This document shows, piece by piece, positions 1 to 64,000 of a DNA stretch of 64,000 nt (within the stretch, counting starts at the first letter, position 1; each line of letters starts with the position of its first letter). The DNA lies in the NCBI GenBank assembly GCA_029168955.1, contig JAPDOI010000131.1:806001-870000 (forward strand), written 5' to 3'. The position numbers and the translations under genes are program-made. The DNA comes from Aplectana chamaeleonis. Lineage: Eukaryota > Nematoda > Chromadorea > Rhabditida > Cosmocercidae. The notes beneath the pieces are model-generated. The model did no database searches. It saw only the letters and a program-made list of their open reading frames with translations, and had not been told where the DNA came from.

Positions 1-1284
1 TCTTCTGCAGTGTCTCCCTGGTGACATTGGGAAAGAAGGTCTTGACACGACCTTCAGGGATCGCAGCTTTCATCGCCTTCCGGATGGCATCAGAGAAGTG
101 GCGCTCCTTCTGGTGTACATTGCCATTCCACGGATATTCGGCCGCTTGGCGGAGTGCAACCTCCCTGAACAGGCTCCAGTCTGCAAGGCCTAAATTGAGA
201 TAAGAACGATGATGAACACCTGTATAGGGAGCAAGAGAGTTAGAGAGATCGATATTGACAAAGACGGGAATGTGATCACTGGAAAGAGTTGTGGATGTAG
301 ACCAAGAGCAGGCATTAGAGAGATTAGAAGAGACAAGGGAGATGTCTGGGCTGGAAGATCGGCCGTAGGCAGGGAGACGAGTGGGCTGGTCATCGTTAAG
401 GATAACCAGATCGCACTCCTCCGCCCATTCTTCGACGTCATTTCCTCTAGCATCAGAGTCAAGCGATGAGCAGAACGTGTGAGCATTGAAGTCACCCGCA
501 AAGACAATTGAGGGAGATAGAGAGCAGTCATACAGCTGCTTGAGTAGAGGGATAGGGTTGTAGGTTGGTGGACAGGATGTAGGAGGAGGAATGTATATAT
601 TGAAAAGAGAAAGTGGAGTTTAGAGGTAGATGGATGGGTATGTACTCGAGAGTGCCATATACTGGAGTGTTTGGAATGATGTGAGAGGGAAGAGACGACA
701 GAACAAAGTAGAGACTCCGCCTCCCTGAGATAACCTAGGAGTATGATAAGCAGTATAGCCCATGATGTTTGGATGTCGAGAGGTAGCAGAGGGAGAGAGT
801 TTGGTTTCCTGAACCATGATAACATCCGGGTGATGAGTACGGGCAAAGAGAGATAATTCAGAAAGCTTGGCGCGAAGGCCGTTGAGATTGATATGTACAA
901 TAGAGAGGGGGCGGTTGGTAGATGAGGAATTTGAGTTACTGGAGGCGGAGCACACAATACAACGAAAGGAAGAATCGTGGTGCCTCACAGAGCTGAGACC
1001 CGAACAAGAGAAGTGCACCCACCTTTCGCATCCAAAACATTGGACGCTGGTTCCATACCAATTGACATCTCTGTCGCATGTGGCACATGGGTACTTCTTC
1101 TTCGCGGGTCCTGGGTTCCTCTCGACGCCGGCTCTTTGCAGTAAGATCTTCAGGAGAGCTGCGGCCAGCCAGCACCTCTCCCATGACAAAAACCCTCTCC
1201 GCGGAGGGATTGACGTCGGTTTGCACGGAGGTGGTCTTCTTTCCTCCACACTGCCACGGCACGAACGTACGACATCTCGGCAGC
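1..1284 (-). mobile_element. LINE copy 1 (family A), 5' portion, 3' part outside the window
   Basis: This is the 5' third of a non-LTR retrotransposon read right to left. It starts at 1284 with the family's common 5' sequence GCTGCCGAGATGTCG and runs off the left window edge inside the endonuclease-RT linker. It aligns by eye, with few differences, to 53055-54347 (copy 4). In the 2A frame it encodes the Leu-rich stretch and GVERNPGP (1106-1129), then a PHD-like finger (C-x2-C, C-x2-C, H-x2-C, C-x2-C) and the APE endonuclease start (HINLNGLRAKLSEL, VQETKL). A one-base loss near 700 relative to copy 4 shifts the frame, so it is a pseudogene. It is inserted in a hAT-like element whose uninterrupted counterpart lies around 32765. 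Confidence 0.9.
1106..1129 (-). other. 2A-like octapeptide GVERNPGP in LINE copy 1
   Basis: The minus strand reads GGC GTC GAG AGG AAC CCA GGA CCC, preceded by the Leu-rich residues AAALLKILLQRA. The 2A consensus is D(V/I)ExNPGP; Gly replaces Asp here. In 2A elements the ribosome fails to form the final Gly-Pro bond, separating upstream and downstream products. Activity of this variant is unknown. It lies 6-7 residues before the first zinc-finger Cys. Confidence 0.75.
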
Positions 1285-2312
1285 TCGAGCTCCCTACTGA
1301 AGGCTGGCTCAACCTCAATGCACGTACGTTAAACAATATGACACCGGGCTTGCGCCAACCTTCAATAGAGATGGCAAACTCTATATTATCTAGAGCGCAG
1401 AATCGGTCGCTCAGCCCAAGTTATTTTTTTCTATATCCACTGAATCACTTGCAGAATCGTAGCTTCATGGTGACGATACTGTAGATTGGTAAAGGCAACG
1501 TAAGCATTGAAAAAGCTTTCCAAATTTTGCCGCTTTGTGTAGTTTAGTCCCAATAGTTAAGAAATATGGTCAAATCGCCCCATCAGACGCTCACACTTGT
1601 GAGAGATAAATGTTTCAGAAAATGGGCGAAGATGAGCATTAAACTTACGCTCACGCCTTTTCTGAGGGTCCGTTTGCTTCGGACGAAGAGAAATTAAGTG
1701 AAGGAAACGATTTTGAGCTTCGAACATTTGGGGTGAAAAACGAACGATCCTTATGTTGATTTTTGTGGACTCTGAGAAGGCGTAATCTACTCAGAAGCAG
1801 GTGTCAGGAGCACTGTCAAGCAAATTTTAGATCAATTAGACTGCCTAGCTCGATGTTCGAACGCTAATCTAGTTATACAATTCAGGACAGTTGATCTTCA
1901 TTAAAAACGCGAAAACGAAGTTCCTTGCGAAGAGTGCATGGCGTCGTAAGCGGCAGCTAGTGAGACGTGCGCGGCGCGCAACGCGGATCTCTTATCCAGC
2001 GCCTCCAACTCCGGCCATGTGTCCAGCGTTATAGTGATAGAATCACATCAAAGACTGATAACGGGATCGTGCTGCAGCCACGCGACTGGGTTGGTCTCAT
2101 CTTCTGACCAAATACATTAGTATATGCAAAGTGGGATTAGAGGAAGTCAATCGGAGATATCTTGCGATTTACTTCAATTGCCTGCATTTTTATTTACGAA
2201 AAATGACGATTTACGGTTCAAATGTCGTAAATCGTAAACCGTAATTACGAGACCAAAAAACACCGTAAATCGTAAAATCGTAAATCGTAAACCGTAATTA
2301 CGCACATCCCTG
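1285..2312. mobile_element. hAT-like non-autonomous element (CGTAAATCG family), right part
   Basis: The sequence from 1285 to 2312 is nearly identical to 32766-33790. It ends in CGTAATTACGCACATCCCTG, preceded by repeated CGTAAATCG/CGTAAACCG words on the inner side. Its left part lies beyond the LINE inserted at 1284 and so outside the window. The presumed 8-bp flank on the right is ATCAGAAT. No transposase reading frame is seen. The complete copy at 31960-33790 shows 8-bp target duplications, which support the hAT-like assignment. Confidence 0.8.
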
Positions 2313-2539
2313 ATCAGAATGCAATTTTCACCAAGACACGCATAAAGTTTGGAGAATAAATTTGAGAGTTTTGTGTGTCTCAATGGACATTTAAGACGTT
2401 TCTCATAATTCGTATTTTTTCCTTCGATCTTCCATCTCTCTGCTTGTGGCTGAAATAAAGAGGTCTCAGAGTGGTGAAACTACTTCGAGCCTTTCTTAAA
2501 TGATCGCGATGCACCGCAAAGAAAGGGATACCGACGCAC

Positions 2540-2650
2540 CTGTAGTTAGCATCATGCAAACAAGAAGACGAGTTGACTTCAATGAAAACAAAGGAACATC
2601 AGGAGGCTTGCCGACTTCTGATCCATCTGAACGTTCTGAAGCAGTCGAGT
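2540..2650 (-). CDS. Host gene exon 2, possible MFS/SLC17-like transporter N-terminus
   Basis: The exon is bounded by the acceptor ACATATCTTTCAG and the donor GTGCGT. It enters and leaves in phase 1, so it joins exon 1 (3588-3723) exactly through a His codon. It encodes a Ser/Glu-rich segment (STASERSDGSEVGKPPDVP), then SLKSTRLLVCMMLTTG, which looks like the start of a first membrane helix after a basic residue. That layout resembles SLC17-type transporters, but with about 80 residues visible the family is a guess. Later exons are not seen to the left; 1-2312 is transposon, so they probably lie beyond the window. Confidence 0.6.
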
Positions 2651-2714
2651 CTGAAAGATATGTCACATAGGGTGGCGATATAACGTCAAAGATCATAGCA
2701 GATGTATAGGGCGA

Positions 2715-2853
2715 GATAAGGGCTCTCTACACACCGAGGGAAGAGTTGTCTGGCCGTTTGCGGCTCTAGCTCCGCTCGGGACCATTTCGTTTGAATTGAG
2801 TAGCGTGACGTCTCGAACTACGGGACAACTCCTCAGTGTAGAGAGCCCCTATC
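2715..2853. repeat. Short foldback (MITE-like), about 139 bp
   Basis: The left arm GATAAGGGCTCTCTACAC and the right arm (reverse complement GATAGGGGCTCTCTACAC) form an imperfect inverted repeat that continues to GAGTTGTC on both sides. It lies in the intron between the two host exons. No target duplication was resolved. Confidence 0.6.
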
Positions 2854-3190
2854 CCATAGAGGGCTCATACTGATGGTATATACAGCATTTCATTTTCACT
2901 TCATACAATGCAGTTAGAAGACTTCGGAAAAACGGAAATTCCACTGTAAATTAAAAACGAATGATCTCAAGGAAGATGAATTTTGTGACACATTAGGAGA
3001 ACCAACCGCAGCGGTAGCAGGTCTCACTGTATTTGTGAGGTACACGGGAGCTTCCTACACGGGTTGTCTGTCATTAACATAACAATGACTCAAATTGGAC
3101 GGAGAATAATTATTGTCCGAATCACTCAATAATGATGTCGCGCCGCTGCTAGAAGCTTACGCTCCTCTCCCCTTCTCCGCTGTAGTTCTT

Positions 3191-3394
3191 GATTGAGCAA
3201 TCGTCCGAAATGTCACACTTTTATTCGGCTAACGTTCCGGCGTTTTCGCCCTCAGAAAACAGACCAAGACCTGCTAGACACCCTCAGTTGAACTCAGATG
3301 GCGGGTGAATCACCTTCCTGAAGGCTCCGACGAAGGCGAAAACGCCGAAACGTTAGCCGAATAAAACTGTGACATCTCGGACTATTGCTAAATC
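3191..3394. repeat. Foldback containing TTCGGCTAACGTT arms, about 204 bp
   Basis: The left arm begins GATTGAGCAATCGTCC and includes TTATTCGGCTAACGTTCCGG; the right arm carries CCGAAACGTTAGCCGAATAA and ends ATTGCTAAATC. The arms pair over roughly 60 bases with mismatches. It is non-coding and intronic to the host gene. Confidence 0.65.
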
Positions 3395-3587
3395 GAAAAC
3401 CACATCTACAATACCACACCATGCCGAGATTTATTGAAAGTCGAACGTGGAATCTCCGTGGAGAGGTTTGTCGGATTTTCCTAAGAGTCCATCTTCTAAG
3501 TGTTGTCTTTGTGTTTTACGGGACTGATCATCGGCAAATTTGAAAAAAAAATGTTGTAAATCAACGAGTGGAAGAACAAGAACTCAC

Positions 3588-3723
3588 GAATCAGACTTGT
3601 TTCGGCATTTGCGTTTGCGTCAAGGATTCTCTGTAGTTCTTCGTCGTTGTCAATTCCATGGACGATATAACTATCAGTAGCAGATGAATGCTTCCTTGAA
3701 CTGCGCTCCGAATCTGTACTCAT
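3588..3723 (-). CDS. Host gene first coding exon, joined to 2540-2650
   Basis: The ATG at 3721-3723 opens a 45-codon exon ending at the donor GTGAGT in phase 1. The protein begins MSTDSERSSRKHSSATDS and continues with an acidic stretch (GIDNDEELQRILDANANAE). It is polar, with no signal peptide, as expected for a cytosolic N-terminus. The start is favoured by a trans-splice-like acceptor 11 nt upstream. The intron to exon 2 is about 940 bp and holds a foldback (2715-2853) and a long hairpin (3191-3394). Product uncertain; a polytopic membrane protein is inferred from exon 2. Confidence 0.6.
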
Positions 3724-3734
3724 TTTGCTAGCGA

Positions 3735-3745
3735 CTGAAATTAAA
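3735..3745 (-). promoter_or_regulatory. Putative spliced-leader trans-splice acceptor
   Basis: On the minus strand TTTAATTTCAG precedes an 11-nt leader (TCGCTAGCAAA) and the ATG of the exon at 3588-3723. A U-rich TTTCAG acceptor just before a first coding exon, with no donor upstream in view, is the usual arrangement for nematode SL trans-splicing. Confidence 0.5.
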
Positions 3746-4738
3746 CGTCTGGTAGCCGTTTTCGCGTTAACTTGAAATTATCGAATCACTATTGGCATTG
3801 CAAGTCCAGGTTGAGTGGTTGTGTGGCATGTAGAGTTCGCGCAATAATTTTAGTCTGATGAATGATGAACGGGGCTGCGTCGGTAGGTCACCCATTCTCC
3901 ACTGAGACCGCCAACCCCGCACGGCCAGCCGTCTGGTCCATGAGTCGGACTAAGGACCAAACATCAGGTATCAGTCACTGGGGCCGGGAAGGGGGGGAGG
4001 TGTTCGATTCGGCCATGATACGCTTTATAATCGGATATCTTCGAATTGAAAGGCTCCTCAGCAGCAGCACGTGCTGCTTCGAGAAGCACGCGGTCGATTG
4101 AAAGCGACTACCTAGAAAAGCGCCGCATTCAATGCGAGTCGAATAACCATTCAACATAGGTGACCACACCCATCGAAAGGTTCTATCGCAGGGGCACGTG
4201 CTGCAAAATTTAATCGCAGGAGCACTGCTGCAAGGTAGTCCAGCGCTATCGTAGCAGCACGTTGACACGCAACGCGGCCGGCACACCGACATGCAATGGG
4301 GCCAGCTCGCCAAGCTTCATCTGGGGCCGCCAGCGGCTTGGCGGGGCCAAGTAAAGCAAACTTGGGTAATCGAACCAACACAGCTGCCGACATACGAGTC
4401 CTGTTTCAAGATAGCGTCGTATGTTTTCCTTTTTTAGAAAATCATTTTGCCATCGAATCGAATGTGTATTTTCTGCCAACGCGTAGCTAAATGCCTCCGA
4501 GGGAGTGGCCTGTAACGCCACTTCTTCCTCTGAATGTCGATGATTTTTGACTGTTCGGCATGAGACTGCGATCTTTTCAAGCGGCGCTGTGCACGTGTGC
4601 ACGAACTGGCATCTTTGGGCCTTAGAAGCTCTAATTCTAGCCTGTTTTCCAGCGCGCTACCTTCATAATTTTTCAGATGTTCTCGATCCAAGCTGATTTT
4701 GTAGTTTTTTTTTCGATTAAGTTTTCCATCGTGACCAC
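3746..4738. other. Unassigned 1-kb stretch with CACGTG palindromes
   Basis: No coding exon is recognised. The palindromic hexamer CACGTG recurs (about 4068, 4195 and 4588), at 4068 within GCAGCACGTGCTGC. The segment 4250-4390 resembles 26150-26300 (GGCGGGGCCAA followed by ACTTGGGTARTYGAACC), so part of it is a dispersed repeat. It could contain the upstream region of the host gene at 3.7 kb. Confidence 0.4.
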
Positions 4739-4900
4739 TGCCTCTGAAGGCAGCATAGACGCTCACAAACATGGTTGAGATAACAGAATAAATAGGTCCG
4801 CGCGGCCTCAACCGTGCTATAAACGAAGTTTGAAGCACTGAAAGTGTGACATTATTTGAGCATTTCCGTCTCGATAGCCTGTGGAACCAACCCCACCCCT

Positions 4901-5215
4901 ATAACAGAATGAAGAGAGGAGCATGTGAAAGCATTTGATATCTTACAATTAGAGTGATAGCACTGTCAAATGAGAGTCTACGAGAGAAAGAGCTTGATTC
5001 ACCTGAACATGACGTGTCTGTTTTCTGATGAATTGCTCCATTTTAGAAGCCAGCCGGAATAGAGCGGCATTCTTGAGAGTGGATGGGAATTAATCGGTAT
5101 GTAAACAAGTGATAATCATGTAAATCGAGCTGTTTCCCTCGTAGACTCTCACTTTATAGTGCTATCACTCTAAATTATCAAATGCTTTCACATGCTCTAC
5201 TCTTCATTCTGTTAT
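4901..5215. repeat. Foldback MITE 1, 315 bp
   Basis: Arms of about 85 bases: the left begins ATAACAGAATGAAGAG and runs to GAGAGTCTACGAG; the right ends CTCTTCATTCTGTTAT. It is inserted in the left arm of the 4739-7651 element, directly after CCCCACCCCT, as shown by the uninterrupted right arm of that element. Non-coding. Confidence 0.75.
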
Positions 5216-5217
5216 AT

Positions 5218-5538
5218 TTGAAAGTATGATTTGGCAGTCGAGTTTGAACCAACTATTGAAAAGAGTTGTGCAAAACGAGAGATCGCGTTGTATGAGCTTA
5301 TCCGTAGAACATATCGAAGCAAAATCACGCGTGGCAAGGCAAGCAGTAAAAGCTCGTTCGGGAGCTGGAATGCCGCGGTCTTCACGTATTACGTGAAGTA
5401 GAATCAACTGTTTGTTCCATATCACGCGTTAGTTTGCTTTGATATGTTCTACGGATAAGCTCATACAATGCGATCTCTCGTTTTGCACAACTCTTTTCAA
5501 TAGTTAGTTCAAACTCGACTGCCAAATCATACTTTCAA
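5218..5538. repeat. Foldback MITE 2, 321 bp
   Basis: Arms of more than 100 bases: the left begins TTGAAAGTATGATTTGGCAG and the right ends CTGCCAAATCATACTTTCAA. It lies 2 bp from the previous foldback and differs from it in sequence, suggesting successive insertions at one site. Confidence 0.75.
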
Positions 5539-5816
5539 CTATTTCACTACATTTCCCAAAAATCAAATTATTCTACGCCAAATCGCTCTCAGGAATATTT
5601 CAAAACTTTTTCCATTTTTCCTTACCTCCCCTTTTAACTGAGTATATATCTAAATTTTCGAAAAAATGGCCATGCCAAATCTTTACTTTTGCCAGGAACC
5701 TAAACCTTCAGAAATTTAATTCAATTTTCCTAAAGGTTTCCTTTCCAACATGATTTATGCCTGGTGGTGTTAACTGAAAGTGAACCCACTGATGCCATGC
5801 CCCCCCCCCCTCGTAT

Positions 5817-6900
5817 GACGTCCTGCACACTTTCTATGACATCCTGCACACTCCCATTAATGCCCTGCTTCCTACCACTGATGGCCCGCACACTTTCTAC
5901 GGCGTTTTGCGCACACCCATTTGGGTCACAGGTACGTTCCTGCCGATCATTTTTTCCGGAGGGCTACCGTTACCCTCCTTCAAAATTTTACAAATGTTTG
6001 CACAATTTCGACCTCCTCAGTCACTTCCCAGCGGCTTCTCGAAGAGAGCGGTGTGTGGATGAATGCAAACCGCTCCTCTGCCCTTTTATACCCCGCATGT
6101 TATGAGCGTGTGTTATCGTTCGTTATCATGTTTTCTTCAAGAATGGTTACGGTAGCACTGCGGAAAAAATGATCGATATGGGCGTGCTTGTATTTGGGTC
6201 CCGCACACTTTCTACGGCGTCTGGCGCACGCCCACTTGGATCCCACACACTTTCAGCAGCGTCCGGCGCACTTCCACTTGGGTACCGCACAATTTATACG
6301 GGGCCGGGCGCATCCCACTCGAGTCCCACACACATTCTACGGAGTTCTGCGCGCATCTTTTTGAGTCCCGTACACTTTTTACGGCGTCCGGCGCACTCCC
6401 ACTTGGGTCCTGCGTACTTTCTACGGCGTCCGGTGCACTCCCACTTGGGTCCTGCGTACTTTCTACGGCGTCCTGCGCATCCCATTTGTGTCTCGCACAC
6501 TTTCTACGGCGTCCGGCGCACTCTCATTTGGGTCCCACACACTTTCTACGGCGTCCGGCGCACTCCCACTTGGGTCCTGCGTACTTTCTACGGCGTCCTG
6601 CGCATCCCATTTGTGTCTCGCACACTTTCTACGGCGTCCGGCGCACTCTCATTTGGGTCCCACACACTTTCTACGGCGTCCTGCGCATCCCATTTGTGTC
6701 CCGCACACTTTCTACGGTGTCCGGCGCACTCCCACTTGGGTCCTGCGTACTTTCTACGGCGTCCTGCGCATCCCATTTGTGTCCCGCACACTTTCTACGG
6801 CGTCCGGCGCACTCTCACTTTGGTCCTACACACGTTCTACGGCGTCTTGCGCACTCCTGCTGGGGTCCCGCACACTATCTACGGCGTTCTGTGGCGCATT
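5817..6900. repeat. 42-bp tandem satellite with three-monomer higher-order pattern
   Basis: Monomers begin TTTCTACGGCGTCC. Between about 6400 and 6840 three variants recur: A (GGCGCACTCCCACTTGG, 42 bp), B (TGCGCATCCCATTTGTG, 41 bp) and C (GGCGCACTCTCATTTGG, 42 bp). Stretches read A-B-C, A-B-C. The region before 6196 is degenerate. Because 42 is a multiple of three, frames on both strands stay open and give 14-residue repeats such as HTFYGVRRTPTWVP. I regard these as by-products, since the 41-bp B monomers switch the frame repeatedly. Confidence 0.85.
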
Positions 6901-7637
6901 TCTGAGTCACATCGTGCGGCGTTCCAAAAAGTACTTCCGAGATCCCGCCGTATTGATTGAAGCGTTGCCTCATCTCAGGGAGCGTTCAATCCTGAGCAAA
7001 AGCCTATCAGTAACGGTATTTATTTTACTTGTTCATTTTTACGGATGAGTAAACGTCGGATGGTTTATAATAACATGTTTACGTGTTTTTGTCTTTCTTG
7101 ACCCTGAATGTTGAGGTTCCGCAAAAATTTAGCTACAAACTTCAAAATTTGATAGGAGCTAGGTGCAAACAAAACCAGCTTCCTGGCCAAAAATGAGCTC
7201 TCTAGCTCAACGATAAGTGTTCCAACAAGATCGTGAACGCCAACTGAAAAAAAAGGAGATGTACATTTTTTCGACCAAAATGACGTGGTTTTGACACTTT
7301 TTCTCGAGTCTCAGGTAACCATTCTGGAACATTTTTGAACAGTTATTCAGCTTTCTAATGTATATTAAATTCAAAAAGAACGGTCTTCCTACGTTTACTC
7401 TGGACCCTGATACTGAGATTAGGGGGTTGCGCGATGGCGAATCAAAGCCAAATCTGGTGAGCGCTTCGCGCTCACCACAATTCGTAGGGGTGGGGTTCCA
7501 CAGGCTTTCGAGACGGGATTGCTTGAATAATGTCACACTGGATAGTTTTCTGTGTATCAAACTTCGTTAGTAACATGGTGTGGGCCGCGCGGACCCATTT
7601 ATGCTGTTTTCTCAACCATGTTTATGAGCGTGTATGC

Positions 7638-8085
7638 TGCCTTTAAAGGCAAAGTCCGACCTCAGGAGTGAAATTTGATATTATAGTCCAGCCACCGTGA
7701 GTAGTAACCCTGCCAAGCGCGAGATCTTAATTTGCTCAAATAAGAGAGAAACTAAGGGGGAAAAGTCGGCCCCGCCCACAACACCTCAAAAGCCTAACCG
7801 CGGCCACCGCCCCGGAAAGGGAACCAAGAGCACTGCTATTGTACAATTTGAATTTGAACATAGCCACACAAGCCAATTTTTACGTTTGCAAAGAATTTGG
7901 TTCCCTATTCGGGGCAAAACGCTTGATTATGTTTTCAGGGTATTGGGGGCGGGGCCGACCTTTTCCCTATAGTTTCTCACTTATTTGATCGAATTGAGAT
8001 CTCGCGCTCGGCAGAGTTTCCATACACGGTGGGCGGGCCATAATATCAAATTTTACCCGTGAGGTTGGACTGTGCCTTTAAGGCA
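7638..8085. mobile_element. Foldback MITE sharing a terminal palindrome with its neighbour, 448 bp
   Basis: Arms of about 110 bases. The left begins TGCCTTTAAAGGCAAAGTCC and includes AAATTTGATATTATAG; the right ends ACTGTGCCTTTAAGGCA. Inner arms contain CGCGAGATCT and GGCCCCGCCC. The first 14 bases (TGCCTTTAAAGGCA) are also the last 14 of the element at 4739-7651, so the two sit end to end on one palindrome. Confidence 0.7.
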
Positions 8086-9734
8086 AATTTTGACCGCTGG
8101 GATGCTGCAGGCCGTGGGGAAGAAACAGCGGTGCGGTCGATTGCGGCTGGGATCGCCCTTCTAGTACGGATCAGGACTGCGTGGGTTGATCGACCGAGTG
8201 CTGTAGCGAGTATTCACGTAGTATATGCGGGCGCTGTATCTAAAATTTCACCAAATGATGCTAAACTTCTCGTAATTTACGTAAATTCTCGTGTCAAAAT
8301 TAGACTAGATGCCTCCAAAAACCTGGGAATCTCCGGTTTCTGTGTGAGGCATATAGTTACGCGCTGGCAGAATTGCACGGATTGAACGTCTTATTTTTTG
8401 GTGCACGTGCTGTAATTTGAAATACCATAGGAGCACGTGCTCCCCTGGCAGCACGTCCTCTCACTGTGCTCTGACTTGTTTTTGAGTTGATTGCATATCA
8501 ACACGTATCGAACGCGGCGATTGTCTGAGTATGTGGCGCTGACAGGCAAAATATTGCCGCAGCTCTCGCAGCAGCACGTGATCCTATCTTCATCCCAAGG
8601 CGGTCGAGGGGTTCGGAGCCTCGACCCTCGATATGAGCGGTGTCCCACCCTTCCATAAGGACGGGGTCTAGCCCCACAAAGATACGGTCCATATCACGGT
8701 CCGCACTGAGGGAAACCCCCACCGCAGTCCGTAAGAATGACATCACCCTCACCACGGCCGACACGAGGGAGCTTACCCACTACAAAACGTTACAATTCAC
8801 ATCACTCGAGGCGCGAGCGGCGCGCGCGACGTCTGGGCCTCCGTCTACCCTCCGCTCTCTCACTGTCTCTAACCTTCGCCCCCAAACAGCACGCGTAGGA
8901 ATCATGTGAATTTCGCCGTGTTATAGCCTGTACCTCGCTGAGAAGTGTGAATAAGACCTCAGCAGTCAAAAATCATCCAAGAGGTGACTTGTGGTCACCT
9001 TCCTGGAGCAGCGCCGGAAGGCCAACTGCGTTCTCTAGGCAATAGGGCTTCTTATATAATATATGTGTAAGACTTGTGCTACCGCACATTCATCTCATTT
9101 AGACGACGATGCGGCCCAGTACTGCTCAAGGAGTATCGAGCCGTATCGTCGTCCACGGCGCTTCAAAGCCGACTCGAAAGCGTATCGTGGCCGAATCAGA
9201 CCCCTATACGGCCCAAAGTTGTTGTTTTGGGCGAGTGTGGCCTGCTCCTTGGATAGCAGGCTCAGGCGTACGGTATGACGATCACAAAGGGGCGGGGGGC
9301 GCAGCCTTAGGCGCCGGGTAGGGGGGGGGCGCAGACCCCCGGTCCGTCATCATGCCAAAACTTTCCCTCCTACCGTACCGAGCGGATTTTATTCGCAAAC
9401 ACGGCGATTTGCGGCCATTTCGCGCGCAGAAAGCGCCACATAGCCATAACTTGTTTCAGAGTCCTACGAATTGAAATTTGAAGCCTTTTTTGTTCACCTT
9501 TCAACGAGTACCATAAAATAGTGATGCGAAATAACTGAGTTGATACCCGCAATCAATCAAAAATTTCATATTTCTACATTGAAATCCCTCATTGTGAACT
9601 GATCAGACGGTCACCATAGAAAAAATGTAACCCGTTTCGACCTGTGGTCATTGGGAATCACAGAAAGAAATACAAGTACTACGATGAAACACCGGAGTCA
9701 GGAAGACTTTTAACATACCATTGTATTTAGCTCT
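8086..9734. other. Unassigned 1.6 kb with a dispersed repeat fragment
   Basis: No recognisable gene. CACGTG palindromes occur at about 8403, 8433 and 8575. The stretch 8785-8870 is the reverse complement, with mismatches, of 50713-50795 (shared GGCGCGAGCGGCGCGC core), so both belong to a dispersed repeat. A G-rich run near 9285-9345 may form secondary structure. LINE copy 2 begins at 9735. Confidence 0.4.
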
Positions 9735-9888
9735 CTGCCGAGATGTCGTACGTTCGTGCCGTGGCAATGTGGAGGAAACAACATCACCTTCGTGCAAACC
9801 GACATCACTAACTCCACCGAGAGGGTTTTTGTCATGGGAGAGTCGCTGGCTGGCCCCAGCTCTCCCGAAGATTCTACTACAAAGGGCT

Positions 9889-9912
9889 GGCGTCGAGAGG
9901 AATCCTGGACCT
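9889..9912 (+). other. 2A-like octapeptide GVERNPGP in LINE copy 2
   Basis: GGC GTC GAG AGG AAT CCT GGA CCT, preceded by ILLQRA. Relative to copy 1 the synonymous third positions differ while the octapeptide is unchanged, which suggests coding constraint. It is followed by the first zinc-finger Cys pair (CATC) and the second (CFGC). Confidence 0.75.
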
Positions 9913-10044
9913 GTGCAGAAGAAGTATCAATGTGCCACCTGCAGCAAGAAAGTCACCTGGAATGGAACAAGCGTCCAATGCTTTGGATGCCAAAGGTGGG
10001 TGCACTTCTCCTGTTCAGGTCTCAGTTCTGTGAGGCATCACAAC

Positions 10045-12102
10045 CAGGGGTGTGCGGCAATTGCCGTTTGCCGATTGCCGTTTGCCGGCCATTTTTGGGG
10101 TTTGCCGTTGCCGTTGCCGTTTGCCGAAATTTTTGCTTAAAACGGCAAATTTTCGGCAAAATGCGTTAAAACAACAGGGCCTGGTGTGCGCCCTCACCTC
10201 AGTTTCTGTATTGGTCAGCGATTCGAACCTGCAAGAAATACCTATTTTGGCTAGTTCCAGCTACTAGTTCCAGCTCATGCAATGCGTAATTGTACCCAGT
10301 TATCCTGTGACTAATGAAGATATTTAGACTAGATTATCAGAGGAGTTTGTTTAGGTTCTAAGTTGGGAGCCTCCAAATGTCTCTTCTTAATCATGAAATT
10401 TTTAACCCCTTAGAAATGCCTAAATCGCAAAAACGCTTTTTCAGAAGCATACCGATTGCTGCAAATTCCGGAATTGCAAAAACAAATGGTACAAAAGTTT
10501 TGGCGTGAAAGCATCTTTTTTTAGACATATGAACCACTTGAGAAATAGGCCCGCTTATCGTCGGTTGATTGACTGATGGTAATAAATGGGACAGTAAAAT
10601 GATCAATTCTGCAAATACTTTGTCCGGCTTTTTAAAAATTGAACAATGTTCACAGCGGTCATTATAGGCAGTGTTTAATAATATTTTCGATGTCGAGATC
10701 ATTAGCTGAAACGAAGGGTTGACGGCGCTATCGCAGTGAGGGGGGAGGCACTTGACCACGCCCATTTTTCTGCTCAGCTTCTACTCTACTAATTTTGGAA
10801 TGGGAGGAAAACCTTGGGTTGGTCCTCAAAATGCGCGGCGTCACGAAGAAATGGCATGGCCATGTGGGATGGCTAAGTGCCCCCTACCCGCTGCCATAGC
10901 ACCGGGTTGACTCCTTGGCAGAGCTGAGTTTGTTATGAAATGGTGTAGAGTTGAAAAAACGAAAAATTTTCGGAGGCAGCGATTGAAACCGCCTTCAAAA
11001 TTGTCACCTGAAATCAAAATGAGGCACATTGCAACAATAGTGTCGAAAACCGGCTTAAAACGAGCAATCAATAGCAATATACTGCCAAGAGATTTGAATG
11101 TGGTGTGCTCGCCCCACTCACTTCCTCGGTAACCACAGGGGAAGTGGGTGGGGCGGGCACAGCATATTCAAGTTTTGGTACCGTATAGAGTGATTTATTG
11201 TTTGTTTTTAGCCGACATTGTTGTTGTATTGATCCTCGTGCCGGCTTGTTTGCTGAATACACAGAATAGGAAACACCCAAGAGCAGTCGGCTGGCTAAAC
11301 GCACCGTGCGCGGCGCTCCAGCGGCGACACCGACTTTCTGTCGCCCGCGTCGCATGTGCCAGTCGAATTGGCACTAGGTGCCTCTCATTCTGTGTATTCG
11401 ATCAAAATGCCACTCAGAGCTCTTGATATCCGGTGAAAATTCGGAGACTGCTTTAATCGTGTGCACTGCATTTATTTAGACTAGTCTCACTCCACTCCTG
11501 TAGCTTCAAAAGGGAAACGATTCGAGCGAATTTTTCGATGAGCGAAATAAGGAACCCTGAGCCTACTATTTGTTACTAACAGCAAAAATTGTGAGTGACT
11601 ACGGTCATAAACTAAAGCGCGCGCTGCTGATTGCGGTATGGACTGTCTTCCTCCGAAAATGTCGACCAATCAACGCGTATTCATCCATTTATTCCCATCT
11701 GATTGTGGTACCGGTATCGGCCACAGTCTTTGGGTCGGCGCACTCTCCCACCGCACTAAGCTTGCTTACTCTCTGCTGCATGTGCCCGGATCGACTAGGC
11801 TGGGTCGCACAATCAAACGGTCTAGTTGAACTTGATAGAAGTTCCTATACTATCACACACAAAACAGCACTCTGATCACCTGAGGCTCTCAAGTGGCTTT
11901 TGATATATGGGATTTTCCCTTCTTATAAAAGCTAGTTAAATCACAGATACATAGTAACTGGCAAATATTGCATGGTTCACAACACGACTAATCAAATGTG
12001 GGTGTATTATAGCACAGAACAGTTTTTGCCGTTTGCCGGCCATTTTTGGGGTTTGCCGTTGCCGTTTGCCGAATTCTCAAATTCCTTTGCCGCACACCCC
12101 TG
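10045..12102. mobile_element. hAT-like non-autonomous element (GCCGTTT family), 2,058 bp
   Basis: Termini CAGGGGTGTGCGGCAA and TTTGCCGCACACCCCTG are inverted; subterminal sequence is built from GCCGTTTGCCG words on both sides. The flanking duplication ATCACAAC (10037-10044 and 12103-12110) is exact and 8 bp, as in hAT elements. Removing the element and one duplication restores the LINE reading (compare copy 3 at 27296-27310). The interior has no recognisable transposase; it holds a small foldback (11255-11399) and an inverted repeat around 11100-11170. Confidence 0.9.
11255..11399. repeat. Small foldback inside the hAT-like insertion
   Basis: GAATACACAGAATAGG and the inverted CATTCTGTGTATTC end a roughly 145-bp imperfect palindrome with a GC-rich centre. 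Probably a further nested MITE. Confidence 0.55.
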
Positions 12103-12110
12103 ATCACAAC

Positions 12111-15100
12111 TCATCCTTCCGTTGTGTTCTGTGCTCCGCCCCCAGCAACTCTGATTCCTCATTCACCAACCGCCCCCTCTCTATTGTACATATAAATCTT
12201 AACGGCCTTCGTACCAGATTGTCTGAACTCTCACTCTTCGAGCGTACTCATCATCCGGATGTTATTATGGTTCAAGAAACCAAACTCTCTCCTTCTACCA
12301 CTTATCCCCAACCAAACATTCCAGGCTACACTGCCTATCGTATCCCAAGGACAGCTCTTGGAGGCGGAGTTTCTACGTTTGTGCTTTCTAACTTACCTTC
12401 TCATCTGATTCCAAATGTTCCTAAGAACGGTGCTCTCGAGTGCGTTCCCGTTCACCTCCCTCTTGATACTCCATTATCTCTATTTAATATTTACATTCCT
12501 CCCTCCACTTCTTGTCCCCCGACCTACAACCCCATACCTCTTCTTAAGCAGTTGCATGACTGCTCTCTCTCCCCATCAGTTGTCTTTGCAGGTGACTTCA
12601 ATGCTCACACGTTCTGTTCTGCGCTTGAGTCCGACGCCAGAGGGGAAGACGTCGAGGAATGGGCTGAGGAGTGTGATCTGGTTATCCTCAACGATGATCA
12701 GCCTACTCGTCTCCCTGCCTACGGCCGACCTTCTAGCCCGGACATCTCCCTCGTTTCATCCAATCTTTCTAATTCTTGCACATGGTCCATTTCCACAACT
12801 CTTTCCAGCGACCACATTCCCGTCTTTCTCCATATTGATCTCTCAAACTCTCTTGCCCCTTATACTGGTATTCGTCAACGTTCTTATGTCAATTTAGGCC
12901 TTGCTGACTGGGTCCTGTTCAGAGAGGTTGCGCTCCGCCAGGCAGCTGAATATCCATGGAATGGCGATGTGCACCAGAAAGAGCGTCACATATCTGACGC
13001 CATCCGGAAGGCTACAAAAGCGGCCGTACCTGATGGACGTGTGAAAAGTTTCTACCCTAATGTCACCAGGGAGATTCTAAAGAAGATCAGGACAAGAGAT
13101 GAAAAGAGAGCTGAGAATCATTTGGACCCTGAGGTGGCCAAGTTGGATGAAGAGATAAAAAAGGATCTTGACAAGCACAAGAAAGACAGTTGGGAGAAGT
13201 TCACTGAAAGGTTGAAATTTAAAACCGACGGAACAACTGCGTGGAAAGTATTGAGGAAGATATCTGGAAAGTGCGCCCCCTCCTCGAACTCTACCATAGA
13301 GTTCGATAACAGCGTCTTCAAATCAGGATAGGCTGCCGCATATGCTCTTGGCAAAAATTTCTTCATCACACGTACCAAGCGTGGCGTACAAAACAGAGTC
13401 ACGGTAAGAGACCTAAGCCGTCTGCCGCTGATGAACGCCACTGAGGCCTTTACTGCTGCTCAAGTGGAGAAGGCTATCAAGGAAATGCGGAACTCGAAGG
13501 CTCTCGGACCTGATGGTATCTCAGCAGCCATCTTGAAGAAGCTTCCCACGGAACTTCTACCGATGATCGCAGATATCATAAACACTTCTTTCCGAACCTG
13601 CACTCTACCCCAAGCATGGAAGACCGCCAATGTGATGCCCCTGCCTAAGCCAGGCGAACCGCAAAGCACGGCGAAAGGCTATCGCCTTATTAGCCTGTTA
13701 TCACCGATCGCGAAAGTAGCCGAAAAGCTAATCGTAAGGGACCTGGCAGAGCAGAATGAGGCACAGCAACATCAACATGGGTTTAGAAAGCTTCACTCCA
13801 CCACCACTGCCCTTCTGGAGATTGTCAGCTATGCGGTCGATGGGTTCAATTTCAGAAAGCCTTTTAGAACAGTGGCCGTTGCCCTCGATCTAACCTAAGC
13901 ATTTGATTCTGTTAACCTAGGACTTTTGCCCGAGAAACTATTGAAGTCCTCGCTACAACCGTGGCAGAAGCGCTGGATCGCAGCGTTTACGAAAGGTCGT
14001 CGGGCCAAAGTGCTATTCCAGAATCACGTCTCCGATAGTATACCTGTAGCAGCTGGTGTGCCGCAGGGTGGAGTTTTGTCACCTGCCCTCTTCAGCCTGT
14101 ATATTGAAGACCTACCTGAACCTCCTGAAGATATAAAAATTGTTGCGTATGCCGACAATATCACCACCATGTGCCGTAATCGTGACATACAGGTAGCCGC
14201 AAACAAGATCAGCGTCTATCTCGTCGAGCTTAAAATCTTTCTCGAAAGTATGATGCTCACAGTTTCCGCGGCGAAGTCTTCTGTTTCGGTATTCACATCT
14301 GACCCAAAGGAACACAGCGCCCAACCTGTTGTCAGGTGGGATGGTGACCTCTTGCCTACAGCGCAATTTCCTAAACTGCTGGGCCTCGTTTTGGACCCAT
14401 CGCTGAAGTTTCACAAAAATGCTGAACAGAAGCAGGCAATTATCAAGTCGAAGCTTAATGTGTTGAGAGCTCTAGGAGGAACGTCCTGGGGTGGCAGCAG
14501 AGAGACAATCTTGACGACATATCGAGCTATTCTGCAGCCTGCATTGGAGTATGCTGCACCTGTCTGGCAGCACATCGTGTCGCACAGTTCCTGGACTAAG
14601 ATGCAGCGAATTCAGAATGCTGCACTACGAATAGCCACTGGATGTGTAAAAAGCTCACCGATTGAGCACCTTCACGCCGAGGCCCGTATCTTGCCAGTGA
14701 AAGAGCGTTGTCAGCTCCAGGCTCAGCAGATGATCATTAATGCCTAATCATCCGTCGAGAAGACTATTAAATCCCGTAAGTGAGAGATCGATCAGAGTGC
14801 CGTTTGCCGATGCTCCGAACAAGGTGAATGTACAGAGATGGACGACTTGAATCAAGAACGGCTTCGTCTCTTACGCGCGTAGCACACCCGGTTCGAGAAG
14901 GATCATCTCGCCAAAGCGGCCGTCAACCCTATTCTCGGTGATGTGCCGCCCAGGGTATGTGATACCGAGTCCGAGCTCGGTAGGCGCGCCAGGTGTATCC
15001 TCGCTTCGTTGCGCTGCGGACATTCTCCATTGCTTATGTCTTACCTGCACATGATCGACAATAGCCAGCCTGGCGTGTGCCCGGACTGTGGAAACCAAGG

Positions 15101-15206
15101 CCACGACACTAAACACCTATTTGATTGTCCGAAGAAGCCAACAACGCTCAGTACAATAGACTTGTGGACGAATCCAGTGCTGGTCGCCCAGTTTTTCAAC
15201 TTGTGA
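12111..15206 (+). pseudogene. LINE copy 2 endonuclease-reverse transcriptase remnant
   Basis: After the hAT insertion the frame resumes at the last zinc-finger residues. APE endonuclease motifs follow: HINLNGLRTRLSEL, VQETKL, GGGVSTFVL, FAGDFNAH, PSSPDISLV and SSDHIPVF. The reverse transcriptase has KPGEPQSTAKGYR, HGFRKLHSTTTALLEI, AVALDL, GVPQGGVLSPALF and AYADNI, where the second Asp of YADD is changed to Asn. The C-terminus carries CPDCGNQGHDTKHLFDCP. In-frame stops at 13329-13331 and 13896-13898 and a deletion near 14747 inactivate it. Confidence 0.9.
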
Positions 15207-15257
15207 CGAAACCCCTCTCAGTGGCTGCAAAGAAGAAGAAGAAGAAGTATTTACCTC

Positions 15258-16780
15258 ACTAACGGAAACATGAAAACTCTGAAAATTCATTCCGTCAATT
15301 TTGAAGTGAGTTGTGGCGATAGGGCGCTCTGTGCTAGTAAAAAAATGCAACAAAACGTTTGCAGCAAATTTACTCGGTGCTGCACTTCTTTTTCAGACCT
15401 CTCAATTGAGTGAGAAATGCACTGAAAGGCTCTCTTCGTTTGGAAAAGTTTCAAAAAATGTAGCGAAGTGGTGGAGGCTTGCGTCCACGTGTTCCACAAT
15501 AATAGATGTATTGGCGCCATTTATTACCGGTTATGTAACATTTTCTTGCTTTCGCCCCGGCGGTGTGACATCTAAATTCTGTTTCGGCCGTCTGACAATG
15601 AGAATTACGAGCAGCACCAGGTAACTGGTGAGAATGTTGTGTACTACTCATGACTGAAAATTTGCAGCAGCCCATCAGACACGGTGGAGCATCGTCATTT
15701 GAAGGAACCCGAAATTAATTTCCTCTGCTACAGATCGTTAGGTAGATCTCCCGTTAATCCTGGTCGGTGAACCGAATAGGAAGTACTCCTTCATAACAAG
15801 TTTTTGGGTGAGGTTTATTGCATAACTTATTCTGAACTTCCACAATAGTTAATGAACGATTGACAGGAGATGCAGTTCTCAGTAAAAAAAACTATCTATT
15901 TGATTCCATTTCCCGTGTGATCATCAGTTAGAGGTGAGAGCGGGAGGTTTTCGTCGATGACTTACTTCAACAGGTCGTGTTTCATGTTAGCAGCGAACTG
16001 CTTAATCACACCTGCAGGCTCTTCTCGCTTCGTAATGAGCTTCACAAGCAACTGTTCCTGTCTTCATCGTGCAATTACGAGTGGAAATTCTTTGGCAAAA
16101 TTAAGTGCCTTTTTAGTCTATGGCATAGGGTATGGCAGTAGATGTTATTGCAACCCCGGTGGCTCGCTTCAAGCCTTCCTTATCATGGCCTAAAAAACAC
16201 GCAAGGTTTTGTTGTGCTCCGTAGGGTTGCAGTGGTGTCGTCTCATCGTCTGGCGAAGTGATCTCAGCCCATTTCTGCACGTTCAAAAAATCTGTAGATA
16301 GATTTCTTTAAAGAAAGACACCTTGTCATAGTCAAAGTGAGCTGTTTCGAAGACAATCTTCATCCTCCCTTGGCTGTCGCCGTGGGAGCGGGGCCTCTCT
16401 GTACCTTGCCGTGCTCTGTTGGTTCTGTATTCTACGTACTTTCCAAAATTAAGGGCGAGCATGTCGCTTTCTTCGTTCTACTGGGATCGATTCTGACCTG
16501 TATCCTCATCTAATAGATCTAGTATGCCAATCCTCGCGGTCTGACGACTGTCGCGAAGCTTGCTGCAGGAAAGTTTGCACTGAAAGAGAGTGTTGTCTTC
16601 CTAGTGTTGTCTCTCACACCATTGTCTCAATCGAAGCATTGAATGATTTAGGTCCTGCAACATCAACGCGTTGCAATCTCGATCCGAAACGCAAGACCAC
16701 ATTCTCATCTCGAAACATTCCGCACAGTTTTGCAGCCTGGTCGCTAACCGAAGCACTTTCCCTATTCGCCAACGTCTCTG
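15258..16780. other. Unassigned 1.5 kb
   Basis: I see no coding exon with convincing splice sites, no structural RNA and no clear inverted repeat. Moderately AT-rich. Confidence 0.4.
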
Positions 16781-17005
16781 AGAAAACTCGCCGCGAACGA
16801 GCCGTGAACCTACCGCGAACCTCGTGCCTGCCGCGAATCTGCCGAAAGTCTACCGCGAACCTAGAACCTGCCGCGAACACCTCGGCACCGAGATGTTCTT
16901 TTAATATCAACTCTGAAGCTGGTGTGAGCCTGCCGCGTATCTGCCGCCAACCTACCGCGATGTTAATCTCTGCCGCGAACCTGCCGCATATCTGCCGCGA
17001 CCCCA
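16780..17005. repeat. Degenerate short-period CTGCCGCGAAC repeat
   Basis: The words CCGCGAACCT, CTGCCGCGAA, CTACCGCGA and CTGCCGCATA recur at irregular 10-12 base spacing. It resembles in style, but not in exact unit, the 22-bp array at 20109-20356 and the CCGCGAA-rich run at 26780-26935. No coding interpretation. Confidence 0.6.
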
Positions 17006-17284
17006 TCTGAACTGGGTTATTATTTAAGATCTTAATGAGGCCGAATAGTCAATAGTGGCTTTACATGTTTCGTGAAATCTTGATAACATGGATGATAACC
17101 ACTTCACTTCACCAGTTGAAATCCTACAATATATGCCTCACTTCACCATTTTTTTCCTGCAAAGGTGCTTGTTTTCTCTTTTATCTTTCTCTGTGTTCGG
17201 TTATGTATTTTTCTCACTTTAACGTCTCGACAAGCGGCTAAATCTACGCCTGACATCCGGCGTCAATTATGGTGTGTTGCTTGC

Positions 17285-18362
17285 GCCACTGCAGATGACA
17301 CCGTCAGCCCCACCTCTTTCCCACTTGTGGCATGTCATGCAGGCGAGATTCCCCGGGCTGTGTGTTAGTGCACCACGGTGGAACCTACATGACAGACGCC
17401 CTGGGCGCCAATTTACCCAGGATCTACCACAGATCTGACGCCTTCCCAGCAAAGCCATAGTGTCAGGTCACCATCATTCGCTCACAAGCAGCTCTCTCTC
17501 TGCTTGGCGGAAACCCGCCTTCTAGGGACTTTCAAACTAGGACACCTCTGTAAATTTTCAATGTTCTTGACCGGCACCAATCATGGTAGAAGAGAGAGGA
17601 CTTTGTGAGTGAGCATATGGCACCTGCCTCTACGGGGGGTTCCTGACCTCCCTGAGCTCACTCCCTCTAACTTCGTCCCACAATCTTGCCATACTCGCAG
17701 AACGGTTAAGGGGATGGCTAGTTAATCCACAAGTAAGCCTTTGACACGTATCTCCACGAGAGGTTTCTGTCCTCTCTGAGCTTACCCTTCTTCCTGCCTA
17801 CTTGAATGTAACGCGCATCACACTGCCGGCTAGATACAGTGATAATGGCTGCGTTCATTCGTGGTCAAGGATCTGTGACATGCACCACAAGCCACAGGCG
17901 AGAGGGTGCAGCACCAGCATTTGCCGACAACCAACTCTTTGCCGTTATTGAGGCGTGACGAGAGGAGGCGGCATCTCGCGTTCGCCGACAGTCCACTCTT
18001 TTGAAGCCCTTAGAGTTCGAACTCTCTCTATCAAACTTGAACGATCAACTAGAGGCAACCTTCGAAAGTCTCGCGTCATCGAAGTACCCTTGCAGGCGGG
18101 TTCCCTGTTAGCCGGACGTCACCCCAACGTACCGACCGGGTCGCGAGGGTCGCGGTCCCACGACTTACTCACGAAAGTCACTGCACACCGATCACGAGGC
18201 AGCGAACCTCAGAGGGCCTCATACCTCTGGTCGACTTCCGGCCGGACCAGGAGTGTTGGAACTCAAGGCATGAATGAGGCCACTGCAGATGACACCGTCA
18301 GCCCCACCTCTTTCCCACTTGTGGCATGTCATGTAGGCGAGATTCCCCGGGCTGTGTGTTAG
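17285..18362. repeat. Pair of 84-bp direct repeats bounding about 0.9 kb
   Basis: 17285-17368 and 18279-18362 are identical over 84 bases except one C/T change (GCCACTGCAGATGACACCGT ... CCCGGGCTGTGTGTTAG). The word AGATGACACCGTCA appears a third time straight after the second copy. The intervening 910 bases contain no recognisable coding domain. The repeats lack LTR-like TG...CA ends and there is no target duplication. Confidence 0.7.
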
Positions 18363-18427
18363 ATGACACCGTCATAAATGACGGCGACCTTCAAAATTGC
18401 GCTTTCCCGCTTTGGGCCATTGTTATA

Positions 18428-18658
18428 CAGTTGACCGCAATGTACATCGTGCGGTTGCGGACTCGCACTATAAATACGGTAAAATCTGGCACTTTGCCAG
18501 ATTTCGTCATCGATCACCGCCACAGCTGATGTTCTCGTGAGCAGAGAGACGACGGTTGGCGCCGATCGATGACGAAATCCGGCAAAGTGCCAGATTCTAC
18601 CGTAGTTTTAGTGCGAGTCCGTTACCGCACCATGTCCTTTTAACATTGCGGTCAACTG
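18428..18658. repeat. TA-flanked foldback (GTTKACCGCAATG family), copy i
   Basis: Arms of about 100 bases: CAGTTGACCGCAATG at the left and CATTGCGGTCAACTG at the right, with TCTGGCACTTTGCCAGAT nearer the centre. Related elements lie at 23919-31525 (interrupted) and 48548-49180. TA precedes the left end here; the right flank is CA. Confidence 0.75.
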
Positions 18659-19082
18659 CACCTCCAGTCTACGACCGCGACAGGCTCGCTCATCTACGAA
18701 TCGTGTCGGGACCCACACTCTAACAATGAAAAGAGCTGTCGCAGAAACTTTTTGCATGCGCCGGTCGCGTCGCAGAATTGATGTATGGCACAGCACAACA
18801 GGCCTTCAGAGACCGACGTCGGTCAGGTCTGTGACCGCGACAGGGCTGTGGCAGAATACAACAATGGCCTTGTTGTGGTGAAATCTATCGGAAAGCTATT
18901 TTTTACGTTGACGTATGTTCCTTAGAAGGTGTAAAACGATGAAATCAGAAATGATAGGGTGAAATATGTGAAGGTACAAATGTTGTGGGAAGATGATGTT
19001 CTGCTGATGACGATGATGATTGATGATGAAAGAATTCTGCTTCCATAGTTTTTGCACCTTCTCAAGAACATACCTCAACGTA

Positions 19083-19742
19083 CCAGGTTGTTCAATAAGC
19101 TTTGTCGTTCGATACGAGAGGGAGTTGCTACTAGCCTAAATTTTTTTGTTTTGTTGGTACACTCTTCATATGAACGTATGTGAAGTTTCATTTCAATCTG
19201 TAAATTCATTATCTGTTTGCAAGCCATTCAGTGTCGCCGTGCCACAGCAATAGAAAAAGTTGAATATCGTGCAGTGATAAAATTCTTATTTTTGGAAGGT
19301 GTAGCACCGAAAGAAATTCACGAACGAATGTTAGAAATTTATAATGTTTGTTCACCTACAATCAGAACAGCAGAAAGATGGGTTGCTGAACGTGGTCGTA
19401 CAAGCCCTGAAGACGATCCACGTCAAGGACGTCCAAAAAGCTCATCGACAACAGAAATCAGAAAAATTTTGGGTTTTAGAAAGCTGTGTGCACAATGGGT
19501 GCCGCATTCGCTAACAATGGAACAAAACACATTAGAATGCGACTTTCTCAGCAACATTTGGAACGTTTTAAAAAGAATAAAGTGGATTCTGTGCGTCGAT
19601 TCATCACTATGGATGAGACGATGGGGAGGATTTTTTTAAAGTGTATTAATGTTCAGGGAGATTATACTGAATAATAATGTGTATTTTGAACCATGAAATT
19701 GTGTTTTTCTTGTTGAACGACAAAACTTATTGAACAACCTGG
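19083..19742 (+). mobile_element. mariner-like deletion derivative, 660 bp
   Basis: The terminal repeats CCAGGTTGTTCAATAAG and CTTATTGAACAACCTGG are exact inversions flanked by TA on both sides (19081-19082, 19743-19744), as for Tc1/mariner elements. Size is about half of a full mariner. Only the N-terminal and one catalytic segment of the transposase remain. Confidence 0.9.
19217..19674 (+). pseudogene. mariner transposase fragment, internally deleted
   Basis: Residues EYRAVIKFLFLEGVAPKEIH, TIRTAERWVAERGRTSPEDD and PRQGRPKSSSTTEIRKI match the helix-turn-helix DNA-binding half of mariner transposases. The sequence then jumps to LGFRKLCAQWVPHSL, and in another frame to SQQHLERFKKNKVDSVRRFI followed by TMDET, the region of the first catalytic Asp. 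The linker between GRPKSSSTTEIRKI and LGFRK is shortened and everything after MDET is missing. It cannot encode an active enzyme; it may still be mobilised through its intact ends. Confidence 0.85.
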
Positions 19743-20108
19743 TAGAACATAGTTTTCCGATAGATTTTTACCACAGCAATGCGGCGAAGCGCAATTTTCT
19801 TCCATTGGGTCACCTACACCACAAAACTGTTCCGATAGTGTACCGGGAACGCGCACGTTGAACGACTGATCGAACCCGCGCGGCCTACGATACGCCTCTG
19901 TGCTGGGTTGACAGACGATTGGTAAGACTAAGTTCAATCAGGCGCCCCTGTCATTGATTGACGTGCCTTGGAGCCGGATTGCCTCCTTCATGTGAGGTGA
20001 GGGAGAAACGATAGAGGGGCTTCATCCCCTTCCCAAATTTTTGCAGATGACAAGCTTGCCAGCGGTGAAGCATGAAATTCATGCTTCAAGTATAAGCAAT
20101 ATTCAGTC

Positions 20109-20356
20109 GGCCCCTTGAACCTGCCGAGTCGGCGCCTTGAACCTGCCGAGTCGGCGCCTAGAACCTGCCGAGTCGGCGCCTTGAACCTGCCGAGTCGGCG
20201 CCTTGAACCTGCCGAGTCGGCGCCTTGAACCTGCCGAGTCGGCCCCTTGAACCTGCCGAGTCGGCGCCTTGAACCTGCCGAGTCGGCGCCTTGAACCTGC
20301 CGAGTCGGCGCCTAGAACCTGCCGAGTCGGTGCCTTGAACCTGCCGAGTCGGTGCC
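20109..20356. repeat. 22-bp minisatellite, 11 units
   Basis: The unit GGCGCCTTGAACCTGCCGAGTC is repeated 11 times with few variants (CCTAGAACC twice, GGCCCC, GGTGCC). It is followed at about 20366 by one inverted unit fragment (ACTCGGCAGGTT). Each unit contains GGCGCC and the inverted pair ACTCGGC/GCCGAGT is possible between units and the flank. Non-coding. Confidence 0.9.
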
Positions 20357-20359
20357 TGA

Positions 20360-22706
20360 TAGACTAGGACTCGGCAGGTTTGCGGGAGATTCGCGGCGAG
20401 TCTTCTCAGAGGTGTTAGTTCTCTGAGCGATCCCTATACGTTGGCCGACAAAAATCCAGAATTTCGAGATTTTTCTGGGTTTCTGATTGCCGAGACATCA
20501 ACTCAGATCGTGGTTGTTGAAACTCCTCACAGGCTCTGCATGAATCCTTGGAAGCCCTTCGATCTCCCTTATTTTTCGAGAGCAGGCTCTATTTCAGGAG
20601 CCCATTTCTCCACTTTGTTGTCCGTAGTAAGTTAAAAAAGGTATGGCTCGAAAATACACGCAATTGAATCGAACAGTGAAATTATCGCATGAATTACGTC
20701 TTCCCCAAACCATCGTATAACTGAGGTAGCAGGTCGAAAATTGTGAAACGGACATCAGATTCTTCTTCAGCGCCCTGAATTACACCCCTAGTCAAGATTT
20801 CAGCCAAATCCGAGATACTGACCAGAGATATGTCGGGACTTCAACGTCAGGAGAGGTCGAAAAAGTAGTTTTTCTGGGTTGGGCTGTTGCAGTGTTTATT
20901 TTAAAGAGGACCATAAAAAAAGCTGTCGGCCGAGTCTCAGATCGATCCGACCATTTTGAGCCGATTACGGCCGGTATGACTTGACCTATAACGTCCGTTT
21001 TTGCTGAAAATCGTTTGGAAGCGTTGTTCGGAAAAGACCTTTCAAATTGTTTTGCACAAGGGGTTAAAGTCACAAGCCGGGTGGAAGGGGGGCCGCACCG
21101 GATCCGAAGCTGGAGGGGGGGGCGCACCTCTCACGTGCCGATCACACCGCTACGCCTTACCCTGTTGGATAGTCGCACAAACGCTCGCATCCTTCACCCC
21201 CAAAATGTCATAGGCGTTGCCTTATATCAAGTTGGGGGTAACAGAAGGAAAAACAGTGCACGCGTTTATCATAAAAAAGTTAATGTTCCAATTCGCCTCG
21301 CGCCTCAAAGAGATTTAATGGTGGGAAGGTGTTCTCCCAATTTAGTGCAGCAAACGCAACCACATAATTTGATAGCGCCTAGTTTCAGTGTCTGAAACGC
21401 AAAACTGGGCGCGGTATGAGTAATAAAAACTTCGCTCCGTAAAGAACATTTTAGTAGAAGCGAGAGAATGCACTTGACCTTAAGTGTCTGTATAATTCCG
21501 CCTGGGACAGGGAGGCAGAATGCAACCCTATGAAGCCCCAGCATAAACGGAATCGTGCCACAACAGTAGAAAATAGCGGCGGCAATGCAGCTTCGTGCTT
21601 GCCTTCCGTTTCCCATCAATGCGACGCGACTCGTCCGGTCCGACTATGAGGACACTTCAAGGCGCCCTTTGAGCGCGGTTTGGTGCATTACTACCTCATC
21701 AATCATGCGCATAAACGTACAACAGTATGAAAGTCGCATAATATTGCTCAATCGGAGCGGTATGATTGGTACCATTTAGACATCTTCCATAGTCTTCACC
21801 GTGCGCGCGGCATGCGCGTGACGCGTGCGATGGGCGGTGAATTATGGAACTTTTCAGCGTGCGGGAAACAACCATAAAATTTTCAGCGGCACCGCCAGTG
21901 TGGTGCGAGTTGAAGTTGGGCCTCAACTGTGACATGAACAGGAATTCCTCGCTTACACTTGCGAATACGGTAGCGTAGGATAGTTCCAGAATTACTCATG
22001 TTGGAGTGGACAAAACTGAGAAGCGAATATTGATTCAAATGATGAAACCGCCATGGCGGTTTGGGCGGTGCCGCTATGGCGACGTTGAATAGGCGACACA
22101 CACGTCCTGGATAACATTCATAGTCCACCGCGCTTACCGTACGTGCTGTGCTAGAGGTGAGGACTATAAAAGATGCACACAGCTGCATTTTACCGCGTCT
22201 CAAAGCATCAGTGAAGCGTTGTAGCAGCTCAGTAGATCTCTGACTAGGAAAAGCCACTAGGAGAAAGTGGTTTTTCCGAAGTAAATGTAGCTTCTTAGAA
22301 TCCATTGGTGATTAAAAGATCGAACTAGACTATCTTACTGCACTCTGTTTCTCTGAACGGAGTCATAGCGTTTATTGGTGGGTTACCATAGAACATTGTC
22401 ATTATGCCCATCGGAAGCATCTTTAGTCTTTTTCGAAACTAAAAATGGATCCCATAATCGTGATTAGTGTCCTGAATAACTTCTTGGCCAGACTTCGAGC
22501 GTTAAAAAAACTTGATCACCGGCGCAACGAAAATCTCACAAGGGCTCCTACGGGTCTTTAGAGGTTAAATTAAATTTCCCTTCCAAGCACACGGCTATTT
22601 AGGGCGCTAAACACGAATAGCAGGTACTTTTTCATTTTTTGGCTCTGCAGTTGACTTACGGTACGGTAAGGTCATTTACCCACCGCCAACTCTCGCTTAT
22701 AAGTTT
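20360..22706. other. Unassigned 2.3 kb
   Basis: No exon with convincing splice structure. The short segment 20740-20830 resembles 49310-49380 (CAGATTC, then AATTTC/GATTTC, then AAATCCGAGA), so part is an old dispersed repeat. A G-run at 21105-21125 is present. No RNA gene recognised. Confidence 0.35.
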
Positions 22707-22992
22707 AACTGTGCTTATCTGGGCCGAATTCCGGTCCGCAATTGCTTCTCGACACGGTTTGCGGCCGCACGCGCTCGAGTCAGTCGGGTTTCCAGCGCCA
22801 AAGCCGACTCAATGTGGCTTTTTTCAAACGATTTTCTGCAATTTTTCTTCGTTTCCAGTTTCCAAAACCCACCTCGAGTAAGCAGATCGGCGGCTGCGGC
22901 GCTGGAAGCTCTTCTGACTCGGGAGCGTGCGGCCGAAAAGCGTGTCGAGACGCAATTGCGGACCAGAATTTGGCCCAGATAAGCACAGTAAC
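22707..22992. repeat. GC-rich foldback, about 286 bp
   Basis: The left arm TAACTGTGCTTATCTGGGCC ... GTCCGCAATTGC ... GCGGCCGCACGC and the right arm, reverse-complemented, TTACTGTGCTTATCTGGGCC ... GTCCGCAATTGC ... TTCGGCCGCACGC pair over about 90 bases. Open frames on both strands here are by-products of the palindrome. Confidence 0.75.
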
Positions 22993-23419
22993 TCCGTTCG
23001 TAGAAGCGGAGCACAGCTAGAATGATCAAATTCTATTTGAAGGCTTGTAGGTCGGCTACACAATCACACCTCAGTCAAGGCTGCGCGGCTACACTCCAAT
23101 CACTGCGGCGCTACTGACAGCGAAGTTCCACGCAGCAGTGAGGTCTAAGTCTGTAGTCGACCTAGAAGCCTAATTTTTTCGTCGAGAATTGATCTTGAAA
23201 AATAGCATTTCGTTCGGAACGGCCACATTCTTCAAGTGACCTTCCCTTGTGAGTCGTCTATAAGGATCTGCAGAGTTAAATTCGCGGCGTTGCTCGCAGC
23301 CAGGGACAGCGCTGCGTGATGAAATATGGATTACACTCGACGTCAGAGGCGGCCAAAGCTGCGTAAAGGGCGGAAAGGTGGCACCGCAGAGTTTTGACGC
23401 CGCAACGGCCCTGTCTCAG

Positions 23420-23535
23420 GCCTAGTGCATACTTTACGCGACGCGCGACAGTGCATATCAGCAATATCGACTTCGGGTCGACTAACATGACAAACACTAT
23501 GTGGCGTCGCCCGTCGCGCGAAGTATGCACTAGGC
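23420..23535. repeat. Small foldback, 116 bp
   Basis: GCCTAGTGCATACTTTACGC at the left and GCGCGAAGTATGCACTAGGC at the right form arms of about 35 bases around a TCGACTTCGGGTCGA centre. MITE-like. Confidence 0.7.
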
Positions 23536-26042
23536 TTCACTGCCACCTAGCGGTAACCAGCGTCGCGACGTTAAAGCTCGAAAAAAATTTGCCGTCGCGT
23601 CGAGGCCGACCACTACTCAGAACATTTTCGTTTACTTGATTTCGACTTTGGAAACAACTTCCTGTTTGTCGCCGTAACGAACCGCGGTATAGTTGTCCCT
23701 ATATGGAAACCAACTTGAGGCTCTCCAACTTGCCAACAACAACTGATTTTACTGTAAGAACGACTCTAAAAAAGTTTGCAGACTTATGTTTTTATCTAGT
23801 TGTTGATACCGTATAGCCGAATGCAGCTGGCAAGTATAACTCAAATAACTCACTGGAAGGATTCTAAGTCGAATCTGCAACACTTTTCCAAAACGCTTCG
23901 AGAGCCCTCTAGTTTGTATAGTTTACCGCAATGTTAAAAGGCTACGGTGCGGTTGCGGTCGACACTATGAAACTAATGTGAGAAACCTGGCGCTTGGCCA
24001 GATTTCGTCTTCGATCGACACCACAGCTGATTTTCTGAATGAGTTACGGGTTTCCTTCTTTTCCTCACGTCTGTTTCTGCTTCATTTTAGTTTCTGACTC
24101 TTATATTATTGCGAAAAAGGTTTTTTAGTGTGCGAGGAGATTTTGTCGTTTTTTTTTCAATTTCAAAAAAGAATTCTGAAAAAAAGACATTTCAAATACC
24201 GAACAAATGGCTAATTCCTCTCACGCACTGAAAAAGGTTTCTATTTGCAATATTCGAAGAGTCAGAAACAAAAATACAGCAGAAACAAACCAGAAAAAAA
24301 TAACATAAATCGTAACTCACCCAGAAAATCAGCTGTGCTGTCGATCGATGACGAGATCTGGCGAAGTGCCAGGTTTTCCACCGCAGTTTTAGTGTGTCGA
24401 CTGCAACCGCATCATAGCATTCAGGGATGTGCGGCAAACGATTTTGAGATTTTCGGCAAACGGCAATCGGCAAGAAAATTCCAAAAACGGCAGGCAATCG
24501 GCAAACGGCAAAAACCTCGTCCCTTAGATTGACCCCAAAAATTATTCACACGTGCCGCTCTACTTTTTTTTCCTTTTTTCCCAACACTTATGTCGACATT
24601 CTAATTATTCCAATTCAAGGGAGTAGTTCCATTTCGAGGCATCAGATAAACAAAAACAAGACATGTGGGACCTCGTAGAAATCAGAGAAATCGCCGCTGC
24701 GGCTTCGCAAGAAAGCGGTCTAGGCTCCTACAGGCACCGAAGTGTCGTGGCTGCCCCGCGATAGTGCCGCTGCGGCTCCGCGATCGGTGGCTGCCTCTGA
24801 CAAAAATAGGACCAACTGCGAGTAACTCATATGAAATGAGTCATAATACAACTAGGTGGGTCTACGACCAAAAATATACTTCTGTGGTGCTCACGTCCTC
24901 TGCCTGATAGGGACAGAGTGCCGTTATTGCGACCTAGGAGATACGGATTGTACGACAAATTTGGGCTATTGAACAAGCAACAATCTCGTTCTACCACACA
25001 GAGTCGGCGCGGGTTCGCTGATGCATCCTCGCGAAGTTCGTGTGGTTCCAACACAGAACTGTCGCGGTACTGTCGCCGCAATGTCGCAACAGAATCTCCA
25101 TGGCACAGTAATCATCACAGAGCTGATGCGATACTACCGGGGAACTATCGCGGCACAGTCGAGGGCCGCGATACTTTCCTGGCACTGCCGCTGCGCACTT
25201 TTTCAGAGTCTTTGTTTCGCAGAATGCTTCTTGCTTCTTTTAGTTACGTCAGAATCTTTCGAAACCCTGGAACAGGAACTAAAGTACCACACTGGAGTTA
25301 GACTATCTACTGTCAACTTAACGCAAGCTGACAGAGAAAATGGAAATAGCATATGATTAAAGGAAAAGATGGATAGCTTTCAGAACCATTTTTAGGGAAT
25401 TTTTTTATACTATGAGTATCTAGTAACTCATAACGTGGCATGAGAGTGCGTAATTTCAGCAATTTCTGGTCGCCTAACTGAAAATCGTCAAATAAAAAGC
25501 TTGCGTTTCGCTGCAGTTTACCGCGAACTTACCACGAGTTAACTCGCGTTTTTAAACCCATTTACTACCAACCCAGATGAATCAAAACCCCGTAGAACGA
25601 TTGAGCGCACAACGGATAATCGGATTGCCCCTAGTGCCCACTAGAGTGTTGGAACGAATAATTTTTTTGAATATTCGAATAATCCACTTCTTCGAATATT
25701 CGATTATTCGAATAAACGAATATTTCACTTCTTTGAATATTCAATTATTCGAATATTATTCGAATAAACGAATATTTGGGCAACACTATCGCGTACTATC
25801 CCATCCAATCCACTCAGGCAAACTGGGGCATCGACAACAGGTTGAAAAGTTGTCATCTCATAAACTGCACCCTCTTGACAACTCAAATCGCTCGCATTGC
25901 AAGCCTGACAACTGCCCGTTGCCCAGCGACGTCCGCCTGTTGTCGGGCTGTTGACATTTCGACCTGTCGCATTTAGCGGCCTATTTAGCAGCGGTTCACA
26001 TCCTGCAAGACTTTTATGTGGCTTAGGAACTACTTTGAACCA

Positions 26043-26195
26043 ACCCGCGTCGCGGTCGGCGCATCGACATGCATCGCGGTCAGCACACCTACACGCATCG
26101 CGTTCAGCACACCTACACGCATCGCGGTCGGCACATCGACACGCGTCGCGGTCGACACACCGGCACGCAGCGTGGTCGGTACACCCACGCGTCGC
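26043..26195. repeat. 24-bp tandem repeat, about six units
   Basis: The unit GCATCGCGGTCGGCACATCGACAC recurs with substitutions (CACACCTACACGCATCGCG). Eight-residue periodicity keeps frames open on both strands (for example HASRSAHL, RCADRDAC), which I take as non-coding. The flank 26200-26300 (GGCGGGGCCAATATA ... ACTTGGGTAGTTGAACC) resembles 4330-4385. Confidence 0.7.
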
Positions 26196-26320
26196 GGCTG
26201 GGTCGCTTAACCTCCACTGAGGCCGCCACCGGATGGGCAGGGCTTCCAGATGCTGGGCGGGGCCAATATACCGCATACTTGGGTAGTTGAACCGGCTGCA
26301 CTCTTGTCACTTAAATTTAG

Positions 26321-26775
26321 CATACACGCTCGTAAACGTGGTTGAGATACTAACTATGGAAGTTGAGTGGCATGGCTCAGAACACAACGCCTACGCATTC
26401 TGAAGCGTCAAAAACGACCAAAAGTGACGCTACACGACTGAGGAGTCGGCCCCGCACCTGTATCAGCCCGCCCCCGTATTTGCGTCTTCCCCCAAACAGG
26501 AGTGCTGGGCCATTCCCACCATCGTCGATGTGTATGGCTCACTTATTGTACTCATTGTACCACCCACAAGCGTAGCCGATGGTGGGAATGTCCTAGTACC
26601 CCTTTTTTGGAGGAGGACGCAAGTACAAGTGCGGACAGATACGGGGTGGGCCAACTTCTCACTCGTGTAGCGTCATTGTGGATCGTTTTTGACGCTTCAA
26701 AATGCGTAGGCGTTGTGTTCTGAGCCATACTTCATATTTCCGTAGTTATCTCAACAACGTTTACGAGCGTGTACT
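26321..26775. repeat. Long foldback, 455 bp
   Basis: The arms pair over roughly 130 bases or more: CATACACGCTCGTAAACGTG ... TGGCTCAGAACACAACGCC ... GTGACGCTACACGA at the left, with inverted counterparts TCGTGTAGCGTCATTG ... GGCGTTGTGTTCTGAGCCA ... AACGTTTACGAGCGTGTA at the right. Its ends are related to those of the element at 4739-7651. Confidence 0.75.
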
Positions 26776-27075
26776 CTGAGTTTTGGCCGAGAAATAGCCG
26801 CGAAACAGACACAAAATGCCTTTTCCCGAGTAATAGTCGCGAAATAGCCGCTAAATATAGCTGGCTGCGAAATAGTCGCCAAATAATGCTCGCCGTAAAA
26901 TAGCCGCAAAATACCCGCTAAATTGCCGCCAAATTTTTGGTCTGCTTCGGTCTAGTTTTGTTTAGCTTAGTTGAGTTCAGTTGAGTTATGCGCGCTGCCG
27001 AGATGTCGTACATTCCACCGTGGCAGCGTGGAGGAAAGAAGATCACCTCTATGCAAACCGACGTCACCTTCTCCA

Positions 27076-30000
27076 CGAAGAGGGTTTTTGTCATGGGAGA
27101 GGTGCTGGCCGGCCGCGTCTCTCCTTCGGATTCTCCTGCTAAGGGCCGGCGTGGAAAGGAATCCTGGACCCGCTCAGAAGAAGAAGTACCTATGTGCCAC
27201 ATGCGACAGAAATGTCAATTGGAATGGGACCAGCGTCCAATGCTTTGGATGCCAAAGGTGGGTGCACTTCTCTTGTTCGGGTCTCAGTTCTGTGAAGCAT
27301 CATAACTCTTCTTTTCACTGTGTTATATGCTCTTCACCTACCAACTCTGATTCCTCTTCCTCATATCGCCCCCTTTCCATTGTACATATCAATCTCAATG
27401 GCCTTCGTGCCAAACTTTCTGAGCTCTCTCTCTTCGCACGTACTTACCATCCAGACGTGATCATGGTTTAAGAGACCAAGCTCTCTCCATCCCCTACCCG
27501 TCCTCATCCTAACATCCCGGGCTATACTGCCTTCCATGCTCCAAGGTCAGCTGTTGGCGGAGGAGTTTCAACCTTTGTTTTATCTTCTCTTCCCTCCCAC
27601 CTCATACCCAACACCCCCACGGATGGTACTCTCGAGTACCTTCCAATCCATCTCCCTCCTAAAACACCTCTTTCTCTCTTCAACATATATATTCCACCTA
27701 CTACCTCATGCCCCTCTTTTTACAATCCTATTCCACTTCTCAAGCAGCTTTACGACTGCTCCCTCTCATCCTCAGTTGTCTTCGCGGGCGATTTTAATGC
27801 TCACATCTTTTGCTCGTCACTCGATTCTGACGCTAGAGGAAATGACGTCGAAGAATGGGCAGAGGAGTGTGACTTGGTCATCTTAAACGATGATCAGCCC
27901 ACTCGTCTCCCTACCAACAGCCGATCTTCCAGCCCAGACATTTCTCTTGTCTCGTCCAACCTCTCTAACTCTTGCTCATGGTCCACCACAACCACTTTGC
28001 CAAGTGACCATGTCCCCGTCTTTATCCATATCGATCTCTCCAACTCTCTCGCTCCCTATTCTGGTGTTCGTCAACATTCTTATCTTAATTTAGGCCGAGC
28101 AGACTGGAGCCTGTTCAGTGAAGTTGCGCTTCGCCTGTCGGCAAATTACCCGTGGAATGGCGACGTGCACCAGAAAGAGTGCCATTTATCTGACGCGATC
28201 CGCAGAGCCATGAAAGCGGCTATTCCTGTCGGTCGCGTTAAGACGTTCTATCCAAATGTCACAAGGGAGATCCTCGATAAGATCAGGACAAGAGATGCCA
28301 GGAGAGCGGTCAACCATCTGGACCCCGTCGTTGCTGAACTTGACGATGAGATCAAAAAGGATCTAGACAGGCACAAGAAAGAAGAGTGGGAAAAGTTCGC
28401 TGGGCAGTTGGACTTCAAGACGGACAGTGCTTGGAAGGTATCACGGAAGCTCTCGGGTAGGAGCTTGCCTGCCACCGTCTCCACAATCGAATTAGAAAAC
28501 GGTGTATTCAAATCAGGAAAAGAAGCCGCTTATGCGCTCGGGAGAAGTTTTTTCATCACCAGTGCAAAGCGTGATCCGCAGAATAGAGTGACTGTACGAG
28601 AGCTGTGCCGCCTCCCGCTCATGAGCACGGCCGAAGCGTTCACTACGGCGCAAGTTGAGAAAGTTATAAAGGATATGCGGAATTCAAAAGCGGTCGGTCC
28701 AGACGGGATATGTCCTGCTGTCTTGAAGAACATACCGAATATACCAAATTAAATCCTTCCGCTTCTCACTGATTTGATCAATACCTCGTTCAGATCGTGC
28801 ACCATCCCACAGAACTGGAAGACAGCTAACGTTGTGCCGCTGCCCAAGCCGGGGAAACCTCAGGCTTCAGTCAAGGGATACAGATCTATTAGCTTGCTGT
28901 CCACGTTCGCGAAGGTAGCCGAAAAACTGATCGTAGAGGACTTGGCGGAGCACAATGAGAAGCAAGTGATTTAGCATGGATTCAGAAAGCTGCTTTCCAC
29001 CACGACAGCTCTGCTGGAAATTACAAGCTTTGCCATCGATGGGTTCAATGCCCAGAAGCTACAGAGAACTGTGGCTGTTGCCTTAGATCTCACCAAGGCA
29101 TTCGACACAGTAAACCATGGAGTTTTGTCAAGCAACTTACTGGAATCATCAATACCGCCGTGGCAGAAACGCTTGATATTGGCATTCATCAAGGGCAGAC
29201 GAGCCAGAGTTATGTTCCAGAACCATGTCTCCAATAGTATTCTTATTGCAGCTGGAGTCCCGCTGGGCGGCGTTTTATCGCCTGCCCTCTTCATTCTGTA
29301 CCTCGAAGACATGCCCGCTCCTCCCCAGGATATCAAGGTGGTCGCCTATGCCGATGATATAACAATAATGTGTCGGGATCGGGATATACATGTGGCCGCC
29401 TCCAAGATCAATGAGTACCTGGTCACACTGAAAAGCTTTTCCGACCGCAAAATGCTAAAGATCTCTGCATCCAAATCGTCGGTATCCGTACTCACAACGG
29501 ATCATTCGGAGCACAGCGCTCACCCGCATGTCGAGTGGGACGGAGATCGATTACCTGCTGCTCGCTTTCCCAAACTGCTCGGCCTGGTGCTCGATCCATC
29601 GCTCAAGTTTCATAAGAACACCGAGCAGAAGCAGGCCGTCGTCAAAGCGAAGCTTAATGTGCTCAGAGCCCTGGGCGGTACATCATGGGGCAGTAGCAAA
29701 GAAACCATTATTATGACGTATAAAGCGATTCTCCAGCCTGCACTAGAATACGGCGCACCAGTTTGGCAGCATCTAGTTTCGGACTCCTCTTGGACCAAGA
29801 TGCAGCGTATACAGAATGCCGCACTTCGTATAGCTACCGGATGTGCAAGAAGTTCCCCAGTCGAGCACTTGCATGCGGAGACACGATTATTACCAGTAAA
29901 AGAACACTGTCAGCTGCAGGCCCAACAATTTTTCATCAACATTGTCAAACAACCAAATCACCCCTCTTGGAGAGTGCTAAACCCCGTCAGAGAAAGAAAG

Positions 30001-30417
30001 ATCAGAAAGCCATCCGCCGATGCTCCAAGCAAAGTCAATCTGCAAAGATGGCACGATTCACAGCAAGAACGACTCCGTTTGTTGCGCGAGGAGCACACAC
30101 AGTTCGTACAGTGTCATCTGGAAAAGGCGGCAGTAAATCCCATCCTGGGAGTGGTACCGCCCCGTGTCTGCACATCCGAGTCTCAACTCGGAAGGAGGGC
30201 CAGATGCACCCTGGCATCGCTGCGCTGTGGTCACTCTACTATGCTTATGGCATATGTTAGCAAGATTGACAGCACCAAATCGGACGTTTGCCCAGACTGT
30301 GGATGCCACGGCCACGATACGGCACATTTGTTTGATTGTCCGGAGAGATCAACCACGCTGACCATAATGGACCTATGGACGAATCCATTATTGGTCGCCC
30401 AGTTCCTCAACCTATGA
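27076..30417 (+). pseudogene. LINE copy 3 2A/PHD/endonuclease/RT frame with three stops
   Basis: One frame is open from before the 2A motif (27148-27171) to the end at 30417 with no frameshift, broken only by stops at 27469-27471 (CAA to TAA, in VQETKL), 28750-28752 and 28972-28974. Order: PHD-like finger, APE endonuclease (GDFNAH, SDHVPVF), reverse transcriptase (AVALDLTKAFDTVN, GVPLGGVLSPALF, YADDI) and a C-terminal CPDCGCHGHDTAHLFDCP knuckle ending AQFLNL. Motif B has Leu where GVPQGG is usual. About 1,100 codons. The downstream half from 29071 is fully open. Confidence 0.92.
27148..27171 (+). other. 2A-like octapeptide GVERNPGP in LINE copy 3
   Basis: GGC GTG GAA AGG AAT CCT GGA CCC after RILLLRA. 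Codon choice differs from the other copies while all eight residues are kept. Confidence 0.75.
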
Positions 30418-31959
30418 CAGTACCCTCGACATGGCTGCAAAGAAGAAGAAGAGTTATGCGCGGTTTATGCGATGGCGAACTTCCTAGTGCTGCTTAGCCG
30501 TGCCCTACTCCGCAATCTCAGCGACAATTCAAAAAAAAAAAACTCAGCGACAAATCGTAGTAAGTCGTTGAGACCGACACCATGTCACTGGGAACTCGCC
30601 GCGTAATATTTCGCTTCCCAGCTCCATGAGACGTCCGGGCGACAACAGACGTCGAGTGGCTCAGGATCTGGCACGAACTTGAGACTACATCCAGCTGGTC
30701 GTCCTAGGTGGCTGGAAACCATCGAATTCCACGTGCAGCATTATGGAAGGAGAGAACTTGGGATTTTGCGGCAGAATTCAGGTGACGTTCACCGGGAAAG
30801 TAGACAAATAGCATCACCTCGAACCAGTTTCATGAAAATACACATGATAATGGCTCATTCTGGCCATCATCGTGAGAAATTTCCATGTTGCTCAAGTCTT
30901 GCTATACTTATGAGCCTCTCGAGATTTAAACTTTTCTCTATAACTAAAGGTGAAATGGGCATTTCTAGCATTTTGACAGAATCCTACGAGCGATTTAATA
31001 TATTGTAAATACTTGCTATACTAACTTGATATTTATGAGGTACTGAAGAATTGTGAGAAATTAGTAGTCACTACGCTAAGATGTTTGAAATGTAAAATCA
31101 GGGCAAAATGGAGTGCGATCTTGTCGAATATTCAAATTATTCGTGCTGAATATTCGAATAAACCGAATATTTCACTTATTTGAAGATTCGAATATTCGAA
31201 TAAACGAATATTCCACTTCTGTGAATATTCGATTATTCGAATAACCCGAATAATCCACTTCTTTGAATATTCGAATTATTAGAATATTCGATTATTCGAA
31301 TATTATTCGAATAAACGAATATTCGGGCAACACTCTAGCGCCCACATGGCCGCGAGCATGGCCGGCGTTTCCTTTCAATGTTTTGCCGAGTTTCGTCGTA
31401 AAAAAAACAAAAATTTCGGCAAACGACAAACGGCAAAAAAAGTCCCAAAAATGGCCGGCAAACGACAAACGGCAAACGGCAATTGCCGCACATCCCTGAT
31501 AGCGTTCTAACGTTGCGGTGAAGTGTATAAATAAAGTCCAACCGAAAATCCATACTTCACCCAAAGTTTGATTAGGGGGTAGTTTTGGGCGCTGAACACA
31601 TTTATGAGGTCTATTTTCGGATTTTCCAAAGACGCATCTGCGCATTTCAGAAGGTACAAAAAGCAAGAAAAAGGACCGCTTTATACTCGTGAATTTTTGG
31701 AACCTGCTTCTCGGGGCAGGATCCCGCGCAGTTTTACTATGGAGATCTAAGAGATTAGAACATTGAAAAATATAAGTCGTTTTTGCAGATGCGTTTACCC
31801 CCATAAACACTTCCCTTGTAAGACCGAGCTCTCAATTTCTTCGAATAAACGAGATATTAGAAGAAGCTTCACTGGCACTCCCCCCCCCCCTTTGACGAGT
31901 CGTAGTGGGCAACAAAACGGGAAAGATAAAAAAATCCATTACCTTGAGCCTCAATGGAA

Positions 31960-33790
31960 CAGGAGTGTGCGTAAATGAAATTTCAAATTTCGTAAATCGT
32001 AAAAAGTAATTACGACAAAACCACCGTAAATCGTAAACCGTAAATCGTAAATCGTAAACAGCAAATAATAACTATAACCATTAAAAATATTATTACTATG
32101 GTGAAACAAGATAAACTACCCACTGTCCACCGTTTCACGTACTCAGTACATATTAGGTTGCGTTCATTATTTGACAGCTCACCACGTTTAAGGGATATGA
32201 TATAGAAACTTTGTCGCAGTCATCAGCGAGAAGCATGAAAGCTACCACAAATCGCGGCGGGACCCGCATCGGAGCAGCGTCATCGGTTGTCGTAGGAAGA
32301 GTTATCGCGCGTGAGCCGCAGCGACGTGTCGCGGAGAGCTGACATACTGCAAATGTGCCGAAGCCTGTCGCTGCTGCTGTTCAGCGCACGAAGCGACAGG
32401 TCTAAAGGGCGGGAGCTCCGGAACAGGCGGTCGCAGTCCGTGTCTCGTAGGAGTATACCATACCCCTAATGGCTGCGTCTTACCCGTATTTCTTTGCTTT
32501 CCCTTGTCACTCATTCCACAACTTCTTCCCAGATATTGAGAAATCCGCATGTCCGATTCGGCTCTCCGCGTATCTGCTGGGCAACAGGAGGGACACAATT
32601 ATACTCGTAATGCCTCCCCCGAAACGCTAACATTGTTATAGGCGTAAAACGAGCCTAGGTGACTGTATTCGAGCGATTCTCAACAGCCGAATTTGAGAAC
32701 TCCTCCCATTCGCTAGCGATACCGCAACACCGATCAAGTCGGTGTGAATCGCACTGATATGTACTTCGAGCTCCCTACTGAAGGCTGGCTCAACCTCAAT
32801 GCACGTACGTTGAACAATATGACACCGGGCTTGCGCCAACCTTCAATAGAGATGGCAAACTCTATATTATCTAGAGCGCAGAATCGGTCGCTCAGCCCAA
32901 GTTATTTTTTTCTATATCCACTGAATCACTTGCAGAATCGTAGCTTCATGGTGACGATACTGTAGATTGGTAAAGGCAACGTAAGCATTGAAAAAGCTTT
33001 CCAAATTTTGCCGCTTTGTGTAGTTTAGTCCCAATAGTTAAGAAATATGGTCAAATCGCCCCATCAGACGCTCACATTTGTGAGATAAATGTTTCAGAAA
33101 ATGGGCGAAGATGAGCATTAAACTTACGCTCACGCCTTTTATGAGGGTCCGTTTGCTTCGGACGAAGAGAAATTAAGTGAAGGAAACGATTTTGAGCTTC
33201 GAACATTTGGGATGAAAAACGAACGATCCTTATGTTGATTTTTGTGGACTCTGAGAAGGCGTAATCTACTCAGAAGCAGGTGTCAGGAGCACTGTCAAGC
33301 AAATTTTAGATCGATTAGACTGCCTAGCTCGATGTTCGAACGCTAATCTAGTTATACAATTCAGGACATTGATCTTCATTAAAAACGCGAAAACGAAGTT
33401 CCTTGCGAAGAGTGCATGGCGTCGTAAGCGGCAGCTAGTGAGACGTGCGCGGCGCGCAACGCGGATCCCTTATCCAGCGCCTCCAACTCCGGCCATGTGT
33501 CCAGCGTTATAGTGATAGAATCACATCAAAGACTGATAACGGGATCGTGCTGCAGCCACGCGACTGGGTTGGTCTCATCTTCTGACCAAATACATTAGTA
33601 TATGCAAAGTGGGATTAGAGGAAGTCAATCGGAGATATCTTGCGATTTACTTCAATTGCCTGCATTTTTATTTACGAAAAATGACGATTTACGGTTCAAA
33701 TGTCGTAAATCGTAAACCGTAATTACGAGACCAAAAAACACCGTAAATCGTGAAATCGTAAATCGTAAACCGTAATTACGCACATCCCTG
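31960..33790. mobile_element. Complete hAT-like element (CGTAAATCG family), 1,831 bp
   Basis: Left end CAGGAGTGTGCGTAAATG, right end TAATTACGCACATCCCTG; CGTAAATCGTAAACCG words lie inside both ends. Flanks CAATGGAA (31952-31959) and CAGTGGAA (33791-33798) match 7 of 8. The right 1,025 bases are nearly identical to 1285-2312. At 32766 it shows the sequence without the LINE that interrupts the other copy at 1284. No transposase found. Confidence 0.85.
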
Positions 33791-33798
33791 CAGTGGAA

Positions 33799-36480
33799 GT
33801 TCGCTCTTTGTACTTTGTTGGCTTTCGGAACTGTCGGCTTTAAGCCTCCTGACAAAGCGTGATATACATACTGTTCGAGAACGCACATTTCATTTTCTAT
33901 CTCTTTTTCTAAGAGAGAAAGCTGGCTGTTCCGAAATGATATGCTGAATTCATAACGGATCACACGACAACACAAATCAGGTTGGGAAACGCTGAAGTCA
34001 TTTTCACAGTCGGCAAAAAACGCACTAAAACGCCTTACTTCAGTGACGTTAGTCTTTGGCCTGGACTAGTTGTCCGGTTGTATTAACATGTTCACGATGG
34101 TTGTGACCGTTGAAAAATGGGGTCAATCGAAATTGAACGAATATTTTATGCAATACAGTATTAGTTAGAGCACGAAGCAAGGAATGGAGCAAGAGAAAGC
34201 AGATAATTGCAAAGGACCGGTCCACTAAAGATTAAAGGCATCCTTCGCGCTGGAAATCAATTTTCGTTTTTCAGGCTCAATTTCATGATTGAGCCCGGTA
34301 GACCACACTGGTAAACTTTAGCGCGTCAAAAACGTTGGGCAATGAGGTTGGAAGGCGTCAAAGATGAAGATCAGCCACCAATTCTTACCAGTCATCTAGC
34401 ACTTTCTCCTAGAATGTTGGTGCAACCGTAAGACATGAAAAATAGTTACGGCACGAAATCTACATGCAGAAAAACTCCGAAAATGACAATGACAAGGCCT
34501 CCAAAAGCAGAAAAACTTCAAAAAGGATTTTGGCGCGAAATTCAAATTCGTACTTGCAATGTGTTCCGGTTCACTTTTCTTTATAAATGAAGGTTTTTCA
34601 TGGGCCCCTTCGACATTTTCGTTCACCAGAGAGGCCAAGCTACACAAAAACATTAAAAAATAATATACGGTTTTCTGCGCGTACGATGCCTTTAAGTTGT
34701 CACAACGAACAGTTCCTGTGAGAGTAAAGAGGCGAGGTGAAAGTAAAGAATTTCGGGCCCTTCTGATGCGTTTTTCTCAATTTCTTCGTAATTTTCGTTC
34801 AACCCGGGGGCCAAACAATCGATTCAGCGGTTAATCTCAAAACTGAAGATTATAGTGAACACTGCCTTTGAATAAAAATTTTGTGAAGTTTTAAATGCTG
34901 CTGCCAAGCCCCTGCTGGGCAAAATTTATCTTATCATTGAATGATCGGATTACGAAAATTGATGAAAAAATGGCAATTTAGCCGATTGATTCAGAATTCT
35001 CAAAATCACATTCAACTTAGACCGCGTTAGGTTGAGAGCTCGAAATAAAACGCTAAACAGAACAAGATTAGCACCGTCAAACTGTAACAGGAGAATCAGA
35101 GGAAAACAAACAAAGGAAGGCAAGATGACAGTGAGACGAAACAAAAGATCAGGAGCAATGTGAGAGTGTAGATGTGATTGGAATCGAGAATTTTCGGTGT
35201 TTCAAAACCGGCGCTCTACGGCACTCGGATTGTACTTTAAGTGAATCTAAGCTTGTTTCTACCGTTTTATCATCCCTAATCGACTGGCAGAGCGGGTTTC
35301 GAGATGTTTCCCTTAGTGAATGATCGCAAAGTGAGGCTACAGTTGTTTTGAAGTCAATTCATAATTGACAGTCTCTAGCATAAGTCGATCCTCAGTTCAA
35401 CTAAACTGGTTTCAAGCTAAATTAGTCGAATTAAAATTGATTTTACAAGTGATTGCTGGGAATCAAGTAATCCAAAAAGTTCTGAGTAGTTGGTCGCTGC
35501 AACTCTGCAAACCCCTCATGAGGCTGAGCAGAGTGGCGTAACTTATGATGGGCCGCCGTATTGATGAAGTGCCGTGATCTATCAATATGGCAGCACACCA
35601 TAAAGTCGCGCCGCGTCGTGATTGCACTCTGCCCAGCCCCTGTGAATAGGCAATCTCCCACCATAGGTTAAATTCTACACAGATCTCTTTCCCATCGTTT
35701 CTGATATGTCTGCAGGCTTTGAACTGCATACCGAAAAATATCAACGAATAGAGATATTTATTTATCAACTAGAACATATATCCAAATATACAGTATAAGA
35801 TTAACAATAGAAATGCAAACCAATAGTAGATATCATATTGTCGGATCAAAGAGGGTAACAGGTGGCAGGCGGTGATTGAGCCACTCGGGCGCGTGGGGTT
35901 CAGCGACGGGTCGATATCTGTTACAGTGATCGCCACCAGCTCAAGGCTGTACCCCACGTGCTCAAGTATTCCTCCTCAACAACCGCTATGACCTACCCTT
36001 CTTCCAAATTAGACGATACACATGTAGAGTTGGCACTGACTTGTTCGTTGCCAACTGAAGGGGTCAGCACGTCTGAGACGGCATGAAGAGTATATTCACA
36101 GCACGATGCGACATTGGGGCGCCCCAGAGGTCAGTAAGCTCGCTCGCGCCTGCCAGCAAACTGCTTAGTCGCCCCGTAACCCTCACCGTACGACATGAGC
36201 CAACCTATCCGACTCTGAAAGGCCTTATTAGAATCCTCTCGAGAATTTTGAGTATCGATCCAGCGACGCCACCGCGTCGTGAAAAACTGAATCAGAACGC
36301 GTAACATCGCTGCCGCAAAAACTCTTAATGTCGCTCAAAGTCCGTAAATACGGAACATTACAGGCACAAATACGAGCACCATATCGTGAGCACTGCAGCA
36401 AATGAATGCGTTCGACACTGTTATAAATTAACGACAAAGAACATTTCTATGAATACACAAAGAACAAGAACTCGTAAGCC
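33799..36480. other. Unassigned 2.7 kb, downstream of the cysteine-rich gene
   Basis: No exon, structural RNA or strong inverted repeat recognised. It lies on the 3' side of the minus-strand cysteine-rich gene whose stop codon is at 36483-36485, so its right end probably holds that gene's 3' UTR. I did not find a clear AATAAA signal close to the stop. Confidence 0.35.
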
Positions 36481-36482
36481 TC

Positions 36483-36610
36483 TTAACATTGCCCAGCATT
36501 CAGCAGTGCCTTTAGCCGATCCTGAGCGTCACCATCAGTCCAGAATGTATCTTCGTCATCATGCATGCAGTAGGCACCAGACTCGTGGAAACCCTCTGGA
36601 CACTGCGAGA
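36483..36610 (-). CDS. Cysteine-rich EB/CC-module gene, terminal exon
   Basis: Acceptor CGTCGTTTTTTAG, phase 1 entry, and 42 codons ending at TAA (36483-36485). It encodes SQCPEGFHESGAYC followed by an acidic tail (HDDEDTFWTDGDAQDRLKAL) ending in Gly-Gln-Cys. The C-P-x-G-x-x-x-x-G-x-x-C spacing is the closing half of an EB-type module. It joins the exon at 36666-36797 through a short 55-nt intron with matching phase. Confidence 0.75.
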
Positions 36611-36665
36611 CTAAAAAACGACGTGGAAATAATGTCGCAATCTCGAGAAAAAGGTGTAGACTTAC

Positions 36666-36797
36666 AGCATCGCCCAAACAGCAATTGCCCATCGCGGCAC
36701 TGACACTGTGCCACATTTTTGTCGCTCTTCTTCCGTTCACAGTACGTATTCGCACAACGAGATGTGCACTCTTCGTCGGTGCTGCAACCATACTCGC
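36666..36797 (-). CDS. Cysteine-rich EB/CC-module gene, EB exon
   Basis: Acceptor ...TATGGCCAG (weak pyrimidine tract) and donor GTAAGT, phase 1 to phase 1. It encodes YGCSTDEECTSRCANTYCER and AQCQCRDGQLLFGRC, the eight-cysteine pattern of nematode EB modules found in secreted proteins. It joins the terminal exon in frame. The nearest exon upstream (45198-45312) leaves in phase 2, so at least one exon between 36.8 and 45.2 kb has not been recognised. Confidence 0.75.
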
Positions 36798-37333
36798 CTG
36801 GCCATAGTTTCCTTAATCAGATGATAGTAGTGTGTTCAGAGCATCATCTGTCCCCATAACATACTTGGGTACACGGAGTCCGAAATTTGAAGTATCGTTC
36901 TGCCCGTGAGCAGCTATCTCAGGTGCTGACCTTCCGCAGCACGCTCGCTCGTGACGCTATCCATTGATCTTACCCCAATCGATCGATGTCGCGACACGCG
37001 AGCGGGCGAAGGCAATTACGCACGAACTCCCCCGTGTTCTGAGCTCTGGTATAACTTTTCATGAGCAATGAATGCGTTCGGGTTGATGATCCTCTGATTT
37101 ATCAGACCCAAAACCAATAAATCCTCTTCTATCGCACTAGGAATTCAAATTACGCAAGATCGGAAAGGGGGATAAGCGCCGCTACTAAAAGTCCTCTGAA
37201 TTCTCGATGGACCAACAAGTTATACCACGTAGTTTCATCTTGAATTAATTTAATACGTATAAGGCTACAGGAAAGTCTAGCTTCCTACTTACAGCGGGCG
37301 GCACAATGATAATATCAATGATATTAGCATGTA

Positions 37334-40300
37334 GGGGGTGTGTATACAAGTCTGTTGGTACCTGCTCGTTGGTGCCCCTGCTTCTACTGAACCCAGCAGA
37401 CGTTTGAGTGTACACAGGGAACGTTCGAGCGATATAGCGTGCACAACTATATCGCGAAAGTATCCCGCACATTGCATAAAGGTGTCGCCGTCCGGCACAC
37501 TAAGGCCTCTGGTCCATAACACCTTAGGATCCGTACCTAGGGAGTCATGGAGTCTTTGGCCACAAGCCACAATTTCGCCACCCTGAACTGTCGATCGCTG
37601 TCGAGTGATATCCAAAAAACTGCGCGATCCAGACTTCTGAGCTATTTCCATGCACCGTTTGCTGCTTTGCAGGAAACCCGCCTCAAGGATAGACCCGTCA
37701 TCAGCGTCGGAGAGTACACCATCTACTGCGGTAACGCTGACGATAGGAGAGTGGGAGGCTGTGCAATAGCTGTAAGGAAGGATTTCAAAGGTATGGTCAA
37801 GGAGTTCGGCTCAACGTCGTGTCGGAATGCATTCGTACGACTGCGGGATCACAGAGGATTCAATCTGTGGATAGTGAGTGCTCATGCGCCCACTGAAACC
37901 GCCGAAGACAATTCGAAGGATGCGTTTTATGAGGAACTCAATACGTTGCTGGCCAGGATACCTTGTCAACATGCTGTTGTCGTGGGGATTGACGCAAATG
38001 CGAAGATGGGACTTGATCAGGAATCCGAAGTACTCGGTAAATGGTTCTACCCAGTGGAGCAAACATCGGACAATGGCTACCGCCTTGTCGACTTTTGTGA
38101 ACGCAGTGGTCTGATTATTGCATCGACATTCAAGAGGAATCATCGCCGCCATCAGCTTACGTGGCAGGGACCAACCCGGCTATCTCCAGAAGAGCAGCGG
38201 AAGCGGAAGATGACAACTTTGAAACTACAGCTTGACTATGTCCTGACGAGGAATATTCCAGTATCGGACATTCGAAGATCTAGAGCTGTGTGGGATGTCG
38301 CATTCGATTCGGATCACCGTCCTGTTCTGTTGAACTTCACTGCGAGGATTCATAAGAGGAAGCGAGGGGCTCAGCCTCTCCAGAGGATTGACATGACAAG
38401 TCTCAGAGATGAAGAGTGCAGAAGGAATTTCCGACAACGCGTTTCTATTCACATCGGAGTACGGACTAAGAAGAAACTTTGCGACGCGGATTCTTTTGTC
38501 AAGTGCATCCAGGACGCTTCGAAAGAGGCACTCCCGGTTGTACAGCCTAAGAAGAAGTTCGCCTACGTCTCAGAAGAAACAACATCTACCTACAACAGAG
38601 TATGTGCTCTCCGAACTGCAGGAAACTTCGTGGAGGAGAAGCGTCTGAGGAGGAAGTTGCGTCGGCAGCTTCAAAGTGACCGCGAACGAGAGTGGACGTG
38701 TAGAGCTAAGGAGTTCGAGAAGGCTTGGGAGGAGAAGAATCCGAAGAAAGCCTACACGTTGCTGCGACAGTATAGCGGGAAGATGAAGAGATGTTCTCCT
38801 GTCTTGAACACTACCAATGGAGTTGCAGTTGGTGATGCGACGCTGCCAATATGGAAGGATTACTTCAGTTCACTACTGAATCGTCCAGCGCCATCAGTAC
38901 CTGAGCTCCCGCATGTTCAGAGAGCACATTACGATGTCAGTGAGGAACCGCCGACTGAGTCTGAAGTTTTGGATTGTGTCCGGAAAATGAAGAATGGAAA
39001 GGCAGGTGGAGATGACAACATCACTGCTGAAATGCTGAAAGCTCTTCCTCCGTCTGGGATTCGTGAAATGACCAACACCATCCGTGCCATATGGATGAGC
39101 GAAAGGATACCCGATTCGTGGAGACATGCGATCATCGTACCTCTTCACAAGAAGCTATCCGTCACGGATCCTAAGAACTACAGAGGAATCTCTCTACTTC
39201 GTGTCATGTACAAGGTTTTAGAACGTATCATTCTCGAGCGACTTATCAAACATCGTGAAGGAACGACCAGAGATGAGCAAGCCGGTTTTCGACCTGGAAG
39301 ATCGACCATCGACCAAGTGTTCGTCGTGAGAAGAGTAATTGAATCGTGGCAGCGGTATTCGAAGCCATTACAGCTTGCTTTTTTGGACTTTGAAGCCGCG
39401 TTCGACTCTCCTCATCGTGACCGATTGCTCAATGCTCTGCGAGCAGATGGAGTCCCGGAAAAGTATGTTCGGTTAATCGAGGACATGAACAAAGGAACAA
39501 CAGCTGCAGTTCGTACACCTGTCGGATTTACGTCAGCTTTCGAGGTGAAAACAGGAGTAAGGCAAGGAGCCGTTTCAGGACCTTTTCTTTTCAACTTCGC
39601 CGTTAATGACATCATGCGTAGAGTTGCAGAACAGTTTCCTGCGGATGTGATCCTAACACCATCAGGACGCTCCCTTGTCGACCTGGAGTACGCCGACGAC
39701 ATCGTGTTATTCGCTGAAAACAACGCAAAACTGCAAAGGATTGTGAACCTCGTTTCGAAGTATGCCGCAGCCTATGGACTTCGTCTTCGTCCCGACAAAT
39801 GCAAGCAGATGTGGGTCTCTCAGAGGCCTTCAACTGGAGTTTGTGTGGACGGACAACGTATCGAACTGGTGGACGATTTCTGTTATTTGGGCTGTTTGCT
39901 GAAGAACGATGGTAGTTATGCAGCGGATATTCGACAACGATGTGCGAAAGCTACGTCTGCATTCAATTCTCTAACCAAGTGTTTGTGGTCTACCACCATC
40001 GCGAAGGAAGTCAAGTTGCGCGTCTACCTATCCGCTATTCGCCCTATCATGATGTACGGATCGGAGACGTGGGCAGCACCGAAAACGCAGATGGAAAGGT
40101 TGGATTGCACGGAGAGGAAGCTTTTAGGCGTTTTGCTTGGATATTTCTGGCCGCGTGTATGCCATAACGAAGACCTTTACAAGGAAATCGACGCAGTACA
40201 TCAACGCTTGACACGAGGGAGGTGCCAGCATCTCCTAACGCCATCTCAAGCAGCAATGGAAAGTCGACTTCGACTGCTCGGGCATATACTAAGAAGAACG

Positions 40301-40606
40301 CCGGATCGTCTCGTACAACACGCTTTAAAAATGCTTCCAAATCCTGTCTGGAAACGGCCACCTGGGCGTAGGCGAAGGTTCTGGACGGATGTGGTTAAAG
40401 AGGATTTAAAGTCACTCGGCATCGAAAGACAGTTCAGGCGCGATGTTTCGTTTCGCAGGAAATGGAATAGTGACAGCTGGATGGAATGTGTTCAAATTGT
40501 GGCTGAAGACCGTGAAAAATGGACACGGCTGACTACTAGGACGGCACACCTCGGTGAAGATGCGGAATGACCGCGTCAGGCGAAAGCCAACCGATTAAGT
40601 CAAGTC
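37334..40606 (+). mobile_element. Full-length RTE-clade LINE, 3,273 bp
   Basis: Bounded by a perfect 11-bp target duplication ATTAGCATGTA (37323-37333 and 40607-40617). 5' leader about 213 bp; 3' UTR only about 36 bp, ending in the short tandem AAGTCAAGTC instead of poly(A), as in RTE elements. The single large frame is intact. It is inserted in antisense orientation within the span of the cysteine-rich gene. The perfect duplication and open frame indicate a young insertion. Confidence 0.95.
37547..40570 (+). CDS. RTE endonuclease-reverse transcriptase polyprotein
   Basis: 1,007 residues from ATG to TGA with no disruption, the usual length of RTE ORF2. Residues 10-257 are the APE-type endonuclease, which nicks target DNA: TLNCRSL, LQETRL (around 41-46), VSAHAPT, GIDANAKMG and SDHRPVLL (around 254). 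The reverse transcriptase covers roughly 480-740: DPKNYRGISLL, DEQAGFRPGRSTIDQVF, LAFLDFEAAFDS (motif A, about 614), GVRQGAVSGPFLFN (motif B, about 669) and LEYADDIVLF (catalytic YADD, about 715), then FCYLGCLL. The basic C-terminus has GHILRR and RPPGRRRRFW. Catalytic residues appear present, so activity is plausible. A small upstream frame (37338-37586) overlaps the start but has no ATG. Confidence 0.95.
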   Translation: MESLATSHNFATLNCRSLSSDIQKTARSRLLSYFHAPFAALQETRLKDRPVISVGEYTIYCGNADDRRVGGCAIAVRKDFKGMVKEFGSTSCRNAFVRLRDHRGFNLWIVSAHAPTETAEDNSKDAFYEELNTLLARIPCQHAVVVGIDANAKMGLDQESEVLGKWFYPVEQTSDNGYRLVDFCERSGLIIASTFKRNHRRHQLTWQGPTRLSPEEQRKRKMTTLKLQLDYVLTRNIPVSDIRRSRAVWDVAFDSDHRPVLLNFTARIHKRKRGAQPLQRIDMTSLRDEECRRNFRQRVSIHIGVRTKKKLCDADSFVKCIQDASKEALPVVQPKKKFAYVSEETTSTYNRVCALRTAGNFVEEKRLRRKLRRQLQSDREREWTCRAKEFEKAWEEKNPKKAYTLLRQYSGKMKRCSPVLNTTNGVAVGDATLPIWKDYFSSLLNRPAPSVPELPHVQRAHYDVSEEPPTESEVLDCVRKMKNGKAGGDDNITAEMLKALPPSGIREMTNTIRAIWMSERIPDSWRHAIIVPLHKKLSVTDPKNYRGISLLRVMYKVLERIILERLIKHREGTTRDEQAGFRPGRSTIDQVFVVRRVIESWQRYSKPLQLAFLDFEAAFDSPHRDRLLNALRADGVPEKYVRLIEDMNKGTTAAVRTPVGFTSAFEVKTGVRQGAVSGPFLFNFAVNDIMRRVAEQFPADVILTPSGRSLVDLEYADDIVLFAENNAKLQRIVNLVSKYAAAYGLRLRPDKCKQMWVSQRPSTGVCVDGQRIELVDDFCYLGCLLKNDGSYAADIRQRCAKATSAFNSLTKCLWSTTIAKEVKLRVYLSAIRPIMMYGSETWAAPKTQMERLDCTERKLLGVLLGYFWPRVCHNEDLYKEIDAVHQRLTRGRCQHLLTPSQAAMESRLRLLGHILRRTPDRLVQHALKMLPNPVWKRPPGRRRRFWTDVVKEDLKSLGIERQFRRDVSFRRKWNSDSWMECVQIVAEDREKWTRLTTRTAHLGEDAE

Positions 40607-40617
40607 ATTAGCATGTA

Positions 40618-41390
40618 TATCGATTGGGAATCGATATGTCAGACATGTTATGCGGCCGCGCGTTGCATGAGTGTAAACCCAATCCAGAATACATAAATGG
40701 TGATTTCAGGGCTGCAAAAACTTTTCCTCTTCAATAGCGCCACTAGAAATGAGCCGGTCATAGTTACCACTTAAGAATCGGTTCTCACTCAACAACAAAA
40801 GTGGAATCATGGGAAACAGTCCAGAAGAAAGGCAGAAAGAGAAAGTGCAGATAGATTCTGTTTTAGACAAACAACACAATTCATAAAAGGTAGACGACTC
40901 GCGTTTGTCATTGGGCCCAGGCGTAGTTATATACATAGTTCCGCTGGTAGTGCCGAACAGAGCTATGCTTTGCGTGTCGCGGTGAGTTTGGCTCGCATAG
41001 AATTGAACATGAATGGAGCGCTCGGCGACAGAACTATAAACGGGCCTTGCGCCGCAGTGCTGTTGTAGTTCGTGCACAACTTATTGAAGCACATTGCACC
41101 CGGCCCGATCAGCTGGTGTAAAGGTGAGATTTTGGCTTCGTGTTAAATCGCGTGAATAGAGTAGAGTTGGGAGCGAGTTAGTCAATCAGGCTATTCCATG
41201 CATAACGACTAACTCGTTTACAGCTTTACTCCTTTCGTATATGGTTGTTGTTGTTGTTGTTGCCCATCATCCACCATACACACTGATCCTGGATCAAATT
41301 TCCGGCATATTGACGACGTCATCGAAGCAACATTGCTGGTATCCTCTTCTTTGGAAGATCCCTGAGTGGGGCTTTTTTCCACCCTCTTTT
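40618..41390. other. Unassigned intronic 0.8 kb with a (GTT)n run
   Basis: No exon could be joined in phase. A GTT microsatellite of seven units lies near 41243, and 41390-41485 is almost pure T with scattered A, which is the A-rich 3' tail side of LINE copy 5 on the minus strand. Confidence 0.4.
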
Positions 41391-41504
41391 TTTGATTTTT
41401 TTCATTTAATCTTTTTTTTTAGAATTTTTTTTATATATTTTTTCTTTTTTATTTTTTTAAACCGTTTTTCTTTTTTTTTACATTTCAAATACAGTACTGC
41501 ATAA

Positions 41505-44500
41505 TTAAAGTGACAGGATATGGGCTACTTCCACTGGTTTGAGCCAGAGATCTTCTATTGTGAGGTGCGTTGGCCTTCCAGAGCAAGAGAACATGTGAGG
41601 TACTGTGTGTTCCTCAAGCCCGCAGTCTGGACAAAGTGGATTATCTGCTGCTCCTATCTTATGTAGATACCATTGCGACTTCGAATAGAAACCGCTCCGG
41701 AGATGAGATAGCGCTGCCCGACTTGGTCTTGGCAAAGTCTCCTCCTCCTTAGCAATCTTCGGCGGGGGTCCACTTAGCAAGGGGGAGTTCATAGTAACCA
41801 GGAACTCCTTATCAAACTCTTTGTGCACTTCTTTGCGAATGCTTTCCGCGTTTCCTGGCCTGGACCAATATTGGCTTGATCGTTCTGACATGCTTTCTGA
41901 TCTGTCTTGGTGGTTCCGATTTCTTCATCATGTCGTGTGAGGGATGTTCTGGATCAAGTGCCGCAACCGTTCGATATTGAAGCGTCAACATCTCGTTATG
42001 AGCTTTGACTGGCATGATTCCCGTCTCATTGCTGAGGTGGGTAGTGCCAGCCATCGCCAGGCTTCCCGTCGCGGTCCTCAAGGCTGCATTTTGACACGCT
42101 TGTAACCGATCCCAGTGAGTCGACGCAATGAGCGGGCTCCAGGCTGGAGCAGCGTAGGACATCACGGATTGTCCGGTGGCGCGGTAGGTCAGTGTGAGCA
42201 GCTCTTTGCTTTGTCCCCAGTTTCTTCCTGCCAACGCTTTCAAGAGATTCGCTCTTTTAGCCGTCTTCTTGCGAACATCTTCCGCATGTAGTCGACCCGT
42301 CATCATAGTGTCGAAATGGTAGCCGAGAATTGTCGGATTTCTTTCGTGTGTGATCTGCATCCCATTTATGAACACTTTCGGTACATATCTCGCTTGAGCA
42401 GAATGTGTTGTTAGAAGAGAGACAGTGGTCTTCTGCAACGACAGTTGAAGATGTAGATCTTCCAGAGCCTTTGTTAGCTTCGGAAGATATTCGTTCAGAC
42501 GCTTTTCGCAAGTTTCAATATCTGGATGTGACGCCACCAGTGTTAGGTCATCCGCATATCCGACTAGACGTGTTTCTGGAGGGGGTGCCGGGAGATCTGC
42601 TATGTAGAATGAGAACAGGAGCGGAGATAGAACTGCACCTTGCGGTACCCCGGAGCGCACCAATCTTACTTTCGACATCTGGCCTCTAAACTCTGTCCGT
42701 ATTGTTCTGCCTTTCAGGTAGCTAGAAATCCATCGGGCTAAACCTCTCGGTAGGGATGACTCGGCAAGCTTTTTGACAAAGAATGGAGATAACCACAGTG
42801 TCATATGCTTTCTTCAAGTCGAGTGCAACCATAATTGAGCGGCTAGGCGGTCTCTTCTCATTTAACCCATCCGTGATGAATCCGGTCAATTCGACCAACG
42901 CTGAGGTTGTGGAGAAACCTTTCCGAAAACCATTCTGCCATCCAGGGATTTGCAGGTGCGTCTCCAGTGTAGGAAGAATGGTTCTTTCAAAAGTGCGTGC
43001 CATAGATGAAATGATCGAAATGGGCCTGTAGCTGTTCAGATCTTCTGCAGGTTTACCAGGCTTCATGAGTGGGAAAATTCTCGCCTCCTTCCACGACGCC
43101 GGGATCAGTCCAGTTGACAGGGTTCTGTTGAAAAGGGCTCTAAGGCACTCCCGAAAAATTGGTCCTGAATGCTTGAGCATTACAGGGGCCACACCACTTG
43201 TATCCAACGCTTTAGACGGCTTGCATTTCTTCAAGGCAGCGTCGATGACGGCTGTCGAAATGATGGGAACGTCTTCTCTCGGAAAGTTTTTGATCTATCG
43301 GAAGGTCCTTCGTGACGACTTCATGCTTTTATGAGGGCATGGCGAACTGAACTGTTTGCATAAAAGGTTGGCCGCATTCTTGTTTCTCAACGGTTTGCCC
43401 CTATGCAGAATTTGGATGGGATTGGGTTTCACTGAACGGCCATCCAGAGCCTTCATGGTTGCCCATAGCTTCGAAGAGTTTGTACGATGATCAATGCCTT
43501 CCACGAAAGTTCTCCATGTCTGCTGTCGGTCCTTCCTCACTTCATCAGCGATTTCTCTGTTCAGCTCAGGGATTCTGGTGCTGGTCGGGTCCGTTCTTCT
43601 GATCGAGTCTCTCTCACATATGAGGTCCTTAGCGGTGTCCGACAGTACCGGCATAAAAGCCTTACGTCTGCCCTTAGGGATAGCTTGTGACGCTGCTGTC
43701 CTTACGGCCAATGCGAGAAATCGATCCATTTCCAGTGGAGTGGCCCGGAAGTCGAAATCCGCCGATTGTTGTTCCAGCACTGACAGAAATTTGGGCCAAT
43801 CCGCCTTTTTGAAGTTCACGAAAGTGTTCCTCGGTGACGAAGATATAAGGGCCTCGCTTCTGAACTCCATCAGGATAGGAAGATGGTCACTTGCGCCTGT
43901 GTTAACAGTGTCCCAAACTGCTGACGATGCTAGGTCCTGTGAGCACAGCGAGAGGTCCGGTGACGATGGTCTTCCATACGTCGGCTTCCTAGTAGGGTGA
44001 TGGGCATCATTGAGAATCACAAAATTCGACTGCGCTATCTCCTCCTCGAGGTCCTGTCCACGTTGGTCCTCTTCACCCTCTGACCATAGAGGACTGTGCG
44101 CATTGAGATCCCCATGACGACTGTGGGTTTCCCGCATGTCAGGAATTGGGCGATAGACAGCTCGTATGCGGGTGGGCATGAGGACCTAGGCGGAGAGTAG
44201 AGATTGTGAATGTGCACAGATCCAGCCTTCGTTTCCACAGCTAAGGAGATGCATTCCGTCGTACCATCTCTGGCTCCTGGAGTGATCACACTGCACTGTA
44301 AGTTGTTTCTGACCAGAAAGGCCACACCTCCTCCGGAACTCGTTCGGTCATTTCTCAGGCATGTGTAGCCTCGAACCACCGGTGGTCCTTGATTGGGATC
44401 CAGTTTAGTCTCTTGGAGTCCCACAATGTCAGCTCCCATGCGGTGTGCGAGAGCTTCTAGTTCCGCTGATTTGTTGCGAAAACCATTTATATTCCACTGG

Positions 44501-44810
44501 ATCATCTTTAGAGAGTCCGGACTTGAGCGCAGAGGTTGATATGTCGGTACGGAGACGCAGCTAGGGCACACGTATGAGCTGTCCGCATCCTTGAAGGACT
44601 TGAGACCGGAGCATTTCTTCACATGAGTCCATTTCCTGCATTTGCTACATTGAACGCTCCCTGCAGCGGCTGAGGTCCCACACTGGGTGCAGGGCCATCG
44701 AAACCGGCGAGGGGGTCCAGGGTTTGCTTCGATTCCGGCACGGATGAGTAGACAACGGATCAGCAGCGCCGGTTTATGCTGACCCGCAACCGAAAAAATT
44801 GGCTCCAGAA
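41505..44810 (-). pseudogene. LINE copy 5 2A/zinc finger/endonuclease/RT remnant
   Basis: Right to left: LLIRCLLIRAGIEANPGP; zinc finger (CTQC, CSKC, WTHVKKC, CPSC); endonuclease (IQWNINGFRNKSAELEALA, LQETKLDP, NLYSPPRSSCP, PSSPDLSLC, ASDHLPILME); reverse transcriptase (KPAEDLNSYRPISIIS, NGFRKGFSTTSALVEL, VALDLKKAYDTV, GVPQGAVLSPLLFSFY, GYADDLTLV); C-terminal CPDCGLEEHTVPHMFSC. The segments fall in several frames (breaks near 44.1, 43.3, 42.8 and 41.9 kb), so it is dead. Confidence 0.9.
44713..44736 (-). other. 2A-like octapeptide GIEANPGP in LINE copy 5
   Basis: Minus strand GGA ATC GAA GCA AAC CCT GGA CCC, preceded by PALLIRCLLIRA. Same position relative to the zinc finger as in family A, and the same Gly in place of the consensus Asp, but different x residue and Ile for Val. 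There is no ATG upstream in this frame before a stop near 44883. Confidence 0.75.
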
Positions 44811-45197
44811 CTCGTGAGAAGTGAATTCTGGGAGGTATAGTTGAGGATCTTTGACTTCGGAAGGATGGCGGCCATTGTAGACGACTTCATCTTCCGCGTA
44901 CGCTCTTGCCAAACGAGTAGGCTATCCTCCATAAGAGCTTCGTATATGGTTGCGCATCAACTAAATAATGCAGCGATGCGACGCGGTCGCTAAAAACTCG
45001 ATCAGAGTTCGACCCGACAGCGAGTGATGAAGGGGAATCGATCGTGACAGCCATATCATTGATATTCCTTCACTGCAATCTGCAATGCCGTACGGGGTCG
45101 GACTCTTATTGAGCCCTAGCACTACTCGCAACGCTCAAAATGGTAACAATGTGGTGACTATTTCGGTACGCCGAAAATATATTGTTCGAAAACTCAC

Positions 45198-45312
45198 ATT
45201 CTGCATTCACCGTTTATGCACTTCTCATTCGGCAAGCATGTACTGTCAGGGTCGAAATCCAATCCGGTGGCATTGGCTGCACATCGTCGTTCGCTAGCGA
45301 CATTGAAGAAAA
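45198..45312 (-). CDS. Cysteine-rich EB/CC-module gene, EB first-half exon
   Basis: Acceptor CATATTTTAG, donor GTGAGT. It enters in phase 1, leaves in phase 2, and encodes FFNVASERRCAANATGLDF, then DSTCLPNEKCINGECR: the C-x(n)-C-x5-C-x4-C pattern that opens an EB module. A companion exon with phase 2 entry should follow to the left but was not found. The exon is intact between LINE copy 5 and the long-TIR element at 45.6 kb. Confidence 0.7.
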
Positions 45313-45624
45313 CTAAAATATGAAAGTATTCAAGATTGTAACTATTCACGGCACTGTTCCCGACAAAGGGGGAGGGAAGAGGAGTGAAGGCCCCACTTCT
45401 CCATTTCTGAATGTGGTTTGACTCCGCGGGTCTTTCGTGAAGTTGGCAAATTTTTTTCTTCGACTTCTCTTCATTGTTCGAAACAGTTTAGGTGATCCTG
45501 AGGTGGTCAATCCACCAAAATAGCGGAGGATGGGCGAGGAGGAGCGATGAGATAACGTGGTTGGAAGACACTTCGACCAACGTAAGCTCGCTCTCTACAT
45601 CTCTACGCCTTACCCTTCATTTCT

Positions 45625-47830
45625 AGCGCTGTCAAGGGAACACAGGATGTCTGTACGATTTTTATTAGAGAGCCCGTCATTAGCCTTGCTCGCACCTTTG
45701 TTCGCACCTAATTATCTGCGCTCGCACCTCCGACGCTATTACGACGCTAGCATACCTCCTACAGAGGACTCCTAGCGCTCATCCAAGTGGCCCAATATTG
45801 ATCCCAATCTGAGTCGACCGAGGTGCAGGCCAAGAACTCAAACAACAAAAGATGAATAACAGGAGTGAAATAATACAAACTTATTTCGAAGCTACAATGA
45901 AATTCATAAACTATATAAGAATAAGTTTAAGTTAGATGTAATGAAAATAAATAACTTGCATTTGCATTTCAAAAAACAGTTCAGAAAAAGACTGAAACCA
46001 ATACTACAAGGGACTTCCTTCAGTAGGCAGTCTAATAGCCTGATACCTTATAAGAGTATTAAAGAATGTCAGAAACACTTCATTTTTTGCCCTTTAGACA
46101 AAGCTAGGAATAATTACGGAATTATTTAAATAAAATATCATATCATAACTCTTATGAAAGAACTGGGAATTAATATCATAAATGGCAATTTTGAAAGAGA
46201 CCAAGACCAGAATGACACATATAAGCTGATTAAGAATGCCAACAGACAATCAACCATTTTAAAGCATAAGTTTTTCAATATCAAGGCCGGACTTAATTTT
46301 GATATAGATTGTGAGTTACCCATCATCTACGCTTTACCTAAGTTACATAAGGATCCCATAAAATTCCGATTTCTTACGGGAGCAAGAAACAGCAGCATGA
46401 AGCCATTAGCAGTAGATTTGCAAAGAATTTTATCGTTTCTCAAGACACATTTCATTAATTATACCAATGTGGGCAGGGTTGAGCAGGCCGTTGCGCCGAT
46501 TTTCGGCGAAGCTACCACCCGTCCTGCAGGGTCAAGCGGGCATTGTGTAATTTTTCGAAATCGGAGTGACCCCCACCATCAATTTTTTTCCAAAATTCAA
46601 AACCTCTGCGATCCCTCCCCCCCCCCCCCCCGAAACACGATTCATTCATGAAATCGGAGTAAACGGGTTTTGGATATTTGGGTGGCTCGGAAAACTAAAA
46701 GTATCAATATATTTGTCCACTAAAATTGTCAGACGCCGAAAATTCGTTTAGTAGTCGGACTCAAGCGTCTAAAACCTGAACAGTGCTTCGATCCTTCGCT
46801 TTGATTATCGAAAATATCGCGAATTTTCGAGATATCTCCACCAAATTTTCATTTTTGATCGAAAAATTTTGCGATCCCCCTAACCTTCATTTTCGGGTCA
46901 AAACTTTCGCGACCGACCTTCCCCCTCCCATTGCGGAATTTCGCAACATCGCTCGACCCTGCCCCCTGTTGGCCAGAATTTTAAAAAATCCAATTTTTTG
47001 AAGATCTCTTCCGCGGGACGAAAGCATGATTTATTTGAGTGACAAATTCACCTCATTTTCCCTCACCAAACGGTTTGGAGAAAAATCCTGTTTTTTCTCC
47101 AAAAGTATTACGAATTTTCAATTTGCCATTTTCTCCGACAATTTCCAAAAATTTTACGACCCTCCGTTGTGCCGAGTCACAGCGGTGCTCAGCTCTGAAT
47201 GTGGGATACCAAAGGAAGGGTGGACTCAAGACTTCTTGGTCTATCTCCAACATTAACATAGCAGCTGAATTATGTGGATTGAGTACCAATGGGATTCAAG
47301 TTTATTCCGCTGATTTTGATTTTATTGCTATTTTTTAACATTATTTTTGTCTTCGATTTACATTTTTATAAGTTCATTTTTTACCTTGCACACCTGCTTG
47401 TTTACATTTTAGAGCTTTTTATCATTACAGTCACATATCATTCTTCAATCACCATTATGGAATTTTTTTTTCTACAAATCATTGTTGTCATCAATTTACA
47501 AATCCGTATTTTTCTTCAATGCTTTCCCTTTACACTGCCTGCTCATATCATCGCGCCACTTTGCAATTACAGCAGCTGATAAAAAAAAAACAATCTTTCA
47601 ACTTCCTTTATGAAATCTCGAGTGGGTTAACACTTAATCCGCTATTTGAACAATCAATATTGGGGCCTTGGTTGAGCGCCAGGACTCTTCTGCACGAGCT
47701 TTGCTGGCGTCATCAACGATGGAGGTGCGAGCGCAGATAATTAGGTGTGAACGAAGGTGCGAACCACGCTAATGACGGGCTCCCTAATTAGACTCGTACA
47801 GATATATACGAATCCCTGCCAAGCTCTGTC
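45625..47830. mobile_element. Long-TIR element (2.2 kb) containing a Penelope-like remnant
   Basis: The left arm (about 45640-45805) and right arm (about 47655-47825) are inverted copies. For example CATTAGCCTTGCTCGCACCT at the left answers AGGTGCGAACCACGCTAATG at the right; ATTATCTGCGCTCGCACCTC answers GAGGTGCGAGCGCAGATAAT. Outer limits are approximate and no target duplication was resolved. The interior holds a reverse transcriptase remnant (45941-46460) and AT-rich non-coding DNA with a C homopolymer near 46618-46631. Confidence 0.65.
45941..46460 (+). pseudogene. Penelope-like element reverse transcriptase remnant
   Basis: The segments KECQKHFIFCPLDKARNNYG, then LPIIYALPKLHKDPIKFRFL followed by TGARNSSMKPLAVDLQ, match the N-terminal palm region of Penelope-like reverse transcriptases (the DKxxNN and LPKxHK...RxL signatures), closest in style to the permuted Naiad-type group as I recall it. 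Stops separate the two pieces at about 46127, and the rest of the RT and any GIY-YIG domain are absent. It carries no detectable function. Confidence 0.65.
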
Positions 47831-47839
47831 GCGCTGACG

Positions 47840-49590
47840 CACACTTACAAGGGAAGTATACAAAGCGTAAGTCGGATCTGCCAAAACCATTAGTATCGTT
47901 AGTATCTCTTGTGGCTCAATAGTAAATCTGCGCAGTATGCCGCCCCGAGCTGCAGGTTCCAAGAAGTTACAAGCTTAAAAAGGTAGTTTCTGTGCTTTTT
48001 GTACCTTCCAAAAAGCGCATTAGTTTTTGGAAAATCCGAAAACGGTTCTCATAAACGTGTTCAGCGCCCAAAACTCCCCCCCCCCAGAAAAGTTCGGGTG
48101 AAGGCACATTTTCCAAACTTTATCCAGACTGATAGCGTTTTGTACTTGTACGGATTTCCGGGTGGGCGTTTATTTATACCGTACGGATTTTCAGTTGGGC
48201 GTTTGTTTATACCGATTACAGGGCTCTGGAAGCGTTTAAAAAAAAAAATTCCAAATTTGACTTAAATTACTCCGAGGTAGGTTTTTGGGGGTGCTGATCA
48301 CGAATCTGTGGTTTATTAGTCGGTTTTCCGAAGTTTTCGGCTAATTTCGTCCGAAGCTTCCAACCGGGGACAATTTCGAGGGAAAAACGCCACTTTCGAG
48401 ATTTCCGGATTTCTACTATAGATATGTCTCAAAACCATTCTCCGATGGTTATTTGGAGTTCTTTTATCCATTTTCTGCAGATTACGGTAGATTACGGTGG
48501 GTATACGGTAGTTTGGTCAAAATCTCAGATTTTACTCAAAATTTGTACAGTTTACCGCTATGTTAAAAGGACATGGTGCGGTTGCGGTCACACGCTCAAG
48601 AGGACGCCAGATTTCATTATCGATCGACAGCACAGCTGATTTTGTGGGTGAGTTCATCCACTCATTCATTCTTTCAACGACTTTATTTTGGAAATAAAGA
48701 AACATACATATACACGTATGTCAATGAGATTCTTTGTTGAAGTAGAAAAAAAAGATGCATAACAATGGCAGAAGTAAGAAGGGGACAAAATATGAATCTC
48801 TTGTAGAGTTTCGGTTTTTCCTTTTTTTTCTTGTTTGCTTCGGCATTATTTTGTTTGTGACTCTTATAATATTACGAATAGGAGCTTTTCTTAGAATGCG
48901 GGGGAAAATAGCCGTTTGTTCGGGCTTCAAAGTGTTTTTTTTCAAAATTCTGTTTTGAAATCGAAAAAAAAACGGAGAAGTCCACTCGCCCATTAGGAGA
49001 AGCCCCTATTCGTAATACGATAAAAGTCAGAAACAAAAATAATGCTGAAGCAAACAAGAAAAAAAAAGAAAAATCGTGACTCACCCAGAAAATCAGCTGT
49101 GCTGTCGATCGATAATGAAATCTGGCGTCTTCCAGTGTGACCGCAACCGCACCATGTCCTTTTAACATTGCGGGTAAGTGTATACAGGGGTTATTCGGAG
49201 TGGAGAATACGAATTTAATGTCCGTTTGTCGATTTTCAAAATACTAAGGTGGTTTTCTACCCCTAAATGACATGCTACCTACCGCAACCTACAGTAAATC
49301 TCAAAATTTCGACAAATGGACCCCAGATTCGTGCTCACCACCCTCGATTACCCCTACATACAAATTTCGAGCTAAATCCGAGAAAACTTTTTGAAACTCC
49401 AAAAAAATGCCTGATGACCCTTGCAATGTCGCGAGGCTGAAAAAAGGCTGATAACTTTTTTAAACCTGCAGCTCGGGGCGGGATACTGCTCATTTTTACT
49501 ATTGAGGCAAAAGAGATACTAACGATACTAGTCGTTTTGGCAGATCCGACCTACGCTTTGAATACTTCCGTTGTTAGGCGAATGTCGCAA
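47840..49590. mobile_element. Long-TIR element enclosing foldback copy iii
   Basis: The left end ACTTACAAGGGAAGTATAC ... GTCGGATCTGCCAAAACC ... CGCCCCGAGCTGCAGG mirrors the right CCTGCAGCTCGGGGCG ... GGCAGATCCGACC ... GAATACTTCCGTTGTTAGG. The left portion also resembles the reverse complement of 31530-31830 (shared CTTTTTGTACCTTC, GGAAAATCCGAAAA, GTTCAGCGCCCAAAACT), so the family has a second, partial copy there. Confidence 0.6.
48548..49180. repeat. TA-type foldback copy iii, 633 bp
   Basis: Arms CAGTTTACCGCTATGTTAAAAGGACATGG.. and ..CCATGTCCTTTTAACATTGCGGGTAAGTG extend through CACAGCTGATTTT / AAAATCAGCTGTG, and the centre is palindromic as well (TTCTTGTTTGCTTCGGCATT versus AATGCTGAAGCAAACAAGAA). 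Nearly the whole element can fold on itself. Open frames inside are palindrome by-products. Confidence 0.75.
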
Positions 49591-50028
49591 GTCATACTGC
49601 ACCATCAAGGGCGCTATCGGTAGACGGCAGGGTTTGATTGCGTCAGGGAAGAAGATAGAAGGGTCAAAGACGTGGGTAGACGGCTGTAACTAGCCGAAGT
49701 GTCCTCCAATCACGGCTTTCCGCCCCTCTCAGTACACTCCCGACCTGTTTTCAGTTTAGTCACCTTAGGGCCGTCACTGAACAGTATGCAATTCGTTGTG
49801 GAACAGTATGCAATTCGTTGTGCTGTAAAGGCACAGAATGAGAACCGTGTTGTTCGTGTCATTCAACTGGTGAGCCACAACAGGCAAGGAAGAATGGGGA
49901 TAAGGGGCATGGATTGCATGAGTGTGCGCTCAATAACCACGTAGCGGCTTACTGGTTAAAGGGCCGGGAGCATACTTTTTGCGACGAGCGACCCAACGCA
50001 ATGTTTAGCTTCAATGTCGAACCAAATT

Positions 50029-50597
50029 CAATTCTATCCAAAAGGGGTCTTCCAAGCGAAAGAGGTTTGGCTCGCGTCAGAAACGTTCCAACAAAAAGGG
50101 AACAATAGGAAAGTGAAGTGAGGAGAGTGTACAGATCTATACAGCGAAAACAAATCGTTGCGGTATTCTACTCGGAAGTATTTTGTGGTTCCAAAAATAA
50201 CTGCGATCATGCGAGAACCGGTAAAAATATTGATGTATTTGTATCTGATAGTTTTCATTAATTGAAAGGGATGATGTGAAACTGGCCAGAGCAGACGGTT
50301 AGCTCCAGCTCTTCGGAAAAATGAAACAATCGAAATACAGCATCAAGTAAGAGTATTCCAATATAATCTCGTAAACGAATAAGTCTTTTTTTAACCATTA
50401 TGCTCTTTCTCGTGAAATACCACAACGGTTTGTTTTCGCTGTATAGAAGGGTCGACCGAGAATATCGCTTGGAGAAAATATTGTTCACTTTTTGTACACT
50501 CTCCTCACTTCACTTTCCTATAGTTCCCTTTTTGTTGCAACGTTTCTGACGCGAACCAAACCACTTTCGCTAGAAAGACCCCTTGTAGATAGAATTG
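50029..50597. repeat. Foldback MITE, 569 bp
   Basis: CAATTCTATCCAAAAGGGGT with CGCGTCAGAAACGTTCCAAC and AAAAGGGAAC at the left; inverted counterparts GTTCCCTTTTTGTTGCAACG, TTTCTGACGCG and ACCCCTTGTAGATAGAATTG at the right. The arms continue through AGAGTGTACA and AGCGAAAACAAA. Intronic to the cysteine-rich gene. Confidence 0.8.
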
Positions 50598-50712
50598 TTC
50601 ACTTTTTCCTGATATTAAGCAGTAATATCCCTGAAAAATAATCGATACTTATCAATCACTATGGACTGATACGATAATCAGTAAGGAATCAACTTGTGAG
50701 GCACGCTATGAA

Positions 50713-50795
50713 TGATGACAGTGAAAGAGCGGAGGGCAGACGGAGGTCCAGGCGTCGAGCGCGCCGCTCGCGCCTTGAATGATGTGAAATACGAC
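50713..50795. repeat. Dispersed repeat fragment shared with 8785-8870
   Basis: GGAGGGCAGACGGAGG and GCGCGCCGCTCGCGCC are the inverse of segments in 8785-8870. Function unknown. Confidence 0.55.
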
Positions 50796-50921
50796 GTTTT
50801 ATAGAGGGTGTGTCATATATTTTTGCAACGCACCGCACTGTATGCCCGATATGAACTGTCGCTGACGTGGGTATGATCGCGGTCTTCTTCTTCTTCTTCT
50901 GCAGCCACAGAGAGGGTCCTG

Positions 50922-53900
50922 TCATAGATTGAGGAACTGAGCCACAAGCGTCGGATTCTCCCACAGATCTACTGGTGTTAACGATGTCGGTCTCATCGGG
51001 CAGTTGAAAAGGTGCGCAGTAGTATGCCCTTTATTACCACAATCCGGGCACTCGTCAGGTCGGCTGCTATCGATCTTATGTAAATAAGACATAAGCATGG
51101 GGGAGTGCCCGAAGCGCAACGAGGCAGGGGTGCACCTGGCACGCCTATCGAGTTCCATCTCGGTTTCGCTGACCTCAGGCGGCACGACTCCGAGAATGGA
51201 GTTTACGGCGGTCTTGCATAAGTGATCCTTGACGAATTGGGTATGCTCAGCACGTAAGAGACGGAGGCGTTCTTGTTCTGCGTTGGTCCATCTCTGTATA
51301 TTGATTTTCGTGGGAGCATCAGCAAACGGCTTTCTTATACTTCTCTCTCTGACGGGGTCTAATACTCTTCGCGACGGATGATTTGGCTGCTTCAGGATGT
51401 TTATGTACAGCTGTTGTGCATGGAGTTGGCAATAGTCCTTAACTGGGAGGATGCGAGCCTCGGCGTGTAGGTGCTCTACTGGAGAGCTTTTAATACAGCC
51501 TGTTGCGATTCGCAATGCTCCATTTTTAATGCGCTGCAGCTTGGACCAGGATGTGTCCGACACGATATGCTGCCAGACTGGTGCAGCATACTCCAGGGCG
51601 GGCTGTACGATGGCCTTGTACGTGGTCAGGATCGTTTCTTTATTGCATCCCCAGGACGTTCCGCCGAGAGCACGTAGGACGCTAAGTCTTGTTTTCACTG
51701 CAGCTTTCTTCTGCTCAGTGTTCTTGTGAAACCTCAACGAAGGATCCAACACGAGTCCGAGCAGCTTAGGGAATCGGGCGGCCGGTAGGCGAGTTTCGTC
51801 CCATTTCACCATGGGATGAGCTCTGTGCTCCGCAGGATCAGTGGAAAAGACGGTGACGGATGATTTAGCGGCAGAGACCGTAAGCATCTTGCTATCGAGA
51901 AAACATTTCAACTCGATCAAGTAGTCATTGATCTTACTGGCAGCTACATTTATGTCGCGATCCCGGCATAGTATAGTAATATCATCCGCATATGCTACGA
52001 CCTTGATGTCTCGGGATGGAACGGGTAGATCTTCAATATACAGACTGAAAAGAGCAGGCGATAGAACTCCTCCTTGAGGTACGCCGGCGGCAATTGGGAT
52101 GCTATTGGAGACGTGCTCTTGAAACAGCACATTTGCCCGACGTCCTTTGCTGAATGCGATTATCCACCGCTTCTGCCAGGGCGGAATGGTAGACCTTAAC
52201 AGGCTCTCCGACAAAATGCCCAAATTTACAGTGTCAAAAGCCTTCGCTAGGTCGAGGGCTACACCTACGGTACGCTGAGGTTTCATGGCATTGAAGCCGT
52301 CCAAAACATAGCTCACAATTTCCAGCAGGGCCGTAGTGGTGGAATGTAGCTTACGGAAACCATGTTGATGCTGTTGTTTGCTATTATGTTCGGCAAGCTC
52401 CTCCACAGCCAATTTTTCCGCAACTTTGGCAATAGGGGAGAGAAGACTGATTGGCCTGTAACCTTTTGCCGTGGATGGTGATTTACCCGGCTTCGGCAAT
52501 GGGATGACACGTGCTACTTTCCAATCTTGAGGTAATGTACAGGTGCGAAACGATGTACTAATGACTTCAGCGAGCAGGGGTAGTAGTTCATTTGGCAGTC
52601 TCTTTAGAACTGCTGGGCTCAAACCATCTGGCCCTACTGCCTTCGAGTTACTCATTTCCTTGATAACCTTCTCGACCTGAGCGGGCGTGACTGCATCATC
52701 TTCAGCCATGAGTGGCAATTTACAGAGTTCCCGAACAGTTATTCTATTCTGCTTCTCTCTTTTTGATTTAGTTATGAGAAAATGCTTCCCAAGAGCATTT
52801 GCGGCCTCTTTCCTGACTTCTGAAGCCTCCCCCGTCGAATTCAATCGTGGAATTGTTGGCGGAGGTGATCTTTCCGGAGATCCTTTTCAAAGCCTTCCAC
52901 TTTGCTGCAGCATCACTCCTGAAGTTCATCTTCTCAGTGAACTTTTCCCAAGATTCTTTCTTGTGCCTATCAAGGTCCATCCTGATCTCATTATCCAGCT
53001 CGGCAATGTCTGGGTCAAGATTATTAGCAGCTCTGTTTGCGTCCCTTGTCCTTATCTTCTGCAGTGTCTCCCTGGTGACATTGGGAAAGAAGGTCTTGAC
53101 ACGACCTTCAGGGATCGCAGCTTTCATCGCCTTCCTGATGGCATCAGAGAGGTGGCGCTCCTTCTGGTGTACATTGCCATTCCACGGATATTCGGCCGCT
53201 TGGCGGAGTGCAACCTTCCTGAACAGGCTCAACCCTGCAAGGCCTAAATTGAGATAAGAACGATGACGAACACCTGTACAGGGAGCAAGAGAGTTAGAGA
53301 GATCGATATTGACAAAGACCGGAATGTGATCACTGGAAAGAGTTGTGGATGTAGACCAAGAGCAGGCATAAGAGAGATTAGAAGAGACAAAGGAGATGTC
53401 TGGGCTGGAGGATCGACCATAGGCAGGGAGACGAGTGGGCTGGTCATCGTTAAGGATAACGAGGTCGCACTCATCCGCCCATTCTTCGACGTCATTTCCT
53501 CTAGCATCAGAATCGAGCGACGAGCAGAACGTGTGAGCATTGAAGTCACCCACAAAGACCATTGAGGGAGATAGAGAGCAGTCATACAGCTGCTTCAGTA
53601 GAGGGATAGGGTTGTAGGTTGGTGGACAGGATGTAAGAGGAGGAATGTATATATTGAAAAGAGAAAGTGGAGTTTTTAGAGGTAGATGGATGGGGATGTA
53701 CTCGAGAGTGCCATCCACTGGAGTGTTTGGAATGATGTGAGAGGGAAGAGACGACAGAACAAAAGTAGAGACTCCGCCTCCCTGAGATGACCTAGGATTA
53801 TGACATGCAGTATAGCCCGGGATGTTTGGATGTCGAGAGGTAGCAGAGGGAGAGAGTTTGGTTTCCTGAACCATGATTACATCCGGGTGATGAGTACGGG

Positions 53901-54234
53901 CGAAGAGAGATAATTCAGAAAGCTTGGCGCGAAGGCCTTTGAGATTGATATGTACAATAAAGAGGGGGCGGTTGGTAGATGAGGAATTGGAGTTACTGGA
54001 GGCGGAGCACACAATACAACGAAAGGAAGAATCGTGGTGCCTCACAGAACTGAGACCCGAACAAGAGAAGTGCACTCACCTTTGACATCCAAAACATTGG
54101 ACGCTGGTTCCATATCAATTGACATCTCTGTCGCATGTGGCACATGGGTACTTCTTCTTCTTCTGAGCGGGTCCTGGGTTCCTCTCGACGCCGGCTCTTT
54201 GTAGTAGGATCTTTAGGAGAGCTGCGGCCAGTCA
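50922..54234 (-). pseudogene. LINE copy 4 2A/PHD/endonuclease/RT, nearly intact
   Basis: In the 2A frame there are two Trp-to-stop changes (TGG to TGA) at 54232-54234, upstream of GVERNPGP (54169-54192), and at 54076-54078 in the zinc finger. The frame is then open to about 52823, where one frameshift moves the reading to the 640-codon frame ending at 50922. Motifs: HINLKGLRAKLSEL, VQETKL, GDFNAH, SSDHIPVF, KPGKSPSTAKGYRPISLL, HGFRKLHSTTTALLEI, VALDLAKAFDTVN, GVPQGGVLSPALF, YADDITIL, CPDCGNKGHTTAHLFNCP. All catalytic motifs read as consensus. Confidence 0.92.
54169..54192 (-). other. 2A-like octapeptide GVERNPGP in LINE copy 4
   Basis: Minus strand GGC GTC GAG AGG AAC CCA GGA CCC, preceded by AALLKILLQRA. 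Same sequence as copy 1, consistent with their close relationship. Confidence 0.75.
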
Positions 54235-54770
54235 GCACCTCTCCCATGACAAAAACCCTCTCCGCGGAGGGATTGACGTCGGTTTGCACGGAGGTGGTCT
54301 TCTTTCCTCCACACTGCCACGGCACGAACGTACGACATCTCGGCAGCTATGATCCCGGTTCAAGGCACGGACTAAACATTAGCCTCTAATGTCATAGTTA
54401 AACACCAGCGGGACGCTGCTGAAATAGCAAGACAACTGCCACTTATGTGCGTCCTAAGTGTGCTGAGGCATGCCGAAAGGAAGAGTTGTCCCAGGAAAAC
54501 GCACCGGAAGGCCGCACCAAGCAGTTATACACGCCGTGGCACTGTATACTGTATCCTTTCGAGACCTACCCCTTTGGAAAGTTGCCAATTTCCATCAGCT
54601 GATTATGTTTCAGATCTAAACTTGTCAAAATACCACCAAAACGAAACAAAGAGCACTGCTATGACAGGAGTAATAGATTTCGAGACTCGCAGCTAACCCT
54701 CACGGCGGCTGCGGGGTGTAGCTCGTCCAAACGCACCCGCTACCCGTGGATTTCCGACAGGAATTTAAAC

Positions 54771-54814
54771 CTACGGGTGTGCAAAACCCTTGTACGAAGT
54801 GCATACCTTCACAG
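54771..54814 (-). CDS. Cysteine-rich gene, tentative small EB-closing exon
   Basis: Acceptor GATTCTATTTTGTAG, phase 2 entry; 44 nt encoding CEGMHFVQGFCTPV; leaves in phase 1 at GTTTAA (weak donor). The C-x-G-M-x-x-V-x-G-x-C pattern is the end of an EB module, and the phases fit between a phase-2-leaving exon and 45198-45312. It does not follow 55148-55266 in phase, so it is uncertain. Confidence 0.4.
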
Positions 54815-55147
54815 CTACAAAATAGAATCTGATCCTGCTTTGTAGCGTTGTGAAGAGAGCGAGGTGGACGAGTTGTCTGCCACCCCGACAAGGCAAGAAG
54901 CGAACGGCTCTGTCCTTTGAAACACAATGAAACCGATTTTCTTCAGACAGTGATCAAGTAAGGCTCCTGTTCTCCCGAATGTGTGCTATTCCCGATGGTA
55001 AAACACGAATTTGTGGGAAAATAGGGGCAGCATGCAATGATTTGGCGAGCTAACTCCCGCAGCCGCCGTGAGAGTTAGCTTCGAGTGATTTCGAGTGACT
55101 TTTCGCAATAAAAAAAGTGATAGAAGCGTGAAATTCCAGTAAAATAC

Positions 55148-55266
55148 AATTGAAACGCCCGGGAATTTTCGGTCCGCAATATTGCGTCAAAGACGCAACA
55201 TTGCAGACAAGTCCCTGTTTCACGCGGCAAGCGGCGGCAATGTCATCGTGGCACGTTTTCATTCCG
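55148..55266 (-). CDS. Cysteine-rich gene, tentative exon
   Basis: Acceptor ...ATACACCAG and a possible donor GTATTT. It encodes TCHDDIAAACRVKQGLVCN and then a SLTQYCG stretch. Cysteine spacing is EB-like, but the phase 2 entry does not match the phase 1 exit of 55361-55636 and the donor is weak. Either an exon is missing between them or this is an eroded exon. Confidence 0.35.
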
Positions 55267-55360
55267 CTGGTGTATAACTACGGCCTAAGACGTATAGACA
55301 ATGCTTTCGTGGCCTTACAAGTTGGAAAGAGGCCGATCAACACAAAAAAAAGACACTCAC

Positions 55361-55636
55361 GTGGAGCTTCGGTTATGTTTCCAACAGGAGCGATAATTGG
55401 CCGTCGACGAGCCGTTGACAGCAGAACTGAGCACGGTGATCCGTACTGATCACAGCCGTTTCTGGCGACAGTCAGAATTTTTATCGGTATTTGGATGCAG
55501 CTGGCACCATTTGACGCAGCACCATTCACACATGAACACACGCCTTGCATACACTGAGCACATGATGACGAATGACCGTTGCATTGCGTAGAAGCTTGAC
55601 ATTGAGAACCAGGCACTTGGTTGAAAAGGGAGACGG
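55361..55636 (-). CDS. Cysteine-rich EB/CC-module gene, 276-nt exon
   Basis: Acceptor AATCTTTTTCCAG, donor GTGAGT, phase 1 to phase 1. It encodes VPGSQCQASTQCNGHSSSC, then AQCMQGVCSCVNGAASNG and a further Cys pair before a basic segment (STARRRPIIAPV). The first part is a compact EB module (C-x5-C-x6-C-x2-C-x4-C-x-C). It joins 59641-59766 through a Ser codon. Confidence 0.75.
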
Positions 55637-56840
55637 CTGGAAAAAGATTTAATTTAAGGTCTGCAAGGAAAGCTGATCACACTTCAATTTAAAACGCCCC
55701 GCAAAGGAGCTGATGTGAACTTCCGCCTAAAATTATGAGTTATATAGTTAAGATATGATTCGCGTCCTTCCCGCAAGCCCTTCACGCTGCTCACCAATTT
55801 CGACACTGTTGGTTTTTCATTTTCAGCCCAGCAATAACTGTGCTATTAGCTTGGGATAATATCGTTTCAATGTGGTGTGAAAAAACTTTTTATATTGTCC
55901 ACGCCTGCGAGGAAGGACCGGAATTTCGATACGATTAAAGCAGTAAGGTTGAACTTCGTCGTTTTTCTGGTACGTATCATCAGGAAAAAGAATCACTATT
56001 ATGCTGGGATATAAACATTATTATTGAGACTGAATCAAAATTATGACAAAAACGATGGATTCCTACTCGATTATGGTAAGGGGGTGAAGTGCGAACGAGA
56101 AGGGACGTGCAGGGAAAAATTGCGACTGCGCTTTTTGTAGGCACTAATCTAATGCATTACTTGCGGAAAGAAGCCCTGTTCTTGCATGAAACTGCATTCC
56201 GTAATGTGTTGAAGGAGGGCGGCGACCTCCGATTTTCGGCCATGAGTTGAACACCTGGGAATTTCTATAAACTCTAAGCTGAGTGCAAAACGTTCCCTGA
56301 TTTTCCCATAGGATTGGAACCCTAGGAAAAGCAGGGTTTTTGTTCGACTTTCTCCCCAATATTGAAACATCTTCCGTCGCGCACAGTAGAATTGGGACAT
56401 ATGCTACACGCGACGCTGCCGCTGACGTGTCAGATGCGCTGTCATGGGACATAGCATTCGGTGTCATAATCGATCGAAGTGCTGCTTGCGAGGCGGTGGA
56501 AACAACTCACATTAGGCAGTCGGGGGTAGTACGTCGGCACAATAGCGTTGGTACCCCAGGGCAAACATCGAATACTACCCCTCGTTGTGAGCAGGATGTA
56601 CTGCTAACGGCAGCCTATCCTGCCAACCTCTAGTTATCAACAGCCTTTTCTGCAAACGGAGAAAAAATTTGAATTACCACCGTCTTTAGCGGTGTTGGGT
56701 AGGATCATTGTTACAGCCAGCAGCAAGGAGGCCAACCTCGCCACAGTCCGCAACAAGGACATCATCTTCGCCACGTCCAAAATAAAAGGCTTTTCTCGCG
56801 ATGGGCGATGGGGACGATCCCCTCAGCGTCCGTCTAGAAA

Positions 56841-57635
56841 GTGACGCAAGGTCACCTTCTCGGACCGGCCCCAACCGCCAACTGCCCCCTCAGCGAGACT
56901 GGTCGCCTTAGGGGTCATTTACAACAGTCTATTGACATTGCTAGTACTTGGTCTCGCGATTGGAATCTCCCGTTGGCAAAAGAAAAAACGAAGGTTCTCC
57001 ACTTGGGTAATAGCAATGCTAACAGTAAATATACTGTCAGTGGCTGTCAGATCCAAGAAGTTGACCAAATAACTGATTTAGGGTTCACTATTACTACAAG
57101 TCTGAGTTTTCATGAGCACTGTGAATCTATCTCGAATAAAGCAACTTTTGCCATGAATAATATTTTCAGGGGTTTGTCAACTTGCAATCCCTCTGTGCTT
57201 ATCAGAGCTTACACCACGTATGTAAGGCCTCTACTCGAGTACGGTACCCCGGTATTCAACCCCGCCAAACTCAAGAACATCAATAGATTGGAAAAGATAC
57301 AGAACAATTTTACTAGAAGAGTTCTTATCAGACAGCATGGCCTCATTTATGGGCAATTGCCCTCCGCTGCTGAAAGAAATGCACTCTTTGGCCTTGAGCC
57401 TTTGGCTCTCAGACGGAAGAAGAATGATTTATTTCTGTTTCATCATATCCTTTTTAATGGCAAGTTTGGTCTTAGGCCTGGGGATTTCGTGAGAACGAGA
57501 GATTCGGTGACCCGGGGGGGGGTCCGATTAAATTCCACCGTACCGTGTCAAATCCTGAGTGTCGGCGCTGCTTTTTCACTAATAGAATTGTTCCGGTATT
57601 CCAATATCTCAGTAGGAACGATACTACTCCTATAA
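56841..57635 (+). pseudogene. CR1-like reverse transcriptase C-terminal region
   Basis: SRDWNLPLAKEKTKVLHLGN is the end of the RT thumb-side palm, followed by YTVSGCQIQEVDQITDLGFT, HCESISNKATFAMNNIFRG, IRAYTTYVRPLLEYGTPVFN and LEKIQNNFTRRVLIRQHG, the typical CR1/Jockey-type post-RT segment. The YADD catalytic motif and endonuclease are absent. The last 30 codons depart from the family, suggesting a frameshift near 57530 next to a G run. Confidence 0.8.
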
Positions 57636-57862
57636 ACTTCGGCGCCTATAAGAACTTAGTGCACATGAAACTGGCTTCCGGGGAGCGGCGGAGTGACCCT
57701 CCGTAGTGCTGGGTTGCTCGTTTCCCTGTGCTATTCTTCGGACTGATCCATCGTTGTTCTCGTTTCATTGGTTTACAGTACCTTTGCTTTGAATATTCCG
57801 TTTGAGGTTGATTGTTCGTTTTCCCATTTTCTTTTTTTTTTCCACACGAGTGTAAACTTGTG

Positions 57863-57888
<26 letters not shown>
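56885..57888 (+). mobile_element. CR1-like LINE, 5'-truncated 3' fragment
   Basis: Only the part after the RT catalytic centre survives. It ends in (AAAT)n at 57863-57888, a short-repeat 3' end as in CR1 elements, and runs into a long (TA)n. The sense frame is opposite to the surrounding gene. Confidence 0.75.
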
Positions 57889-58212
<324 letters not shown>

Positions 58213-58349
58213 CAGCCGCCGTCGCACAAGAGGATGCTGCAATGTTCATTCGTACCAGACAAATCGTACCAGACAAACCCATTGGACCACCGGCTCTGGA
58301 GAGGCGGCTGCCAATATCACGCTTGCCAGGGTAAACAAAGGAGTTGTAT

Positions 58350-59287
58350 TCCAGCTTAGGCAGCACAAGCTCCTGTTACTTGGCAGCAGCTCCTGCTGCT
58401 AACAGTAGCTACAGCACGGGAGCTGCTAATTATTTTGTGCCGGAGTACTAACGCTGCTGTGCCAACGTACTACCCCGACCGCCTGAAGCCATGTTTTGAC
58501 TGCATCGCTGCGATTTTGCACCCGCTGCTGCAGCGACGTAGCAGCGGCAGCGATTCTGTTCATAGTGCATAGCCTCACGGATGATCGAAAACTTCAATCA
58601 ATCAGTGAAATTAATGGCTCGTAGTCACTAATAACACGTTTCGATTCGTAAACACTGATCTTGTCATGTGAAAGGGTCAACGTTCACTAGACGAAACATG
58701 TCATTCGCTGGCAATCGCTCCATCGCTGCCATAATGGCAGCGATGATCAGCGATTATCGAAAATCGCTCCTCCAGCGGCGAAGCAGTAAAACATAGGTTT
58801 TAGTCGCCGCGACCCAGCGATGTAGGACGTTTGCCACGAAACGAACACAATTGGAGCAGCTTTCCATTACGCGCGATGAAAAAGGAGCAGTTGTCCCTCG
58901 CATGGCCGCAGCGACCACCTGCAGTCAAAACTAGGCTTGAGAGAGAGGGTGGTAGTCCGAATTCTTTCTCCGTTTGCAGAAAAGATTCACGGTCGATTAC
59001 TAGGGGTTGTACTCCAGCATACGTTGGCACGAGATGTTGCCGTTAGCAGCAGCTCCTGCTCACAACTAGGGGTTGTATCCGATGTTTGCCCTAGAGTACT
59101 AACCCTATTGTGCCGACGTAATCAACATGATCGCTCACGTCACATGTTCCTACCCCACACGTCTGGCATCATCAATCCGTATTTTCGGAAGGCTCTTTCT
59201 TCATTATTCGGGCGAATTGAGATGCAAAACTTTGCAAATGTGCAACTTCCACGGGGGGAGGTCACAATCATGCTGAAAAATGTAAGG
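58350..59287. other. Unassigned intronic 0.9 kb rich in AGCAGC/GCAGCG words
   Basis: Short imperfect repeats of AGCAGCAGCTCCTGCTGC and GCAGCGATG type between 58360 and 58800; a second copy-like stretch is near 59041 (AGCAGCAGCTCCTGCTCAC). No exon recognised. Confidence 0.35.
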
Positions 59288-59412
59288 GGTCGTTTATACT
59301 TCCGCCGCCGAACGGCGCGGCGCAATGCATTCCTGTATTATTGATCAGGCGACGCGGCATGATCAATATTATGGAACTGCCGCGCCGCCCGGCGGCGGGA
59401 GTATAAACGACC
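59288..59412. repeat. GC-rich foldback MITE, 125 bp
   Basis: GGTCGTTTATACTTCCGCCG and CGGCGGGAGTATAAACGACC are terminal inverted repeats; inner arms GGCGCGGC/GCCGCGCC, centre TATTATTGATCA. Flanks TGTAAG and TGTAAT may be a short target duplication. Confidence 0.75.
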
Positions 59413-59640
59413 TGTAATGCGAGAATTTTCGCGATGGCTCTAACCCAGCCCCAACCAGCATCTCAAAGATGCTGGCTGTCTCGTTGAACCCAAACGTAGC
59501 CCAGCTGTAGACTGGACCTATCCATGTTGCGCTGGTGGCTTGTAAAGTTTTTTTAGTGAACCCATTTGGTACCCACACTTGTTCATGAATCCCAGCCTTG
59601 ATGTGGAAACATAAGCTGAGCGTAACAGTAGATTTCTTAC
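59413..59640. other. Intron sequence adjacent to the CC exon
   Basis: The minus-strand frame stays open beyond the GTAAGA donor but the cysteine pattern stops there, so I treat this as intron. Confidence 0.45.
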
Positions 59641-59766
59641 ATTTGGAGCAGCAAGTTCCCATGGTACATGAAGCGCCAGCTGGACATGCACTATTCGGCG
59701 AACACTGACAGATAGCATTTGTTTGGCGTGGGCAGACTGGCTCCATTGACAGTAGACAACATCCGC
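59641..59766 (-). CDS. Cysteine-rich EB/CC-module gene, CC-type exon
   Basis: Acceptor GATTTTCTAG, donor GTAAGA, phase 1 to phase 1. It encodes GCCLLSMEPVCPRQ, then ICQCSPNSACPAGASCTMG and TCC. The CC ... CP ... C ... CPxGxxC layout is the nematode CC/lustrin-type cysteine-rich repeat of secreted proteins. Joins 63048-63158 upstream and 55361-55636 downstream without phase conflict. Confidence 0.75.
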
Positions 59767-61575
59767 CTAGAAAATCAAGAAAAGTGATGATCGTGCTCAC
59801 TAGATGAGAACAATTCATAAAATCCTTCAGATTTGCATCAATACTCTCACTAGTTTGGAATGACATTTATTCGGTATAATGCGAACCTCAGCGTACGCAC
59901 GCACGAGCAAGCAAGGTGTCTGAGCAAATTTTTATACGAAATATACTGCTTCTCAAAGCTGCTGAAATAAGGAACGCAAAGTACCAGTGGGATTCGTGCC
60001 AACTGTCCTCGCTGCGCTGTGATCACTGAACAGAGAGAAAGCAACATTGTTAATGGCAAGGTCGTTTATAATACAACGCATTCAATTCATCTGTTTGAAG
60101 AAACCTACATTGCTATGTAAAATTTGATGCCTTAGGATGTTTTGTAATTTCGGGTACCGCGATAGCGTTTGTAACAGTTGATGTCGCACTGCATTGCGAC
60201 TCCTTTCTTGGCCATGGTGCGATCTACCGCAGTACTTTGGGCCGTACCTGCCGTACGAAAAGTATGATAGAACCAATGAGAAAATATTAAGCATATAAAG
60301 AGTATAAGGTTTCGTCGCTACGCGAAGCGATGCCAAGCTTTGGGTGCGAATCGAAGCGCTGCAGATCGAAGCGCGGAGAGATATCGATTGAAACCCACAG
60401 GGAAAGTATGAATCGCATCACGTCCTGACGGAATTCTATGTAGGGCCAGATATGAAAGGAGTCCGCGTTCCGAGGCCAATGACTTGAATCGGGAGGGTAA
60501 TGCGTACAAGCGCTTGGAAAGGGTTTGTAACCGCTCCGCGCATGGCGCCATCCTCTTTGCGACCCAAACCTCTTTCGAGAGCGTTCATGCATGCAGCGCG
60601 GGTGCGGTAAGGATTGTACGCCGCGCGCGGCGAGGACACGCGACGCGTATTACGTCGCGGCGTACCACCGTCGATTCATAGTTGTATCGTGAAGTCAACA
60701 CAAATAAATGGAATGCGTTCCAGCTTAGGAACCGTCTTTTAATGCTAGGGCATTCCATCTTCTTGTATATAACCCATAAATATAGGATTCTTAGTTGTTG
60801 AAAAATTGTTCGAAGCTCCTCAAATCACACTTTACTGGTGAGCTTTCGCCAATAATGGCATCGTCAGACCTTGAAAATATTACAATATGTTCGACCTAGG
60901 TGTGCAAAATATCAAAGTTAAATACATACCGGCTGAAGACACTTTGAGCGGTCGAGGGGTAGCTTGAGCGAGCTAAACACAGGTGCCATAGCGTTGGAAT
61001 TGGGAGGAGGAGCAGACGCTAGAAACCCACCCCTGGTGTATGCAAGTGTGCTTAGAACTACCCCCGAGATGGAAAGGGCCGCCAGCGGGTGCGCGATGTC
61101 ACAGTATCAGTCTCAATAGATCATTCAGTTCTTCCTTTGCGTTGATCTCTGGTTGTATTCGTTGGATTTCCCTTGCCTCCATTATTTTTCTCTCCAGCGG
61201 CCGTATCAGATGTTTATGGAGAACAGTCACGTCAAAAAGAGGAGCGTCTTCCTCCAAGTGCCTTCTTGTACGGTGCTTTGAGAGACTGCTGTTTGGGAGG
61301 CGGCTGGGTTGGACAGTGCTCTGCGATGCTCATCCAGTCGAAATTTCAAAGGCCTCATTGTTTCGCCGACATAACATTCTCCTCCTACCTCCTCTAGAAC
61401 TAACCATATTCACAGAGGTTAGGTGGCAAAATAATTCATCCTCAAGTTACCGATAGATGTTGATTTCTATGCACCTTATTTCAGCTAACTTCTAGCACTA
61501 ATCCTATCATATGAGTGGTAGGCGAGTTTCCAGACATCTCGTTGAAGGTAAATGACCCTATAAACGCTTCTCAGG
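59767..61575. other. Unassigned intronic 1.8 kb
   Basis: No exon with cysteine pattern and matching phase was found. A short minus-strand frame near 60180-60330 starts with a hydrophobic MLNIFSLVLSYF but cannot be extended into a credible gene. No inverted repeat longer than about 20 bases noticed. Confidence 0.35.
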
Positions 61576-61731
61576 CATTGGGGGGTGCTGAGACGCGGAT
61601 CTCTGGGCAGTTGTCACCGGTTGGCGGACCCCCAAATAGGGCGGAGCGATTGATGCGGCTCGGTCGCTCACTCAGACATTCGGGGGTGCTGAGACGCGGA
61701 TCTCTGGGCAGTTGTCACCGATTGGCGAACC
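61576..61731. repeat. Two 54-bp direct repeats
   Basis: 61576-61629 and 61678-61731 share GGGGTGCTGAGACGCGGATC and TCTGGGCAGTTGTCACCG followed by GTTGGCGG/ATTGGCGA, with a 102-bp offset. Two units of a tandem duplication. Confidence 0.75.
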
Positions 61732-61919
61732 GTTTTAACGTCGTTTCATGTGTGTGACGCCAGACGTTCGTCAGGATCATCAACAAGTTTAGACAATGGT
61801 ATTAGCAATGTTGCTGGCATAAAAGGCTTCTCATCTCACAGTGTGTTTCAGTCGGCTCTTCGGAGTCGGACCTGGAAGGTGGCCTCGAGTCACTCACCAG
61901 TAGATCCACCGGATACCGG

Positions 61920-62345
61920 AGGATAATTTTTGTCGCCGAGAGGAGGGGGCTCGGGGGGGGGGGTGGTACCCAACTGTGGGGCCACCTCCCAACGGTCCAC
62001 GGTGGGGTGCACCCACTGCGGACCGGGGCAGTGGGGTGACCCCCCCCCCTCTGGGGACCCAAAAGCGGATTACCCCAATGGCATGCCCCCGGGGCATGTC
62101 AGGTCAGAAAATTTTTGTGATGGTGCGCTCACGGCGAAATTTCAGTGATGGTGCGCGTCTCGGAACACTGCCGACGGTGAGCGCACCTTGTCGCACTCGG
62201 ACGCGCCGTGGAGCCACTGGCCGGTGTTCGGGGCGCGTCTTGGCACCCCGAATGCCTGAGCTGGAGGTACGCCGCGACGCGACACGGAAAGCATGCTTCC
62301 CGCCGCGCCCGGCTAACCCTCTGGTCGCCGCCCATGCCGCGCCAG
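61920..62345. other. GC-rich block with homopolymer runs
   Basis: Strikingly GC-rich compared with surrounding DNA; contains G and C runs (61954, 62041) and the near-palindrome GGCATGCCCCCGGGGCATG (62080-62098). GGTGCGCTCACGG and GGTGAGCGCACC at about 62123 and 62176 are inverted. Several open frames on both strands reflect composition, without recognisable domains. Confidence 0.5.
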
Positions 62346-63047
62346 TCGCCCGCTGGTAATCGGTCGTCAAACTGTTACCCAGGAGCGCAGTTCAATCCTT
62401 ATATCATTTTCCAGATTTCCTGATCATCGGGGGGAGAATTTCACGCTGATCGCAACGTTGTCGCCCAAATCGTTTGGAACCCACAACCAACGGCTTTATA
62501 GCTTTCGGAAGGTAGTGGGTTCGAACGGTGAGAAGTTTGTGGACGAGTTGTTTAGAAATCGTTGTTTTTTGACATTCGCAGTCATTGCTGTGGGGCAAAG
62601 CACAGTAAGAACCTAGACCACTAACAAATGGAAGAACATAGATTGCGATTAAAATCCATCTCGTTCCTATTAGAACCGCAAATCCTGGAGCGGGGGTGGG
62701 GAGGTGTGGAGGGGGTGCTGATCTGGGGGCGGAGGAAAGGGTAATCGAAATGTCCGCGCTCTTTCTGAAGAGCCGAGGTTCCGAAGTTGGCATGGTTGAC
62801 GCACACAGCAAACTGACCATAATATCACTTAGGCAAACGAGCTGGGCCGTGCTCTCAAAATGTTGAACTTAGCGTATCGAGAGTACCGCCCGCAATCTCA
62901 CCGGGGGAAGTATTGATCTTTCCTAGCCATGTGGCCGCGTACATTCAGGTGCGTTTTGAACAAACATTGTACTAGCTTCGAGGCGCATTATAGGGTTCAG
63001 GAGCCGCGCGACTTTTTTGTGTTCTCCCCTCCCGGTCGTTTACCCAC

Positions 63048-63158
63048 CTAGAGGTGTGCATCCATATCCAGGTGGGCAATCAGTTCCTCGATTACATCGC
63101 TGCGCAGCACGACCACCATTCGGACATAGTGGCGGTGGCTCCTGACAGCAGCCTCGTC
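63048..63158 (-). CDS. Cysteine-rich EB/CC-module gene, CC exon 2
   Basis: Acceptor GTTTTCAG, donor GTGGGT, phase 1 to phase 1, 111 nt. It encodes RGCCQEPPPLCPNGGRAA, then CNRGTDCPPGYGC. Joins 63225-63333 through a Gly codon across a 66-nt intron. The one-exon-per-repeat, phase-1 structure suits duplication or loss of modules. Confidence 0.82.
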   Translation of the reverse strand, partial: DEAAVRSHRHYVRMVVVLRSDVIEELIAHLDMDAHL

Positions 63159-63224
63159 CTGAAAACATAAACTTCGGTGAAGGAAAAAAACCCTGAAAAT
63201 TTCAACTGTTGCTCATGCGCTCAC

Positions 63225-63333
63225 CTTCACACACATAACCCATTGGACAGCTGTTACCCATGCCACATACAGATGCAGCGATTATACCCGTTGAACACAT
63301 TGGCATCGCACAACATACTCCGTTTTCACATTG
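63225..63333 (-). CDS. Cysteine-rich EB/CC-module gene, most upstream exon seen
   Basis: Acceptor CACCTTTTCCAG, donor GTGAGC, 109 nt, phase 0 entry and phase 1 exit. It encodes QCENGVCCAMPMCSTG, then VCGMGNSCPMGYVCEG: the same CC/lustrin-type repeat as the next exon. No signal peptide exon was found between here and the window end, so the gene probably starts to the right of 64000. Protein inferred to be secreted or extracellular. Confidence 0.8.
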
Positions 63334-64000
63334 CTGGAAAAGGTGAAAGACATCAAATGAAAATTCGACTTGGACGGAGCAGAGGTCCCCGTCAGACTTC
63401 GTCGAAAAACCTGAGTCCGGGGCGGAAAAACCGTCTGCAACCGACTGAGTCCGGTTGCCCCCAGCGCCAACCAGGTCCTCTGCGGAACACGCAATCGATA
63501 ATGACGATTATCACCTCAGCTGTGAATCGGAATGTGTTTGGTGGCTAATTTTTCTTGTTTTCAACATGTATTTGTCTTCAACTCGTGAACCATTTTTAAG
63601 ATCATCATTGGACAGATGGGGTGAAGATGATTTCGGTTGGGACGCAGCGGGACGCAGTGGGACTCAGTCGGTGTATTGGCCCAGCCCTTGTACGCATGAG
63701 AACCATCAGTATCGACCGGAGGGATTGCGGTGGGCATCAGGCGGTCGCAGTCGGACTCACAAGGGAAGGATCATTACAAGCCGGGGCCATTCTAAATGAT
63801 ATATGCATTACTAGGACCAGTTTTTGACGTAGAATTTGAATTTTTACTCTGTAGCTGCGAATCTTTCCTCTGAACGAAGTTATGAGAATTTTTTTGCGCT
63901 TAACTCGTAGACGCATCATAATGCGTAATCCATGTCTTTTTCGCATCCTGAGATACGCTGATGTGACTTCTACACCAGTAATCACCTGATAGTGTGTTAT
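63334..64000. other. Unassigned right edge
   Basis: No further exon recognised. Expected to be intron upstream (in the minus-strand sense) of the cysteine-rich gene. Confidence 0.35.

Follow-up and report, generated by a model that had tools for sequence, protein, structure and literature searches.

What does a 2A-like peptide do near the N-terminus of a LINE, and can it act when its first residue is Gly instead of the classical Asp? The question is raised by a window of 64,000 nucleotides (the whole stretch of DNA analysed here) from the nematode Aplectana chamaeleonis, in which five LINE copies of two families, A (A1 to A4) and B, carry such a peptide directly before a PHD-like finger. To our knowledge, the purpose of 2A peptides in LINEs and the translation of uncapped, ribozyme-processed LINE RNAs are both open questions.

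By their domains and boundaries, A and B are both APE-type LINE families of a nematode (Table 1). Full-length copies measure about 3.46 kb in family A (A3, A4) and about 3.69 kb in family B, and target site duplications (TSDs) of 10-14 nt flank all four copies whose two ends fall inside the window; those of A3 and B are perfect, those of A2 and A4 have one mismatch each. The 5' boundary of A1 was set by a repeat copy at 32766 that is free of the insertion and loses homology exactly at 1285, next to the first base of A1 at 1284. The endonuclease families PF14529 and PF03372, followed by the RT family PF00078, score above the cut-off in the A3, A4 and B pieces. The PHD-like finger lies slightly under the Pfam cut-off of 24 bits in the two finger-bearing pieces scanned (23.8 and 20.2 bits), and no RNase H family was found in the eight pieces scanned with Pfam. 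Reading of the translations adds a C-terminal Cys/His motif after the RT in both families. None of the five window copies retains an unbroken ORF. The window also holds an intact RTE-type ORF (37541-40570) that matches a Necator americanus protein at 71% identity along 99% of its length.

Table 1. Features of the five LINE copies, in window positions.
Feature	Position	Strand	Remarks
A1, LINE family A copy	1-1284	-	runs off window start; from repeat comparison
A1 HDV-like fold	1212-1284	-	at exact 5' end; G1 at 1284; descriptor match; letters identical to A4
A1 octapeptide GVERNPGP (2A-like)	1106-1129	-	from sequence/translation
A2, LINE family A copy	9734-15247	+	about 2 kb of other sequence inside, about 10042-12104
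A2 TSD	9724-9733 and 15248-15257		10 nt, one mismatch
A2 HDV-like fold, damaged	9734-9806	+	no strict-descriptor match; P2, P3, P4 and J4/2 kept
A2 octapeptide GVERNPGP	9889-9912	+	from sequence/translation
A3, full-length family A copy	26994-30450	+	broken ORF; endonuclease and RT pieces; (AAG)n tail
A3 TSD	26983-26993 and 30451-30461		exact, 11 nt, GAGTTATGCGC
A3 HDV-like fold	26994-27065	+	at 5' end; one P3 pair gone, L3 one base shorter
A3 octapeptide GVERNPGP	27148-27171	+	from sequence/translation
A3 PHD-like zinc finger	27193-27330	+	Pfam PHD, E 4.7e-05, 23.8 bits (cut-off 24)
B, full-length family B copy	41248-44938	-	broken ORF; (AAC)n tail
B TSD	44939-44952 and 41234-41247		exact, 14 nt, CAACCATATACGAA
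B HDV-like fold	44843-44938	-	at 5' end; 6-bp P1, 6-bp P2, 3-bp P3, 2-bp P1.1, 9-bp P4 with one bulge
B octapeptide GIEANPGP	44713-44736	-	from sequence/translation
B PHD-like zinc finger	44557-44691	-	Pfam PHD, 20.2 bits (cut-off 24)
A4, full-length family A copy	50884-54347	-	broken ORF; (AAG)n tail
A4 TSD	54348-54359 and 50872-50883		12 nt, one mismatch
A4 HDV-like fold	54275-54347	-	at 5' end; descriptor match
A4 octapeptide GVERNPGP	54169-54192	-	from sequence/translation
A4 endonuclease domain	within 52768-54075	-	
A4 RT domain	within 50922-52886	-	

The pattern [DGCN][VI]ExNPGP matches five times in the window and never in 150 equally long Markov-1 windows. All five copies carry the core motif in its widened form, (D/G/C/N)(V/I)ExNPGP (PMC12846837), and none the older D-only form. 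A Leu-rich run (LLQRAG, LLLRAG or LLIRAG, identified by reading, without a motif score) precedes each octapeptide. An earlier, sequence-only reading of the window had placed the five octapeptides and their Leu-rich runs correctly; it had put the octapeptide 6-10 residues before the C-x2-C finger, and of this the close placement stands, the distance to the first Cys being 6-8 residues by reading.

That the third codon positions vary across copies while the peptide does not, another of its observations, holds for A1-A4: five of the eight third positions of the octapeptide are variable and none of the 16 first or second positions (p = 0.0013), which amounts to five synonymous and no non-synonymous variable codons. 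The sequence-only reading had also proposed comparing synonymous with non-synonymous change, and within the window's four A copies the remaining ungapped codons from -17 to +41 give 11 synonymous and 19 non-synonymous variable codons (p = 0.013 against the octapeptide), three of the 19 being stops in the decayed A4; since A1-A4 are related by descent, all these codon numbers describe one lineage, and B is a single copy. Codons -9 to -1 include five synonymous and three non-synonymous variable ones. With zone limits drawn post hoc, on data already seen, codons -17 to -10 show 0 synonymous and 6 non-synonymous changes and codons -9 to +7 show 10 and 3 (p = 0.003). By these counts per zone, peptide-level constraint in family A seems to begin at the Leu-rich run, about nine codons ahead of the octapeptide. 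On the codon evidence, the family A octapeptide is under protein-level selection, and the proposal that APE-type LINEs of a nematode carry 2A-like peptides is supported.

The Gly itself had been taken for a D-to-G change shared by both families, either tolerated or marking an inactive lineage. Viral sequences place it differently: 1,207 one-off G matches to the core are listed against 908 exact D matches, D being commoner than G in viruses of known host, and the terminal (A/G/S)G of the Leu-rich motif 5 occupies the Gly position, whereas the (A/S/C)G of motifs 2 and 6 directly precedes the Asp (PMC12846837). A natural GxExNPGP 2A works in transfected cells (PMC6249498). Among 187 related proteins (the best 120 of 524 matches to the RT of family A, one protein from a region search, 65 from an RTE search and one window translation), 13 bear the motif, seven of G-type and six of D-type; the 13 give no rate, because the other 174 may start later or belong to other families, and they include P0186, which was retrieved by the RTE search and probably represents a different kind of element, and P0103, a rearranged near-copy of P0086. 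In the first protein set, six G-type and five D-type proteins made up the 11 with the motif. Every G-type protein (7/7, among them P0054 from a sand fly) has A before the Gly and every D-type protein (6/6) has G before the Asp, so that LLxRAG-(V/I)E stands against LLxxSG/AG-D-(V/I)E. The difference between Gly and Asp thus looks like the loss or gain of one codon, an offset of the (A/S)G dipeptide.

An RT tree was built from 41 of 124 rows, namely the motif-bearing rows except P0103, window copies A3, A4 and B, and every fourth of the remaining rows. It separates G and D types by one change (support 100/100) and does not group A with B, at supports of 87/80 for A and 91/85 for B, short of the 95 and 80 that the program sets as its mark; B forms a long branch, and A3 and B fill less than half of the columns. 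As A and B stand apart with moderate support, Gly is probably not confined to a single lineage of nematodes. A D-to-G event private to nematodes was considered improbable on the seven-to-six split and the fixed preceding residues, and the idea that Gly marks a dead copy was rejected on published G-type activity (PMC12846837, PMC6249498). The suggestion of a shared change marking an inactive lineage is not supported: Gly characterizes a major StopGo class in these sources and occurs in seven of the 13 motif-bearing relatives. A region search with residues 1-110 of P0037 returned two proteins, one of them P0037 itself; protein alignment against IMG/VR found no relative, and two degenerate octapeptide patterns hit one contig each (L080, L081), neither LINE-like by reading of the translations.

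Two features lie beyond the frame of the sequence-only reading, namely an HDV-like fold at the element 5' ends and a missing in-frame ATG. Each of the five elements opens with an HDV-like double-pseudoknot fold, damaged in A2. The fold starts on the element boundary (given by the TSD in A2, A3, A4 and B, and by the empty-site copy in A1), where cleavage is predicted, and its start lies 154-202 nt ahead of the octapeptide across the five elements. The helices in A1/A4 are P1 1-6/30-35 (G1.U35), P2 9-15/67-73, P3 17-19/27-29, P1.1 C22-G36 and P4 38-42/54-58. Family B has the same architecture in other letters: P1 GCTCTT/AAGAGC, P2 GAGGAT/ATCCTC, P3 GCC/GGC, P1.1 C22-G38 plus A21-U39, and a P4 of nine pairs with one bulge. 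The nested double pseudoknot (P1, P2, P3, P1.1, P4) is present in A1/A4, in B and in L001, a D-type LINE outside the window whose contig is catalogued under a bacterial MAG. In L001, the sole additional DNA relative examined, the fold lies 171 nt before the octapeptide (descriptor starts 88 and 89 are one fold), from which the frame is open for 1279 codons. P1.1 has one pair in A and two in B and L001. The spacer between P1 and P2, where some bases are needed (PMC4908430), is 2 nt in A and L001 and 3 nt in B. In J4/2, a catalytic-type C followed by AAA precedes P2' in A1-A4, B and L001. Base differences among the A copies keep pairs in four cases (U11.G71 to U-A and G39-C57 to G.U in A2; G1.U35 to G-C and the first P4 pair to G.U in A3) and break three pairs, two in P1 of A2, whose position 1 is T, and one in P3 of A3.

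A strict descriptor (P1, P2, P3, P4 and J4/2 C-N-R-A), written after A1 had been folded by eye and with its P4 limits altered after a looser scan had put the B site first, matches at the 5' ends of four of the five elements (A1, A3, A4, B) and at one other window site, both strands counted. It gives a mean of 0.46 starts per strand (maximum 2) in 100 block shuffles, and 15 starts, 13 of them outside L001, in 79 loci outside the window (1.10 Mb, both strands), putting the background at roughly one start in 85-140 kb (13 in 1.10 Mb; 0.46 per 64 kb shuffled). Its first version (short span, P4 no shorter than 4 bp) found A1, A3, A4 and one other place, 10157(-), and missed B, with 20 Markov windows yielding 0.25 starts per strand. 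The looser scan scored 28 for B and 26, 24, 27 and 26 for A1-A4, with 26 for the best of 60 random 701-nt stretches and at best 22-23 upstream of the RTE-type ORF; being matched in 85% of those random stretches, it is too permissive alone. The B site ranked first in the loose scan of its upstream region before the adjoining 14-nt TSD was noticed, the flanks being already displayed. Rfam returned no match in the entire window at the gathering threshold, at which alone A1-A3 were covered; on the 5' stretches of A4 and B, relaxing the limit to E = 10 brought up no ribozyme family either. The fold is retained despite this result, since the boundaries rest on evidence of their own.

No in-frame ATG occurs between the first base of the ribozyme and the 2A in any of the six elements (A1-A4, B, L001). 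The frame is open from the element 5' end through the octapeptide in A1-A3, and in-frame stops lie upstream of the octapeptide at codon -51 in B and at codon -14 in A4. Candidate starts are a GTG with a purine at -3 and G at +4, which every A copy has at codon -40, and in B a CTG in the same context at codon -24 and an ATA at codon -63, ahead of its stop; the L001 leader has no near-cognate start in that context. Several relatives have a predicted Met before the Leu-rich run (in homologues P0037, P0094 and P0044 it lies 13, 13 and 19 residues upstream of the octapeptide), so that, judging from predicted proteins, an AUG-less start is not general.

We consider it roughly 65% probable that these elements have their 5' end released by the ribozyme, begin translation without an ordinary AUG and lose the leader at the 2A. 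The proposed layout of A and B is an HDV-like ribozyme, an ATG-less leader, a Leu-rich G-type 2A, the PHD-like finger, the endonuclease, the RT, the Cys/His motif and a repeat tail. Transcription would be driven by a neighbouring promoter, and the ribozyme would cleave at its own first base to free an exact, uncapped 5' end from the cotranscript. Ribosomes would load without an ordinary in-frame AUG; on reaching the 2A they would skip the Gly-Pro bond, release the leader, whose letters would be set by the ribozyme and whose start may vary, and carry on translating. The enzyme would then begin with the Pro just ahead of the finger, whatever the initiation site. The folds on the boundaries, the missing in-frame ATG, the selection on the family A octapeptide and the fit to the G-type StopGo class are read from the sequence, and from them we infer cleavage, a non-AUG or cap-independent start, skipping and a disposable leader. 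For R2, HDV-like ribozymes are credited with promoting translation initiation, and a start without a cap has been proposed (PMC12203849). More tentatively, the 2A might serve as a normaliser of the N-terminus, with skipping turning varying or non-AUG starts after self-cleavage into one uniform protein; in this view the first 70-100 nt would be an RNA enzyme with codons that could not be tuned for a protein.

Other ways of reaching the 2A have to be weighed against this. It is rather unlikely that an active 2A follows an ordinary start, supplied by an AUG in intact copies or via trans-splicing or a host exon, and yields a separate short product. The predicted Met residues in P0037, P0094 and P0044 would fit such a start, and the frame that is open to the 5' end in A1-A3 (with one stop in A4) makes a host fusion possible; however, all six elements are free of an in-frame ATG from the first ribozyme base to the 2A, B has its stop at codon -51, and ribozyme cleavage would remove a host fusion. 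A start at the out-of-frame ATG at element position 100/101, followed by a frameshift before the Leu-rich run into the 2A frame, seems very improbable, although this ATG with the 14 bases before and six after it is invariant in A1-A4 and the third-position excess in the 2A frame arises only downstream of it. The ATGs of B lie in a frame that stops ahead of the octapeptide, and the only ATG before the octapeptide of L001 is out of frame.

The two components may also be questioned one by one. Replacing Asp by Ala abolished activity in one viral context (PMC12846837), and a loss of activity on mutation of the Asp in the classical motif is cited in PMC6249498, from which Gly might be thought to render the peptide inactive, kept only as a linker ahead of the finger. 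This is improbable, given that G is as common as D among viral core motifs, which are counted functional (PMC12846837), that the natural G-type example mentioned above works (PMC6249498), and that the residues conserved in family A by purely synonymous change are those of the core motif. About as improbable as the frameshift is that the folds arose by chance, or belong to a promoter or replication signal and pair only accidentally. The missing Rfam match and the descriptor background would suit it, but the matches fall on independently set boundaries in two dissimilar window sequences, and L001, a third sequence from outside the window, also has the fold upstream of its 2A. The reading of a ribozyme-freed 5' end, an AUG-less start and a shed leader is preferred.

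Nematodes are among the hosts in which HDV-like ribozymes have been reported. A and B share the APE-type class and the 2A-like peptide with LINEs already described from multicellular organisms; Odon et al. in 2013 reportedly searched APE-type LINEs for the D-type motif and described no 5' ribozyme. Judged by titles and abstract openings, no literature on the pair of ribozyme and 2A in animal LINEs was found, and no priority is claimed. Outside animals, L1Tc carries both a ribozyme, L1TcRz, and an active 2A, and L1Tc/ingi of trypanosomatids share with A and B the 5' HDV-like ribozyme, the 2A, the AP endonuclease and the RT (PMC4748587, PMC4035085). L1Tc additionally encodes an RNase H and a nucleic acid chaperone according to these sources, whereas A and B lack an RNase H in the eight pieces scanned; unlike L1Tc, they have a PHD-like finger right after the 2A, a G-type 2A, a metazoan host and no in-frame ATG. 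Likened by layout alone, A and B are the L1Tc layout in animal LINEs. R2 has in common with them a ribozyme at the 5' junction, a catalytic C, a variable P4 and a proposed cap-independent start (PMC3774820, PMC12203849), but it targets 28S rRNA genes, whereas the copies of A and B have differing flanks, 10-14 nt TSDs, an APE-type endonuclease domain and a 2A. Viral G-type StopGo motif 5 shares G(V/I)ExNPGP and a Leu-rich run ending in AG at the Gly (PMC12846837); A and B differ in belonging to a retrotransposon and in having R or A, not the preferred P, before NPGP. The motifs named as assayed in that source are 1, 3, 4 and 6; motif 5 is catalogued there and absent from that list.

Ribozyme and 2A are each known, and their pair is known in L1Tc; by the folds and octapeptides described here it appears to exist in animal LINEs too. 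Conceivably, though this is speculative, the two form an ancient co-selected pair that allows a LINE to live without a promoter, cap or start codon of its own. In addition, A and B would represent a natural G-type, Leu-rich StopGo class that can be tested with small constructs. If the pair holds, the purpose of the LINE 2A and the translation of uncapped LINE RNAs would become one question, in which the 2A would make sloppy or AUG-less initiation harmless.

The insertion of A1, one of the four family A LINE copies carrying the 2A-like octapeptide, sits at the edge of one copy of a direct repeat whose two copies are 98-100% identical over the aligned stretches listed. A2, another of these LINEs, is split by other sequence that has repeats in common with 31405-31498 and 24451-24511. 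A tandem repeat with units of about 42 bp, in which three frames are open, lies at 6188-6891, and a long (TA)n microsatellite at 57765-58316.

Two further places meet one or other version of the ribozyme descriptor, the search pattern for the HDV-like double-pseudoknot fold that LINE 5' ends show. Both lie within repetitive sequence and are probably chance matches.

Further features of the window
Feature	Position	Strand
Direct repeat, about 900 bp	1285-2190 and 32766-33668	
Sequence splitting A2, ~2 kb	10042-12104	
Descriptor match	25669-25779	
Descriptor match	10157	-
RTE-type endonuclease-RT ORF, unbroken, 1009 aa	37541-40570	+

Outside the window, the contig of the 2A-bearing LINE L001 (JADGDE010000022.1), whose reading frame continues unbroken from the octapeptide through 1279 codons, is assigned to a Thiotrichales bacterial MAG, where it is very likely eukaryotic contamination.

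Other transposon-like ORFs are present on the forward strand of the window, namely one that may be a mariner-type transposase N terminus (19184-19639) and one that may be a Penelope-like RT piece (46130-46651). The product of the RTE-type ORF shares 71% identity with a Necator americanus protein, and this element may be active.
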